DNA of 64,000 bases from Blepharisma japonicum (lineage: Eukaryota > Ciliophora > Heterotrichea > Heterotrichida > Blepharismidae), in NCBI GenBank assembly GCA_949751835.1, contig CATKHK010000010.1, positions 1-64,000 on the forward strand, written 5' to 3'. Below are positions 1-64,000 of the stretch, in pieces. The position numbers were made by a program, and so were the translations under genes. Position 1 is the stretch's first letter; each line of letters opens with the position of its first letter. The notes under the pieces were generated by a model. It saw nothing but the letters and a program-made list of their open reading frames with translations. It was not told the DNA's origin and ran no database searches.

Positions 1-210
1 GTCGCAGATTCCCAATCTGTAGTATTTTCCTCTGATAGAGCCTTCGATCTAGAAATTTTTAGCAGGATTCTTCTCTCCACGGTATGTGGATGCTATGTAG
101 TTAATTAGACAAGTTCAGATGTTACTCATTGCTTTCTTATTAATTATTATAGGATGATTGATATAATCCTTTGAGCATTTGAGCAATACAATTTATAGGT
201 GTTAAAAATA
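1..210. repeat. Dispersed ~207-bp repeat, copy 1 (cut by window start)
   Basis: This copy matches 5751-5957 at roughly 93-95 percent by eye and ends at the same base run. On the minus strand both copies share an open frame of about 40 codons in which one Trp codon is TGG here and TGA in the other copy, and the main length difference is a 3-nt indel. That pattern suggests the repeat includes the decayed or real 3' end of a coding sequence. It may extend beyond the window edge. No family is recognised. Confidence 0.85.
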
Positions 211-1099
211 GAGGGACTATTATAAGTTTGATTTAGACCAAATAGGAATAATTAGGTTTAAAAAGAAGATTTAATCTCAAAAAAATTTATACATGCTAAA
301 AAATCATTTTAATGATAACACATTTATATAAACCTTATGGAATAATTTAATAATTATATTCTCCATTCTGTATTTAATTAATTGTTAATTGTGATACAAT
401 TATAAATGCTTGAATATTCTTTTAAGACACTTTGATATTCAATTCTGATGTACTCATATGAATTAATAGCAATCAGTGAAATTCTCGCGAGAGCTATTAC
501 ATTAATTCAACCCTTGATATTCAAATTGAAGAAAGCACTCAAATATTATCCAAAAATTCATTAAGTTAGTGGAAAGCATACTCGAAAAGTAAGGTGTTAA
601 TTTTAGGTACAGAAATATATATTAGCGCAAATTCAATGTCATAATTCAGCAGCAATCAAATGAATTTGAAAGCTGAGAGACAATTCTTCTATATTTGGTC
701 AAGCAAATATATAAGCCTCTGCATCATCCTTATGATATCAATAGTTTTTTGATAAGAAATTACCCTTCGCTGATAGAAAGGCAAAAATTATTGAAAAGAG
801 GAAATATAAAAGGGGATAAAGAATGAAAACTTAGAAATTATAGTGACTTCAATTAATCTACTGGATCATCATATAGCTTTGCTAGTTAATACTTGATAAA
901 ATTGCTATCAGACTTTATAATGAGAACTAAATAATTGTATGACTTCAATAGTCTATCTGGGATCATAGCTTTGTATTTTCAAATTATTTGCTTATTCTAA
1001 TTGCAAAGTTGATGTATATGATAAAACTTAAAGATCTAAAATTTTAAAATGAATATTCATAGCATTAAATTTAATTTTCTATGTATTTTTTATTTTTAA
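211..1099. other. Gene-poor AT-rich stretch with a weak ORF remnant
   Basis: No supported gene. On the plus strand, 647-850 is open for about 67 codons if TGA is read as Trp. The same frame continues to about 1020 broken only by TAA codons, so it may be the remnant of a lost gene. A short internal similarity (about 846-885 and 940-975) lies inside it. The product resembles nothing I recognise. Confidence 0.3.
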
Positions 1100-3231
1100 T
1101 AAATAATATTTGTAAATGAAGTCTTTGGCTTTCATTGCTCATCAAATTGTCGTGATTTTGATAGTCACATAACAGTTCTTCTAGCTCTGCCACCTTCCTT
1201 TGAGCTATTTTCAGCTGTTGGTAACAGAAACAATATCAGAAAAATTCATATCATTTTTGCTGGGCTAATTGGCGGACTTTGTTTTCAGCTTCATTTTCTT
1301 GTTCATTTGCTTGTCTCGCTTATGGTCAGCGTAAATATAGCCTCTTTCCAACTCTACTTTACTGTTATCAAAATCAACTTGTTGCATTTCAGCATTTAAA
1401 TCGTATTTAATCAGCTTGGATTTGAGCCTCTCCATTCTACTTTGGCATTCAATAAAGAATCCTCAAGCTCTCTGTTTAATTTTTCTAGTTTTTCTATTTC
1501 TGCAAGTAGTTTATTTTGCTCTAAAGAGATGTTTCCTTTGATTTTTGCATATGCATCAGAATCGGCTCTTAGGGCCTTGTTTTCGTTTGCTAAGTTTATT
1601 ATTTCTAAGCTCAGATTTTCATTTCTAACCTTTTCTTCATTAAATTCATTTAACAAGTTCAAATAATTAGTTTTAAGTGCCGTAAACTCTATTTCCAAAT
1701 CTTATTTTTCTTCTAGCACCATTTCCAGCTTTTCTTGCATTTCATTAGTAGCCTACAGCGTTTTTCTTGCTTCATATTGACAGCCAGGACTTCATTTTCT
1801 GCATAAAGTACCTTTGAGTTCACATCAAGATCTCCTTTTTCCATTTCATGCTACAGTTCACATTTTCCATCTGCTTTTCAATAAGTGTTTTTCCAATATC
1901 CAGCCTTGCTTCTTCTGATTTAATCAATTCTTCTTGCAGATCTGCTTTTTCTTATCAATTTTTTATATGCCTCTTTAAGATCTCTCATCCTCAGAATCAA
2001 CTGTGATTTTTCATCAGCAATTCAAGTTTTCATCAATCAGCTGCTTTTTTAAGTCTGTAATTTGCCCCGAGCCTAGAGCTGAGACGCTGAGGAGGCTTAT
2101 TTGGTTCATCAATTTTATGATCTCAATTCTGCATTTCCTGATTAAGCCTATTTGTCTGCTATAATTTACCATTGGGAAATTGATAGTAGCTTTCAGCATT
2201 TTAATGTAATTAAGCACGAACAAAGACCCTATGCTGCATCCATATTGCAAACAAGTCAAGCATATTGATAAGCAATTGCCTGCAAAGATGTCTGTAAGCA
2301 GATGGGTTACATTATACCCATCATACCTTATATAGTCTTCTTTATCTTGGCTGATATTTAGTATGAGCTCTCCTATAGTTAAAACTGCTTTGTTCAATGT
2401 ATTTCCTTCACGAATCCTTAATGTCTCTGCATCTTCATTCAGCCTTACCATCCCAGGCAGCTCTACAAAGTTCAACCTAGAAACCAATACATTTATCTCC
2501 TTTGAGACTTGTTCACTGCAATCTGCAAAATTTCAACCGTGAAAAAAGTGGTCGCTTTATCACTTAGAGCCCCGAATTCATAGTAGCCTGAATTCTATTT
2601 CTTCTGGCTAATATGAGCATGTCAATGAGCTCATGATAGCTGTTGCATTGGAGCCAGCTTGCATTTTTCATGGCTGTCTTCTCATTCACTCTGAACAATA
2701 TGCAGAGTTCCTAGGATTCTTAAATTGGATTAGATCAATAAGTCAGAAACTTCTTCATCGCGATTTTCAAGTTGCGTATTCTGACTAAGTATGAATAAGC
2801 TTGAGAGCTCCCTAAGAAGGCCCTACTTGGTTAAGTTTGTACTTTTTTTCGTCGAGAGATTAGAATAGAGACTGAACAAAGCAGTGGATCAAGTCAGGGT
2901 CGGAGCCTTCACTCTCGAGATTGAAGGTTTTGTCTGATCCTGTCGCTCCGAAGCTTGCAATTCCTACATTGACACCTTCAAGTATTGTACCTAAATAAGC
3001 TTGGCAGAATTTTCGAAGATTTTGTAGAGATGAGCTCCACGCCATCATAAATATCCCCACATTCGAATTCTTCACGGACTCGATTATTTGGTCGAGAACA
3101 CCGATTTTGGTTCCTGTTATTTTTAAGTCTTCTCAGAAATAGCCTGCGTTAGGCTTGATTTTTATGACTTATTGAATTGAAACATCAGTTGCTAACTGTT
3201 TAAAGTTGTGTGCTGTATTTGGGGCTGCCAT
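1100..3231 (-). pseudogene. Decayed kinesin-like motor protein gene
   Basis: Three kinesin motor blocks are readable in order on the minus strand, in different frames. A degenerate P-loop (GATGSDKT, third-last Gly replaced by Asp) lies near 2930. A switch I-like block (RRNRIQATMNSG, then SDKATTFFTVEI in another frame) lies near 2530-2640. A switch II/helix alpha-4 block (NFVELPG, then LRIREGNTLNKA) lies at 2380-2480. A coiled-coil tail follows at about 1290-1700. Intact kinesins carry all these in one frame; here TAA/TAG stops and several frameshifts separate them, and 15-nt introns do not repair the breaks. The presumed start is ATG at 3231. This was a host motor protein and is now probably non-functional; which kinesin class it came from cannot be said. 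Confidence 0.75.
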
Positions 3232-3578
3232 TTTGATATAATTCTTATAGAAAGCTTACTATGATTAGTGTTTTAGAAGGTTATATATTGGTTTTGATAG
3301 AGTTAAAATATAGAAAAAGTAAATTTGTAGGATCATTTGCTTATAAATACATTTTTTATTAAAGGCAATACTTATAAAATTATGAGTTTTTAATACAAAA
3401 TTTTTATATAAAATAATGGTGAAAATATAGAAATATATGCAAATCAAGTCTTAGACTTCAAAAAGTAAAACTTGGATAATTTTATATTTAAAAATAAAAT
3501 TAATTCAAATTAGCTTTAGTAGACCAATAGAATATTCAATCTTTACATTAATAAAGCCAGCTTCATAATAATAAATAT
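3232..3578. other. Intergenic spacer between divergent genes
   Basis: AT-rich, about 350 bp, between the start of the kinesin-like pseudogene and the start of the B-box/kelch gene. It presumably holds promoter sequence. I see no conserved motif, RNA gene or repeat in it. Confidence 0.5.
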
Positions 3579-5357
3579 ATGGAGCTGAATCAATGTTTCA
3601 AGCTAGGGTGTAAGCGCAAAGCTGAATATTCATGCCAATGCACCTCTCCTGGAACTCTATCCTGTGTAAAGCACTTCGGGGAACATGTGAATCGACCTGG
3701 TAAGGCTCATGCATTTGAGAAAATTTTTGTAGAACCATGCAAAGGAACAAAAGAAGCAATGCTGGAGTTTCTTACAAGAGAAGAATCAAAAAATAATAAG
3801 CTGAAGGGAAGGATCCTGGCATCCTTTAGCCAGCGTTTGATTGAATCAGAAAATGGTATTAAAGAGCTTTTAAAAAGGGTAGATTCAGCCTCAGCTGAAA
3901 TAGGCAACTATTTTACAAAAATTTCTCAAGCTCAAAAGTTATCAAAATCAGAGCAGGACCCAGTTTTAGTACTATTGAGTTTACAGCCTGAAGAAGCTGT
4001 TGAGAAATTAAATAAGATTATCCCAGCCAATCAAGAATGGCAAAACAGTGCAAAGCTATTTTGTGGATTCCTTGAAAAAATAGAGACAATGATCGAATTT
4101 TTCATTAAAGACAAATTTGAGGAATATTGTGATAGCAGACTCAATAAAATAGAAAAATCACTTGAAGACAACAATAAGAGTATCAATTCAATCAATGAGG
4201 AGCATAAAAAAGACTTTGATTTAATGAATGATGAGCTAGCAAACATCAAAGATACTATTTCTAATCTAATAAATGAGAATAAAAAAAGCTGCAAAAATCT
4301 CGAAAACTTAAAAGAAGAAATAAACTCAAAAATGGAAAATGAGATCGATCAAATTCATTCTCAAATAATCGATGTAAATCAAGATCTCAAAAAAATAAAC
4401 ACTCAAAATCTACTTAAAGAATTAAAAGACAAGAGATTAGAAATTTTAAATAAACCAAATGACCCAGAATTAGAAAAAGAATTTAGGGAAAATTGCTCAA
4501 TCTACCAAAGCCATACCTGCATTAACGACCCACCTATTCAGCAAGCATATCAAGATTATAGCCTTGCTTACTGTAAAAACACATCACTTTATAGTATTAT
4601 TACAGTAGATTATTACCAAACTAATTTGTTTATTTATGATACAGAAAGAGAAAGTGAAGACGGCAGAGTGTTAGAGACTCCTGAACCATTAGGCAACGGC
4701 ACATGTATAGCTCAACTGCCTGGTGGAAATTTATTTTGTTTTGGTAATGATGATGCTTCTGGCATTTGCTTGATAATTGACGAGAATTATAGAATTCAAC
4801 ATCTGCCATCTGGAACTCCATGCGAATGTTCATCGTCTATCTATTTCAATAATAGTGTTTACTGCTTTGGAGGATGAAATAAAAATACTTTAACTCTATC
4901 AGAGAGATTTGATTTGAATAAAAGGAAATGGATTAAGTTAAAGCCACTGCCGCAAGCTGATTGCAGCTGCATGAATATAATATTTAATGGAAATATTTTG
5001 ATTTCTGGAAAGAATAATAAAAATCTTTTGCGATATTCAATTGTTGGCAACACTTTCGTGACAATTCCTTATGATTTTGCCAGTTGTAAAAGAAAAATCC
5101 TAATAAATTCAGAGAGATTATATTTAATTGAATGTCAAAATGGATCAGTTTATGAAAGTGAAGTTTCAAATGACTCTGTCTGGAGAAGGATTGGAGATTC
5201 AATAATATTTGGTTGTGATCAAGTATATCTCATATACAACAAAGGAGCAATTTACATTACACAGTGTAACTTTCATGGCACAGCATACTTCAAGTTTAAT
5301 TTGAAAGAGAAGACATTATTAGAGCACCTAGCTGTAGGAATTTTGTTAAATACATAG
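3579..5357 (+). CDS. B-box-like zinc finger / coiled-coil / kelch-like protein
   Basis: 592 aa, single exon, with TGA at 4875 read as Trp. Residues ~7-50 carry the zinc signature C-x4-C-x7-C-x-C-x7-C-x2-H-x3-H-x7-H, resembling B-box or AN1 fingers. Residues ~60-290 are helical and charged (coiled coil). The C-terminal ~270 residues form a propeller-like region with kelch-type features (VYCFGGW, RFDL...KW, NILISG). It is the same family as the minus-strand array at 40-62 kb, but with a kelch-like end where most members have a RING-like end. This is the best preserved B-box/kelch copy in the window; 5979-6825 holds pieces of a relative. By analogy with kelch proteins the propeller may bind a partner protein. 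Ubiquitin-related function is inference only. Confidence 0.85.
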
Positions 5358-5750
5358 TCCTCTTTTAATACTCTTTGGCTATTAATTTTAAAAATTATAT
5401 CATTGATCAATATAGTTTATATAGCAATACACTTATTTAGCCAAAGCTAGGGCTGCAAATGCCCCTAGAATATTATTAATAGATCTGCTGTTTGAAATTG
5501 ACAATTCTCTCCCGCTCAATTACTCAACTGAAATCATCTTGCTAATTCTATAATTTTTGACGATATATTTTAGGCTTTGTTGAATGTTCATTAATCATAT
5601 TGATTTTGAAATATAAATTTTACGAAAAATAATCACTTTGGGTGATAAGCATAATTTTATTAAATAAATAATTACAGAAATCTATGAATGAGAAGTAGTT
5701 TCAAAATGAAATTTTAGAATTTGCCTCAATCCACTTTTGGGTGGTTTTTG
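5358..5750. other. Intergenic spacer
   Basis: About 390 bp of AT-rich DNA without a supported gene. On the minus strand the open frame of the adjacent repeat copy runs a short way into this spacer (to about 5715), which suggests that the repeated unit derives from a coding 3' end. Confidence 0.4.
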
Positions 5751-5957
5751 GTCGCAGATTCTCAATCTGTAGTATTTTCCTCTGGTAGAGCCTTCGATCT
5801 AGAAATTTTTAGCAGGATTCTTTCCACGGCATGTGGATGCTATGTAGTTAATTAGACAAGTTTAGGTGTTACTCATTGCTTTCTTATTAATTATTATAGG
5901 ATGATTGATTTAATCCTTTGAGCATTTGAGCAATACAATTTATAGGTGTTAAAAATA
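5751..5957. repeat. Dispersed ~207-bp repeat, copy 2
   Basis: Second copy of the element at 1-210, same orientation, ending at the same run of bases. Differences include a 3-nt indel and a TGG/TGA difference in a shared minus-strand frame. It directly abuts the fragmentary kelch-family pseudogene, so the repeat may mark a recombination or insertion junction. No terminal inverted repeats or target-site duplications were recognised. Confidence 0.85.
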
Positions 5958-5978
5958 AAGCTAACTTGTTAATTTTCA

Positions 5979-6825
5979 ATGAAATTCAGACATTATCTCA
6001 ATAGCGTAATAAAGCCAGCAATAAATCAGCCCAATCAAGATCTTGCAGGTCAAGCTCTAACTATCGAAGAGTTAAGAGCTAAAACATCTGAGATTTTAAA
6101 AATAACCAATAATAACCTGAAAACAGAGCAAGATTTTAGAAGAATATGCAAATTATATGAAACTTAGAATTCTATTTCTGATTTGCCATTGGCCCAAGCA
6201 TATCAAGAATATGTCAAAGCTTACAATCAAATAGTATCTCTTATCTTATTGATAGATCAGACAAGAAAACTAATTTGATTATTTATGACACTAAAAGTGA
6301 AAGAGAAGAGATGAAAGTTTTAGAGACTGCAGGATTTTTAAATTATACCACATACATTGCTAAACTTCCAAATGGTGAGCTTCTGTTTCGGAGCAATTGC
6401 TATCCAGTTTCTGGGAATACTTTAATAATTGATAGCAATTATAATGTTCAATTGCTTCCATCTGTGCTGAAAGATTATAATATTTTTATTAGTATAGTCA
6501 TTAATAGTCCATTTAAAGAAAAACCTATTGGGTGAATAGCTTTGAAAATTATGCTGAAAATCATATTTTCCTATATGTTTAATATTATCCAGCTATTCAG
6601 TAAATACTCATATTTAGCAATGGTCGAATCAATTAAAGGATTCGAGAGGAAAAATTGAAGAAAAATTGGAAAATTTTCTGGACAAAAGATTCTTAAACGT
6701 AGGAAAAAGATTGAAAGAATATGATAAAACAATTAATGATAAATTAGCAGAAGTAGATAGCTCTATTTCAAATCTAGAAGATGAGACAGAATGCATTAAA
6801 TATAATTTTTCAAGCAAGCAATAAA
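5979..6825 (+). pseudogene. Scrambled fragments of a B-box/kelch family gene
   Basis: 5979-6540 matches the middle and propeller start of the gene at 3579-5357 and of the gene at 43412-44434 (for example DFRRICKLYE, AYQEYVKAY, LIIYDTKSEREE, YIAKLPNGELL). It contains an in-frame TAG, a frameshift near 6240 and no zinc module. Downstream, about 6635-6825, lies a coiled-coil piece (LENFLDKRF, DSSISNLEDE) that in the intact gene comes before the propeller, so segment order is inverted relative to the parent. This is a broken, rearranged copy and probably makes no functional protein. Confidence 0.8.
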
Positions 6826-7222
6826 AAATATAAATACTCGCTCGAATTTGTTATATCCCTTTAGAAAATTATATTGAAAAATCAAATAAATAAGCATATT
6901 ATTTTAAAATTAGTATTGAGTAATTAACTTTTGGCACTTTCAAATTATACCTTTATAAAATGCTAACAAGAGATTGCAAATATTTTATCTAGCAAATTGC
7001 CATAAAAACTTCAATTATTGATCTTAAGTGGCTAATAAGGTTGTAATATCTAAATACGAATGATTTTACTTGAATATGTCAAGAAATTAAAAAATATAAA
7101 GAAAGCTGCTCTCTTTATATGAAATCTAGTGTTATTAAATCTTTTAATAGAATAAATATTATTTAATTAGATTCATTTGGCTCTTTTAAAAATATTAAAC
7201 TTATTAAGCTAAAAATTAATAA
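6826..7222. other. Intergenic spacer
   Basis: About 400 bp, strongly AT-rich. No open frame, RNA gene or repeat that I can support. Confidence 0.5.
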
Positions 7223-8167
7223 TTAAGGGTCAAATGAAGGGCAGCTTGGCTGGGAAAATCCAGGAGGTGCATAAATCCCCTGCTGGGGCTGATTTTGAAA
7301 TTTCTGCTGAGTTGGTGGCATCATGGGAGGCTGTGCATACATTCCAGGCTGGCCATACATCTGCTGCTGAGGATAGCTTTGCTGCATAGGATAACTTTGC
7401 TGCATTGGATACCCATTCTGCATAGGATACCCATTCTGCATAGGATATCCATTCTGAATAGGATACCCATTCTGCATAGGATATCCATTCTGCATAGGAT
7501 ATCCAATTTGAGGCCCAGAAAATTGAGTAGGAGGAGGACCACCTTGAATTATAATTCTTTCATTATGATGCCCATGATGATGCCTATGATGCCCATGATG
7601 TCCATGTCGTCCTTCTTCTATAATAATTATTTCCTGCTGAGGACGTCCATATCCCCCAACCTGCTCTATTATAACTTCAGGAGCATGATGATGCCTATGA
7701 TGACCCTCTTCTATAAGAATCACCTGCGGCTGAGGTGGAATAACAGGTCTAGGCACCGGAGCAGTTTGATATTGTGGCATCCCTGGCTGCATCATTTCTG
7801 GCTTAAAAGTCGCCTTTACCCTTACTCGTCCTACATCGTGGCCGTTGTGGAATAATTGGATCCACTCTTCGAAAACTCCCATTGTTCTGGCATTATACAG
7901 ACTTACTTGGGCGTTGCCGATCTCTTCGTCCCCAAGCATTTGTCGTCGGTCCCAGACGGCAATTATGAAAACACTTTCGTTGAAAATTCTGAAATTTAAG
8001 TGATCTTTTCAATTGGGGAATTTTCCTTGATTTCGGGCAACTGCAGTTTTTTCGATACTAGGGCCAACCCCAACTACACAGTAAGGGTCCATTTTCCCGA
8101 AAGATTCGACGTTTCTTCTGAGCTCTGCACATATTGGGTGAATTGTGAGGAGACCTGGGCTTGCCAT
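7223..8167 (-). CDS. C2-domain protein with His-rich and YPMQNG-repeat tail
   Basis: 314 aa, single exon, with TGA at 8009-8011 read as Trp (FPNWKDHLNF). Residues ~1-125 form a C2 beta-sandwich: DPYCVVGVG, then VFIIAVWDRR, then LGDEEIGNAQVSL, the usual order of a C2 domain, which binds membranes or Ca2+. The tail is low-complexity. It has His-rich blocks (HHRHHH, HGHHGHHRHHHGHH) separated by hydrophobic VILIEEG/IIIIEEG strings, then six or more hexapeptide repeats YPMQNG/YPMQQS and a Pro/Gln-rich end. Such tails resemble those of membrane-associated C2 proteins of ciliates and plants. A secretory or cortical role is only inference. The start was chosen because it gives a complete first C2 strand. 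Confidence 0.85.
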
Positions 8168-8515
8168 TGAGAATATTATTTATAAAGGATATGCCAGCAT
8201 TAAAAGTTATCTATTTTGGTAAAGTATTAATATATAAATATAGATATAATTAAAATAGAAGCCTGAATAATAAAACTGGGAAAGTTAGGATTATAAGAAA
8301 ATAAGCCATATAAAATTCTCAATAAGCTAAGTATTGCATTCTTAATTAAAATTAGATAATTTCTCTTGCACTTGAAAAGAGAAATTATTAAATTATAAAT
8401 TGTTGTGATTTCTTTCCAAATATTAAAATTCTAAGTTAATTACAGATTTACTTGTTTTCTTCATAATTTATTGTCAAAAATCTACAAAGCAATATTTAAG
8501 AATAAGTAATTAAAC
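8168..8515. other. Intergenic spacer
   Basis: About 350 bp between two minus-strand genes. AT-rich; presumably the 5' region of the C2 gene and the 3' region of the PNKP gene. No motif recognised. Confidence 0.5.
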
Positions 8516-9784
8516 TTAAGAATGAACAAAACTGAAAAATAGTTTTTCATCTTCTTCATTATCAAATGGACCTCCTACAAGTTCTACTTCTTTAATCTCT
8601 TCAAACCCTTCTCTCAGATCAGGCCTTTGAAAGTCTTTATAAAACTTATGGATCGGCATACTTCCAACCCTCCCAGACAAATGGTTTCTATGCTTGTTAA
8701 CAAGTCTCAAAGTATCTAAATGGAAAGCCATATCTTTTGGCATAGAAAATAAAAAGCACCTAACAGGGACATTAAATTCTTTGGCAATATTTATGTAATT
8801 TGCCCTGACTTCAGCTGTAGGATTTGTATTATCAATTACACATGACTTGCCTGCACTAAGGGCATCTCTCATAGTTTTCATGCATTTTTCCTTAGTTTTA
8901 AGTGTATCATTGTTAACCCTTGTATATCTAGATAAATTATTTTTCCAAAAAGTCGATTTTCCAGACCCAGGAGACCCTACAAAAATAATGGCTTCTTGAT
9001 GGTCTTTCATTAAATTTGAATTATCTGTCTCTCCTTTTAGCACAGCTCCCTCTATGTTATTTTTACCTTTTTTAATATTTTTAGGATTCATTTCAACTTC
9101 TGGGATAACTTCAATTGCTCCTAAAAAGAATTGCTCAGGGGTTTTAAAGGCAAGCCCAGTGTTTAACGCAAATTTCAAGTCAGTATCATTGAAATCTTTT
9201 TTTCTGCGTCCACTTGCAGGTCTTCCTGCCGCATCTCCAATATAAAAAGACTGTTCCATATCTGGGGCAATCCCTCCATTTAAATTTTTCACAAAATAAT
9301 CCCACATCCCTGGGCATGGTTTTCTGAACTCATCGTCGTCTATTGCGGCAAGGACTAGGGTTGGGACTTCAAGAGCAGAAACAACCGCTTCTATCTTTCG
9401 CTGAAGAGCGCCTTTGTTTATTTTTCCAGCTTTTACGCCTCCTTGATTTGTAAAGATCACAATGCGGTAGCCATCACTGATATACTTTTTCAGAGTTTCT
9501 GGTATTTCATTATATAAGATTTTCCAGTCATTTTCGTCAGTTGCGAAGGTTTTTCCTGATTTTGTGCAGATTAGGGTGCTGTCCATGTCGAAGCCTAAGA
9601 CTTTATCTGATGGAGAACTGGAAATGTTTCGTGTCAATAGTCCACCTGAATAGGAATTACCGATTTCTCTCCAAGATTCACTTGAACTGACAGTGCTCTC
9701 GTCTTGTTTTGCTCTTTTTTGAGGAGAAGGGGCTGGGTTTGAGTCTGGATCTGAGGTTTTCCGGTTCCTTGAATTTCTCTTCAT
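8516..9784 (-). CDS. PNKP: Polynucleotide kinase 3'-phosphatase
   Basis: 422 aa. It restores ligatable DNA ends in strand-break repair by removing 3'-phosphates and phosphorylating 5'-hydroxyls. An N-terminal basic, Ser-rich stretch (1-60) is followed by the HAD phosphatase with DMDST (D66 and D68), then IVIFTNQGG at ~108-116 and YIGDAAGR at ~181-188. The kinase follows with Walker A GSPGSGKS at 270-277 and a downstream CVIDNTNP motif. Both catalytic halves are present and in the usual order. The animal N-terminal FHA domain, which binds XRCC1/XRCC4, is absent, as in the shorter fungal and protist forms. Length and motifs indicate an intact enzyme, nuclear by function. No TGA codon or intron is needed. 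Confidence 0.95.
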   Translation of the reverse strand: MKRNSRNRKTSDPDSNPAPSPQKRAKQDESTVSSSESWREIGNSYSGGLLTRNISSSPSDKVLGFDMDSTLICTKSGKTFATDENDWKILYNEIPETLKKYISDGYRIVIFTNQGGVKAGKINKGALQRKIEAVVSALEVPTLVLAAIDDDEFRKPCPGMWDYFVKNLNGGIAPDMEQSFYIGDAAGRPASGRRKKDFNDTDLKFALNTGLAFKTPEQFFLGAIEVIPEVEMNPKNIKKGKNNIEGAVLKGETDNSNLMKDHQEAIIFVGSPGSGKSTFWKNNLSRYTRVNNDTLKTKEKCMKTMRDALSAGKSCVIDNTNPTAEVRANYINIAKEFNVPVRCFLFSMPKDMAFHLDTLRLVNKHRNHLSGRVGSMPIHKFYKDFQRPDLREGFEEIKEVELVGGPFDNEEDEKLFFSFVHS

Positions 9785-10398
9785 TTAATAATAAAAATGG
9801 CATATCAGCTTTATGTAGCTAGTAAGGTTATTATATGAAATTTTAATAATAGAGATGACTTTATAAATGTATTTTTAAAGATTTTCAATTTTCATAGGCT
9901 AATTCATTTAGCTGCAAAAAGGTTGTTTTAGCAAATAAGAAAATTAATGATTAATCATCATAACTGTTGTAACTTTAAGATAAATTTGAAAGAACCTTCT
10001 GTTTATAGCCAATTAATTATTTTATATATATTTATAATAAATAAGCATATGGAATCTAAGTGAACAGCTCTTAGCCACAATCATAATTTGCAGCATTGCA
10101 ATGAAAAGATTTATATTTTAGGAGAATCTTGTTATATTCGCAACTGTACTTGGCAATGCAAAATTATTTACTAATTTGCAAAAGTAAACCCTGTAAGGAG
10201 CAATTAAAAATTTTGCTAAGCAATCTATAATAAATTTTATTAAATTTTTAAATAATTATAATGAAATATTAGTTCATAGCTTATTCAATAAGATTTCTTA
10301 TTCTCTGCATATACAAAGGCCTTTTCAAAGCCTTGCAAATTTTGGCACACTAAAGCTATTTTTAACAAAAAGATTATTCCCATAATTATAACTATTAA
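9785..10398. other. Intergenic spacer between divergent genes
   Basis: About 610 bp, AT-rich, between the starts of the PNKP gene and the first TMBIM gene, so it should contain two promoters. I recognise no gene, repeat or structured RNA. Confidence 0.5.
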
Positions 10399-11172
10399 AT
10401 GCAATACCCAGGAGTATCCCTAGAGATCAAAGATTCAAACTTCGATTTAAAAGAAGCTCCGATTAAAGACTCATTAAGTATTTTTTAAGCAGATTTTATT
10501 AGAAAAGTATATGGCATCGTGAGTGTGCAGCTCTTAGTAACTGCCATAGTTAGTGCCATCGTCATGTTAAATCCTGCTTTATCTGAATTTGTTCAAGAAA
10601 ATCTTGTTTTCTTTTTTATATCTTTGTTTTGCGCTATTGTCGTATATATTCTTCTACTATGTTTCAAAAGAATATCCCATGCAGTCCCTACAAATTATTT
10701 TGTTTTGTTTATTTTTGTGAAAATTACTTAGACATTATGCGAAAGCTATATGGTTGCTACTAGCTGCTCTCTGTGTGACCCTTCAACAGTTATTATAGCA
10801 GCAGTTATGACTTTAGGGGTGACTCTGACCCTTACTGCTTATTCATGCATTGTAAAGCATAAGTAGGCAAAATTTGACTTTGAACCAATGCAGGGGTGTA
10901 TGCTGGTAGGGATCAGCTCAATCGTTATGATGGTATTTTTTTTGTTTTATTTGGGTGGTTTTGTAGAAGTTGTAGGCTTTATTTAGATTTGCTGCACTCT
11001 TTGTGTGATTATCTATGGGGGATATCTTATTATAGATGTCGAACTTATTCTTGAAAGTCAAGTATATGAATTAAGCAGTGATGATTACATAATTGGGTCA
11101 ATTTTAATATACTTAGATGTTATTGTCCTGTTTATTAGGATTATGGAAATTATCGAGAAGTTTAAGAAGTAA
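10399..11172 (+). CDS. TMBIM / BAX-inhibitor-1-like membrane protein, paralogue 1
   Basis: About 237 aa after splicing. There are four 15-nt introns: 10478-10492, 10717-10731, 10852-10866 and 10972-10986. Each starts GT and ends AG, and removing them deletes the in-frame TAA/TAG codons. The product has about seven hydrophobic segments, the TMBIM signature around TLCESYM, and a C-terminal half with IIYGGYLIIDVELILE followed by an acidic SSDDYIIGSILIYLDV, the Asp-rich Ca2+-leak region of the family. These proteins sit in ER or Golgi membranes and modulate Ca2+ and cell survival. A tandem paralogue follows at 11506 with introns at the same positions, so the two arose by duplication after intron gain. 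Start codons match (MQYPGV in both). Confidence 0.9.
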
Positions 11173-11505
11173 ATAAACTACGATTCTTAACCTTGAGTAT
11201 AATTATGTCTTAATTAACTCATTTATATGCATTTTTTACGTACATCATAATTCTGAAATAATTTATATGAAAAGTAATGCTATTTGCATTTTTTTTCAAT
11301 TTTTGGACTTCCCAGTCTCAAAAATGGATGAAACTCTTTTAAGATTGCGTTTTAAGGGAATCCTCATTTTTTATTACCAAACTTATAAATCTTAACAAAT
11401 TGTTTATTGAGATACAAAAATTTTATCAGCCTAGTTATAAGAAAAATTATTTTAATTAAAATTGTAAGATAAATACCGAATTTAAGGCCATTAAATAATT
11501 ATTTA
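11173..11505. other. Spacer between tandem TMBIM genes
   Basis: About 330 bp, AT-rich, with no supported feature. It must contain the terminator of the first gene and the promoter of the second. Confidence 0.5.
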
Positions 11506-12285
11506 ATGCAATATCCAGGGGTAAATCTCGAAATCAATAATCCAGAATTTGATTTAAAAAAAACTCCAGAAACTGATCTATTAGGTAATCTCTATATAGG
11601 ATTTTTGAGGAAAATCTATGGAATATTAAGTTTCCAGCTTTTGATCACAGTTATATTTTGTGGAATTGTTATGTCTAATGAGATTTTAACAGAATTCGTT
11701 CAAAATAATATTCCAGTCTTCTTTATTTCTCTAGTACTAGCAATAGCTTTAATGATTATCTTAATATTTTCCAAAGAAAAAGCCCGCAAGGTTCCTACCA
11801 ATTATATTTTACTAATAACTTTTGTGACTACTATTTAGACACTATGCGAAAGCTACATGACTTCAGCTGCCTGCACCTTTTATAACACTTACACCATCAT
11901 TACAGCTGCATTAATGACTTTAGGCATTACTTTAGCTTTAACTATTTATGCCTTTTTAGTAAAAAATATTTAGACAAAAAAAGAATTTAAACATCCTGTA
12001 GCGACTTCAATTAGCTTTATGGCTTCAATGGTTTTGGTAATAATTTTTGCTATTTATGATGTAGGAAACCATTATGCAGTGGTAAATTCCATATAGTTTT
12101 GGTGCTTTGCTGGGGTAAACTTTTATGGAATTTATATAATTTATGATACCCAGAGTATAGTGAAAGGGAGTAGGTATGGGATTACCACGGACGACTATGT
12201 GGTTGGGGCGATTGTTCTATACGTTGACATTATTGGCCTATTTCTTAAAGTCTTAGCCCTAATTGGGAAGATTAATAAAAAATAA
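11506..12285 (+). CDS. TMBIM / BAX-inhibitor-1-like membrane protein, paralogue 2
   Basis: 239 aa after removal of four 15-nt introns: 11585-11599, 11824-11838, 11959-11973 and 12082-12096. All lie at the positions used in paralogue 1. The protein starts MQYPGVNLEI and has about seven membrane segments, TLCESYM at the conserved site, and the C-terminal IIYDTQSIVKG...TTDDYVVGAIVLYVD region typical of the family. The likely role matches paralogue 1: an ER/Golgi Ca2+-leak protein. Without intron removal the frame carries TAG at three of these sites, which could be mistaken for a TAG=Gln code. The exact 15-nt spacing and shared positions argue for introns. Confidence 0.9.
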
Positions 12286-12327
12286 AGATTTCTTATAAAA
12301 ATATAAATTTCAGGAAATGCATTTAAT

Positions 12328-13485
12328 TTATGAATCAGTCCCTTTAAGCTCTACTGTTTTCCGTTTCTTTTTCATGTTTTTCTGCTTTCTGGCTTTCTCC
12401 ACTTCTATTTTTAATTTATCAATCTGAATCTCATTTTCTTGGATAATTTTCCTAAGATTTCCAGCATTATCTTCTTGGCCTTCTGTGGTTTCTGACTTAT
12501 TATCCTTCAGCCTATTTTGAATCTCAATTTCATGGTCTCTATCTTCTAGCGTTTTTATCTGTTTTTCTGCCAATTTAAGCTCACTTTCCTTAAATTCCAA
12601 CTCTTTTTTCATATCATTATGGTCATTTAGTACTTTTTGATAATCAAGCTTAGCATTTTCTATCCTCCCAAGCATTTTTTCTTCGCCTTTGCTTTTCCTT
12701 TTTCCCTTTGCCTTTGTGTCAATAGGCCCCGACATTTCTTCAATCTGTCTTATTAGCCTTACATGCTCGTCTTGGATCTGTGCAAGCTTATTTCTGAGCT
12801 GGCCTATTTCATTTCTATCTCTTTCAGAAGAAGATATTATACCAGAAAGGTCATTATCTAAGTCATTCTGCAGCTTGTCTCGATTTGCTATTTCTTCTTG
12901 CACCTTGCTCATTTTTTCTTTAGTTTGCTGGAAATTGTCAATTAAAGTATCTCTTTGTTCATTTAACTGCTTAATTACATCATTAAGTCGGCTCAGCTCT
13001 TGGTCTTTTTCCAACTTTAATTTTTCGTATTTTTCAGCCAAAATTTTAGCATTTTGCTTATTTTTATTTTTTGACTGATTTTCTTCTTCCACCTTAGCAA
13101 TCACTTCTTGTCTTATCTGTTGGACAGCTGTCAAGTTTTGTTCTTGTTTTTCAACAACCTGTGCTTCCTTGGATTTCTGATAACAATTGCTGCAGATTCT
13201 TTCCAGCTTAAGTGTTTCAGGATGCATTACCTGCTTAGGCGAACATTTCATACAGACACCTTTATAGCAAAACTTGCAGCAATATTTTTTAAAATTCACC
13301 AGGCCTACTTTGCCGAATTTTGTTTTGCAGACAGTGCATTTTTTGTCTTTTTTGTAATGGTCTCGGTCAATAGGTAAATCGAAGTTAAATTCTAGAATAC
13401 TTCTGGAGTTGTCTAATAAAGAACTGTTGGCACTTGTGTCTGAGACTTCTTCAACATCTTCCATTTTATATTTAATTTTAGGCAT
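12328..13485 (-). CDS. FYVE-like zinc finger, long coiled-coil protein
   Basis: 385 aa. Residues ~48-102 contain a FYVE/FYVE-related double zinc finger: CTVCKTKFG, then YCCKFCYKGVCMKCS, then ICSNCY (C-x2-C ... C-x2-C-x4-C-x2-C ... C-x2-C). The basic R+HHC+ patch of phosphoinositide-binding FYVE domains is not clear, so lipid binding is uncertain. Residues ~110-370 are an uninterrupted charged coiled coil ending in a Lys-rich tail. A tethering or scaffold role on endosomes or cytoskeleton is a reasonable inference. Its start codon lies only 5 bp after the stop of the upstream same-strand gene, so its transcript must begin inside that gene or be shared with it; a second in-frame ATG occurs at codon 8. 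Confidence 0.8.
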   Translation of the reverse strand: MPKIKYKMEDVEEVSDTSANSSLLDNSRSILEFNFDLPIDRDHYKKDKKCTVCKTKFGKVGLVNFKKYCCKFCYKGVCMKCSPKQVMHPETLKLERICSNCYQKSKEAQVVEKQEQNLTAVQQIRQEVIAKVEEENQSKNKNKQNAKILAEKYEKLKLEKDQELSRLNDVIKQLNEQRDTLIDNFQQTKEKMSKVQEEIANRDKLQNDLDNDLSGIISSSERDRNEIGQLRNKLAQIQDEHVRLIRQIEEMSGPIDTKAKGKRKSKGEEKMLGRIENAKLDYQKVLNDHNDMKKELEFKESELKLAEKQIKTLEDRDHEIEIQNRLKDNKSETTEGQEDNAGNLRKIIQENEIQIDKLKIEVEKARKQKNMKKKRKTVELKGTDS

Positions 13486-13490
13486 GTTAA

Positions 13491-14471
13491 TTATATCTTT
13501 ACTCCTGGGAACTCAGCTCTGATATTGGCAAGATTTTGGGCGACAGAAGGAGAAGGCTTAGTAATGAAATTAACTGTAGGCTTCCAAGGGGTTTGGGAGC
13601 TTGGAGATTTTCGCTGAGGATAGGTTAGAGGAGTTGACATATGCTCAGGGTACTTGTCAAAGCAGGCTTCTAAAATATTTTTCTTGGTAGGGCTGGCTGG
13701 GAAGAAAGGCCGATCATGCTTAAGAATATTCATTTTGTATTTTGGCGATTTTATTTTTAAAGGAATTTTTGAGTCTTCTAAAGCAGTTTTAAAATCGCTA
13801 AATGTGTAGCCAGACGGAGAGTTTTGCTTAAATGGCCTGTCTTGGAGTTTCGCTTTATCAGCAGCTGCTTTTTGTCTGTTTAATTCTTTAGCCCTATCGT
13901 AAGGGTCAGGAATATATTCAATCTTTTTATCAAAAGTAACACCAGGTGTACAGTTAGCTACCCCTACCTTGGGAGGTGACGTAAAAAAATTTCTCGGCTC
14001 CAGCTTAACTGACCCATCAGGCTCTCTTTTTCTGTAATGAAAAGTTTCGGTTGGCATGTTTTCGTATCTTTTAGACTCCTCTACTGGTCCAGCTGGTCTG
14101 AAAGGCACGTCATGGCTTTTTTTCATTTTTTCTGCTCTTTCTTTTTCATTAAGCTGTGGCTTTACCGGATCTCTATAGAGATCTCCATTAAGGAACTCAG
14201 GCTTCGAAAAATAAACGTCAGGCCCTTTGCCTGTCCTTGTAGGGCTTGTCGAGAAGTTCTTTGGGCCTGTTTTGACAGTCCCGTCTGGTAGTTTTCGTGA
14301 AGCAGTTTTGTAATATCCTGCATCATCAGAAATCGCAAGTGTCCCTGTAAAGGAAAAAAGACCATACCGAGACTTGGTGGAGTTTTCTTTGGACTCTTTT
14401 AGAAACTCCTCTCTTCTGGTTGCTTTTTCAGCTTCTTTTTCAACTGGATTCTCTAATAACCGAGTAGTCAT
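13491..14471 (-). CDS. CFAP96 (C4orf47)-like ciliary protein
   Basis: 326 aa, basic and proline-rich with little predicted secondary structure. Several short blocks recur: GPKNFSTSPTRTG, EPRNFFTSPPKVG and RPFFPASPTKKN, plus PYDRAKELNRQKAAADKAKL and RPFKQNSPSGYTF. This layout, [KR]NF.T.P.K.G followed by a YD.A....K helix and a PFK....S motif, is like the CFAP96/C4orf47 family of cilia- and flagella-associated proteins. The repeated phrase could bind tubulin, as in other microtubule-associated ciliary proteins, but that is inference. It sits between a FYVE-like gene and a tubulin-modifying carboxypeptidase, all on the same strand with gaps of 5 and 18 bp. Identification is by pattern and moderate. 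Confidence 0.6.
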   Translation of the reverse strand: MTTRLLENPVEKEAEKATRREEFLKESKENSTKSRYGLFSFTGTLAISDDAGYYKTASRKLPDGTVKTGPKNFSTSPTRTGKGPDVYFSKPEFLNGDLYRDPVKPQLNEKERAEKMKKSHDVPFRPAGPVEESKRYENMPTETFHYRKREPDGSVKLEPRNFFTSPPKVGVANCTPGVTFDKKIEYIPDPYDRAKELNRQKAAADKAKLQDRPFKQNSPSGYTFSDFKTALEDSKIPLKIKSPKYKMNILKHDRPFFPASPTKKNILEACFDKYPEHMSTPLTYPQRKSPSSQTPWKPTVNFITKPSPSVAQNLANIRAEFPGVKI

Positions 14472-14489
14472 ATTTAATATTGATAAATG

Positions 14490-16874
14490 TTATAAATTAT
14501 TTTCCATTGAAGCATTCAGAGCATGAGGAGAAGTGCTTCGATTAGGCTCTTCGTCTGTAATTCCTTTAGCAGCCTTTGGATAAAGTGACAGAGGTGTCTG
14601 AGTAGCTTGGTCATGAACTCGCTTCCCTGCAAGATTATAATACGTCCTAAGTCCTATTGGAGCTTTTTTAGGAGGAGGGGGGGCATCCTGGACTTTGCAT
14701 TGGTGCCCAGGCTGCATTTCTTCTCCGCATTTTTTGCATTTTTGTTTTGGGATTCTCCTGGTGAAAGTCTTAGGCTGGTTTATTTTTTTCTTGTTTTTTT
14801 CTTTTTTCTTCGTAGGGGCTGAATAAGACAATGGGACTAGGTTCCTGAGCTCTTCAATTTCTAAATTGTCCTCAGAAGGGTCAGAATCTGAGCCACTTGA
14901 GTCTTCTCCATCCTCTCCATTATGTAAAATATCTTCTTTTTGCATCATTTCGTTCAAAATTTCATCATAATCAACCCCAAATAGCTTAAAAGGCTCAATT
15001 GACGCCTTATTTTCTGCTTTTTTTGGAGTTTTTTCGGCTGCTTTTCCTTTTTTAATTCTGCTTTTTGCTAGTGGTATTGGCTGCCTTTTTCCTTTAGAAA
15101 CAGGAGATTGAATTATTGGCTGATTTTGCCCGAAAACAATTAAAGTCCTACACAAGTCCCTCCCAATCCCAGCCAGAATTTGCCCAGTAAAATGCATTCC
15201 TATGTACTGTCCAAAATCAGCCCCACAAAATGATGATTCCATTGTATAAATCTGTGGGATTTTCAGGTCCTTAAACATCGTGACCCTCATTGTGGACTCT
15301 TTTGACTTTTGTACTCCAAATCTTGAATACTGGTAGCTAAAGATTGGGGAAAGTTTCGATAAAATAAATGGGAAAATTTTGCAAGCTTGAGGTGAATCAG
15401 GGACATTGCAGCCATATATAAACACATTTTTCTTTCTAGAATGCCCATGCAGGTCACATATAAGCTCTATATCATAGTTTCCAGCCATAGATTTAATTAG
15501 CCGCTTGAGGCTAAAAATGGTAGGGTGGAGGACGCTGATAGGGTTTTTTCACCTTCTGTTCAGGTCAGCTCCTACCAGTCCACATCTGTAATTTCCATTA
15601 ATTACGCCATCAGGATTTAGCATTGGGACGACTTTAAATACATATCTATCCCTTAGCGCAGAAGCTTCTGGGTCATCACTTGTCAAGAAATCCAAAACGC
15701 CATGCATCATTCATGACCCTACTGTTTCCCCAGGATGCACCCTAGCTGAGAGTACTACTCCTTTTTTATTCCTTATTTCCTCTAATGTCCCTTTATTAGT
15801 AATCGTCAAATAGTCACAATTATTCCCCCCAATAGTCCTACACAGAGTTTTCCTTGCAAAATATTTATTTCTCGCTGGGTCTCTTTCATAGTTATCCAGC
15901 ATCTGCTGTAGCTGTGTATACGTATACGGTAAGGAATAAGCAAAAAACACAGAATCCCCTGCATATTTAAACTGATAAGTGAAGCTCAAGTTATAATACG
16001 TCTTTGTCTTCTTAGGATCTTTCAAAATCCCATTAGGATAATACTGTATATCTTCCCCGCCTCTTGTCCAGCCCTTTTCATACCTTTCATAATACTTGCA
16101 AGAGTACACAAGCACCCTCATTCCGTCATTAAACAGTGAGTCTGCCTTGGCAAAATTCACAATATTAAATTTCACCCTCACATTTGCCTTGGTATTTTCC
16201 ACCCTAAAGAAAAACCATTGTGTGTGCCCTTTAGAGTTTATATCATTTGACATTAACAGATTATACTCGTTTTCCCCTATTTTTGCAGCCATTGCGAGGT
16301 TTCCGCACTCAAACCTGGACTCGAATACTAGCGTATTATCAGTGCTATCAGCAGGCTGATAATACATAGGCAGCTCAGCTTGTAACAACTCGTTTTCATA
16401 GAGCCTTTGTCCCTTGGTCTCAAGGGAGCGTTTTTTTAATAGGAGACTCTTGATGTCGCACAAATTCGCATTAAAATAGCCAGCGTCGACACTGTCGTCG
16501 TATATAGATTTTGACCTCAGGTAGACTATTGATTGACTTTCAAATAAACTGCGCAATGAAGTCTCTGGTGGGTAAGGTGCTGGAAATGCAGTCCTATCAG
16601 CTGGTATGCCTTGTTCGGCTAGATCTTCATCACCATAGAAAGGTTCCAGAGCTCTGAATATGAGTTACATAAACGGGATTTTCTGGGCTTGAAAAGCAGG
16701 CTCAGATGGCATCAAAGTTTTGGGCAACAGCGGGTTAGGAGGAGGGAGCAGCTCATTGACTGAAAACTTGCCGTCGCGGATTTCTTCTTTTAGTTTGGCT
16801 TCAACATCGCCGATTTCTTCACTGTTTTCTTCGTCAGAGAACAAAACTGACCTTTGGATGTCAAATTCTTCCAT
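14490..16874 (-). CDS. Cytosolic (tubulin-type) carboxypeptidase, M14 family, copy 1
   Basis: About 789 aa, with one 15-nt intron at 16654-16668. TGA codes Trp in the frame (VGSWMMHG; NRRWKNP). The conserved N-terminal beta-sandwich of CCP/AGBL enzymes ([28 protein letters not shown]) precedes the peptidase. Zinc-site and substrate motifs are [34 protein letters not shown] and YTMESSFCG, whose Glu is catalytic. CCP enzymes remove glutamates from tubulin tails and so regulate ciliary microtubules. The C-terminal ~250 residues are a long Lys/Ser-rich, acidic, probably disordered extension ending with a small Cys cluster ([14 protein letters not shown]), possibly zinc-binding. A second, shorter paralogue lies at 32352-34181. 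All catalytic residues seem present. Confidence 0.93.
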
Positions 16875-16914
16875 AATTTGAAGTATGAAAGTGAGTTTAA
16901 TAGTTAATCATTAA

Positions 16915-17931
16915 TTACTTTCTAGATGTATATGACATCTGTACCCTCTGTTTTATTGCTACTGGCACTCTGTCAGTTCTCAGCTTCTCCACCGACGTCA
17001 CTCTTTGCAAGTTGTTAGAAGACCGGGAATTCGAAATCATCTTATAAAGAGGCTGCTCTTCCCCTCTTTTCCTTGAGTTTGTTGATGGAATCGGAGAAAT
17101 TGATTTCTGCTTTTTTGCAGGTGCTTTCTCATAAATCTGCAATCTTTTAAGCTTATTTTGGATTTGAGCTGCCTCTAGGCATTTTTCTTCATATTTTCGT
17201 TTATAATAGTCGGTAAGCTTTTGTTCCTCTTCTAGAGTAGGCTCATTTACAGAGGTCAAAGCTTCTTGCAGCTTATCTAGCTCAGTCACATGTTTTTGGT
17301 ACTCTTTTTGTTTTTCAGCCAAAGTCCCTTTTAACCGCTTTCACTCCTGCTGAAGCCGAGAATTCCTTTGTTCATATTCTGTAGACTTTTCTTCTCTTTT
17401 TGCCATTGTCCGTGACATTGGCCTATCTGTAGTCGGTAGCTTAATTCTGCCTGAGCTTGACATTTTCAAATCTTGGACTTCTTTTTTCCTTAATTCAATT
17501 AGCTCTTTTAAGGTCTCTGTGTCTTGTCTGAGCTGATCCACTACTTTATTATTGCTTTGGGTCAGTCCTTTTTGTTTTTTCTCTGATTTTTCAAGCTTCT
17601 CTGTCATTGAGTCAATATAAAGCTTCATTTGTTGCTCGATTTTTATATGATTGCGGACTTCGTTTTCAAGCTTTTGTAGGGCTCTTTGGTAGGTTTCGTT
17701 GTCTAAGAACTGCTGGTACTCAGGTGTGCCTCTGGCTTGCTTTTTGATGTCTAAAAGCCCGTCTGTGATGTTCATAATGCTTGCAAGGGCTTGAAAACTG
17801 TCCATGTGAATAAGGTCCGTGATTCCTACGCCAAATGGATTTTCTTCGCCCATGGTACCGAATTCTGTGTGAATTAAGACACACAGGTCTTGAATTGATT
17901 TCTCCAAATTCCGTTGGTCTTCTTCTCCCAT
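16915..17931 (-). CDS. Coiled-coil protein, tentatively SSX2IP/ADIP-like
   Basis: 338 aa, with one TGA (17341-17343) read as Trp in QQEWKRLK. An N-terminal ~75-residue globular helical part (NLEKSIQDLC, then SFQALASIMN) is followed by coiled coil to ~280 and a basic, Ser-rich tail. A short N-terminal helical module followed by a coiled coil containing a ...EEKSTEYEQRNSRLQQEWKR-type block is reminiscent of the ADIP/SSX2IP family of centriolar-satellite and ciliary proteins, but the match is weak by eye. It could be another basal-body coiled-coil protein. It lies 40 bp upstream of the carboxypeptidase gene on the same strand. Confidence 0.7.
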
Positions 17932-18073
17932 TATGCTTAGAAGCTTAAGTTATTAATTTAATTTTTAGTAATATATAGAGAGCTAGTATTTATTATTTAA
18001 TAAGCAATAATTATAAAATTTTTCTCAGGCTCTTTCAATTATGAGATTGGGAAATAATTAATAAATAAGAGGA

Positions 18074-18403
18074 ATGGCAAGAAAAAATGTACCTGATCCT
18101 AAAGTGGCTGCAGATTTAGCTGGATATGAAAGATTGAACAAGAGTTCTGCATCAGTTGGAACAGACAGGTTTAGTAAAAGCTATTCCTTAATTGAAGATC
18201 TTAACAGAACCTCTACATCAATTGGAGAAAGTTATGTGAAACCTAAACAAAAGCCAAAAAGCGATGTTAAGAATTATAGCAAAGTGAAAACAATGCTGGT
18301 GTATGGCCAATCTGCAGTAATTCTTTTGCTTTTCATTGCTGCCTTGTATTTGCAGTATAAAATTTCGTTCCTAAAAAAGACTAGTCATGCTAATAATCCT
18401 TAA
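18074..18403 (+). CDS. Small tail-anchored membrane protein, unknown
   Basis: 109 aa. The N-terminal ~70 residues are polar and Ser/Lys-rich. One hydrophobic segment spans about 74-94 (LVYGQSAVILLLFIAALYLQ), and a short basic tail follows (KKTSHANNP). This is the layout of a tail-anchored membrane protein facing the cytosol, and an N-terminal SNARE-like heptad is not evident. No family recognised. Start and stop (TAA) are clear, and no intron is needed. Confidence 0.65.
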   Translation: MARKNVPDPKVAADLAGYERLNKSSASVGTDRFSKSYSLIEDLNRTSTSIGESYVKPKQKPKSDVKNYSKVKTMLVYGQSAVILLLFIAALYLQYKISFLKKTSHANNP

Positions 18404-18493
18404 TTCTATCTATTCTAATAAATTTACTTATTGCAAAGATTATAAGAGATCTAGTATATATAATAACTTTTGCCTAAATATAACATTTTATTA

Positions 18494-19846
18494 ATGAATT
18501 ATACTGCAGAATATAACCGAGGATACCTAGGAGTAATCCACCCACAGCTAAACTCAGTATTTCTTATTTAGGAACCAGGAGAATTCAAATTTGGCCGAAA
18601 AAGGTTCGATGTTGATAAAAACTCTCAAAGCTCTCACATTGTATACAATGTCAGGCAGCCAGTTATAACGTCTGAAGATGCTAGAAACAGGCAACAATAT
18701 ATAGAAGAATTGCCTTCTAATACCCAAAATAAAGACTATGAGCAGCCTACACAGCCTGGCTATCAGCCACGATCCAGCTCTATCCCGAAAAATTACAGTC
18801 AAATGTATGATGAAAAACTTCCCAATTATAAACGAAAAGCAGGGACTGTCAGGAATAATGACTACCAATATGAAGACACGTCGCCTAGCTATACAAAGCA
18901 GCAAGGTTTCGATCGGTCTTTTCAAGAAGAAGCTACACAATATATTGACCCTGCTATAGAAAAACCTCAACAAGAGTCTGTTCCTTTAAGTTTAGCTGAA
19001 AAATACACAAGAGAGCTAGAAATTCTTAAAGAGCAGCTGAGGCAAAAAGACGAAATTCTTCAGAGTTTCCAGCAGAGAAAAAGTCCACCCCCAAATATAT
19101 CTCAAGAAGAAGCATATAATAGACTGAATAAAGGGATGTATGACAAGGTAAGAATGGAAGAGAAAAGAAGAGAAACAACCAGCAACCTAGATTTCCAGCT
19201 AAGCTTAAAAGAGCAGCAAAAACAAATCCAGAACTTGGAAAGAGAAAAAGAGCAAGTTAGGAGGCTAGAAGAGCTGAAAAAGTTGAGAGATGATGAGGCT
19301 TATGAAAGGGAACAAAAAATAAAGAGGGCAAAACAGTATAGAGAAAACTTAGAAGTCCAAGAATTGCTGAAAAATCAGATGAAAGGAAATGGCTCTGTAA
19401 ATAAATCCTACGTTGATGATGTCTCTCAATTTGAGATAAATCGATCAGACCAGTCACTCTCAAACATAGAAAGCCCTTCTTTTCCGAGATACGCAAAAAA
19501 GAACCCCAGGACTATCACTTTTGACCCAATAACAGGAGCGTTAAGAGACACAAGATCAATGCCAAGCCCTTTCCGATCCAAACAGCACTCTGAGCCTCCA
19601 AAATCCCGACAAATTCCTTCAGAATTTATCTCCCACCCAGCGTTCAACGACGTAAAATTCACCAAAGCTGCTCCAAAATTTGTCCCCAGCTTCCCTGTGA
19701 CTGGTAATCCTAATACAATTCTATACAAGCCTGAGTTCCAAGAAGACGCCAATAAATTCTTTGGAATTGAAGAAAGAGGTAAATCAAGGCAGGAAAAGTC
19801 CCTAGCTGACTATGGAAATATGGTCCTCGGGAGATACCCAAGATAA
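18494..19846 (+). CDS. Coiled-coil protein, probably cytoskeletal or ciliary
   Basis: 445 aa after removing a 15-nt intron (18557-18571, GTATTTCTTATTTAG) that otherwise puts a TAG in frame. Start MNYTAEYNRG; the first ~150 residues are polar and disordered. A coiled coil runs from ~175 to ~310, rich in Arg/Glu (EQQKQIQNLEREKEQVRRLE; KRAKQYRENLEVQELLKNQ), and a Pro/Ser-rich tail ends LGRYPR. The YRENLE.Q pattern is typical of many centriolar and ciliary coiled-coil proteins. I cannot name a family. It ends 17 bp from the stop of the convergent COQ4 gene. Confidence 0.75.
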
Positions 19847-19863
19847 TTTTTGTCTAAATTAAT

Positions 19864-20568
19864 TTAAGGACTGAAAAACCACTTCTTAAACTCTTCCATG
19901 TCTTGTTCGAAATGAGCTTCATAGTGTACATTCATGCAGAATTTGCCATTATTTGCAAGAGAAATCATTTTTGGGGCTCCTTTCCTAAGCAAATCAATCT
20001 TTTCCCACACTGACAGCCTAAGTGGGCCAACTAAAGAGGCTAGTGCAGTAGAGGCGAGTTCTAGCTGCTGGAATTCATAAATTTTTACTTCAATTTCTTC
20101 GTATACGCTTATTTCTTTGTTTAGTAATAAATGCAAAAAATCGTGGATTTCTTTGTATCTTTGGAAAATGTAGGCTAAATCTAGGTCTTCAATGTGTTTT
20201 ACTAATGGTCTTTCGTCAGGGTTTAAATTTAAGGCGTCCATATGGTCGATATATTGTTTTCCAAATGAGTTAGGAGGTAGTGCTCGGAGTTTATTGAAAT
20301 CTACATAAGGGGTTCTTATTCTAGGCTTTTCTTGGAGGATTTTGGCTCCTACAGGATGAGCTTGCATCTTTTGTTTGATTCCTTGAAGTGCGTAATATGA
20401 AGAGCATTCCCCGAATGTGGAGAGATACTCCCCATTTTCTGGGTATAGAAGCCCATTGACTGCATTAGTAAAAATCTTGTAAACTCTATCAGTCTCTGAA
20501 GAAAGCGGTGTAAAGTTCTCTAGAATGTCATTGCAGGTATGTACTTTTCTTATTAAACTCCTTATCAT
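19864..20568 (-). CDS. COQ4: Ubiquinone biosynthesis protein COQ4
   Basis: 234 aa. COQ4 is needed for ubiquinone synthesis on the matrix side of the mitochondrial inner membrane, as part of the COQ complex. The zinc-ligand motif HD-x2-H-x11-E is complete: H142, D143, H146, E158. Other family blocks are present: HPVGAKILQEKPRI (~71-84), LPPNSFGKQYIDHM (~97-110), NPDERP and LAYIFQRYKEIHDF. The N-terminus (MIRSLIRKVH) is short, basic and amphipathic, consistent with a mitochondrial targeting signal. Length is within the family range. No intron or TGA codon is needed. Confidence 0.95.
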   Translation of the reverse strand: MIRSLIRKVHTCNDILENFTPLSSETDRVYKIFTNAVNGLLYPENGEYLSTFGECSSYYALQGIKQKMQAHPVGAKILQEKPRIRTPYVDFNKLRALPPNSFGKQYIDHMDALNLNPDERPLVKHIEDLDLAYIFQRYKEIHDFLHLLLNKEISVYEEIEVKIYEFQQLELASTALASLVGPLRLSVWEKIDLLRKGAPKMISLANNGKFCMNVHYEAHFEQDMEEFKKWFFSP

Positions 20569-20638
20569 TTATATTAATAAAGTTGCTTAAATTAAATATT
20601 TACTATATGAAATATTTCCATAATATTTACACGTGTAA

Positions 20639-21259
20639 ATGGTAATTTGGCTGCTTATTCCAGCTCTTACTCTTGCATTTAACTTTGGCAACCCTAAAGA
20701 AAAGCCCACAATGGAAGAAGCCTTACGAATAGTCTCTGAAATAAAAGACGACGTGTCCACAGACATCACAGAAAAGAACTTCGATGAACTCATACGAAAT
20801 TCAAAAGATCCATGGTTTGTCTATTTTTATCACCCAGAGAGCGTAAAGTGCACGTTTTATTCCCCACAGTGGAAATTCTTCTCAGAAGAAGTCAAAGAAA
20901 AAGGCTATAAACTAAACACAGGAAAAGTCAACATGGAGAAGAATATGCGCTTAGTCGTCAGACTTGAGGTCCAAAACTACCCTGCTTTCTTATATTTTGT
21001 AGATGGGCAGTATTATAACTACACAGGACCTAATGACGATATGACGCTGCCTTCAGTGCACTTAGAAAAATTATATTTGCAGTATGACCATAAGCCTATT
21101 CCATATAGAGCACCAAGAGAAAAGCCTATTTTAGATAAAGTAAAAGATTTTGCACGTGAGAATACAGTTTGTGTCGCAGTAGGTGGGGCTGTAGTAGTTT
21201 TCGTAGCAGTTTTTGGACTTTTGAAACTATTAAGAAAGAAGAAGCCAAAAACAGAATAA
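20639..21259 (+). CDS. Thioredoxin-like ER membrane protein with degenerate active site
   Basis: 206 aa. A signal peptide (MVIWLLIPALTLAFN, ~1-15) precedes a thioredoxin fold: VYFYHPE, then AFLYFVDGQYYNYTG with the cis-Pro region YPAFLYF. The CxxC site is not retained. Where the active site should be there is PESVKC, a single Cys, so this is probably a redox-inactive or single-Cys member, as in several TMX/PDI relatives. One membrane helix lies near 176-197 (VCVAVGGAVVVFVAVFGLL), and the basic cytosolic end KKKPKTE fits a K-x-K-x-x ER retrieval signal. Likely type I ER protein, perhaps a chaperone-like binder. Confidence 0.8.
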   Translation: MVIWLLIPALTLAFNFGNPKEKPTMEEALRIVSEIKDDVSTDITEKNFDELIRNSKDPWFVYFYHPESVKCTFYSPQWKFFSEEVKEKGYKLNTGKVNMEKNMRLVVRLEVQNYPAFLYFVDGQYYNYTGPNDDMTLPSVHLEKLYLQYDHKPIPYRAPREKPILDKVKDFARENTVCVAVGGAVVVFVAVFGLLKLLRKKKPKTE

Positions 21260-21293
21260 TTATCATAAAGCTTTTTTTAATTATTTACCAAAA

Positions 21294-22253
21294 TTAATAA
21301 ATTACACTGGTGTTGCTTCTTCCTGAACGGGTGGAGCCACTTGGGCTTGAATAACGGGTTTTTAGGACTGAGAATACTCTATGGGTTGATTCGGCTTGTT
21401 TTTGAGGCTTTGGGCTTATAGAATGAGCATTTATACTCATGAAAATATTGGATTTCCTTCGTTTCTTATCGACAGGGCTAGAAAATGAGACCAAAGAAGA
21501 CTGAGAGCAGTTTGAAAAGCCTGATGCTGAGCTATAAAGCTCATCTTTTACTGATTGCCAAGTTAGCTCGTCAGCAGTCCTTCTTTTAGGCGACTGTTCT
21601 CTAGATGCTGGGTTTGAGTCATTTTTTCCATAAAATTTGTTAAGCTTGCTATAAAAATTCTGGTTCCTAAAGGTTAAGTTTATAACTTTTGGCTCAAAAA
21701 TGCCTGAACCTCCTGAAGGTCTATCACTTTTGCATCGCAAGTGAGATTTAGGCTGCAAAAAAGAATTTCTGTATTGGGTTCCTCCGTCATTGGCTATTAT
21801 AGATTTTCGCTTTTCGACAATTGACTGTAAATTTTCAGTGCTGATTTTATCTTTTGCCCTTGGCCTACTTTTTGGATTATTTGGCTTTGAAGCTGAACCA
21901 AGGCGGTTTAAGATCTTTTCTTTGGTGTTTTGGATGATAGAAATTACTTTATCGCTTCTACTATTGATGGAGTTCTTTTCTTGGATACTGGATGAGCTTG
22001 AAATGAAAGAGCTTTCTCTTTTCTTTGACTCGTTGTTATATTTGAGCTCTTGGTAAAAGCTCTTAAGCTGATAATTAATATCGCTATCTTCTTGAAATCC
22101 TGAAATTGAGTCATCAAATCTCACTGATCTGCATGACTTAGTCGGAGATTTCGACCTCTTCAGTATTGAAGGACTTTTAGGGCTTCCAGGACATTGAGAC
22201 TTTGGCTTATTCTGGTGATTATTCGAAGTAAAAGAAGAGTTGGACCTCCGCAT
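21294..22253 (-). CDS. Ser/Lys-rich disordered protein with PP1-type docking motif
   Basis: 319 aa, low complexity, rich in Ser, Lys, Arg and Asn; no globular domain recognised. Near residues 35-47 it has RSVRF preceded by ILKRSKSPTKSC, which fits the R-x-V-x-F docking site of protein phosphatase 1 regulators and follows a SP-rich patch. The gene may encode a PP1 regulatory subunit or cytoskeletal linker; the docking motif is short and could be chance. Start and stop are clear. The long divergent spacer (to 23023) carries the start region. Confidence 0.6.
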   Translation of the reverse strand: MRRSNSSFTSNNHQNKPKSQCPGSPKSPSILKRSKSPTKSCRSVRFDDSISGFQEDSDINYQLKSFYQELKYNNESKKRESSFISSSSSIQEKNSINSRSDKVISIIQNTKEKILNRLGSASKPNNPKSRPRAKDKISTENLQSIVEKRKSIIANDGGTQYRNSFLQPKSHLRCKSDRPSGGSGIFEPKVINLTFRNQNFYSKLNKFYGKNDSNPASREQSPKRRTADELTWQSVKDELYSSASGFSNCSQSSLVSFSSPVDKKRRKSNIFMSINAHSISPKPQKQAESTHRVFSVLKTRYSSPSGSTRSGRSNTSVIY

Positions 22254-23023
22254 TCAGTTAAAATAATTTTACAATATTAATGCTTCACCATAGCCATTAG
22301 GAAATTAAATTTCAATGGATAAATGACTATAGTAAAACATTAAAAGAGATAATTAAACCTCAGTTAATTAAGTTTTTCAATTAGAGAGATTCTATTTCTT
22401 TATAATTGATATTTTTTATTTAAAAGATTCCTATGTGGAGTCATTTATTAAGAAAGAAAAATAACTTCTTTAAATAAAAACTGTGCTATTTTCCTTTATC
22501 TTTAATAAAGGTACAGTATTGCAATTTCGAAAAAAATCGAAAGTTAAAATTCATCAAAATGAAAAAAAAAGCATAGATGTATTATAAAATGCAAAGTAAT
22601 AGGCGAAATTATATATTTTAAGGGATAAATTGAACTTAGATTATTTTAAGCTTTGGTCTATATAATATTTAGACAAAGAAACACAAACGATTAAAATAAA
22701 TTCGAATTAGATTTTATATATCAATCTTGAGTGATCCTTCTTTTCTTCATTAATATTAGAAAAGAAATTTTTAGTTATATAAGTCTATTTAAATGAAAAA
22801 ATTACTAAAATTAATTCTTCTGTGCTATATTTTATGCATTACTGTTTTTATTATTGTTATGCTCCTCTGTACTATTTTACTTATCCCTTATTTTCTTTTA
22901 GTATTCCGATAGTTAATTTTATTAGTTCGCTTATATCTTATTCCCCAGCTTATAATATATGCATAATAAGCTTATTTTCTATAAGATTGAACTACAGTTC
23001 TAGCTTATTATCTATAAATATAA
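22254..23023. other. Intergenic spacer between divergent genes
   Basis: About 770 bp, very AT-rich. Two promoters are expected here. A short hydrophobic reading frame around 22822-23064 overlaps the next gene's start in another frame and has no support as a gene. Confidence 0.5.
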
Positions 23024-24736
23024 ATGGAAGAAATATTAAAAATCCCGAACACACTTTTTGCTAGCATCAAAGGAAACCAAAGCATCAAAGATGCAATTAC
23101 TCAAGAAATCGAAAATTTTCTTAAAAATGCAAAGGCTACAACACTTCTTTTTCCTCCAGACACTGCTCCAAATGTAAGAAAATTTGCTCATCAAATTGCT
23201 GAAGCTCATGGGCTCATTCATGAGTCTCGTGACTCAGAGAACGGCAGAGAGCTGTGTATAAGTAAAAAATCCATCCTACAGCTGCCAGCAGACCCTATAA
23301 TTTCGCTGTTAAAAACAAATAAGAACTCAGTCACTATCAATATCAGCTGAAATTCAAGCGGGAATTATTCAGTCGAAAATCTTTGTATTAAGACAGGTGG
23401 GGTTGCAGAAAAAGAAATAGAAGTCTCTCAAAGTGCAGACGGAAGCTGAACAATCCCTGAAGAAGCTAAATTGCTTGAGGATTCTGAAGGCCATCTACAA
23501 TTGTTAACAAGTCAAGAAGCACTTAATTTGACTATAAGAAACCTCAGTGAAACTAAACAAGTCACCATAGAATTTTCTGATTTGCAATTTAGCACTAAAT
23601 ATAGCTTGACTGTACATACATTTAATCAGAATTATAAATCTGAGGACTTTCCCTTTACATTTTGCACATTACCAAATGCGGAAGGGAAACTTTACACTTG
23701 GGGAAATAACGAAGACGCCAGACAAGGCATTGAGCAAATAGAGATTTTTATGACCCCAATTCCTCATCCTGCTGTAGAATCCTCATTTGTCGAGATCGCT
23801 ACCAATTATGGCTCAAACTTAGGCATTAATACTGAAGGGAATTTATTCGTATGGGGAGCAATAGTCAACGAAAATCGCCAAGAATTCATTAGTCTCCCGT
23901 TTATATTAGAGCCAAAAATAAGCTTTTATAAAATAGCTTGTGGTTACAGATTTTTTGGAGCTATAAGCTTGGAAGGCGACATTTACACTTGGGGAAATGG
24001 AGAATTTGGAGAGCTTGGGCTTGGCTCAGTCAGGTTTTCAAGCGTTCCTCAGCGCATAGAATCTTTTAATGATGAGAAATCTTCTCATAGGTTTTTCACA
24101 GATATTTCATGCTCTGATTATTCTTATCTAGCATGCAATGATGAAGGACTTTTATATGAATGGGGAGCCTGCTTTAACCCTTTATCAGGGATAAAAGCTA
24201 TGCTTGACAAACCTCATATAAATAAATCAGTCTCCTCTTATAAAATAGCTCAGGTAAGCTGTGGGGTTGGATATTATGGAGTTGTGACCCAAGACAAAGT
24301 TTTGCTTATGTGGGGAGAAAATTTAGATAATCAGCTTGGCTTTGATGACTGCAGGATTATAGCCATTCCTAGACCTTTAGGGATAGAAAACGTAGCCCAG
24401 GTCTCGTGTGGGATCTCTCATACTGGATGTGTAACTGCTGATGGAGATGTTTGGCTATGGGGAAGGGGAAAGCAAGGCCAACTTGGTGGAAATTATGAGG
24501 ATTCAAGTGTCCCAAGAAAGTTAGATGAAATTAAAGGGGTAAAAGTCAGCGTAAATGGAAAATGCACAATTGTCCTAGGAGTAGATGGAAGACTCTATTC
24601 TTTTGGGGAAGGGAAAAACGGCTGTTTAGGGATTGGAGTAGGCGGAAAATCAGCTAAGCCTAGAAAAGTGAAAATTGCAAACAGAGCGATGTCAATGAGT
24701 CTAGGAATAGCCCACTCAATAGCTTTAGTAGAGTAA
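23024..24736 (+). CDS. R3H-domain / RCC1-repeat protein
   Basis: 570 aa, with TGA codons at 23348 and ~23449 read as Trp. Residues ~10-90 form an R3H domain (LLFPPDTAPNVRKFAHQIAE, then GLIHESRDSENGRELC), which binds single-stranded nucleic acid. A central ~100-residue part (ISWNSSGNYS, then LTVHTFNQNYKSEDF) looks like a fibronectin-III-type sandwich. The C-terminal ~350 residues are RCC1 repeats (YTWGNNEDARQG, VWLWGRGKQGQLGG, YSFGEGKNGCLGIG), a seven-blade propeller. RCC1 proteins act as GTPase exchange factors or as scaffolds; the R3H suggests RNA binding. Several blade tryptophans are TGG, so the TGA reading is supported in the same protein. Confidence 0.88.
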
Positions 24737-24892
24737 TCATTATCGTAAGATAATAATTTTTACAAAAAACATTAAGAGCAATCTAATAATAGAAACATTT
24801 TTAAATGAATTATTAACGTTTCCTTATAATTAATTTCATGAAAAGCAAAAGAATCATTTCACCTGTATTTTTTATTTAGGAAAAAGCTGGCT

Positions 24893-27760
24893 ATGTCGCC
24901 AATCTCAGTAACATTTACAATAGAAATCAGCGACAACCAAATTCTCACTGGAGACGTCCAAGATATTATTTCAAATTTAGAAAAAGACTCAGAAGACGAA
25001 AAACTGGAAGACGAAGAGTAAGGTTTATTCAGAATCATCTCATCATTGACTGAAAAAATCAATAAAAAACGCTTGCTTAAGCTTAAAGAAAAATTCAATC
25101 AAGCAGACACAGATCAAGGTGGAGCTCTTGAGCTTGAAGAATTTGTCGCTGCCTTCGGCAGCGTCCTTGGTAAAAACCTCACAAAAAGAGAACTGGTTCA
25201 GCTGTTCATGAGAATTGATACAAATTCTGATGGGTCAATTGACTGGGACGAGTTCATGAATTTCATCATTCTAGAAAATGAAAATTTAGCACATATGAGG
25301 GCTGAGCATTGTGAATATTATAACCCAAAAATCCCAGACCCTACAGCATCTCAGAAAACTAATCTGCATAATGATATGATTTCGAAACTCCTTATCATCA
25401 ACTCAGGTGAAGCTGTTGATACTTGTAGATATGTCACTGGGAGCTATGATGGGACCGTAAAAATATGGAACCCTTCTACTCTTACCCCTATTACCAGCAT
25501 TCAGGTATCTGAAAACTGAGTCACTTCTCTAGCTTATCTTAAAAATTATGAAAGATTGGCAGCTGGTAGCACAGACAGAAGTATTTCTTTTTACGATCTA
25601 AATAAATCAAATGAGTCAATCTCCAATCCTTTGTCAAGAATTAACGACCTTCGAGGGATTCCTCTTTGTATGGAATACATTGAAGACGACAGCATGTTTA
25701 TAGCTGGCGACGACCAAGGCTACATTTATATCTACAAACTCTACGATGGCTGGCATATTTGTAACACTCGTATGCCCTGCCACAAAACAGATCTAATTTC
25801 CACCCAAAACAGCCAGCTTTCCAACCACGAAAAAAATATTTCCAAACAAAAACAAGAAGCTCCTATAAAAGGTGTCAAATTTAAGACCCATTTTATGGAA
25901 AATATCGAAATAATGGAAAAAAATATCCATTCTTCCTGGATAACTAAGGTAGAATATATCCCTGATTTAGACTCCTTAATGACCTGCTCCCTTGACAAAA
26001 CAATCACGCAGTTTGACTTAGAAAGGCATCAGGTAAAAAGCACTTATAATTATCACAAAAAAGGAGTTTTAAGCTTCGTATGGTGTCCTGATTTTAAATT
26101 TGTGGCAAGCTGTGGCGAAGAAAGGGTAATTACTTTATGAAACCCTTATAACAAAAAAGGAGCTAAAACGCTGCTACAAGGGCATAATTCTGCGATTATT
26201 GATATTGCGCTAAATCAGGACAAGTTTCAGTTGGTGTCGTTAGGGACTGATAAAGTTGTAAAAGTATGGGATATCAGGACTTATAAATGTGTACAGACTA
26301 TCGTTGACAAAACTATTTACCGTCCTGAAAACAGGCTGACCGGGGTTTATTTTAATCCAAATATAAACTCATTGCTGCTTACCAGTAAGAAAATTAATGT
26401 TTGGCCATTTAAAGCTCAAGAAGAGCTCCCAACAAGCCATGAATCAATAGTAACCTGTGCTATTTTTAATAGGAATTTTAACTGCATCATTTCTGGAGAC
26501 GAAGAGTCTAATATTCACATATGAAACTTAAAAGATGGAAAATTACTGTTTAAATTTTCAGAAGCCCATGGAAGAAATAGGATCACAGCTATGTCCCTTG
26601 ATTCTTCCCACAGAAGACTTATTACAGGAGGTCACGATGGCTCTATAAAGATGTGAAATTTTAACAATGGGCACTGTTTAAGAGAATTTAACTATGACCA
26701 AGAGCCAAAAGAAGTCTCAAAAATCATGTTTATAGGTAATGAAAATTCAAGCAAGCTGCAACATATTGTATCTGTAGGCTGGGATAAACATGTATATGTG
26801 TGGCCTGACGAAAACGACCAAGTAGTCTCCTGGATAAAATGCCTACCTAAATCAGGACAACTTGGGCATACAGATGACATATTATCTCTGGCTTATTCAC
26901 CTAAGGACAGATTTGTGGTCACTGGAGGACAGTCTGGACAAATTATAGCTTGGCATTTTGAGACTGGATTTCCTAGGGCTTATCTTCATGAAATTGATAG
27001 CACGCTGCTGCCAAGCCCTGAAAGGCCTTCAAAAGCAGTTGAAGAGCTTATATATGCCACAAATAAAGAAAAATTGCTTTCTATAAGTGCTGACTGCTTG
27101 CTGAGATTTTGGGATTTACGTGAAATGAGAAATAGTAAAACAGTTGATATTACCCATTGCGACAATGATTTAATTACCTGTGCCTATTTAAGTTCTAATG
27201 AAATCACATTAGTGACAGGCGATGAGTCAGGGAATGTGAAAATATGAAATGTCCTGGATAATTTGGAGGTTGAGGCTTTGCTATATTTTAATGCTCACCA
27301 AGGGGCAATATCAAGTTTACAGCTATTTTCTGTAGAAGATTGCATATCAAATTTGCTGCTGACGACAGGGCTTGATAGGAATGTTAAGCTGTTTACTGAA
27401 GAAGGGTATTATTTAGGCTACTTTGGACAGGCGAAGACATGGAATTTAGAATACCCATCGACGGATTCGCCACCAAAATCGCCGAAGCAGAACAGACAGG
27501 TTTTTGTGAACCATGGGTCACCGAGGTCAGCAAAGTTCCATATAGAGGAAGAGGCAAAAGATACCCCGAAGCCAATTAAGTATATCAATATTGAGAGGCC
27601 GAAGACAAATAAAATTGATACAACGTCTTCTGACGTGTTTAGAAGGATAAATATTGAGAAGTTTAAGATTGAACAGATTCCGGGTTCATGGGAAGAAAGC
27701 TATAGGTCGAAGACAGGCAAAAACTTAAATTTATCTGTATCTATTGAGAAAAAACGCTAA
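24893..27760 (+). CDS. EF-hand / WD40 protein, WDR49/WDR64 (CFAP337)-like
   Basis: 950 aa after a 15-nt intron (25018-25032) that bridges two frames, with several TGA codons read as Trp. The intron is supported because it joins EDEE to IISSLTEK with no other repair needed. EF-hand loops are at D67-E78 (DTDQGGALELEE) and D104-E115 (DTNSDGSIDWDE), followed by about a dozen WD40 repeats (VKIWNPS, VKVWDIR, VYVWPDE, LRFWDLREM). The C-terminal ~100 residues are disordered. The EF-hand + WD40 arrangement and size match WDR49/WDR64, now CFAP337 in ciliates. Likely axonemal scaffold, Ca2+-sensitive by inference. An intron-like 15-mer at 24868-24882 upstream of the ATG may be a 5' UTR intron. Confidence 0.88.
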
Positions 27761-28239
27761 GAAATATAATGCATCATTATACTGCTATTTGAAATGCTAA
27801 TTATTTAAGAAAATATTGAAATTAACCAGTACAGCATTATTAATTGCTTTTAGAATTAAGAGAAGTAGGTTTTCATTGAGTTTCTTTGCATTTTTTTTAA
27901 AACAAAAATTATTGTAAATTGCATTTAAATGAGACAATAAGAAATTATAAAGGGAGTATTGATCATTTTAAATTATCTAATGAAGAAAATAAAAAGTCTT
28001 TTATAGAAATATTATTATTTTTTGGACTTAGGCATTATTTATTTAAATTATTAATTGATAATTGTTTTCTGCACAAAAGGAGTTATGTTTGGAATAGAGC
28101 TTTTAAATAATTATAAAAAAATTATTTTAAATATTTTCAGCTTGAATTGGCTATTAGATAAAAAATCTTATAGGAAGCCTTTTTCACTTACACATAAGCA
28201 GGGTTTAATTTGAAAAAAGTATATGATTAATGAATAAAA
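27761..28239. other. Intergenic spacer
   Basis: About 480 bp, AT-rich. A short open frame at 27919-28110 begins with TTG and lacks a usable ATG or support, so I do not call it a gene. Confidence 0.45.
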
Positions 28240-29592
28240 ATGACTAAAGTTTTACACGATAATAGCTTGCAGTAATTACTAATCAGTCTCCCCTCATATT
28301 CCAAATATTTTCAAATTTTACAGCCTATATCTACCCATAGCTCATATATAGAAGATTTAGAGTACTCAGACAAAGTCATTTTGCCAAAATCCTTAAGTTT
28401 TGAGCTCCTCAGGTTAAAGCTCCCAAGCCCATATCTTTTTGTTCTTACTCCACAAAGGCGTATTAATTCCTTTGTTTACTGTAGCCCGTTAGAATTTACA
28501 GCTGAAGAAGACGAAATTTACCTGCCAAATTGAGTATTCCATGAGCTGGGTTACAAAATTGCATTTAAAAACGATAAAAAGCCACTTAAAGCTGGCTATG
28601 GAATTAACTTGCATTCTCTTCCTGTAAAGCGTTATTTAAATCGCCCAATCTATACAATTCCCATTTGTTCTGAAATAATTGTATCTTTAGCTAAAAACCT
28701 TGATGCTGAAATAATTATAAGGAAATTGTCAAATTATTCAGTCTTAATTGAAGGGAAAAAGCTAGAAATTAAAGAAAAAACTGAAATTTTGACACTTGTA
28801 ATCAGTAGATTGGGGCCCTCTAATATTTGTATTAATAGAGGAGACTACCAGCTGAATATTGTTGATAGTTCTATTAAGCATTTTGAGTATGAAGTTGACA
28901 AAGAAGAAGATAGTGAGAAATCAAGTGAGGAAAAATATGACAACTTTCCAGAGGACTCAGACCCATTTGGTTTGCCTACAAATGAGGGTGTTAAGCTGCC
29001 TCGGTTCTTGTATGAAATTATGAAAAAAGGTAAAAAAACCGAAAAAAGGCCAAAAAATGAAAATGTGAAAATTTTGAGAAATTCTTTTGGGCTAGAGTCC
29101 TTTACACTTTTAGCGAAAAAAAGAAGCAAATCAAGCTTTCATCATCGCAAAGGCTTTTCACACCACAATAAATATAACTCTCTCAATGAAGAAATATCAG
29201 TAAGACTGTCCTCTGATTTTAGTGCAGAATCATATCAGCTTAACCAAAGTAATTTGATAAGTGCAGCAATGCAAAATACAATTGAGGAAGAAAATCCTCA
29301 TGAATCATTTGACAGAAAATGGCCCAAAAATTATAAAAATATAACGCTGGCAAAGCTTTTGAATAAGCCAGCATATTTAGAAATTAGCTTGCCTTCTGTT
29401 AATGACCACAACAGAAAAAGCAATGATAAAGCCTTAGCTTTGCTAAATGAGAAGAAAAGAAAGAAAACCCCTAATCGGTATTCTACGTCACTATCATTAA
29501 GGCCGCCTACCATAAATGGTTTTGAGGATTTTAATCCACTGATTCTTAGCTCTTTATCGCCGATAAAGAAAAAGTCCCCACCTTTATTGTAA
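28240..29592 (+). CDS. UFD1-like N-terminal domain protein
   Basis: 445 aa after one 15-nt intron (28272-28286). Residues ~25-180 match the UFD1 double-psi beta-barrel: DKVILPKSLSFELLRL, then PYLFVLTPQRR, then SPLEFTAEEDEIYLPNWVF, in which TGA encodes the Trp of the family's YLP.W motif. UFD1 pairs with NPL4 to recruit the ATPase p97/Cdc48 to ubiquitylated proteins. The rest is a Lys/Ser-rich, largely disordered tail of ~250 residues not typical of UFD1, so this could be a UFD1-domain paralogue rather than the core subunit. It ends only 19 bp before the start of the Sfi1-like gene. Confidence 0.75.
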
Positions 29593-29611
29593 TAATAAGT
29601 TAATAATTTTG

Positions 29612-32338
29612 ATGTATGGAAAACTAAAAGAAGCTAGTCCAAGTAGAACTAAAAATATAAGACCTGATGAAGCTGCTATTATAAAAGCTATGCAAAAACA
29701 TATTTTAACGGTTTTAGCAAATGAAGAAATAGCAGCCAAGCTAGAAAATTTAGAAATTAGACTAAAACTGCATTTAGAATTAATTGAAAAGAAAATACTT
29801 GAGTCATACCAAGAAATGAGCATCAAAAGGTTCCTTGAACTAATTTCCCTTAACTGGCCTGAAACACTAAAATCTCAAATAAAAGATTGTCTGAGCCAAA
29901 AAATCAAAGAAATTATTTTAAAAAATAAAGCCAAAGATATCAATGTAGCGGTAATTGACTGCTTAAATGCCCAGCAATCTCATATTTCAAGAATTCGGAC
30001 ACAATGCGAAATCATGAATGAGAGATGCAAAGCAAATTGGCAAAAACGATTAAAAGAGAATTCACCTGTAGTTCAGCCTAAAGCGAAAATTATGAAAAAT
30101 GTAAGTAATAAGCAAGTGAAAAAGTCAAATTCTGTTAAAAGATTAAGATTTGAGCTTCCTGAACAGTCTGAAGATGTCAAAGATATAGAAATTAAATTAC
30201 AGGAGTCTATGAAGGAAAATAAAATTTTAAAAGAAAAATTGTTGGAATTTCAAAGGAAAAATATAGAAAATGTGCAGATAGCTGAGGATGAGTTTAAAAA
30301 ATTGAAAAGTGAGCTATTTTTCTCAAGGACTAAACAGAAGGAATTAGAAGATGTGATAGATTTCCAACAGAGAGAATTAGAGTTGCTAAAAGAATCAGTA
30401 GAAAACTCAAAAAAAGAAAATACAAGCTATAAGATAATATATGAAGATTTAAACGAAAAAGCAGAAAAATTCAGAAATCTGAAGCTTTTGCATAGATTTT
30501 TTATGTTATTCTCTTACAGATGCAGATTTTTAAAAAATGTGTCGATATTTAAATCATTTATTGAGATTAAAAGAGAAAAAGAAACTTGCAAAGTTGTATT
30601 GTCTGGCTGAAAATGAATTCATAAGTTTGAGAGAATGCTGAGCTACGGAAAGCAAAAAAAAAGCAGAAAAATCATTAGGAATATATTTAGAAATTGAAGG
30701 CGGTATACCGATATATCATTAATTATTAAAGGAGCTGATATTAAGCGCAGTCAAGATTCGCTGCAAAAATCAATAAAAGCTTGAAAAATATTTTCAAAAA
30801 AGAGATATATACCAAATGAAATAAAAATTAAAGCAGAAAATGCAAATCAATTTAGGTTAAAATGAAATTTATTTGAAAAATGAAAGACAGTGCATTATAA
30901 TGCAAAATTCGATAAAAATTTTGATAATGTAGACGATATTGAAAAAATTTATTGTGATAGACTATGCAAAAAAGCACTGCAAAGCTTAAGAGTTTGATAT
31001 TATGATATAAGACTTCCAGAAATCATGCAAAAAATGAAGGTTAATTCATTTCATGAGAGAAATCTTATAAGAAAATCTTTTAAAGGTATGAAATTATTAT
31101 GTTGAAATAAAAGCCATTATAATTCAATATTATACCAAATGAAAGCAAAAAATTCATCAAAAATCGCTAAAATATATTTTAATGCATGAAAAAAGTCAAT
31201 GAATAAAGAAAAGCTTAAGAAAAATTTATGATTATTATTAAAGCAGCATATTCAAAAGAAATTTTTGAACAAATGATTATTCGAATATCTAAAAAAACAA
31301 AAACTAAGTTCTTTAAAAACTAGTTCGCACCAATGCTACTCAAAAAGCATTACTCGAAGATATTTCACTAGCTGAAGAGCATATTTGAAAAAGCTGCAAA
31401 CAATAAGAATCCTTAATAAATATATTTCAAACAAAAAAAGTCGCAATTTAATGAGAAACGTATTTTTTGAATGAATAAAGAAAAAAATGAGCTCATCACT
31501 CCAAGATGTTTCTAGGCTTAAAAAAGAGCTTGAAGACTCTGCTTCTATAAGCCAGTCACAGCTAGAGTTAAAGACCTCTAAGTTTATAAGAAATATCAAT
31601 GAAAAAGATAAGCACATCCAGCTTATTCAAGCACAGTTATCCAAAATGAAAGAAAAATACCATTCTGAGTCAAAAGAGCTATTTGAGCTAAAATTGAAAT
31701 TTAATGAATTAGACAAAAGCCATCAAACGAAAATTAATGAAATTGCGGTCGCCAATGAAGAAATAGTTGACAATTTAGAAAAAAAAATACGAAAATATGA
31801 GCTACAAATTAAGCATCTCTCCTCACAAGTCGAAAAACTTGAATGTGAAAATAGCTATTTTTCAGGGCAGAATAAGAACTTAAAAGAAGAAATAAATAAG
31901 CTAAAAAACATAAAAACTCAGCTAGAGCTAGAATTACAAATTTTGCATCAAGAAAATGAATCAAAAATAATTCTTTCACCAATCCGCGAGAGCTTTTCTA
32001 AAGGCTTTGAAACAGGTGGTTTTGATTCAAAATTCACTCAAAGTCCAAATGATTCCAATATTAAACCCCGGCATATTTTTTCTCTGCCAGTCTCCTACAC
32101 CTCTTCTCCACAAGGCGAAATAGAAGAAGAGCTAACATTCCGAGCATCTAAAAACAAACCTTCAATAGAAAAAGAGCTTGAAGAAAGAATCCTAAACTTA
32201 AAATCACTAACCAGTGAAAGAAACAATCAAAAATCCTGTGTAACATATCAAGAACTCTCCAACAGAATCATGAATTTAGAAGAAAAAATCAATTTATCCG
32301 CAGAAAAACTGAAAGCAAAAAACACTCTTTTGCTATAA
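29612..32338 (+). CDS. Sfi1-like Trp-repeat / coiled-coil protein
   Basis: 908 aa, single frame once TGA is read as Trp. Standard-code reading would cut it into two unrelated-looking pieces. The N-terminal ~330 residues are helical, including a coiled coil at ~190-300. The middle third (codons from ~30560 to 31470) holds about ten repeats of the form aromatic-x2-Trp-(Lys/Arg) (IFRNWRRY, YFNAWKKS, YFTSWRAYL, FFEWIKKK), the Sfi1 signature that forms a long helix binding centrins. In this stretch 13 TGA codons encode Trp. The C-terminal ~280 residues are coiled coil. Sfi1 proteins organise centrin filaments at centrosomes, basal bodies and contractile fibres, which fits a ciliate. Immediately upstream is the UFD1-like gene. 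Confidence 0.85.
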
Positions 32339-32351
32339 AAAACACTTTAAA

Positions 32352-34181
32352 TTATTTTTCTTTTTTTGCTTTAGTCGTGCTTACTTTCTTTTTAACGACC
32401 ACTTTTTTCTTTTTTTTCTTTTTCTTGCCGTTGTCTTCTTCAATTACCACATCTTCGACTATTTCTTCAACCTCTTCTTCTTCAGTCCCTGGGAATAAAA
32501 TATCAAGCTCCTCTATAGCCATTCTCACTTTAATTTGGTCAGGGTCACAGAAATCTAAAATCGCGTCACAAAAATCATGCCCAACTTCTTGCAAATGTTC
32601 AGGGTTAAAATGGAAATCAGCATGTTTTCCATAATTTGCCCCACAGAAAGAAGATTCTAAAGTAAAAGAATTGATAATACCCATTTCTCTATAAATTACT
32701 ATTCTTGCTGTGGATTCTTTGGTTTTTTGCATACCAAACACGCAGTCACTGAAGCTAAAAATTTCTGAGGTTTTTTCCATTAATTTTGGGAAGATTTTTT
32801 CTTTATTCCCATTTTTGCCTACACAGCCGTACATAAAGATATTTTTCTTTCTTGAATGCCCATGGAAATCGCAGGTCAGTACTACTTCTGCTTCAGTGCA
32901 AAACTGTTTTAGCATAGCTTTTGCATTAAAAATCGTGGGGTGTAGTTTTCTAGACGGTTCAGCCCAGCATCTATTTAAATCAACCCCAGCCAACCCACAT
33001 CTATAAGATCCATTAATAACTCCGTCAGGATTCAGCATAGGGATAATTTTAAAAATAAAATTATCCCTTAAAATTTTGGCATCTAGGGTTGGCCCTGTTA
33101 AATAATCAATAAGTCCTTTCATCATTCATGACGAATTCGTCTCCCCGGGGTGTACTCTTGCAAAGAGAGCTATACCTTTTCTAGCCCTAAAAGACTCAGC
33201 CTCAGTCAAAAAGCTAGTAATAGTCAAAACGTCACAGGAATTTCCAGCCACGGTTTGGCACAGTGTTTTTCTTCTTATCCTATTACGTTTTTTAGGGTCA
33301 GCTAATAGTAAATTAAGATATTTATTGAGGTCTGAATAAGTATAAGGATAACAATGCGCAATATAAACTGTATCTTTTTCATTAGTCACAGTGATAGCAA
33401 ATGTAAGTGTATAGTAATATCCACCTATTTTCTTTTTCATGTTATTCTGATAATAGCAAATATCAAACCCATCCCTTCTCCAGCCCTTATGGAAATTTTC
33501 CGCATCTTTAGTTGAGTACACACAAGTTTTCATGCCTGCATTATAAAGAGAATCTGGCTTCATCATATTGATGATATTAAACCTGTATGTTTGGTTCGCT
33601 TTTGTGTTAGAAATTGAGAAATAATACCACTGGGTGTTTCCTCGTGTATTGTAATCAGATTTTAATATTAAATCATACTCAAACTCGTAGATTTGGATAG
33701 CTCGCCTCAGATTTCCGGACTCAAATCTAGACTCAAATACTAAGGTTGTGTCTGTAGGGTCAATCGGGTAGTAAAAAGGCTTTAAATCGCCATTAGCAGG
33801 TATTTCTTTGTCTTGGTTAAATGGACTAGGGTCTATACAGTCGTATACGACCTTATTTAACAAGGTTTCTTGGTAAGCCAATCTCTCTGTTTCTCGCCGT
33901 ATGCAGTCTTCTAATATAGATTCACGAGGAACTGAAATGGCTTCATAAGGCTCCACGTCAGGAATAAACTCAGGAGAGTTATTTAGCATAGGCAGACCAG
34001 TCCCTGTTTTGGCAGCGCTGGGGTCTTGGACTTTTCTCTGCTCATAGTAGCTGAGCAAGGGCAAAGGAGAAGGAAAATTTTCACCTTTGCCGTCTTCGTC
34101 CAGGATTTGTGTTTGTGGGTTTACGCCTCCTTTGCTGTTGTAGCTGATAAGGTCTGTGGTTTTGCAGGCATCTCCCTCCAT
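32352..34181 (-). CDS. Cytosolic (tubulin-type) carboxypeptidase, M14 family, copy 2
   Basis: 609 aa, single exon, one internal TGA read as Trp (NSSWMMKG). The same CCP layout as the gene at 14490-16874: beta-sandwich motifs (FESRFESGNL, NTQWYYFSISN, PYTYSDL), then [34 protein letters not shown] and FTLESSFCG. Zinc ligands and catalytic Glu look intact. It lacks the long C-terminal extension of copy 1 and ends in an acidic then poly-Lys tail. It probably trims glutamate chains or C-terminal residues of tubulin. The two enzymes in one 20-kb stretch may differ in substrate or location. The stop lies 13 bp from that of the convergent Sfi1-like gene. Confidence 0.93.
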
Positions 34182-34815
34182 ATCTAGTTTAAAGTTATCG
34201 TAATTAGAATTTTTAATATAATAGCTGATATAGCACAGATTAAATTTTAGGTAAAAATTTGGATAATTGATCTTACCTAGCTTGAGAATTCTGGTTATAT
34301 ATACATGACAAGCTCCAGCGAAGCCTTTAGATGTCTGTTATGAAAAACTTTGGATTTATCCTTTATTGCTTTGCTAGTTAGATTCTGTAAACTAATACTT
34401 TATATTAGAGTTTTATAGAGATAAATTTGTCAGAAACTCTTTTCTTAGTCCATTTTCGCCACTGTATAATAGGCAAGTTCCTTAATTATTATAAGCATAT
34501 TGATAAGTTATACTTTACATGCAAGTAGCTAAATTGACATCTGTCAGAACAAATTATATATAAAAATCACATTCAGCAGTATCCTGTGCTTTATCTGATA
34601 TTTTAATGTTCCTCTGTTCCTCCTACTATGCATTTTATATTTTGAATATTAAAACTATTCAAAATCTTATAGTTTTGATATGATTTTAATAAAAAATCTT
34701 ATAATCGCTTTTATCTAATCAGTTGAAATTGCAATAAAAACTCAAAAAATACCATAAAAAGCTCTGATTTGATCAATATGTAACTCCATTTTTATAAATT
34801 TATAATAATAATAAA
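34182..34815. other. Intergenic spacer between divergent genes
   Basis: About 630 bp, AT-rich, between the starts of the carboxypeptidase and sirtuin genes. It must hold both promoters. No gene, repeat or RNA element recognised. Confidence 0.5.
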
Positions 34816-36213
34816 ATGAGCCTGACCGAAGCTGACAAAAACAAAGACTTAGGTGGATTTTTTGCAGTCCACCCCAAATATGACTGCCCACATCTAACTG
34901 ACGAAAATTTTAACCCAGACATATCTTTCTATTCAGAAATTACCATAAAATCACCTTGTGCAGACTGCTCAAATGTCGGTGAAAACTGGGTGTGCTTGAA
35001 ATGTGGACAAGTAAAGTGCTCTCGCTATGTCAAAGAGCATATGCTTATGCATGCAATTGAGAGCTCTCATGGGATTTCTCTAAGTTTTTCCGACCTTTCC
35101 TTTTGGTGCTATAAATGTGATTCTTATATTTCGAGTCCAGAATTAAGAGAAATTTTAAAGGCTTTTCAGACAAAAAAATTTTATACACCTTCAGGAGCTA
35201 TTCAAGAAAATGTAAAAGAAGAGGAGGAGGAAGAAGAAGAGGTCAAAAAAGAAGAAGCAAAAGAAGAGGATAAAAAAGAAGAAGCAAAAGAAGAAAAGCA
35301 GCCAGAAGAAACAAAAAATGAAGTAGAACAGCTTGAAAAAGGCTTAGAAGAGCTAAAAATTGCAGAAGTCACCAAAGATTTTAATAGAAAAACACTTGAA
35401 GAATTCGCAGAAAAATTACGTGCAGGTGTTTTCAAAAAAATTGCTATTATGGCTGGGGCAGGCATCAGTGTAAACGCAGGAATCCCTGATTTCCGTTCTC
35501 CAGGTGGTTTTTACAGTAAAGTTGAAAAACTTGGTTTACCCTACCCCGAAGCTGTTTTTCACATCCAGTACTTCCGAGAACAGCCAGAAATCTTTTATTC
35601 TTTATCCGGTGACCTAATCCCCGAAAACCTAAAACCTACCCCAACTCACTATTTCTTTAAACTTCTAGAAGACAAAAATCAGCTAATGATGTGTTACACA
35701 CAAAATATCGACGGACTAGAAAAAGATGCTGGAGTTTCACCATTAAAACTCTTACAAGCCCACGGTCATTTTGACAGTGCTCACTGCATTGGCTGCAAAA
35801 AAGAATACGACATTAACGATCTAAAAAACCACATAAAAGAAATGACTGTGGCTTATTGTGATAAATGTGGAAAACCAGCCAAGCCTGATGTAGTATTTTT
35901 TGGGGAGCCACTTCCTGCAAGATTCCAATCTTGTGCTTTTATGATGCAAGATGCAGATCTACTGATTGTGATTGGGACTTCTCTAGTAGTTTTCCCATTT
36001 GCAAGCTTAGCAGAAATGGTGAATAAAAATGTACCTAGAGTTGTGATAAATAAAAACCTTGGTGATTCTACGGTATGGCAAGGGTTGAAATTTAAAGACC
36101 CAAAGGATAAAAGAGACGTTGCATTTGTAGGAGATAGTGATGAGATTATTAGGGAGCTAGTAAACTTGTGTGGGTGGCAAGAAGAGTTTGAAGCCCTAAT
36201 GAAAAAGAATTAA
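34816..36213 (+). CDS. ZnF-UBP / sirtuin (Sir2) fusion protein
   Basis: 465 aa. Residues ~24-125 carry a ZnF-UBP finger (CPHL, CADC...VCLKCGQVKCSRY, HMLMHA, then FWCYKCDSY), which in HDAC6 and deubiquitinases binds the free ubiquitin C-terminus. A 50-residue Glu/Lys linker (~132-185) joins it to a class I Sir2 domain: GAGIS (214-218), PDFRS (224-228), TQNIDGLE, catalytic HGHF, zinc Cys pairs CIGC and CDKC, and VVFFGEPLP/VIGTSL. Sir2 enzymes use NAD+ to remove acetyl groups from lysines. It most resembles SIRT2-type enzymes, whose cytosolic substrate is alpha-tubulin. The finger could target it to ubiquitin, as in HDAC6. Confidence 0.92.
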   Translation: MSLTEADKNKDLGGFFAVHPKYDCPHLTDENFNPDISFYSEITIKSPCADCSNVGENWVCLKCGQVKCSRYVKEHMLMHAIESSHGISLSFSDLSFWCYKCDSYISSPELREILKAFQTKKFYTPSGAIQENVKEEEEEEEEVKKEEAKEEDKKEEAKEEKQPEETKNEVEQLEKGLEELKIAEVTKDFNRKTLEEFAEKLRAGVFKKIAIMAGAGISVNAGIPDFRSPGGFYSKVEKLGLPYPEAVFHIQYFREQPEIFYSLSGDLIPENLKPTPTHYFFKLLEDKNQLMMCYTQNIDGLEKDAGVSPLKLLQAHGHFDSAHCIGCKKEYDINDLKNHIKEMTVAYCDKCGKPAKPDVVFFGEPLPARFQSCAFMMQDADLLIVIGTSLVVFPFASLAEMVNKNVPRVVINKNLGDSTVWQGLKFKDPKDKRDVAFVGDSDEIIRELVNLCGWQEEFEALMKKN

Positions 36214-36282
36214 GTTTTATTAATTCAGAAGAATTTATAAATAATTGGCTAAAAATATTCAAAACTAAAAATTTATATATCA

Positions 36283-39200
36283 TTATAAATAAGGCAATTT
36301 TATACGGTTCCTTATAAATATTTTTTGCTTGTGTTTAGAACTGTCCAAATCTCCTGGAGTTCTATCATGAGACAGTGTAAGTAGCGACATATCAACCCCC
36401 GGCTGAAATGGCGCGAATTTCCGCTTAACTATTCTGTTCATCTTGTTATCAGGCTGAGGAGTTTTGCTCAGTACTTTGATCCTCGATTTTTGTGTTGCAA
36501 CCAATCTGCTCTGCAGCTTAGGCATAGGAGACAAAGAATGGATAGCCCATTTTGTGGAAAAATCGAACCCAGGGTGCTGAGATTCAGCGTTTACCTTATT
36601 GTTTAATGGTTCAAGGGTCTTGTTTGAGCTGTCTTTTTTGCCAATATACACATATTTGATATTAATAGCCATTGAGTATCATATATCAAGAAGATTGTCA
36701 GGCCCAATGTCCATATTCCAGCCTAGTCTGGCAGCATGGCTTCTAAGTCAAGCATGCATGAAGATTTTTCATTTGTTCATTACTAAATGGTGCTTATGTT
36801 TTATTGTCCTTAATGGGAATTTTTGAATGGTTTTGGCAAGCTCATATATGCTTTTATTCTCAAACATTCCGATGACAGCGTTTTTCTGAGACTCATACAT
36901 GTCAGTGCCTAGTAATCCTCTTAAGTATATTGAAATTTCGTCATTTTCACCATTTTCGAGCCTTCTTTTAATGACTCCTTCCCATAACATTTTCCCTGCT
37001 TCATTATCAATAGTTTTAAGCCCTTGCTTTTGAGCTTCAATCTGATATTCAACTTCATAAGTTTTTGCTGCATCAGTAGTCTTGCTTGTAGCTTCTTTAA
37101 CCCATTTGTAGTATTCTTCATCAAACCCTTCTTCTTTTTTAATAGATTTATATTTCTTTAAGCTCTTCACACAGAATTCTTTATCAAAATCTGTAGAGTC
37201 TTCATTTCTATGTGTTTTAATTTTTTCTGGCTTAGATTTTTTCAGCAGAGATTTTATAATTTTGCTATAAGCATTAGAAAAATCATTTAACTGGGATTCC
37301 ACATCAGTTTGTGTAAAACTCGTCTCTTTTTTCTCCAAATAAGACTTTAAAAGCCTTATAATTAAAGTTTGTACTTTAACGCCATCATTGATTTCAAGAA
37401 GCAATAATTCTCGTAAAGGGATAGAATATGTGTATTTTTGGTCTAATTTTGCATTGTTTAAGAGGAGGCTAAAAAGCATGTCTTTGAAGCTTCTTACTTC
37501 GTCAGGAGTTTTTAGCCTTGGAGGCTGCTGGGGTACTAATAGCTGTGAGGAAGATTCTAGCATCCTGGATCTTGTGTCTATTGAGGCAGGAGCTGTGCTG
37601 GTATAGTCTTCAGTTTCGCTTTCTTCGGAGCAGGAAGAACAGGAAGGAACGTCCATAGCTCCTTCTGAGCAGTTTTGGCCGTCGGTGAAATTTAAAATAT
37701 TGCTGAATTCTGAGGGCTTGCTATCGATCTCTCGTGGAGTAAAAATTTTGTTGTCTGATATTTGGGTTTGGAGGGTTTCTTGAGGAATTTGATCTATTGA
37801 GAACTCAGAATCGACTGGATCTGTATTTACTTCACTGTCTCTTTGGGAGCTTCGGTGGCTCATGCCATGAAAACTTGCTTTATAATTTTTTTTGACTTGA
37901 GAATAGTCTTGATTTTCTATTGGCTTTTCATTAATAACTTCTGGTACTATGATTTCCTTTACTACTTCTTTTACTTCTTCTTTTACTTCTACTTTTACTT
38001 CTTCTTTTATTTCTTCCTTTATTTCTTCTTGCTCTGGAGTCTCATTTTCTCTATAATTTTCAATTTGGCTTAAAATTTGTGCATAATCAAAATCCAATGA
38101 TTCATTTTTAGCTTCTTCGTCTATATTTTCAAGCACATTTTTAAGGTCAAGTGAGGAGTATTCAAGGGATAATGAATCATCGTCTGGTTCTAAGCTTTTT
38201 TCTGACTCCTCTTCTTCAGTTTCTATTTTTTTAGCGGATATTTTTGGGGAAGATTTATTGCTTTTTGAATTTTTCATTTCAGAGGTCACTGAGGTGGTGG
38301 ATTTAGGAGTTTTTAATGGTTTTATATCAGATTTTGAAGATGGAGAGTCTAATTTAAGCGGCTGCTTTAGGTCAGATTTTGATTCTCTAATATCAGCTTT
38401 AGAATCTTTTGCGTCATTTCTTGGCGTTTTGCTATCGATATTCTTTTTTATGGTATTTTTTTTGGTGATTTTTTTGTTTTTCTTCTCATTTGCTGCCTGA
38501 ATTAGCTGTAGCTGGGCCATAGCAGTATCATAGCTTTTCTTTTCAGAGTCTTGCAAAATTTCATCAACATTTAATTCTCCTAACAATTTCCCAACCCTCT
38601 GTTTGGTCATAGCATCAGTAGTAGTCAATGAGACTATCGTCAAAGACTCTTTTATGTCATAAAATCTTTTTAAAATAATTTCTTGGGTCGTGCTTTCAGG
38701 GAATTTTCCTTCTTTTAATTTTGAAGCTAATTTTTCGAATTTTGCATTGGCTACTAATTCTTTAGATTTTTCTCTGTGCTGATCTAACAGTCTTGACTTG
38801 TCAACTAGCCATAAAAATGACTCAATTAATTTTTCATTATTAAACCTCATTCCAGTGAATTTCTCATTAATATCTCGGTTTTTCTCCATCACAATCCTCA
38901 GTTTGTTATCCAATCCTTTAATAATTTTATCAGCTTGCACCAATTTTTTTTCTAAAATTTTTCTTGCAGCCAAGAGCTGCTTGATTTTCTTTAACGCTGA
39001 TGGGAAATCGGTAATCGGTTCTTCTTTTTCAGCATTTTTCAATAATGCTTCTTCTTTTATGTAATTTTCGTATTGCATTGAAAACTCGTCTTGGAGCGTC
39101 ATTTTTATCCTATCAACTTCTTCTCTGTTTTTCGTTCAGGTATTTTCTATGTATTTTTCTAATTTTTGAATTTTTTGTCCTGCTCTTTCTTTCATTCATA

Positions 39201-39825
39201 TGAGCTTATAGAAATATTTCGAGTCCATTTGATTATATTTTCTTTCGTAAATCATCATTTCTTCTTTTAGTAGCCTTTCTACTTCTACATGTTTATTCCA
39301 CGTATCGTGGCTTATATCACGGATATCTAAAAAAAATTCAGGCTCGTAGCCTCCCATTTCGGTTAAAAGTCCTACCAGTTTTTCGCTCTGAAAGCGTTTG
39401 ACGACCGTTGCATCAATTTTCTCTTTGATTTCTTTATCGGAAATTATTGAATTTATTTGTGCGTCTTTATCAAGCATTTCTGCAAGATTTTTTACTTGGT
39501 GCTGAATTTGTGTGTAGTTATTGATAAAGCTTTCATACTGGGTAGGAGGCATTCCTTTGGTGATAAAGACGGAGTCTGGCTTATAATAGCTGCCATCTGG
39601 GTTGTTTTCACCTGCTTGCTTTCTTTTTTCTTGTACGATATGATTTGTTACAATTGGGTACATCTTAAGAAGAGCATCAAGGATTATTTTTTGGGACGGT
39701 TTCTCGTGGATTATTTTCCTAGCGAACTGTTTTCTTTGGTCTTTTGTAAAATCGCTTTCTTCGGGGACTTTGCTGAGGATAAAGGAAATAAAATACTCAG
39801 TTATATTTTCCTTTAGTTCTTCCAT
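36283..39825 (-). CDS. Large coiled-coil / disordered protein, unknown
   Basis: 1180 aa in one frame once several TGA codons are read as Trp. Residues 1-300 are helical with Glu/Lys-rich coiled coil. A central, low-complexity acidic part (EEIKEEIKEEVKVEVKEEVK and Ser-rich blocks) spans ~400-560, and a second helical segment spans ~650-950. The C-terminal ~180 residues include a Trp-containing block (NKWKIFMHAWLRSHAARLGW) that joins two smaller reading frames, followed by a basic tail. No family recognised. The size suggests a structural or scaffold protein. Its 3' end faces the sirtuin gene with only 69 bp between stops. Confidence 0.75.
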
Positions 39826-40236
39826 TTATCTCTTAAATTAGATAGTTCTTAATTTGTATTAAATATTATTATATATCGAAATTTAAGTCATCTAAACTTT
39901 TTCAAGCAACATAATCAAATAGATTTTCATGGATCTCGAGAAAGTATTTCCAAACATTATGATATGATTTTTGGAGGAACGAGTAAAATACATAAAACTA
40001 CCGAAATTTGATTAAACGAGATTTGGGTTTAATATTTAAGATAAATAATAATCATCCTTTGCCAAATTTATCATATTAAAATAAATGATTTTAAATTGAA
40101 GATCAAGGAAATAAAAATATTGGAAGAGCCTGCTCTCAAGGTATATTATGGTAAACAGCATACAATTCCAATAAGGGTCAATAATATTAATTTTTTTACT
40201 TACTCATTTTTTATCTTAAAAGAGTTATTTTGAAAT
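39826..40236. other. Intergenic spacer preceding the tandem array
   Basis: About 410 bp, AT-rich, between the start of the large coiled-coil gene and the stop of the first array gene. No supported feature. Confidence 0.5.
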
Positions 40237-41253
40237 TTAGCTAAATGCCATCTCAAGAGTTTTTTTCTCATATTCTGAATAACTTCTATTGCATTTATGA
40301 CAGCGTTTAATATTTTTTATCCTGCATCTATTGCAAATTTGATGGTCGGTGCATCATATCGCGCACTCATCAATATCTATTCACTGCTTACATGTTGAGC
40401 ATTGAGTTTCATTTTTATGAGAAATATCACTTTTTGCTAGATTTAAGTAATTTGAAGCGATGCATTCTTCTTCTTCTTCTTCAAGCTCGTTACCACTGCT
40501 ACCCATTTCCTTGATTAAATCGTAAGATAATTTTGGAATTGTGGAATTTTGTAATTGTGCAAGAAAATTTGGATCAATAGAATGAACTATCTTAATGGAA
40601 TTATCTTGCTGAAATTGATTGTCTTGCTTGGCTCTGTCTACTTGACTAGCATTTTTAGTTGTATTTTCATTAAATGATGCTAAATGGCGTCTTAAATCTT
40701 CATTTGACTTTTTTAGTAAATTTTCAACAAAAAATTGAGAGTTATCACTTAACTTTTTAGCGCTCTTATTTATTTGTTTCATCATTTTCCGAGTATTAGA
40801 TGCTTTTGCTTCAAAATCCTCCAGCAATAATAATTTAAATCTTTCTAAGGCTTCTTGAGGTTTTAAAAGCAAAAAGTTTAAAATAGGATCTTTTTCTAAT
40901 CCAGAGACCTTTTCTGTTTCTTTGATTGCAGTGATTATTTTATCAAATCTTATATCTGTATCAGCTATAGTTGCCTGCAGTAAATCTTCAATAGTAATCA
41001 TAATTTTTGAAGCCAACTGAATAAGCATCGTTTTATATTCATTGAACTCTTTCTTAGAATTAGGAATTTCCTCAAGAAGAGCTTCCTTTGTATCTTGGTT
41101 TGGTAAGAGATATAATGATTGAATTAAATGATGCACTGGGGATAATTGCTTATGATTAAATTCATGCATTCTACAAAATGGTGCCTTATTGCAATGACAG
41201 AATGATTCTGCTAGGTTTTTGCAGTCTGGGAAAGTACAATTAATTTGCTCCAT
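40237..41253 (-). CDS. B-box-like / helical / RING-like protein, array member 1
   Basis: 338 aa, with TGA read as Trp in the C-terminal RING-like module. The N-terminus (MEQINCTFPDCKN) has the family zinc module C-x4-C-x7-C-x-C-x5-C-x2-H-x3-H-x7-H, residues ~6-43. A helical linker spans ~50-270. The C-terminal RING-like module has ligands C-x2-C-x12-C-x2-H-x2-C-x2-C-x7-C-x2-C (CSTCKQWID, CTDHQICNRCR, CHKC). Spacing fits a compact C3HC4 RING, so an E3 ubiquitin ligase is a plausible role, but E2-binding residues were not assessed. It is the most diverged member at the left end of the array. Confidence 0.8.
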
Positions 41254-41817
41254 GATAATTATAGAATTTATTATTTAGAGATATCTATGTATTTTAGATA
41301 AGTAATTTATTATATATTTATTCTGTTTTCACATTTCCATTTATATAATAGAAAATTGGACATAAGGCTAAGATAAATAAGCTATTTATACAAATTTTCC
41401 ATATATTAAAATAAATTATATAATAACTCTTTCCTGATCAAAATTTAATTTATAATTTTTTCTAATGAAATTTAATTTTAGCTCTGATTCTAATTATAAT
41501 TTTGATTTAGATTCAGATACTGATGCTGATAATGATACTAATGAAAGCTAGTTTGAGAATTTCTATATGATTTTTCGTTTTAATTATATCATCCCATATA
41601 CTTAAATTATTTGAAATATTAAATTTTCAAATATGAAGCTCTACTTTTTGACTTTGCACAGCTTTGCCTGTTCAATAAAGCATACAATAAGATTATTTTT
41701 ATTATCATTTAAAAATTATATAAAAATTCATTACTATTTAAATGAACTTTTTAAAATGATTTAAGATTAATAAATTGATTTAGGGTTATTTAATGGTTTA
41801 CTCTCAAAATAAATTGG
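41254..41817. other. Intergenic spacer
   Basis: About 560 bp. It contains a tiny plus-strand open frame (41465-41551, 28 aa, Asp/Ser/Asn-rich) with no other support. Otherwise AT-rich and featureless. Confidence 0.35.
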
Positions 41818-42744
41818 CTAAAAAAGTGAATGATGTATTCCCTCAAGAGTCATTCTATCTTCGTGCATATAACATCTATTACAAAATTCACAATGGGTTA
41901 AATTTTTAATTCTGCATCTATTACAAATATTGTGTCCATGGCATTTAATAGCATATTCATCCAAAGTTTTTCAACGTGCACATTCTAAACATTGAGCTGC
42001 TTCATTAGGAGCTTCAGTGCTTTGTGGTTTGTTTTGAAGGTTTTCTGTATTTATGATATTTCCTGGGTCTGGAAATTTTTCAAATTGCTCTTCTAAATCT
42101 ATATATCTTATTTTCTCATCAATTATTTCACTCAAAGTTAACTCTTGCTCTTCATTTCATTTTTTGGAAATATTTTTAGATGGTAAGCTCTGAGTGCTTG
42201 AATCCCAAAAAGTATTTTCAAATTCGTAATAATCATTTATTAAATCTTCTGCATGAGCTATAATTTCTTCCATTGTTTGACTAATTTTAGATGTTCTCGC
42301 TTCAATCTCATGCTGCATTCATCATCTAAAGCCATCCAAAGCTTCAGGAGGGTCTAAATTTAATAATTGTAAATAAGGGTCTTTTTCTAGTTTACAGACC
42401 TTTTTGGAATCTGTAATATTTCTTAAAATTTTATTGATATCGCATTCTGTGTCTATAATGCTTTTTTCTAATAGATTTTCGAGAGTGAAAAATATTCGTG
42501 AGACTTTTTCAATGAGATTCTTATTATTTATTTTTAATTGTTCTTGAGTATAAATAGTTTCTGTAAGAAGAACATTTTTTGTATTCGGGCTAGGCAAGAC
42601 AAACAATGGCTCAATTGAATGAGATTTTTTGGATATTTTTTTGTGTTTTGATAAATGATTTTTGCAAAATATGGATAAATTGCAGTCGCAGATGTACTTT
42701 GCTGGATTTTTGCAGGATGAGAAAGCACATAAATATTGTTCCAT
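41818..42744 (-). CDS. B-box-like / helical / RING-like protein, array member 2
   Basis: 308 aa, with four TGA codons read as Trp. N-terminal zinc module (CAFSSCKN, YICDCN, FCKNHLSKHKK), a helical linker with an acidic middle, and a C-terminal RING-like module (CLECARW, CHGHNICNRCR, THCEFC) with the same C-x2-C-x12-C-x2-H-x2-C-x2-C-x7-C-x2-C spacing. Both zinc modules appear complete. A probable E3-type adaptor or ligase by architecture. The short Trp-encoding TGAs would split it under the standard code. Confidence 0.8.
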
Positions 42745-43411
42745 GATATTTTTTAGAATTCAAAGAGCAATAAATTTAGGAAGATTTAAGATATCCTAAG
42801 CATATCTGTATTTAAACTTAATAAAATAGAAAGAAATTTGAAATAAAGAAGGCGGCAAAAACATTCAGAAGATTGATTCACAAAAAACTGCATTTAATTG
42901 CTCTAAAAGCTTGAAAAAAATGATAAACAATTTTTAATAGTTTATCATTTTAATGGTAAAAATAATTTTGTATAGAAATAAATTAGCTTTAGAATTTAAT
43001 TAATTAGATGAATAATTCCAGGCTCTTTATTTTTTAATTATTTTTCGAATTTCGTTACTTCTTTCGATAGCGATAAGCTTTTTTTGCTTGATGGCAAAAA
43101 CCAGTTAATTCTTTTAAATTCATAATTTTAAAACAAAAGACCTGCAGCCAGTAAAATTGTTGCCTACATATAAAAATTGTATATTAATTTTTTCTGGATG
43201 AATATTAATCTTAATAGATATATAAATATTCACTATTTAAAAAAGTCAATTATTAAAATTTATTTATCACGAATATTTTCTCATTATGATTACCTCCTTT
43301 AATTATTTTCTATTGGTATTATGATTATTCTTGCAGTCCTAGCATAAAATGGCATGGTATGTAAGAATTCACAATGGATAGTAAATGAAATAATAGATTA
43401 AATCTTATTGA
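42745..43411. other. Intergenic spacer
   Basis: About 670 bp of AT-rich DNA between a member with a RING-like end and a kelch-like member. No gene or repeat supported. Confidence 0.45.
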
Positions 43412-44434
43412 TTAACTAGCCTCTTGGAGTCATGTCAGCACCTTTAAATCTAAATTGAACTTTAAGTACTGACTTTTTGATTCTCAAAACCCAACATATA
43501 TTGTTTCTTTATTATATAAATATGACATTTGGTAAGGATAGTTGGTACTAATAATTGAATTTCCAATTTTTTTTCAAGCATACTCATCCCCAACGTCACT
43601 TTCGTAGATGAATCCTTTCTCTCCATGTTCAATCAAATACAATCTCTCTGTTTTTATTAATGTCTTTACAATAATTTCCTGAAACTCATAAGAAATTGTT
43701 GAGAAAGAGTCAATATCAGTAGAGTACAATAAAAGGTTTTTCATTCACCCAGAAATCAATATATTCCCATTAAATATTACACTATGGCAGCTATAATCAT
43801 TTCTTGGCATAGGAGTTAATTTAATTCATCGATTTTTATCCAAATCAAATCTGCGGGATAGAGTTGAAGCTTTATATGATCTTTTTTTTCTTCCAAAGCA
43901 ATAAACTGATCTATTTAAATAAATTGCTGATGAGGCAAAGGAAGGTGCTCCTGATGGTAGCTTTCGAACTTTTAGATTTTTATCAATAATTAAAGTAATT
44001 CCAGAGGGCACAAAAACTGTGCCATAACAAAACAACTCGCCATTTGGAAGCCGAGCGATGCATGTGCCATTAGTTAAATATTCTGGAGTTTTCAAAATTT
44101 TAGTTTCTTTTCTTTCTCTTTCAGTGTCGTAGATTATCAATAAAGCTCTGTGTTTTTTACTATCATATGCAATTTGATAAATAGATGTGGCATGATGATA
44201 AGCATCAACATATTCTTGAAAAGCTTTACTTAGTGTTGGATCAGAAATCTTACTATCATACAATGAGCAGGTTTTTCTGAAATCTCTTTCTGTTTCGGGA
44301 TCATTCAATTTGTTTAAGAGCTCAGATGCTTTAATTTTAAGCTCTTCAACTGATAGCTGATTTATTTGTGCTTTTGCTTCGTTATTGAACCCTTCAACTG
44401 TTGAATTTATTTGAGAATTAAGCAATTTAGCCAT
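43412..44434 (-). CDS. Kelch-like array member lacking the B-box-like module
   Basis: 340 aa, with several TGA codons read as Trp (DKNRWINLT, ISGWMKN, EYAWKKIG). It aligns with the coiled-coil end and propeller of the gene at 3579-5357: DPETERDFRKTCSLYDS, IIYDTERERKETKIL, CIARLPNGELFCYG, RLYLIE. The zinc module is missing; the ATG opens directly in the middle helical region. It is either a naturally shortened propeller protein, perhaps acting as a dominant-negative or adaptor, or a 5'-truncated copy. The reading frame is intact, so I call it a gene. Confidence 0.7.
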
Positions 44435-45132
44435 TTATATATTTGATATTATTACTAACAACTCTTATGACACTTTTCTTAGGTTTTCAAATTGATAATA
44501 ATTCAATTAATTTAAATAAGGATGCTAAATTATATTATTGTATAGTGCCTTTATTTAAGAGTTTGATGCAAGATAATATAGATTATTAAATACTAAAATT
44601 TTATTTAGTCAGAGGACACAGACTATTCTTATTAATTTTAAATTCAAAGCTAATAAGATCTTTTGAATGTATTGGACTCTTTAAAATCAATAAAAAATCT
44701 TGATACTGTAATGCTTTCATAAACTTTCTTTCAATTTTTATATATCACTAGAAGAATTATAATGTGAAAAATCATTTTAATTTAAGTATTTAGCATAGGC
44801 TATTTTATGTTTAAATCTCCTGCAATTAATATAATAAGATCAGTAGGACTATTAAAAACTTGTTCAAAAATTATTAATATGAAACTCTTTTGTATTTTTA
44901 AAATCATTGGAATAATTCAGATAACTAAGCTAATTTTTTTATATACTTGTAAATATTAATATTACCAAAAGAGCTAAGAATGAATTTAATTCATAATAAA
45001 ATTTAGTACGCAGCTTTCTTTATAAACTATAATAAATTGACTTGGAATATCATAAATTACCTGAATTATTAACTTAAAAATTATGATTGCTAACGCTATT
45101 TGTAAATAAATCAATTTATTTGCTCTTTTTTC
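44435..45132. other. Intergenic spacer
   Basis: About 700 bp, AT-rich. No supported feature. Confidence 0.45.
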
Positions 45133-46407
45133 TTATGAAAGAGAGATGAGTATAACCTCAAGAGTTTCTTTTTCAGAGTTAGAATAAAATCTTTCGCATT
45201 TGTTACACTTATCCACATTTTTAATCCTACAGTTATTGCAAATATAATGAAGAGGGCATGCAATGGAATATTCATCTAAAGTTTTCCACAGCCCGCATTC
45301 AACACATGTATTCTTATTTTTATAGCTTTCATCATTATCTTTTTCCTTTTTTGAATGGTTTGCAGGGCTTATCTTATCCTTTAAGTCATTCATGTATACT
45401 ATTGGTCAATCAATTTGAGTGCGCTGAGGAGTTTTTATAGAGGCGGAAGGCTCACTTATTGTTGAAGCGCCTTGAGGCGGCTGAGAAATTTTTATTGAAG
45501 GTTCAAATATTGCTGAGGCACTTTGACATTGCTGAATAGGGTTTATTGAATTTATAGGCTCAATTGTGATAATTTTAGTAATTCCGTCTATTAATGATGG
45601 CAATAAAGAAGAGTTGGCTATCAAATCTTTATCAGGCACTGAATTTTTAAATAGCTTAGAAGAAGGAGCTAATAATGGAATGAAAACGGTTTGTTTTTGA
45701 TTTGGTTTTGGCTGATAATCATTAGAAGACAGTTTTTTTTTTGGCTGCTCTAAGATTTTATTCTCAATTTTTGTTTCCCCGCTTTCTATTTTTGAGATAA
45801 TTTTAATTGCTTTTATATTGATAGATGGCAAAGTCATAATTCTATTTCCTATTGCTTCTTGTGACCCCATAAGCAAATTCATATATGATGTTTGTTTTTT
45901 TCTGAAATATTCTACTTCTTCTCAAATTTTTTTCTCAACTTGAGAAATTCTCAAGATTTTAATCTTAAATAAATTTTTGATATCCAATTGGAAATCTTCA
46001 ATATCTTCTTTTGATTCTAATGTTAATGATTTTAAAAGAGGATCTTTTTCCAGCTTTGAAATTTTTTGGGTATTTTTGATTTCTAATAGGATTTTATTTA
46101 AATTGTATTCTGTTTTAATTATAACGCTTTTAAATAAATTGTCAATAACAGAAATCATTTGGGAAAGAGACTCGATTAGCTTTGTTTTATTTTTAGATAA
46201 TTCTACTTTAGCTTTTGATATCTCTTTGAGAAGGATAAGACGCATTTCTGGGTTTGGTGGGAAATATAATGGCTCGATTGAGTGAGGCTGGGTGGGTAAT
46301 TTTTTGTGCTCAGATATATGCATTTTGCAAAATTGAGCTAAGTTGCAGTCGCAGATATATTTTGCTGGATTTTTACAGTCAGAGAAAGTGCAAAAATGCT
46401 CTTCCAT
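45133..46407 (-). CDS. B-box-like / helical / RING-like protein, array member 3
   Basis: 424 aa, with two TGA codons read as Trp (KKIWEEVEYF; and QIDWPIVY). The N-terminal zinc module (CTFSDCKN, YICDCN, FCKMHISEHKK) is followed by a helical domain, then a Ser/Pro/Gln/Ile-rich linker, probably disordered, of about 150 residues, then the RING-like module (CVECGLWKT, CPLHYICNNCR, CNKCERFY). All eight RING-type ligands are visible. I placed the start at ATG 46407 rather than at an in-frame ATG 14 codons upstream because the other members begin at this point. Confidence 0.8.
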
Positions 46408-47560
46408 TATAATTATAGAATCATAACTAAAAATTATTTGGTTTTTCAAATCAAAGATTATTGGCTAAATTATCAAATAAGATTTATTAATTAAGATAGC
46501 AAATAAATGACTTAAAATAGCATTCAGAGTAAAAATTTAATTTTCTAAACTGTATATCTAAATTTTTATCAATAACTTGCAAAATTTTATAATAGTTACA
46601 AATAGTAGAAAAGGCTAGTTTGATATATTTGCGGCACTCATTCTAGATATTCTTTATAAATTTTTCAATATTTGCCATTGCTAAGTATTTAGCTTATAAA
46701 GCACCTTGCTAAGACAAAAATCTCTTTTATAGGTTTAGAAGACTAATTCATCATGGAGCTTGGGCTTTGTTTATCGAATTTTACTTCTCTATGTTAGAAT
46801 TTACATGAAAAATTGAGCTTTAAAGCTGCACTAGGATAATATTAGAAATATTTACCTGCTTTAAAAGGGTTAATCCGGAATTTAGTACAGCATGTTTAAA
46901 TCTCTTAGACAAAAAACTTGTATAGTTGAACTAATTCTGACTCATCATGGAACCTTGGTTATTTTTTATGAAATTTTACTAGAATTTATTATTTTGCAAG
47001 TTGAGACAATTTTTTATAAATATTTTGAGGATTCATATAACCCTTTTTGATATTTAGATTAACTCCAGGAATTTTAATTACAGCTGGAGTTATAATCTCC
47101 AGATGATATCATTAGCTGTATGAATAGTCCTATAGTGTTTATAATAGCTAAAGTGTTTAAATTATTGTCCTAAGTTTTATTTTCAAGCTCCTTATTTTTC
47201 CACTCTATACTAACAACACTTTCTGGCATGTCTCCTGTTTTAGCACAATATATTCATAAGCTGATAGCTATAGCTGCTGAGGCTGATTTATTAATGTGGT
47301 TTATTCTGTTAGGAAATTTCCTAAAGGGATCTATAAGAGCTCTAGATATATTATCTGTCTAGAGTCTTCAGTGCGTGACAAAAAATAAGCATTAATTGGC
47401 TGCCAAAAAATTCTGCTTAAATAAATGGTTGGATCTAAGAAATGCCTGATATGCATAAAAAAGCTACTGGATCGCAAATGCTGTGATTAATTCAGCTTTA
47501 GTTATTTAAAAATAAATTTATTTCTTGATTGATTCGAATTTTTGAAGATGAATTAAGTGA
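46408..47560. other. Spacer with an unidentified minus-strand ORF remnant
   Basis: About 1150 bp. A minus-strand frame is open for ~58 codons around 47170-47345 (contains IDPFRKFPNR and SVVSIEWKN, with one TGA as Trp) and then meets TAG. It may be the decayed end of some gene; family unknown. Two diverged ~75-bp direct repeats seem present at about 46740-46815 and 46930-47010 (both contain a CTAATTC...CATCATGGA core). No intact gene. Confidence 0.35.
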
Positions 47561-48771
47561 TTATAAACCTTCAATAAGCTTCAAGCTTTCAATGTCACCT
47601 TCCCAAGCTCGTTTCAGTACATCAATAGATTCTCCAACTTTAATTTTTAATCCATCAGGATTAGTTAATAATGATAAAAGTTCTTCATTATTCATTTCTA
47701 AAAGCATACCAGTGATCTTTCCTGCAATTTTTGTGTTCGAATTCTTCAGCACGACTGGGTATAACGCTTCTCCTAACATTCTTTTCTTGAACTCTGGTGG
47801 AGCAGCTTCATAAGTCTTGATGTCGAAATTCAACGGGGGTTGAGTTGGTATTTTTTTCACTTCAAAAGGTTTAAATAATTCAGGATTGTAAACCCAAGCT
47901 TTTCTCATAACATCAATAGCTTCACTTACTTTAAGTTTCAATCTATCAGGATTAGTTAATAATAGCAAGAGTTCCTGATTATCCATTTCCAAAAGCATAC
48001 TAATGATCTTCTCTGCAGTCTTTTGGCTCAAATTCTCTAACACTAATGGGTATAACGCTTCTCCAAGCATCCTTTTCTTATATTCTGGCGGAGAAGCTTT
48101 GTAGGTCTTCATATCAAAATTAGATGGAATCAGCGGTTCCTGAGCAGTTATTTTTTTCCTTCACTTTTTTTGAGTATTTTTACTTGCCTTTACATAGATT
48201 GATGGCAATTTCATAATGCTGTTTTCTGATATTTTACTTGTCTCTATTGGTAATTTACCGAGTGAATTTTTATATCTTCTAAAAGCTCTGCTATTCTTTT
48301 AAATTTTCTCTCAATGCTAAAAAGATTAACTATCTCTGGCCGATATAAAAATCTAATGATTTTGATTGCTTCTTCTTTGTCTAGTATTAATAATTTTAAA
48401 ATAGGATCTGCCTCCAGCCTTGAAACTTTCTTAACATTTTTTATTGCTTCGAAATTGTCATTAAAATTGAATTCTGTTTCAATTGTATATTTTTGAATTA
48501 AATTCTCTAGGTTTTTAATTATATGAGAAATAGACTCAATAAATCTTGCTTTATTTTCATTTCACTCTGATTTAGCCTGAATTATTTCTTTGATAAGAGC
48601 AGCACATGTGTCTGGGTTTGGTGTGTAAAATAATGGCTCGATAGAGTGATGCTCGCTAGATAGTTTTATATGCTCAAGTATGTGCATTTTACAAAACAGT
48701 CCTTTTTTGCAGTCACAGATGTAATTTGCTAGGCTTTCACAAGCAGAGAAAGTGCATAAATGGCCTTCCAT
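47561..48771 (-). pseudogene. Array member 4: B-box-like protein ending in two PABC/MLLE domains (frameshifted)
   Basis: The N-terminus (MEGHLCTFSACES, YICDCK, FCKMHILEH) is the family zinc module and the helical part continues to ~48265, with TGA as Trp. The C-terminal part (47561-48112) encodes two copies of a ~60-residue helical domain: KRMLGEALYP...KIISMLLEM and KRMLGEALYP...KITGMLLEM. This is the PABC/MLLE fold of poly(A)-binding protein, which docks PAM2 peptides. Between ~48285 and ~48245 the two parts lie in different frames, and neither TGA=Trp nor a 15-nt GT...AG intron joins them. Either this is a fresh frameshift, a sequencing error in the nearby A run, or an unusual intron. Domain combination not known to me elsewhere. 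Confidence 0.7.
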
Positions 48772-49266
48772 AAACTATTAGGTTTTACATTACTTTTTCT
48801 CAAGCAAATATATAAATAATTAATAGTATTTTTGGATTAGAATTATTTTATTTGCATCAGAAAAATTATATTAAGACAAAAGAATTAAGTATTAACAGGC
48901 AAATTTGGGTTTAGAAATTAGATCCAAGGCTAATTAGAATCATATTGAATATAGACTATATGTCTATAATTTAATAATAATTGTCTTCTTCTTTTGTCAT
49001 CAATAATACCATAAAAGAGAACTCTTTTTATTATTCTTTAATTTCGATTATCACCTTCGGAAAGAAGGGTCAGCTTTCATAAAAGAGAACTCTTATTTTG
49101 TATTATTATTCTTTTTTGATTTGGCTGATTGGCTCTCTGAAAACTTTTTACTAATTGCTTAATATTTCTGCTTTACTATATATGTCGTATATTTTTTTTG
49201 AAGTTTATTTTCCATATTATAATAAAAGCCAAACAGTTAAAATTTACTAATAAAACCTAATTATTT
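48772..49266. other. Intergenic spacer
   Basis: About 500 bp, AT-rich. A short direct repeat (CATAAAAGAGAACTCTT) occurs at about 49010 and 49078. Nothing else recognised. Confidence 0.45.
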
Positions 49267-50448
49267 TTATATTGAATCACGAATTGCTCCAAGGATTTCA
49301 TTTTCATGATTAGAATAGCCTCTTTCGCAATTAATACATTGATTTAAATCCTTAATCCTACAAGTATTGCAAGTTTTATGCTCAGGGCATGTGATAGAAA
49401 AATCACCAGGAGACTTAATTTGTTCGCATTGATAGCATGTATTTCCAGCTGGTTTTTTGCCATTTTCCCAAGAAATCAGCTTTATTGATGGATTACGTAC
49501 CATTTCAAAAGGAATTTGGCTTAAGGGATTGTCGCGCCCCTCTTTAGGAAACTCTGCACTATCAGCTCCCTTTTCTGCTGAGTTTATTAATTTATTTAAT
49601 TCTAAATAATTTGTTGGGGAAATTTGAAGTTCATGCTCACATCTGACTAAACTTCTCGGAATCAATTGTTCATACAATTCTCTTAAACAATAAGCACAAT
49701 GGTCATTTCCACATAAAGGCTTGTAAATTAAATTTGGATGGCCGCATTTGAATCCTTTTGAAGAAATTTCTTTATTTAAGTTTTTATCTAGTTTAGAATC
49801 AAAAGATGATATTTCTTTTGACTGTTCAAAAATTTGTTTTGAGGTTTTAATTTGATTTTTTGCTTCTAAAATAATTAAATCTATATAGTTTTCTTTTATC
49901 TTATTTGACTCTATCAGAAAACTATCATATGATCTTCGGCATTTTCTAAAAAATTCTGCTTCTTCTTCAATTTTTTTTATAATTTCAGAAATTTTGGTTT
50001 GTTTAAATTCAAGCTCAGGCTGGAAAATTAGTCTGAGATTTTTTATAGCTTCATTTGATTCTAATGTTAATAATTTTAAAATAGGACTTTCATCGAATCT
50101 ACAAATTTTCTTAGTTTCTTTGATTTCAGTCAAACTTTTATCAAAATTTAATTCTGTATCAATAATTAATTTTTCGATTCAATCTTCTATATTGGCAATC
50201 ATGCAAGAGGCAGACTCAAAAAACTTTGTTTTATTTTCGTTTAATTTAGCTCTATTGCTTATTATTTCTTTGATAAGAGCGACCCTTGTTTCTGGCTTCG
50301 GTGTATAAAATAGAGGCTCGATTGAGTGAGGTTGGGTAGACAACTTTTTATGCTCCGGTATATGAATTTTGCAAAATTGAGCTAAATTGCATTCGCAGAT
50401 GTATTTTGCTGGATTTTTACAAGCAGCAAAAGTACAAAAAAGCTCCAT
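49267..50448 (-). CDS. B-box-like / helical / central zinc cluster / RING-like protein, array member 5
   Basis: 393 aa, with TGA at ~50179 read as Trp (ANIEDWIEK). N-terminal zinc module (CTFAACKN, YICECN, FCKIHIPEHKK), then a helical region with the family phrase FRKCRRSYDSFLIES, then a second zinc-like cluster at about residues 236-280 (C-x-H-x8-C-x3-H-C-x2-C-x15-C-x-H; CGHPNL, CGNDHCAYC, RCEH), then the C-terminal RING-like module (CYQCEQIKS, CPEHKTCNTCR, CINCERGY). It lacks the long Gln/Pro-rich repeat of members to its right. All modules are intact. A ubiquitin ligase function is inferred from architecture. Confidence 0.85.
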
Positions 50449-50459
50449 TTAAATTATAG

Positions 50460-51160
50460 GATAATTAACTATTAAGCTTATTCATAAGCATAAACTAAGT
50501 TATCAAGAGCATGAAAATCTAAACCTGATAGATTTTAATTTAATCATATATATATTACGAAGCAGGTTTAATTCTAATACATTGTTTATAAATAAATAGC
50601 AGTTAAATTATCTTCTTAACCAAGTATATCATATTTACAAAGAACGTATGGAGTCAACATTAAATTTTTAGTGTGTTTTATTACATCGTATTAAACCCCG
50701 CATACTTTCCTCTTTTATTCTTTTCTCGAATTAGAAGTTGATAAAACCTTCAAAAAAATCTTTTGATTTGTTAAGCTTAGTTTTCAGATCTTTTTACTCT
50801 CAGCTTCAAAATCTTCTGTCATTGGATAATAGCGAATCGACTCAAAATATAGTTTTTGCGCATTCAGTTATAATTTTAGCTTCCTTGCCTGTAGCTGATT
50901 CGCAGGATAGGCGTATACCTCTCAAGCGCTGACATTATTTACTATGATGATCATTTATATAATTGCTATCTTCTCTTAGGTCGTAACATTACATTTGGTA
51001 TCCATTTCGATCTATTCCAAATCCAATTTATCGCAAAAATTTCTTAAGACCCATAATAATTATATAGATATGGAACTAGCCGATATATCAAATTAGACAG
51101 TTAAGAAAAAAATTCAAGAATACACCGAGATTCTAGAATTGCCAAATGTAAATAGGCAGA
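50460..51160. repeat. Segmental duplicate, copy A (with broken minus-strand gene)
   Basis: Resembles 55250-55975 over most of its length with small indels. On the minus strand it contains a decayed reading frame (RGIRLSCESATGKEAK, then IRYYPMTEDF in copy B) disrupted by frameshifts and stops; copy B is less damaged but also broken. A small unknown host gene seems to have been duplicated along with array members and then lost. Not recognised as any mobile element. Confidence 0.7.
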
Positions 51161-51965
51161 ATAGAACACCTTTCAAATATTTATACTTGACCTTAGAGAG
51201 AGTACACTTTTCAATGCAGCAGAAAGTAGTGACTTACCTAAACAAAAATATACAAAAACGGATTCATAGAAGAACTTATTGACTATAATCAATGGCTTGA
51301 TAGATTCGATGCAATAACATTCAAGAAGACTTGATTGTATAGTTCTTAAAGTTTTGAAGCAATATGGTATTAATGAAATATGAAAATGAAGAAATTACAG
51401 AATACCAAAAAAATATAATGGCTGTATATGAGGAGAATGGAATAGTACTCCAAAAATCAGTTAAATTCAATAATAGAGGATAGATTCCTGCTCAATTTAA
51501 AAAAATATTAAAATTGCTAAAGCAATTGCTATAAAGATTCAAAGAAAATGAAGAGATTTGATTAATTTTATTATTTGTTTAATTTTGTATATTTTCAATA
51601 AATCAAGGAAAGCATCACAATTATTAGCTATTATGAAAAAACTTTTAAATTATTTTTAAATCATTCTTCATTAAGTGCCAACTGTGCAAAAACTATAAAA
51701 TTTGAAATATATCTTTAATTAATGCGAAGTTTTAATTATTTGCAAGCTTAATTTTTGTGTATTTTGGCACTTCTCGTCAAACAGACAAAAGGGGAAAGCA
51801 GTAGCAAATATATATTTATATGAACTTAAATGAAATATATCATATTATATATGTAAAATAAGCTCAAAAGGATTCACTATCCAACAATTTACTATTGGCA
51901 AAGTGTAGGATATATATAGCATTATTATGCTTAGAATTAATAGTTTTATTATAGCAAAATGCAAG
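51161..51965. other. Spacer, possible degenerate plus-strand frame
   Basis: About 800 bp. Around 51063-51270 a plus-strand frame partly resembles the region 55920-56110 (EYTEILE and EYTEILG) but is interrupted. No intact gene supported. Confidence 0.35.
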
Positions 51966-52325
51966 TTAATAGCGATTATTGGCTATAGTTTCTCCAATTT
52001 CAGTCAAACTTTTATCAAAATTACATTCTGTATCAATTAATATTTTTTCTAATCAATTTCCTATATTAGAAATCATGCAAATGGCAGATTTCAAAAATTT
52101 TGCTTTATTTTCGTTTAATTTTTCTCTGGCCTTTATTATTTCTTTAATAAGAGCGACCTTTGCTTCTGAATTTGATGCATAAAATAGATGCTCGACTGAG
52201 TGAGGCTGGCTGAATAATTTTTTATGCTCCGGTATATGAATTTTACAAAATTGGGCTGAGTTGTATTCGCAAATGTATTTTGCTGGATTTTTGCAAGTGG
52301 CAAAAGTACAATAAAGATTTTCCAT
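51966..52325 (-). pseudogene. Truncated array member (B-box-like module only)
   Basis: About 119 codons, with TGA as Trp (NIGNWLEK). It covers the zinc module (CTFATCKN, YICEYN, FCKIHIPEHKK; the fourth ligand Cys of the CxC pair is replaced by Tyr) and about 60 residues of helix, then leaves family similarity at SLTEI and stops soon after. The loss of a zinc ligand and of everything downstream suggests a dead fragment. It sits 89 bp downstream of the next member's stop with the shared spacer between them. Confidence 0.75.
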
Positions 52326-52414
52326 TTAAATTATAGAATCATCCAATTAAAAATTATTTTCAAGGCTTTCGATAATATTAACATAAAATAAACTTATTAT
52401 TAAACCTAATTATT
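52326..52414. repeat. Conserved ~90-bp intergenic spacer of the array
   Basis: This spacer is nearly identical to 54200-54288, 58126-58213 and 59996-60085, and a related one occurs near 56420-56515. It lies between the start codon of one array gene and the stop codon of the next, and so must hold both terminator and promoter. All copies share the TTTAAATTATA block beside the start codon and a TTTTCAAGGCTTTC block. The near-identity suggests recent duplication or gene conversion. Confidence 0.85.
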
Positions 52415-54199
52415 TTAAAGTGAATCACGAATTGCTGTAAGAGTTGAAATTTCATTAGGAGAATAGCCTCTCGAACAATTAATGCATTGAGTTAAATCCT
52501 GAATCCTGCAAATATTACAAGTTTTATGTTGAGGGCAGTTAATAGAAAAATCATCAACACCCTTAAATTTTTGGCACTGGTAACACTCAATTTCTGCTGG
52601 AATTGGGGCATTTTTTGGCACTAGGGGTGGGGCTGGTGGAACTTGTGGAATTCCTTGATAAGGAGGCATTGGATCTCTTTGCTGGTTTTGGGGTTGCTGA
52701 TACTGAGGCTGATTCATAGCAGGGCCAGGGTTTCTGTTTTGTGGGCCTGGATTTGGGGCGAATTGGGATTGATTAGCAGGATTGCGCATTCCAGGTTGAG
52801 GGTAATTTCCTGAAACGTTTCCAGTCCCAAACTGAGATTGAAGGCCTGGCTGCATATTAGGGTTAATTCTTGGATCTTCAATAGAAATTGAAATCGTGAC
52901 TTCTTCATCTGAATCTGAATCAACTGGCTGGGTATAAGCTTGAGATTTTTGCTGCATTGTGCCTTTAGGAATATTTTGAGTTTGTGGTACATAATTACCT
53001 TGTGGGGGAAAATTACCTTGCTGAGAAATATTACCTTGTTGAGGCTGCCTAATCTGTGGAGGAATCTGGCCTCCAGGCTGCATTTTTTCTTCTTTCGGAA
53101 GTCCTGGACTCTCCCCTCCTACTTGTACTGTCTTCAAAAGGTTTTCCAAATCCTTAATATTTTTTGGGCTGATTCTTCTCCCATGCTCACAAGTGACTGT
53201 TGTATTTTTTGCTTTTGCTTGATCTAATAGTTCTTTTAAACAATACGCACAATGCTCATTTCCACACAAAGGCGTATAAAGCAGAACCTTATGATCACAT
53301 TGCTTCACTCTCGCTTGTGCAGGCTCAGCTGGTCTTAGTCTTTTTAAATTGGCTTTTAGCCTGACATAATCATTAGTGTCTAATGAGGAGTCAGCGGCTG
53401 CACCCTCATTAAGTAATTTTAATAAAATTTCGTCATAGTAATTTGGGAGGCATGTAAAGATCACCGTAGACATATGAGAAATTAGCTGCTTATAAATATT
53501 ATCTTTTGAGGGAGAAGCACAATTACCTTGTGAAGGTAAAATTACTTGCTGAGGAAAATTACCTTGTTGAGGCTGCCTCATCTCTTGAGGAATCTGACCT
53601 CCAAATTGCTTTTCTAAAATAATTGAATCTATATATTGTTTTTTAATATTACTTGACTCTATCAGAAAACTATCATATGATCTTCGGCATTTTCTAAAAT
53701 ATTCCGTTTCTTCTTCAATTTTTTTTATAATTTCAGAATATTTGGTTTGTTTAAATTCAAGCTCAGGTTGGAAAAGCAGTCTGAGGCTTTTTATAGCTTC
53801 ATTTGATTCTAATGTTAATAATTTTAAAATAGGTTTTTTTTCAAATCTACATATTTTCTTAGTTTCTTTAATTTCAGTCAAACTTTTATCAAAATAATAT
53901 TCTGTATCAATTAATATTGTTTTGATTCAATCTTCTATATTGGAAATCATGCAAGAGGCAGATTTCAAAAATTTTGCTTCGTTTTCGTTTAATTTAGCTC
54001 TATTGTTTATTATTTCTTTGATAAGAGTGACCTTTGTTTCTGGGTTTGGTGTATAAAATAAAGGCTCTATTGAATGAGGCTGGGTAGACAATTTTTTATG
54101 CTCTGGTATATGAATTTTGCAAAATTGAGCTAAATTGCATTCGCAAATGTATTTTGCTGGATTTTTGCAAGGAGCAAAAGTACAATAAAGATTTTCCAT
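52415..54199 (-). CDS. B-box-like / zinc cluster / Gln-Pro-rich / RING-like protein, array member 6
   Basis: 594 aa, with TGA as Trp near 53927 (NIEDWIKTI). The N-terminal zinc module and helical linker are as in other members. A middle segment of ~105 residues is nearly identical to the protein at 60086-61981 (KDNIYKQLISHMSTVIF; NDYVRLKANL), including the second zinc cluster (CDHK, CGNEHCAYC, TCEH). A ~170-residue Gln/Pro-rich repeat region (QGNFPPQGNY, NQPQYQQPQNQQ, PYQGIPQVPP) precedes the RING-like module (CYQCQKFKG, CPQHKTCNICR, CINCSRGY). The protein looks like a fusion of a short B-box-like member with the back half of the otubain-like member. Both zinc modules complete. Confidence 0.88.
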
Positions 54200-54288
54200 T
54201 TAAATTATAGAATCATCCAATTAAAAATTATTTTCAAGGCTTTCGATAATGTTAACACAAAATAAACTTGTTATTAAACCTAATTATT

Positions 54289-55243
54289 TTAAAGTGAATC
54301 ACGAATTGCTGTAAGAGTTGAAATATCATTAGGAGAATAGGCTCTCGAACAATTAATACATTGAGTTAAATCCTGAAGCCTGCAAATATTACAAGTTTTA
54401 TGTTTAGGGCATTCAATTGCAAAATCATCAGCACCCCTAACTAGTTCACACTGGTAGCACTCATATCTAGCTGGCTTTTGGGTAATTTTTGGTACTAGGG
54501 ACGTGGCAGGTGGAACTTGTGGAGCTCCTTGATAAGGAGGCATTGGATCTCTTTGCTGGTTTTGGGGTTGCTGATACTGAGGCTGATTCATAGCAGGGCC
54601 AGGCTTTCTGTTTTGTGGCCCTGGATTTAAGGTGAATTCGGAATCAGGATTACTTATTTCAGATTGAGTGTAATTTCCTGAAACGTTTCCAGTCCCAAAC
54701 TGAGACTGAGTGACTAACTGCATATTAGGGTTAGCTTCTGGCTTTCTGAAGCAACTGAGATCGAGACTTCTCCGTCTATATGTGAATCGACTGGCTGGTT
54801 ATAAGCTTGAGATTTCTGCTGCATTGCGCCTTTAGGAATATTTTGATGTTAATAATTTTAAAATAGGATTTTTTTCGAATCTACAAATTTTCTTAGTTTC
54901 TTTAATTTCAGTCAAACTTTTATCAAAATTTAATTCTGTATTTATTAATATTGTTTTGATTCAATCTTCTATATTGACAATCATGCAGGAGGCAGACTCA
55001 AAAAGCTTTGCTTTATTTTCATTTAATTTAGCTCTATTTTTTATTATTTCTTTTTTATTATTTCTTTGATAAGAGCGACCCTTGTTTCCGGCTTTGGTGT
55101 ATAAAATAGAGGCTCGATTGAGTGAGGCTAGGTAGACAATTTTTTTGCTCCGGTATATGAATTTTGCAAAATTGGGCTAAATTACAATTGCAGATATATT
55201 TTGCTGGATTTTTACAAGTAGTAAAAGTACAAAAAAGTTCCAT
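54289..55243 (-). pseudogene. Array member 7, internally deleted pseudogene
   Basis: The N-terminal module starts normally (MELFCTFTTCKN) but a frameshift follows at the IPEHKK position, with in-frame stops. Near 54850 the frame of the middle region jumps directly to the Gln/Pro-rich region, missing several hundred bases of the typical member. The last 144 codons (54289-54723) with the RING-like module (CYQCELVRG, CPKHKTCNICR, CINCSRAY) are still open. A dead copy. Confidence 0.8.
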
Positions 55244-55249
55244 TTAAAT

Positions 55250-55975
55250 TATACCATTTCTCGATCCTTGAAGAAATACACTTAATATAGCTTATTACAT
55301 TAAAAATAAGCTTAAGAGCAAAATCTAAGTCTGAAAGTTTTTATTTTAATCCTATATATTGGTAAAAAGTAAATCTAATTTATGAAACTCTTTTGGTTTC
55401 CCGAGAATACATTGATATAAATAAATAGCAATTAAATTATCTTCTTAACCTATCATAGCCCCAGCATATGTATGTAGTCAAATTAAATCTTTAGTGTGTT
55501 TTATTGCATCGTATTCGGACCCCGTGTGCTTTCCCCTTTTATTCTTTTCTCGAATTAGAAGTTGATAAAACCTTAAAAAACTTTTGATTTGTTAAGCTTA
55601 GTTTACAGATCTTTTTACTCTCAGTTTCAAAATCTTCTGTCATTGGATAATAGCGAATCGACTCAAAATATAGTTTTTGCACATCTTCAGCTATAATTTT
55701 AGCTTCCTTGTCTGTAGCTGATTCGCAGGATAAGTGTATACCTCTCAAGCGTTGACATTATTTCGCTATGATGATCATTTATATAATTGCTATCTTCTCT
55801 TAGGTCGTAAATTTGCATTTGGTATCCGCTTCGATCTATTCCAAATCCAAAATATTGCACAAATTTCTTAAGCTCCATAATAATTATATCGATCTGAAAC
55901 TAACCGATATATCAAATTAGATAGTTAAGAAAAAATTCAAGAATACACTGAGATTCTAGGATTCTCAAAAGAAAG
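55250..55975. repeat. Segmental duplicate, copy B (with broken minus-strand gene)
   Basis: Partner of 50460-51160. On the minus strand, about 55880-55709 reads KKFVQYFGFGIDRSGYQM and YDLREDSNYINDHHSEI, then a frameshift, then 55539-55748 reads RGIHLSCESATDKEAKII, KICKLSLTNQKFFKVL. No intron of 15 nt joins them. The gene's function is unknown. Flanking array genes are also shared, so the duplication involved a multi-gene block. Confidence 0.7.
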
Positions 55976-56529
55976 TAATAAAAATAGAAAAACCTTTAAA
56001 ATTTATAAGCAAACAAACTTGTGTGAAGAATTTTGCCTTAAATTTCTCAACCATGACTATCATAAAATATACAAACTGTTAAAATCAAAGTATGAAGTCA
56101 TTGTAAAATGAGAAAAGAACTAGAGGCAGAATAAGAAAAAGCTATACCGAATCATGCATCAATTAAAAAGCTTCAAGAAGAAAATTCAGAAAGCAAAGGT
56201 GATTTAAAATTAATGGTATTTTTTATTAAAACAAGCTCAATTGTCTTAATTTACAAATTCTACAAGTTATTACAGGTTAAGCTTATCCTGATTTATCTTT
56301 AATAAAGAATGATTTAAAAGAAATTATTAAAGATTATAATTTTGAAGAATTCATTAAGGATAATTTACTCAAAAATTTTTGGATAATGAGATATTTGACT
56401 GAAAACTTTTAAATTTTGACAAATATAGAATCATCCAATTAAAAATTATTTTCAAGGCTTTCGACAATATTTAAGACATAACAAACTTATTATTAAACCT
56501 AATTATTTTAAAGTGAATCATATATTTCC
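55976..56529. other. Spacer with ORF remnants on the plus strand
   Basis: Plus-strand frames around 55925-56115 (EILGFSKESNKN; NHDYHKIYKLLKSKYEV) and 56280-56410 (LSLIKNDLKEIIKDYNFEEF) are separated by stops, many being TAA in contexts where Gln would fit. Possibly a lost gene next to the duplicated segment. No intact gene. Confidence 0.35.
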
Positions 56530-58125
56530 TTAATTTGTTTGAAGAATTTTACAAAAATCACATATAGTTAAATGCTTATCCCTGCATTTATTACAAATGC
56601 CATGTGTAAGGCATTAAAAACAATAATCCTTAATAGACCTAACTTGTTTGCACTGGCAACACCAAAATTCAGCTGGCTTTGGGGCATTTTTTGGTACTAG
56701 GGATGATGCTGGTGGAATTTGTGGAGCTCCTTGATAAGGAGGCATTGGACCTCTTTGCTGGTTTTGGGGTTGCTGATACTTAGACTGATTCATAGCAGGG
56801 CTAGGGTTTCTGCTTCGTGGACCTGGATTTGTGGAGAATTGGGATTGATTAGTAGGATTACGCATTCCAGATTGAGGGTAATAATTTACAAAATAGCCTT
56901 TCCAGTGGTTTTGGGGTTGCTGATACTGATCCTGATTCATAGTAGAGCCAGGCTTTCAGTTTTGTGGGCCTGGATTTGGGGCAAATTGGGATTGATTTAA
57001 AGGATTACGCATTCCATATTGAGGGTAATAATTTTCATAAACGTCTGGCTGGTTTATGTATTGCGGATCTTTATGACTCATAGCAGGGCCAGGGTTTCTG
57101 CTTTGTAGTTGTGGATTTGGTAGGAATTGAGATTGATAAGCAGGATTACGCATTTCAGGTTGTAGTTGTGGATTTGGTAGGAATTGAGATTGATAAGCAG
57201 GATTACGCATTTCAGGTTGTAGTTGTGGATTTAATAGAAATTGAGATTGATAAGCAGGATTACGCATTTCAGGTTGAGGGTAATAATTTTCATAAGCGTG
57301 TGGCTGCATATTAGGCTTAGCTCCTGGCATTGTAAAAGGAATTGGGATCAAGACTACTTCGTCTGAATCTGAATTAACTGGCTGGTTATAAACTTGAGGT
57401 TTCTGCATTGCGCCTGGTTTAGGGATATCTTGAGTTTGTGGAGCACAATAACCTTGTGGAAGTAAATCACCTTGCTGAAGAATATTACCTTGCTGAGGCT
57501 GCCTCATCTCTCGAGTAATCTGACCTCCAAGCTGTGTTTCTAAAATAATTGAATCTAAATTGTTTTCTCTTATCTTATTTGACCCTATCAAAAAACTATC
57601 ATATGAAGTTTGGCATTTTCTAAAATATTCTACTTCTACTTCAATTTTTTTTATAACTTCAGAAATTTTGGCTTGCTGAAAATAAAGCTCAGACTGGAAA
57701 AATAGTCTGAGGTTTTTTATAGCTTCATTTGATTCTAATGTTAATAATTTTAAAATAGGATTTTTTTCGAATCTACATATTTTCTTAGTTTCTTTAATTT
57801 CAGTCAAACTTTTATCAAAATAATATTCTGAATCAATTAATATTGTTTTTATTCAATATTCGATATTGGAAATCATGCAAGAGGCAGATTTCAAAAATTT
57901 TGCTTTATTTTCCTTTAATTTAGCTCTATTGTATATTATTTCGTTGATAAGAGTGACCTTTGTTTCTGGCTTCGGTGTATAAAATAAAGGCTCGATTGAG
58001 TGGGGCTGGCTAGACAATATTTTATGCTCCGGTATATGAATTTTGCAAAATTGAGCTAAATTGCAATTGCAAATGTATTTTGCTGGATTTTTACAAGGAG
58101 CAAAAGTACAATAAAGATTTTCCAT
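56530..58125 (-). pseudogene. Array member 8, RING-like module cut by a premature stop
   Basis: From 58125 to 56614 a frame of ~503 codons is open (TGA as Trp at ~57850 and 56956). It has the zinc module, helical linker, and a Gln/Pro/Asn-rich region that includes a 57-bp tandem repeat, three copies. The RING-like module then begins (CCQCKQVRS) but a TAA falls just before its third ligand. The rest of the module continues in frame to 56530 (CLTHGICNKCR, CDFCK), at a position where relatives have Asp/Glu, consistent with a GAA-to-TAA change. The product would lack RING ligands. It might still act as a decoy. Confidence 0.75.
57104..57274. repeat. 57-bp tandem repeat, three copies, inside array member 8
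   Basis: Three nearly identical 57-bp units encode PEMRNPAYQSQFLxNPQLQ (19 aa per unit). The flanking sequence encodes related MRNP...NQSQF phrases seen once in other members, so this is a local expansion. It preserves frame. Confidence 0.92.
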
Positions 58126-58213
58126 TTAAATTATAGAATACTAATTAAAAATTATTTTCAAGGCTTTCGATAATATTTACGACAAAATAAACTTATTATT
58201 AAACCTAATTATT

Positions 58214-59995
58214 TTAAAGTGAATCACGAATTGCTGTAAGAGTTGAAATATCAATAGGAGAATAACCTCTCGAACAATTAATACATTGAGTTAAATCCTG
58301 AAGCCTGCAAACATTACAAGTTTTATGTTGAGGGCAGTCAATAGAAAAATCATCAGCAGCCCTAAATTGTTCGCACTGGTAACACTCATATCCAGCTGGT
58401 TTTGGGGCATTTTTTGGCACTAGGGATGTGGCTGGTGGAACTTGTAGAGTTCTTTGATAAGGAGGCATTGTACCTCTTTGTTGGTTTTGGGGTTGCTGAT
58501 ACTGAGGCTGATTCATAGCAGGGCCAGGGTTTCTGTTTTGTGGGCCTGGATTTGGGGCGAATTGGGATTGATTAGCAGGATTACGCATTCCAGGGTAATT
58601 TCCTGAAACGTTTCCAGTCCCAAACTGAGATTGAGGGCCTGACTCTATATTAGGCTTAGCTCCTGGCTTACTAAAAGGCACTGGGATTAAGACTTCTCCG
58701 TCTATATGTGAATCAACTGGCTGGTTTAAAGTTTGAGGTTTCTGCTGCATTGCACCTGGCTTAGGAATAATATGAGCTTGTGGAGCATAATTACCTTGTG
58801 GTGGAAAATCACCTTGCTGAGGAATATTACCTTGTTGAGGCTGCCTCATCTGTGGAGGAATCTGACTTCCAGACTGCATTTTTTCTCCTTTCGGAAGTTC
58901 TGGGCTCTCCCCTCCTACTTGTACTGTCTTCAAAAGGTTTTCCAAATCTCTAGCATTTTTTAGGCTGATTTTTCCCTCATGCTCACAAGTGGTTATTGTA
59001 TTTTTTGCTTTTGCTCGATCTAATCGTTCTTTTAAACAATACGCACAATGCTCATTTCCACACAAAGGCGTATAAAGCAGAACTTTATGATCACATTGCT
59101 TCTCTCTCACATGTACGGGCTCAGCTGGTTTTAGTCTATTTAAATTGGCTTTTAGCCTGACATAATCATTATTGTCTAATGAGGGGTCAGTGGCTGCACC
59201 CTCATTAAGTAATTTTAATAAATTTTCGTCATAATAATTTGGGAGGCTTGTAAAGATCACTGTAGACATATTAGAAATTAGCTGTTTATAAATATTATCT
59301 TTTAAAGGAGATGCACAATTACGTTGTGGAGGTAAAATAACTTGCTGAGGAAAATTACCTTGTTGAGGCTGCCTCATCTCTTGAGGTATCTGACCTCCAA
59401 ATTGCTTTTCTAAAATAATTGTATCTATATGTAGTTTTTTAATATTACTTGACTCTATAAGAAAACTATCATATGATCTTCGGCATTTTCTAAAATAATC
59501 CGCTTTTTCTTCAATTTTTTTTATAATTTCAGAATATTTGGTTTGTTTAAATTCAAGTTCAGGTTGGAAGAGCAGTCTGAGTTTTTTTATAGCTTCATTT
59601 GATTCTAATGTTAATAATTTTAAAAAAGGATTTTTTTCGAATCTACAAATTTTCTTAGTTTCTTTAATTTCAGTCAAACTTTTATCAAAATAATATTCTG
59701 TATCAATTAATATTGTTTTGATTCAATCTTCTAAACTAGAAATCATGCAAGAGGCAGATTTCAAAATATTTGCTTCATTTTCGTTTAATTTAGCTCTATT
59801 GTTTATTATTTCTTTAATAAGAGTGACCTTTGTTTCTGGGTTTGGTGTATAAAATAAAGGCTCGATTGAATGAGGCTGGGTAGACAATTTTTTATGCTCT
59901 GGTATATGAATTTTGCAAAATTGAGCTAAATTGCATTCGCAAATGTATTTTGCTGGATTTTTGCAAGGAGCAAAAGTACAATAAAGATTTTCCAT
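58214..59995 (-). CDS. B-box-like / zinc cluster / Gln-Pro-rich / RING-like protein, array member 9
   Basis: 593 aa, very similar to the gene at 52415-54199. Start MENLYCTFAPCKN; TGA as Trp near 59723 (LEDWIKTI). Zinc module, helix, middle segment with second zinc cluster (CDHK, CGNEHCAYC, TCEH), Gln/Pro-rich repeats (NQPQYQQPQNQQ, PYQRTLQVPP) and RING-like module (CYQCEQFRA, CPQHKTCNVCR, CINCSRGY). All ligands intact. The pair suggests recent duplication of a fused gene. Confidence 0.88.
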
Positions 59996-60085
59996 TTAAA
60001 TTATAAAATCATCCAATTAAAAACTATTTTCAAGGCTTTCTATAATATTTACGACAAAATAAACTTATTATTAAACCTAATTATT

Positions 60086-61981
60086 TTAAAGTGAATCACG
60101 AATTGCTGTAAGAGTTGAAATATCATTAGGAGAATAGCCTCTCGAACAATTAATACATTGAGTTAAATCCTGAAGCCTGCAAACATTACAAGTTTTATGT
60201 TGAGGGCATTCAATAGAAAAATCATCAGCAGCCCTAACTTCTTCGCACTGGTAACACTGAATTCCAGCTGGCTTTGGGGCATTTTTTGGCACTAGGGGTG
60301 GGGCTGGTGGAACTTGTGGAGTTCCTTGATAAGGAGGCATTGGACCTCTTTGCTGGCTTTGGGGTTGCTGATACTGAGGCTGATTCATAGCAGGGCCAGG
60401 GTTTCTGTTTTGTGGGCCTGGATTTGAGGCGAATTGAGATTGATTAGCAGGATTACGCATTCCAGGGTAATTTCCTGAAACGTTTCCAGTCCCAAACTGA
60501 GATTGAAGGCCTGGCTGGATATTAGGGTTAGCTCCTGGCTTTCTAAAAGCCACTGGGATTGAGACTTCTCCATCTATATGTGAATCAACTGGCTGGTTAT
60601 AAGCCTGAGATTTCTGCTGCATTGCACCTTTAGGGATATTTTGAGCTTGTGAAACATAATTACCTTGTGGGGGAAAATTACCTTGCTGAGGCTGCCTCAT
60701 CTGTGGAGGAATCTGACCTCCAGACTGCATTTTTTCTCCTTTCGGAAGTCCTGGGCTCTCCCCTCCTACTTGTACTGTCTTCAAAAGGTTTTCCAAATCT
60801 TTAGCATTTTTTGGGCTGATTTTTCCCCCATGCTCACAAGTGGCTGCGGTATTTCTTGCTTTTGCTTGATCTAATAGTTCTTTTAAACAATACGCACAAT
60901 GCTCATTTCCACACATAGGCGTATAAAGCAGAACCTTATGACCACATTGCTGCCCTCTCGCTTGTGCAGGCTCAGCTGGCTTTAGTCTATTTAAATTGGC
61001 TTTTAGCCTGACATAATCATTATTGTCTAATGAGGGGTCAGTGGCTGCACCCTCATTAAGTAATTTTAATAAAATTTCGTCATAGTAATTTGGGAGACTT
61101 GTAAAAATCACTGTAGACATATGAGAAATTAGCTGCTTATAAATATTATCTTTTGAAGGAGAACTAGGCTCAGATTTTCTTTCTTCTGGAGGGGATAAAG
61201 GAGAAGCGGGTGGTTCTCTATTGACTGGAGCTTCATTAACTTTTGCAGTTGGGGTTGGAGGAGGAGGATTAGGCCTTGGAGCTGTCTTTGGGTTATAAAA
61301 AAAGGGGAATTTTTCTAAATTGTCAGTCATTGGAGTTCCTAAGTCTACTTGAATGCTTTCTCTGTGATAAAGAACACTAAAAGACCCATCCTCTTCCATA
61401 AAAAGAGTCACGAGTGGGCCATTGTTTCTATCATCTCTAACCATATATTGGTGGCTTGATGCCATAACAATCAAGACGTTTACTCTTAGCTTGTTACAAA
61501 AATGCTGAAAATAATACTCGTTCCCTCTCAGCGTGTATGCACTAGTCAAAATATTGTTGTATTGATGATCTTTATCGACAATCACACAAAACATCAACCT
61601 CATACCTATATCTAAAGCGTCACAAGCGTTTTGATGATTTATCTCAAGTAATTGTCTAATATTTTTTAGAGCTGCTTGCTTAGGTTTTTTGATAAAAATT
61701 TCAGCGACAATGTATTTAAATTTTTCCCAAATTGGACTATAATCAGGGATTTGTTTAACAAACTCATTAGTTAGTTTGATATATGAGTCGACCGCTGCTC
61801 ATGATGGAGCAGACAGATTAGAATCCTTGATTCTGATTAGAGCTTGAAACAAAGCAGTGCCAATTGCTAAATATGAAGACCTTACAGGTGGAACAATTTT
61901 ACTTTTGCAATTAAACTCTATAAAGTCACCAGAGAGCTGAAGTTGCTCGGGAGGTAAAAGCTTAAAGTCAGGTATCGCCAT
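60086..61981 (-). CDS. Otubain-like N-terminus fused to zinc cluster and RING-like protein, array member 10
   Basis: 631 aa, with TGA as Trp at 61799 (SAPSWAAVDSY). There is no B-box-like module. Residues 1-~225 include a helical segment with ALDIGMRLMFCVIVDKDHQYN followed by LRVNVLIVMASSHQY and GPLVTLFMEEDGSFSVLYH, an order reminiscent of otubain-type OTU proteases. The catalytic Cys and His positions are not evident, so it is probably an inactive relative if at all. A Pro/Ser linker, the segment KDNIYKQLISHMSTVIF with the zinc cluster (CGHK, CGNEHCAYC, TCEH), Gln/Pro repeats and the RING-like module (CYQCEEVRA, CPQHKTCNVCR, CINCSRGY) follow. Members 6 and 9 carry this same back half. Rightmost gene of the array. 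Confidence 0.8.
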
Positions 61982-62149
61982 TATAAAGATTTATAGAATC
62001 GTTTGTTTGATATTAAAATGAGATAAAATACTAGCTATAGAGTAGGAAGGTTATTTTTATCAAAAATTGTTTTGAATTAGTTGAATATTTAAAAATCTAT
62101 AATTTTTATTAATAAAAAATACAAAAGGAAATTTTATTTTAAGTAAACT

Positions 62150-63064
62150 TTAACATATATTGCATAAGCAAAAATTAGGAACTTTTTTAGCTACAAATGA
62201 CCTTTTCCTACTAATTTCAGCTTCCTTAACCTCCATTGAGCTTGAAAATACAGTTGGTTCGACCCTCAACCCTCTTATTGGCAAGCTATCTAGCACCCTT
62301 ATCAATGAATCTGCTCCCATAAAACTTGGCTGGAAATCAATCCCATAGGTACTCCTATCTTTTTTTGTTTTATTCAAAAAACACATTGCATATCTATCTA
62401 AATAGTCAAAAACTGTTGATACTTCTTTATCTCCATCCACCTTTATAAGCTTCTTTAAAATTTCATTCCCATCTAGAACAGGAGCTGTCAGGTCTTGCGA
62501 CAAGCTTTCTTTATCAACAGGAATTTTATTAAATTCAATATCGGTTTCGTCATAATTTGCCCTTAAGCTTTTAGCTCTTAATAATTTGTTAGCAATTTCG
62601 ACTAATGATAGCTTGAGTTTGTCAATGGTCAAGTTTAAGTTTACTTTGACTTCAAATTGAACACGTAAATTGAAATTAATCGACTCAATTCTGACATCAA
62701 TTCACATATCCTGCGAAGTAATGTCGCATGATATGTGGTCTCCACTTTTTGTGAATTCTCCACAGGTCCCTTCCTATATATTTGATACTTTTGGCAACGG
62801 AAGTTTATTGCTCGTCAAGTTATAAGCTGTGAGATTGCTTAGACCTGAAAATGTGGGGTATTTTTCCATTGTTTCACCGATACGAAATCGAAGATAGCCT
62901 AATGACTCATTTGCATTGCAGGTAAGCAAAATGCATTTATTAGGAAGCAAGTTTCAATGAATATTCAGCTCGATTCTTAATTGTGGATTCCCGAATTTAT
63001 CAAGAAAAATGTAATTTTCATCTTCTTCGTCAAGATCTTTGAGTTCTTCTAATAAATCAGCCAT
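62150..63064 (-). CDS. Conserved-looking protein of unknown function
   Basis: 299 aa after one 15-nt intron (62774-62788, GTATCAAATATATAG on the coding strand) and two TGA codons read as Trp (NIHWNLL; QDMWIDV). The N-terminal ~25 residues are acidic. A beta-rich first half contains LRIELNIHWN, LTCNANESLGYLRFR and FEVKVNLNLTIDKLKLS, and a helical second half follows (LVEIANKLLRAKSLRAN, VFDYLDRYAMCFLNK). The spacing of LxLxVNxNLTIDKLKxxLVEIANKL suggests two ubiquitin-like beta-grasp folds. I do not recognise the family. Confidence 0.7.
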
Positions 63065-63248
63065 AGTGATATATATTTTTATCTAATTATATTTAAATAT
63101 CTATCTAGAATTTATTAATTTTGGCCAATATTTTAAGAAAATCCTAAAATATTGCCAAATATAACTAATAAAAGTTAGCTCTATTAGTCATTGGATAAAA
63201 TAATTATTCTTGCAATTAAACTATTTCAATCTTGATTAATAAATCATA

Positions 63249-64000
63249 TTAAAATTCTCTAAATAAATCTTGCTCTGAAACTTGTTCTGAAGGATCAATA
63301 AATTCACACCAAGACTGTATCACTTGTAACTGAGTCGAATTTGGGACTATCAAAGGTGGCGCAGTCCTAAGAAACTGATGATCTAGCACCTCATTTGAGC
63401 TATTATGACCTAATCTCAAGCTGAAATCTGGATTCAGCAGCTTCCTAATAAAATCACAAGCAATTTCTGGAACTTCTGCCATATCAACATAATCCAGTCC
63501 TCTCAAAATGTGAGGGAACAAATCTTCTCCATAAAGCCCAAAGGGAGGACTGCTCTTTAATAGCTCATAAGTTAATATCCCAAGTGCCCATCAGTCTATT
63601 TCATAGCTATATCCACATGGCTCATTCCCATCTATTAGATGTTTAAACATTTCAGGACTCATAGCATGTCTAGTACCCGTTACTGTATAAGCTCTAAATA
63701 TATGTTTACTTTTCGTTATCTATTTTTTTGCATAAACCAAGGTCGACAAATACCACTTTCCCTGTGTCGTCTAATAATACGTTTGATAATTTTAAGTCAC
63801 GATAAATATAGCCTTCAGCGTGAATATATGCCAAAGTATTTGCAATTTGTAAAGCAATTGACTGAACCTGCTCAATTGGAAATCTACGCTGCTGTTTTAA
63901 TATATGGCTCAGTGGTGCACCTTTGGCAAGCTCTAATAGGAAATAAATATTTGTGTGGTCTTTAAAAGTAGTGATGAGCTTAATAATATTTGGATGTTTA
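63249..64000 (-). CDS. AGC-type protein kinase, C-terminal part (runs past window end)
   Basis: Coding from beyond the window to a TAA at 63249. Visible catalytic motifs: KHPNIIKL, YIYRDLKLSNVLL (the HRD-loop as YRDLK), VDLGLCKK (DFG as DLG), VTGTRHAMSPEM (activation segment with APE as SPE), EIDWWALGILTYELL (Trp by TGA) and RLGHNSSNEV, the usual AGC-family hydrophobic approach. A 16-nt intron at 63694-63709 (GTAAACATATATTTAG on the coding strand) is required to join IDNEK to AYTVTG. The order and CKKIDNEKAYTVTGT resemble PKA/PKG. The N-terminal lobe and any cyclic-nucleotide domain are outside the window. Confidence 0.9.

Follow-up and report, generated by a model that had tools for sequence, protein, structure and literature searches.

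A gene cluster in Blepharisma japonicum that seems to combine the front of one very large gene family with the back of a neighbouring degenerate ubiquitin-enzyme gene

Introduction

What are the genes crowded at the beginning of this Blepharisma japonicum contig, and where did their parts come from? In the window, by which we mean the whole stretch of 64,000 nucleotides analysed here and which is the beginning of its contig, the original prediction had seen a tandem family of TRIM-like genes in reversed order, with an N-terminal B-box-like module (N1), a helical linker and, in most copies, a C-terminal RING-like module (the tail). Searches of open-licence literature for ciliate B-box, TRIM and kelch proteins, and for OTU or otubain domains with RING, RBR or ligase, brought up nothing on this N1-fusion family. 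Tetrahymena Zfr1p, compared by description only, differs from it in that the available part of its description has no RING-like tail.

Results

To count the modules, we performed a six-frame motif scan of the window with TGA read as Trp, which found 9 intact N1 modules and 8 intact tails. The spacings given in the original prediction for both modules, including the C3HC4 spacing in all 8 tails, were matched exactly, and when the window was simulated 200 times with a first-order Markov model, neither N1 nor tail arose. Profile searches added two damaged N1 copies (51966-52325 and 54832-55242), so the predicted eleven copies with the B-box-like module hold, and also found one broken tail (56530-56676) with an in-frame TAA inside it. 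As had been noticed, completeness varies, with intact, damaged and broken copies. A third zinc module ("mid"), which the original prediction missed, is present in 4 window copies. Across the genome, the tail search returned 16 places (9 in the window) and the mid search 11 places (4 in the window). The interval from 3579 to 61981 is not a single tandem family; the true array lies at 40237-61981 (40.2-62.0 kb) on the minus strand, and unrelated genes, e.g. SIR2 and polynucleotide kinase, occupy the region between 5.4 and 40 kb (Table 1).

Table 1. Genes, fragments and shared sequence in the window
Position	Strand	Feature	Evidence
3579-5357	+	N1 (3594-3710), coiled coil and kelch; outside the array	Kelch_6 1.1e-5, Kelch_1 1.9e-5
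40237-41253	-	N1 (41128-41238), helices, RING-like tail (40291-40401); no mid	motif scan
41818-42744	-	N1 (42619-42729), helices, RING-like tail (41872-41991); no mid	motif scan
43412-44434	-	kelch-like gene inside the array; no N1	kelch-repeat 1.7e-4, Kelch_6 0.0046, both below Pfam cut-off
45133-46407	-	N1 (46282-46392), helices, RING-like tail (45196-45306); no mid	motif scan
47561-48771	-	N1 (48646-48756), helices, candidate 17-nt intron (48242-48258), two MLLE domains	MLLE 1.4e-43
49267-50448	-	N1 (50326-50436), helices, mid (49576-49758), tail (49327-49437); modelled protein	
51966-52325	-	N1 fragment with early end; one ligand Cys replaced by Tyr	profile search
52415-54199	-	N1 (54074-54184), helices, mid (53126-53314), Q/P-rich stretch, tail (52475-52585)	
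54289-55242	-	broken copy: N1 split over two frames, deletion joint at 54846, tail 54349-54459	
56530-58125	-	N1 (58000-58110), helices, Q/P-rich stretch; no mid; tail stopped by TAA at 56614-56616	
58214-59995	-	N1 (59870-59980), helices, mid (58901-59110), Q/P-rich stretch, tail (58274-58384)	
60086-61981	-	otubain-like head (61277-61981), mid (60773-60961), Q/P-rich stretch, tail (60146-60256); no N1	
60020-61162	-	3' block common with 59311-58148 (92.3%) and 53516-52350 (90.7%)	blastn

N1 starts at residue 5-6 of the open frames, with no RING upstream and the RING-like module last. Its eight metal ligands (C5H3) are invariant in 25/25 aligned sequences and are kept even in diverged copies. 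The model of the protein at 49267-50448 has pLDDT values of 80-87 in the N1 blocks and mostly 85-92 in the tail blocks, and its predicted helices at residues 52-98 and 131-213 bear out the helical linker. The best Foldseek match of N1 in this model was PML B-box1 (probability 0.99, TMt 0.67), at a non-significant E of 0.2; at E <= 0.001 there was no match for this model or for that of the otubain-like head described below. A second structural comparison (VIA-align) returned many helical proteins over residues 49-202 and led to no family conclusion. Pfam searches of 25 members were ambiguous (AN1 in 4/25, best 0.021; HIT in 2; ANCHR-like B-box in 1, 0.0075), a PDB sequence search with N1 had no B-box among its matches, and no window protein tested matched Pfam RING or B-box models at E <= 1. 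The B-box-like identity first proposed is supported by the predicted fold, at a non-significant E, and left ambiguous by the Pfam and PDB sequence searches; N1 is a two-zinc module of C5H3 type, and the fold predicted for it is B-box1-like. The proteins resemble TRIM/RBCC proteins (PML, TRIM28) in having this predicted fold followed by long helices, and in carrying a RING-like module within the one protein; they differ in that no RING precedes the B-box, the RING-like module is C-terminal and of separate origin, and B-box sequence models are not matched confidently.

The front of these proteins is widespread in the genome. Among the best 150 of 448 candidates scored in a search with N1 and linker, all 150 matched (weakest 5.5e-7). 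Reading through 19 loci outside the array, we found kelch in 9, TPR in 5 and neither in 5 (Pfam, E <= 0.001). At the level of sequence, these searches show that N1 and the long helices of the array derive from a genome-wide superfamily; the array proteins share N1 and linker with its N1-kelch and N1-TPR members and differ from them in having a RING-like C-terminal domain rather than kelch or TPR. Outside the array, 64/139 superfamily places lie within 20 kb of contig low ends, where at most 13.8 were expected. The large number of members, this contig-end bias and the varied C-terminal partners would suit a diversifying family in which N1, combined with changing C-terminal domains (kelch, TPR, MLLE, RING), serves to recognise molecules, whether foreign or self; we consider this very improbable, as N1 dN/dS is below 1 in all 28 pairs (0.28-0.74) and no functional link was found. 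A protein search with the kelch copy at 3579-5357 matched two B. stoltei proteins only.

The back of the proteins leads elsewhere, as mid and tail are common to the array N1 fusions and the gene at 60086-61981. The head of that gene has 8 paralogues, and its head search found 7 places in the genome. With a profile of these 9 heads, the 8 best PDB sequences were OTUB2 and OTUB1 (E 1.5e-4 to 0.011), with OTUB2 first and covering 190 positions, and it is on this one profile search that the otubain assignment rests. The column of the catalytic Cys holds Ser in 8/9 paralogues and Thr in 1/9. No single member of the head alignment matched Peptidase_C65 in hmmscan; as a control, the same model found 13 other places in the genome at E <= 0.1. 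The head model had a pLDDT of 44, and 16 of the 50 Foldseek rows shown for it, none significant, are what we take to be OTU-fold proteases. By profile, then, these heads resemble otubains (Peptidase C65, OTUB1/OTUB2) and appear degenerate; unlike otubains, they have lost the catalytic Cys in 9/9 cases and are fused to RING-like modules, and the N1 fusions have lost the otubain-like head entirely. One transcript-derived protein (P0001) was found for the otubain-like gene.

DNA comparisons show the copies to be mosaic. The copy at 58214 and the otubain-like gene share 92.3% identity over 1164 columns in the 3' half only (blastn), and the copies at 49267 and 58214 agree at 89.4% over 601 columns of N1 and linker and at 77.6% over 228 columns of tail (Fisher p 2.7e-5). 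As judged from these sequences, the array is shown to contain chimeric genes, with N1 and helices from the superfamily and mid and tail common with the adjacent otubain-like gene. We rejected a rearranged TRIM family because head and tail each trace to a separate parent family in the same genome, the former to the superfamily with kelch and TPR members and the latter to the neighbouring otubain-like gene. The cluster seems instead to be the product of a fusion between the front of a very large family and the back of a neighbouring degenerate ubiquitin-enzyme gene. In B. stoltei, P0004 and P0006 combine N1, mid and tail, and P0002 corresponds to the otubain-like gene; the tree lends modest support to the order in which the fusions took place.

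Alternatively, though we regard this as quite unlikely, such fusions could mostly be incidental products of rapid recombination close to a contig end, appearing and disappearing again while having little function or none. Consistent with this, N1 or tail is broken or cut short in 3/10 array N1 copies (51966, 54289, 56530), N1 places crowd contig low ends and the window starts its contig, and the protein search found no transcript-derived protein for the N1 fusions (2 matches, both B. stoltei genome predictions). In addition, dN/dS from mid to tail in three recent pairs is 0.91-1.17, over a stretch that includes low-complexity sequence, which fits weak constraint. However, 7/10 array N1 copies are unbroken by the criteria used, N1 dN/dS stays at 0.28-0.74, ligands are kept in diverged copies and similar fusions occur in B. 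stoltei.

The relatives of the tail support the RING kinship originally proposed for it. In a pooled set of 15 tails (window and outside paralogues, the counts not being assigned to particular members), zf-RING_5 matched 4/15 (best 4.8e-5) and zf-C3HC4 6/15 (best 0.0088), and the match to the BRE1 RING reached 0.032. The tail profile matched the RING-like repeats of otubain-RBR proteins with a probability of 97.5% (E 7.6e-12), compared with 0.1% and 0.3% for two cysteine-rich controls. The genome encodes such single-chain proteins, C90 and C97, in which tail-like RING-like repeats precede the RBR; IBR was found in C90, whose otubain site is apparently intact, and C97 has a Cys-to-Ser otubain head with RBR. 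The head of the array gene matched theirs weakly (probability 4.1%, E 0.01). While the pre-RBR repeats match the array tails, the array proteins lack the IBR and RING2 of RBR ligases (no IBR match among the array proteins tested against Pfam), and RBR membership was rejected. Mid has weak best PDB neighbours (RAD5 0.014, RBBP6 0.052), and the idea that it was copied directly from the first RING in otubain-RBR proteins found no support (profile comparison probability 0.4%).

Could these proteins be working RING E3 ligases with TRIM order reversed, forming coiled-coil dimers, holding substrate via N1 and transferring ubiquitin via the C-terminal RING? The exact RING spacing in 8 tails, the RING-model matches of some paralogues, the tail pLDDT of about 85-92 and the residues of one outside paralogue, L034 (given below), favour this. 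We nonetheless consider it rather unlikely: no array protein tested matched a RING family at E <= 1, and a genome search with zf-RING_UBOX placed none in the window among the 150 of 410 candidates scored. Moreover, a hydrophobic residue before C2, Pro after C7 and a basic residue after C8 are what we take to be the RING E2-contact positions. Among 7 window tails, I/L/V before C2, Pro after C7 and Arg/Lys after C8 each occur in 0/7, and they are likewise absent from the eighth (54292-54474); all three are present in 1/8 outside paralogues, L034 (Val, Pro and Arg, respectively). Independent ligase activity of the window tails is doubtful because these residues are missing. The linchpin Arg of RINGs is described in PMC8897509; according to PMC8586995, RBR RING1 is without it, a point of similarity with the window tails.

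Discussion

In the explanation that we favour, and to which we give an even chance, the chimeras arose by head replacement and act as adaptors for ubiquitin-system partners. On at least one occasion, close to the divergence from B. stoltei or earlier, unequal recombination beside the otubain-like gene would have swapped its head for N1 and helices, with tandem duplication, tail exchange and decay afterwards. Intact proteins would assemble via N1 and the long helices, and their RING-like mid and tail modules may bind E2~ubiquitin or RING/RBR partners of the parent family, so that a change of head would alter the target to which the module is brought. The favoured role of the N1 fusions is thus that of coiled-coil adaptors, presumably non-catalytic or heteromeric subunits rather than independent RING ligases. 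Among known systems, OTUB1 interacts with a subset of the E2s and traps E2~ubiquitin in a non-catalytic manner, according to PMC6254341.

More tentatively, the locus may record the stepwise decay, in this lineage, of a single-chain otubain-RBR protein, from an active head (C90) through a Cys-to-Ser head with RBR (C97) to the degenerate head of 60086-61981 and its paralogues, which have no RBR. In the last step, heads would have been swapped for B-box-like coiled coils of another superfamily. The possible outcome would be a family of regulators which, depending on the swapped head, redirect the E2~ubiquitin or parent ligases that they capture. A single-chain otubain-RBR protein could in principle both remove and add ubiquitin. 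If the adaptor reading holds, such proteins, one of them with an apparently intact otubain site, are further candidates for ubiquitin editing in ciliates.

If the adaptor reading is right, this is domain shuffling in progress, with donor, recipients, hybrids and wrecks within 22 kb and related fusions in a second species, and it illustrates how a degenerate deubiquitinase and RING-like modules may find a second use as adaptors. The locus would then not bring to light a novel type of ligase; its proteins resemble reversed TRIM ligases and may not work as ordinary ones.

Finally, the copy at 47561-48771 carries its two MLLE domains after N1 in the position of the RING. Deleting the 17-nt stretch by script joins both of its frames, and deleting 15 or 16 nt fails to do so.

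A tandem array of zinc-module genes

We searched the window, translated with TGA as Trp, using strict motifs for N1 (an N-terminal C5H3 B-box-like zinc module) and the tail (a C-terminal RING-like module), and found nine intact N1 and eight intact tails; neither intact pattern occurred in 200 Markov simulations. Two further N1 copies are damaged and a TAA interrupts one tail. The array lies on the minus strand and spans 40237 to 61981, its copies being named here by a lower coordinate. For B. stoltei, PMC9942806 describes TGA as Trp and introns as predominantly 15-16 nt. The otubain-like gene (60086-61981), which has an otubain-like head, mid (the zinc module before the tail), a Q/P-rich stretch and a tail, shares 73% identity with a B. 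stoltei protein and 99% with a transcript-derived protein over 80% of length. The tandem family reported in the original prediction is largely borne out. Its reading as reversed-TRIM-like (B-box / helix / RING) ligase-like genes is half right as to fold but wrong as to origin: mid and tail match the otubain-like gene, and N1 is genome-wide. What makes the locus interesting is the domain shuffling that can be seen around a degenerate otubain, together with the otubain-RBR relatives.

The N1 superfamily

All eight N1 ligands were invariant in 25 of 25 aligned sequences, with the spacing C-x4-C-x7-C-x-C-x5/7-C-x2-H-x3-H-x7-H in most copies. Sequence matches were ambiguous (AN1, HIT or B-box). In the AlphaFold model of 49267-50448, N1 had a pLDDT of 80-87, and its most probable Foldseek matches were PML B-box1 (0.99), the CONSTANS and TRIM28 B-boxes (0.89) and the PML RING (0.87), none with an E-value < 0.1.

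Genome-wide, N1 with a ~130-residue helical linker matched at 150 of 150 scored places, out of 448 candidates; these rows include 11 pieces from 10 array copies and one kelch gene at 3579. Among 19 outside loci read through, Pfam identified C-terminal kelch in nine, TPR in five and neither in five, one of which extends past its locus. Another gene, L075 (contig C39), joins N1 to a coiled coil and a weakly matching mid-like module (E 0.09). One array N1 gene runs on into two MLLE domains (1.4e-43) given splicing of a 17-nt intron, an unusual size that makes this model uncertain. Outside the array, 64 of 139 N1 places genome-wide lie within 20 kb of contig low ends, which need not be telomeres (at most 13.8 expected).

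Chimeric copies

In its 3' half, and on past its stop into the leader of the next gene (61162-60020), the otubain-like gene shares 92.3% identity with copy 58214 and 90.7% with copy 52415. Copies 49267 and 58214 share 89.4% identity in N1 plus linker versus 77.6% in the tail (Fisher p 2.7e-5, treating sites as independent). A deletion marks the broken copy 54289-55242, where the N1 and Q/P-rich matches join at 54846. Upstream of copy 49267 and of the broken copy, 50576-51000 and 55406-55824 form a repeat (430 columns, 89%), a sign of segmental duplication.

Array and B. stoltei heads all fell in one group of the N1 tree (96/99), with 49267, 52415, 56614 and 58214 forming a window group (99/98). 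The mid tree clustered 52415 and 58214 with the window otubain-like gene at modest support (86/88). The tails of 40237, 41818 and 45133 clustered with a different otubain-like paralogue (82/85), which makes several tail donors possible, though unproved. Two B. stoltei proteins, P0004 and P0006, also carry N1, mid and tail, P0004 ending within the tail; by eye, their joint retains a few extra residues of the otubain-like gene relative to window copies.

Otubain-like heads and otubain-RBR relatives

Genome searches placed the tail at 16 places (9 in the window, 7 elsewhere) and mid at 11 (4 and 7), and the N-terminal domain of the otubain-like gene recurs in several outside genes by search and open frames. 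A profile of nine such heads found OTUB2 (1.5e-4) and OTUB1 in PDB, its eight best sequences all being otubains; against this link, no single head matched Peptidase_C65. The Cys position holds Ser in eight of nine heads and Thr in one. L074 (contig C5) combines such a head and a mid-like module with a cysteine-rich stretch, LIM-like by eye, that had no LIM match in Pfam at E <= 1.

Peptidase_C65 itself hit 13 other places at E <= 0.1, two of which, on contig C90, encode C65, RING-like repeats and RBR in a single chain. The first retains DGNC and GHYD; the gene of similar layout on C97 had no C65 match at E <= 0.01. The otubain-like heads match these three heads weakly, which also counts against the otubain link. 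The tail profile matched the RING-like repeats of the otubain-RBR proteins (97.5%, E 7.6e-12; two controls, 0.1% and 0.3%), and mid did not match their first RING (0.4%).

Otubain-RBR genes and their domain evidence
Gene	Position	Evidence
First copy, L083	C90:75200-78300	Pfam: C65 1.5e-28, IBR 8.8e-8, RING
Second copy, L084	C90:78900-82000	In-frame stop between head and RINGs
Otubain-RBR-like, L085	C97:34200-36900	Layout similar to C90; Ser at Cys site by eye

Possible function, selection and expression

In typical RING ligases the residue before C2 is hydrophobic and Pro follows C7. A basic linchpin after C8 is reported for RING ligases (PMC8897509), and its absence from RBR RING1 domains is also described (PMC8586995). 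None of seven window tails had any of these three features. Eight outside tail paralogues had I/L/V before C2 in four and Phe in a fifth, Pro after C7 in five, and Arg or Lys after C8 in three; one of the eight, L034, has all three E2-contact positions. We infer that array proteins would act as adaptors, with their RING-like modules serving binding. By analogy, the parent otubain-like gene may follow OTUB1, described as holding E2~ubiquitin non-catalytically (PMC6254341).

N1 dN/dS was 0.28-0.74 (28 pairs). Across mid to tail, low-complexity sequence included, it was 0.39-0.45 for pairs involving 49267 and 0.91-1.17 for three recent pairs. A protein search found no transcript-derived protein for N1 fusions. 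Some array copies are thus likely functional, though function is demonstrated for none.

Elsewhere in the window, one plus-strand gene (34816-36213) joins zf-UBP (3.2e-20) to SIR2 (7.4e-61). The N1-kelch gene lies between direct repeats at 1-213 and 5751-5960 (72 and 143 nt, 96-97% identity, ~5.75 kb spacing).
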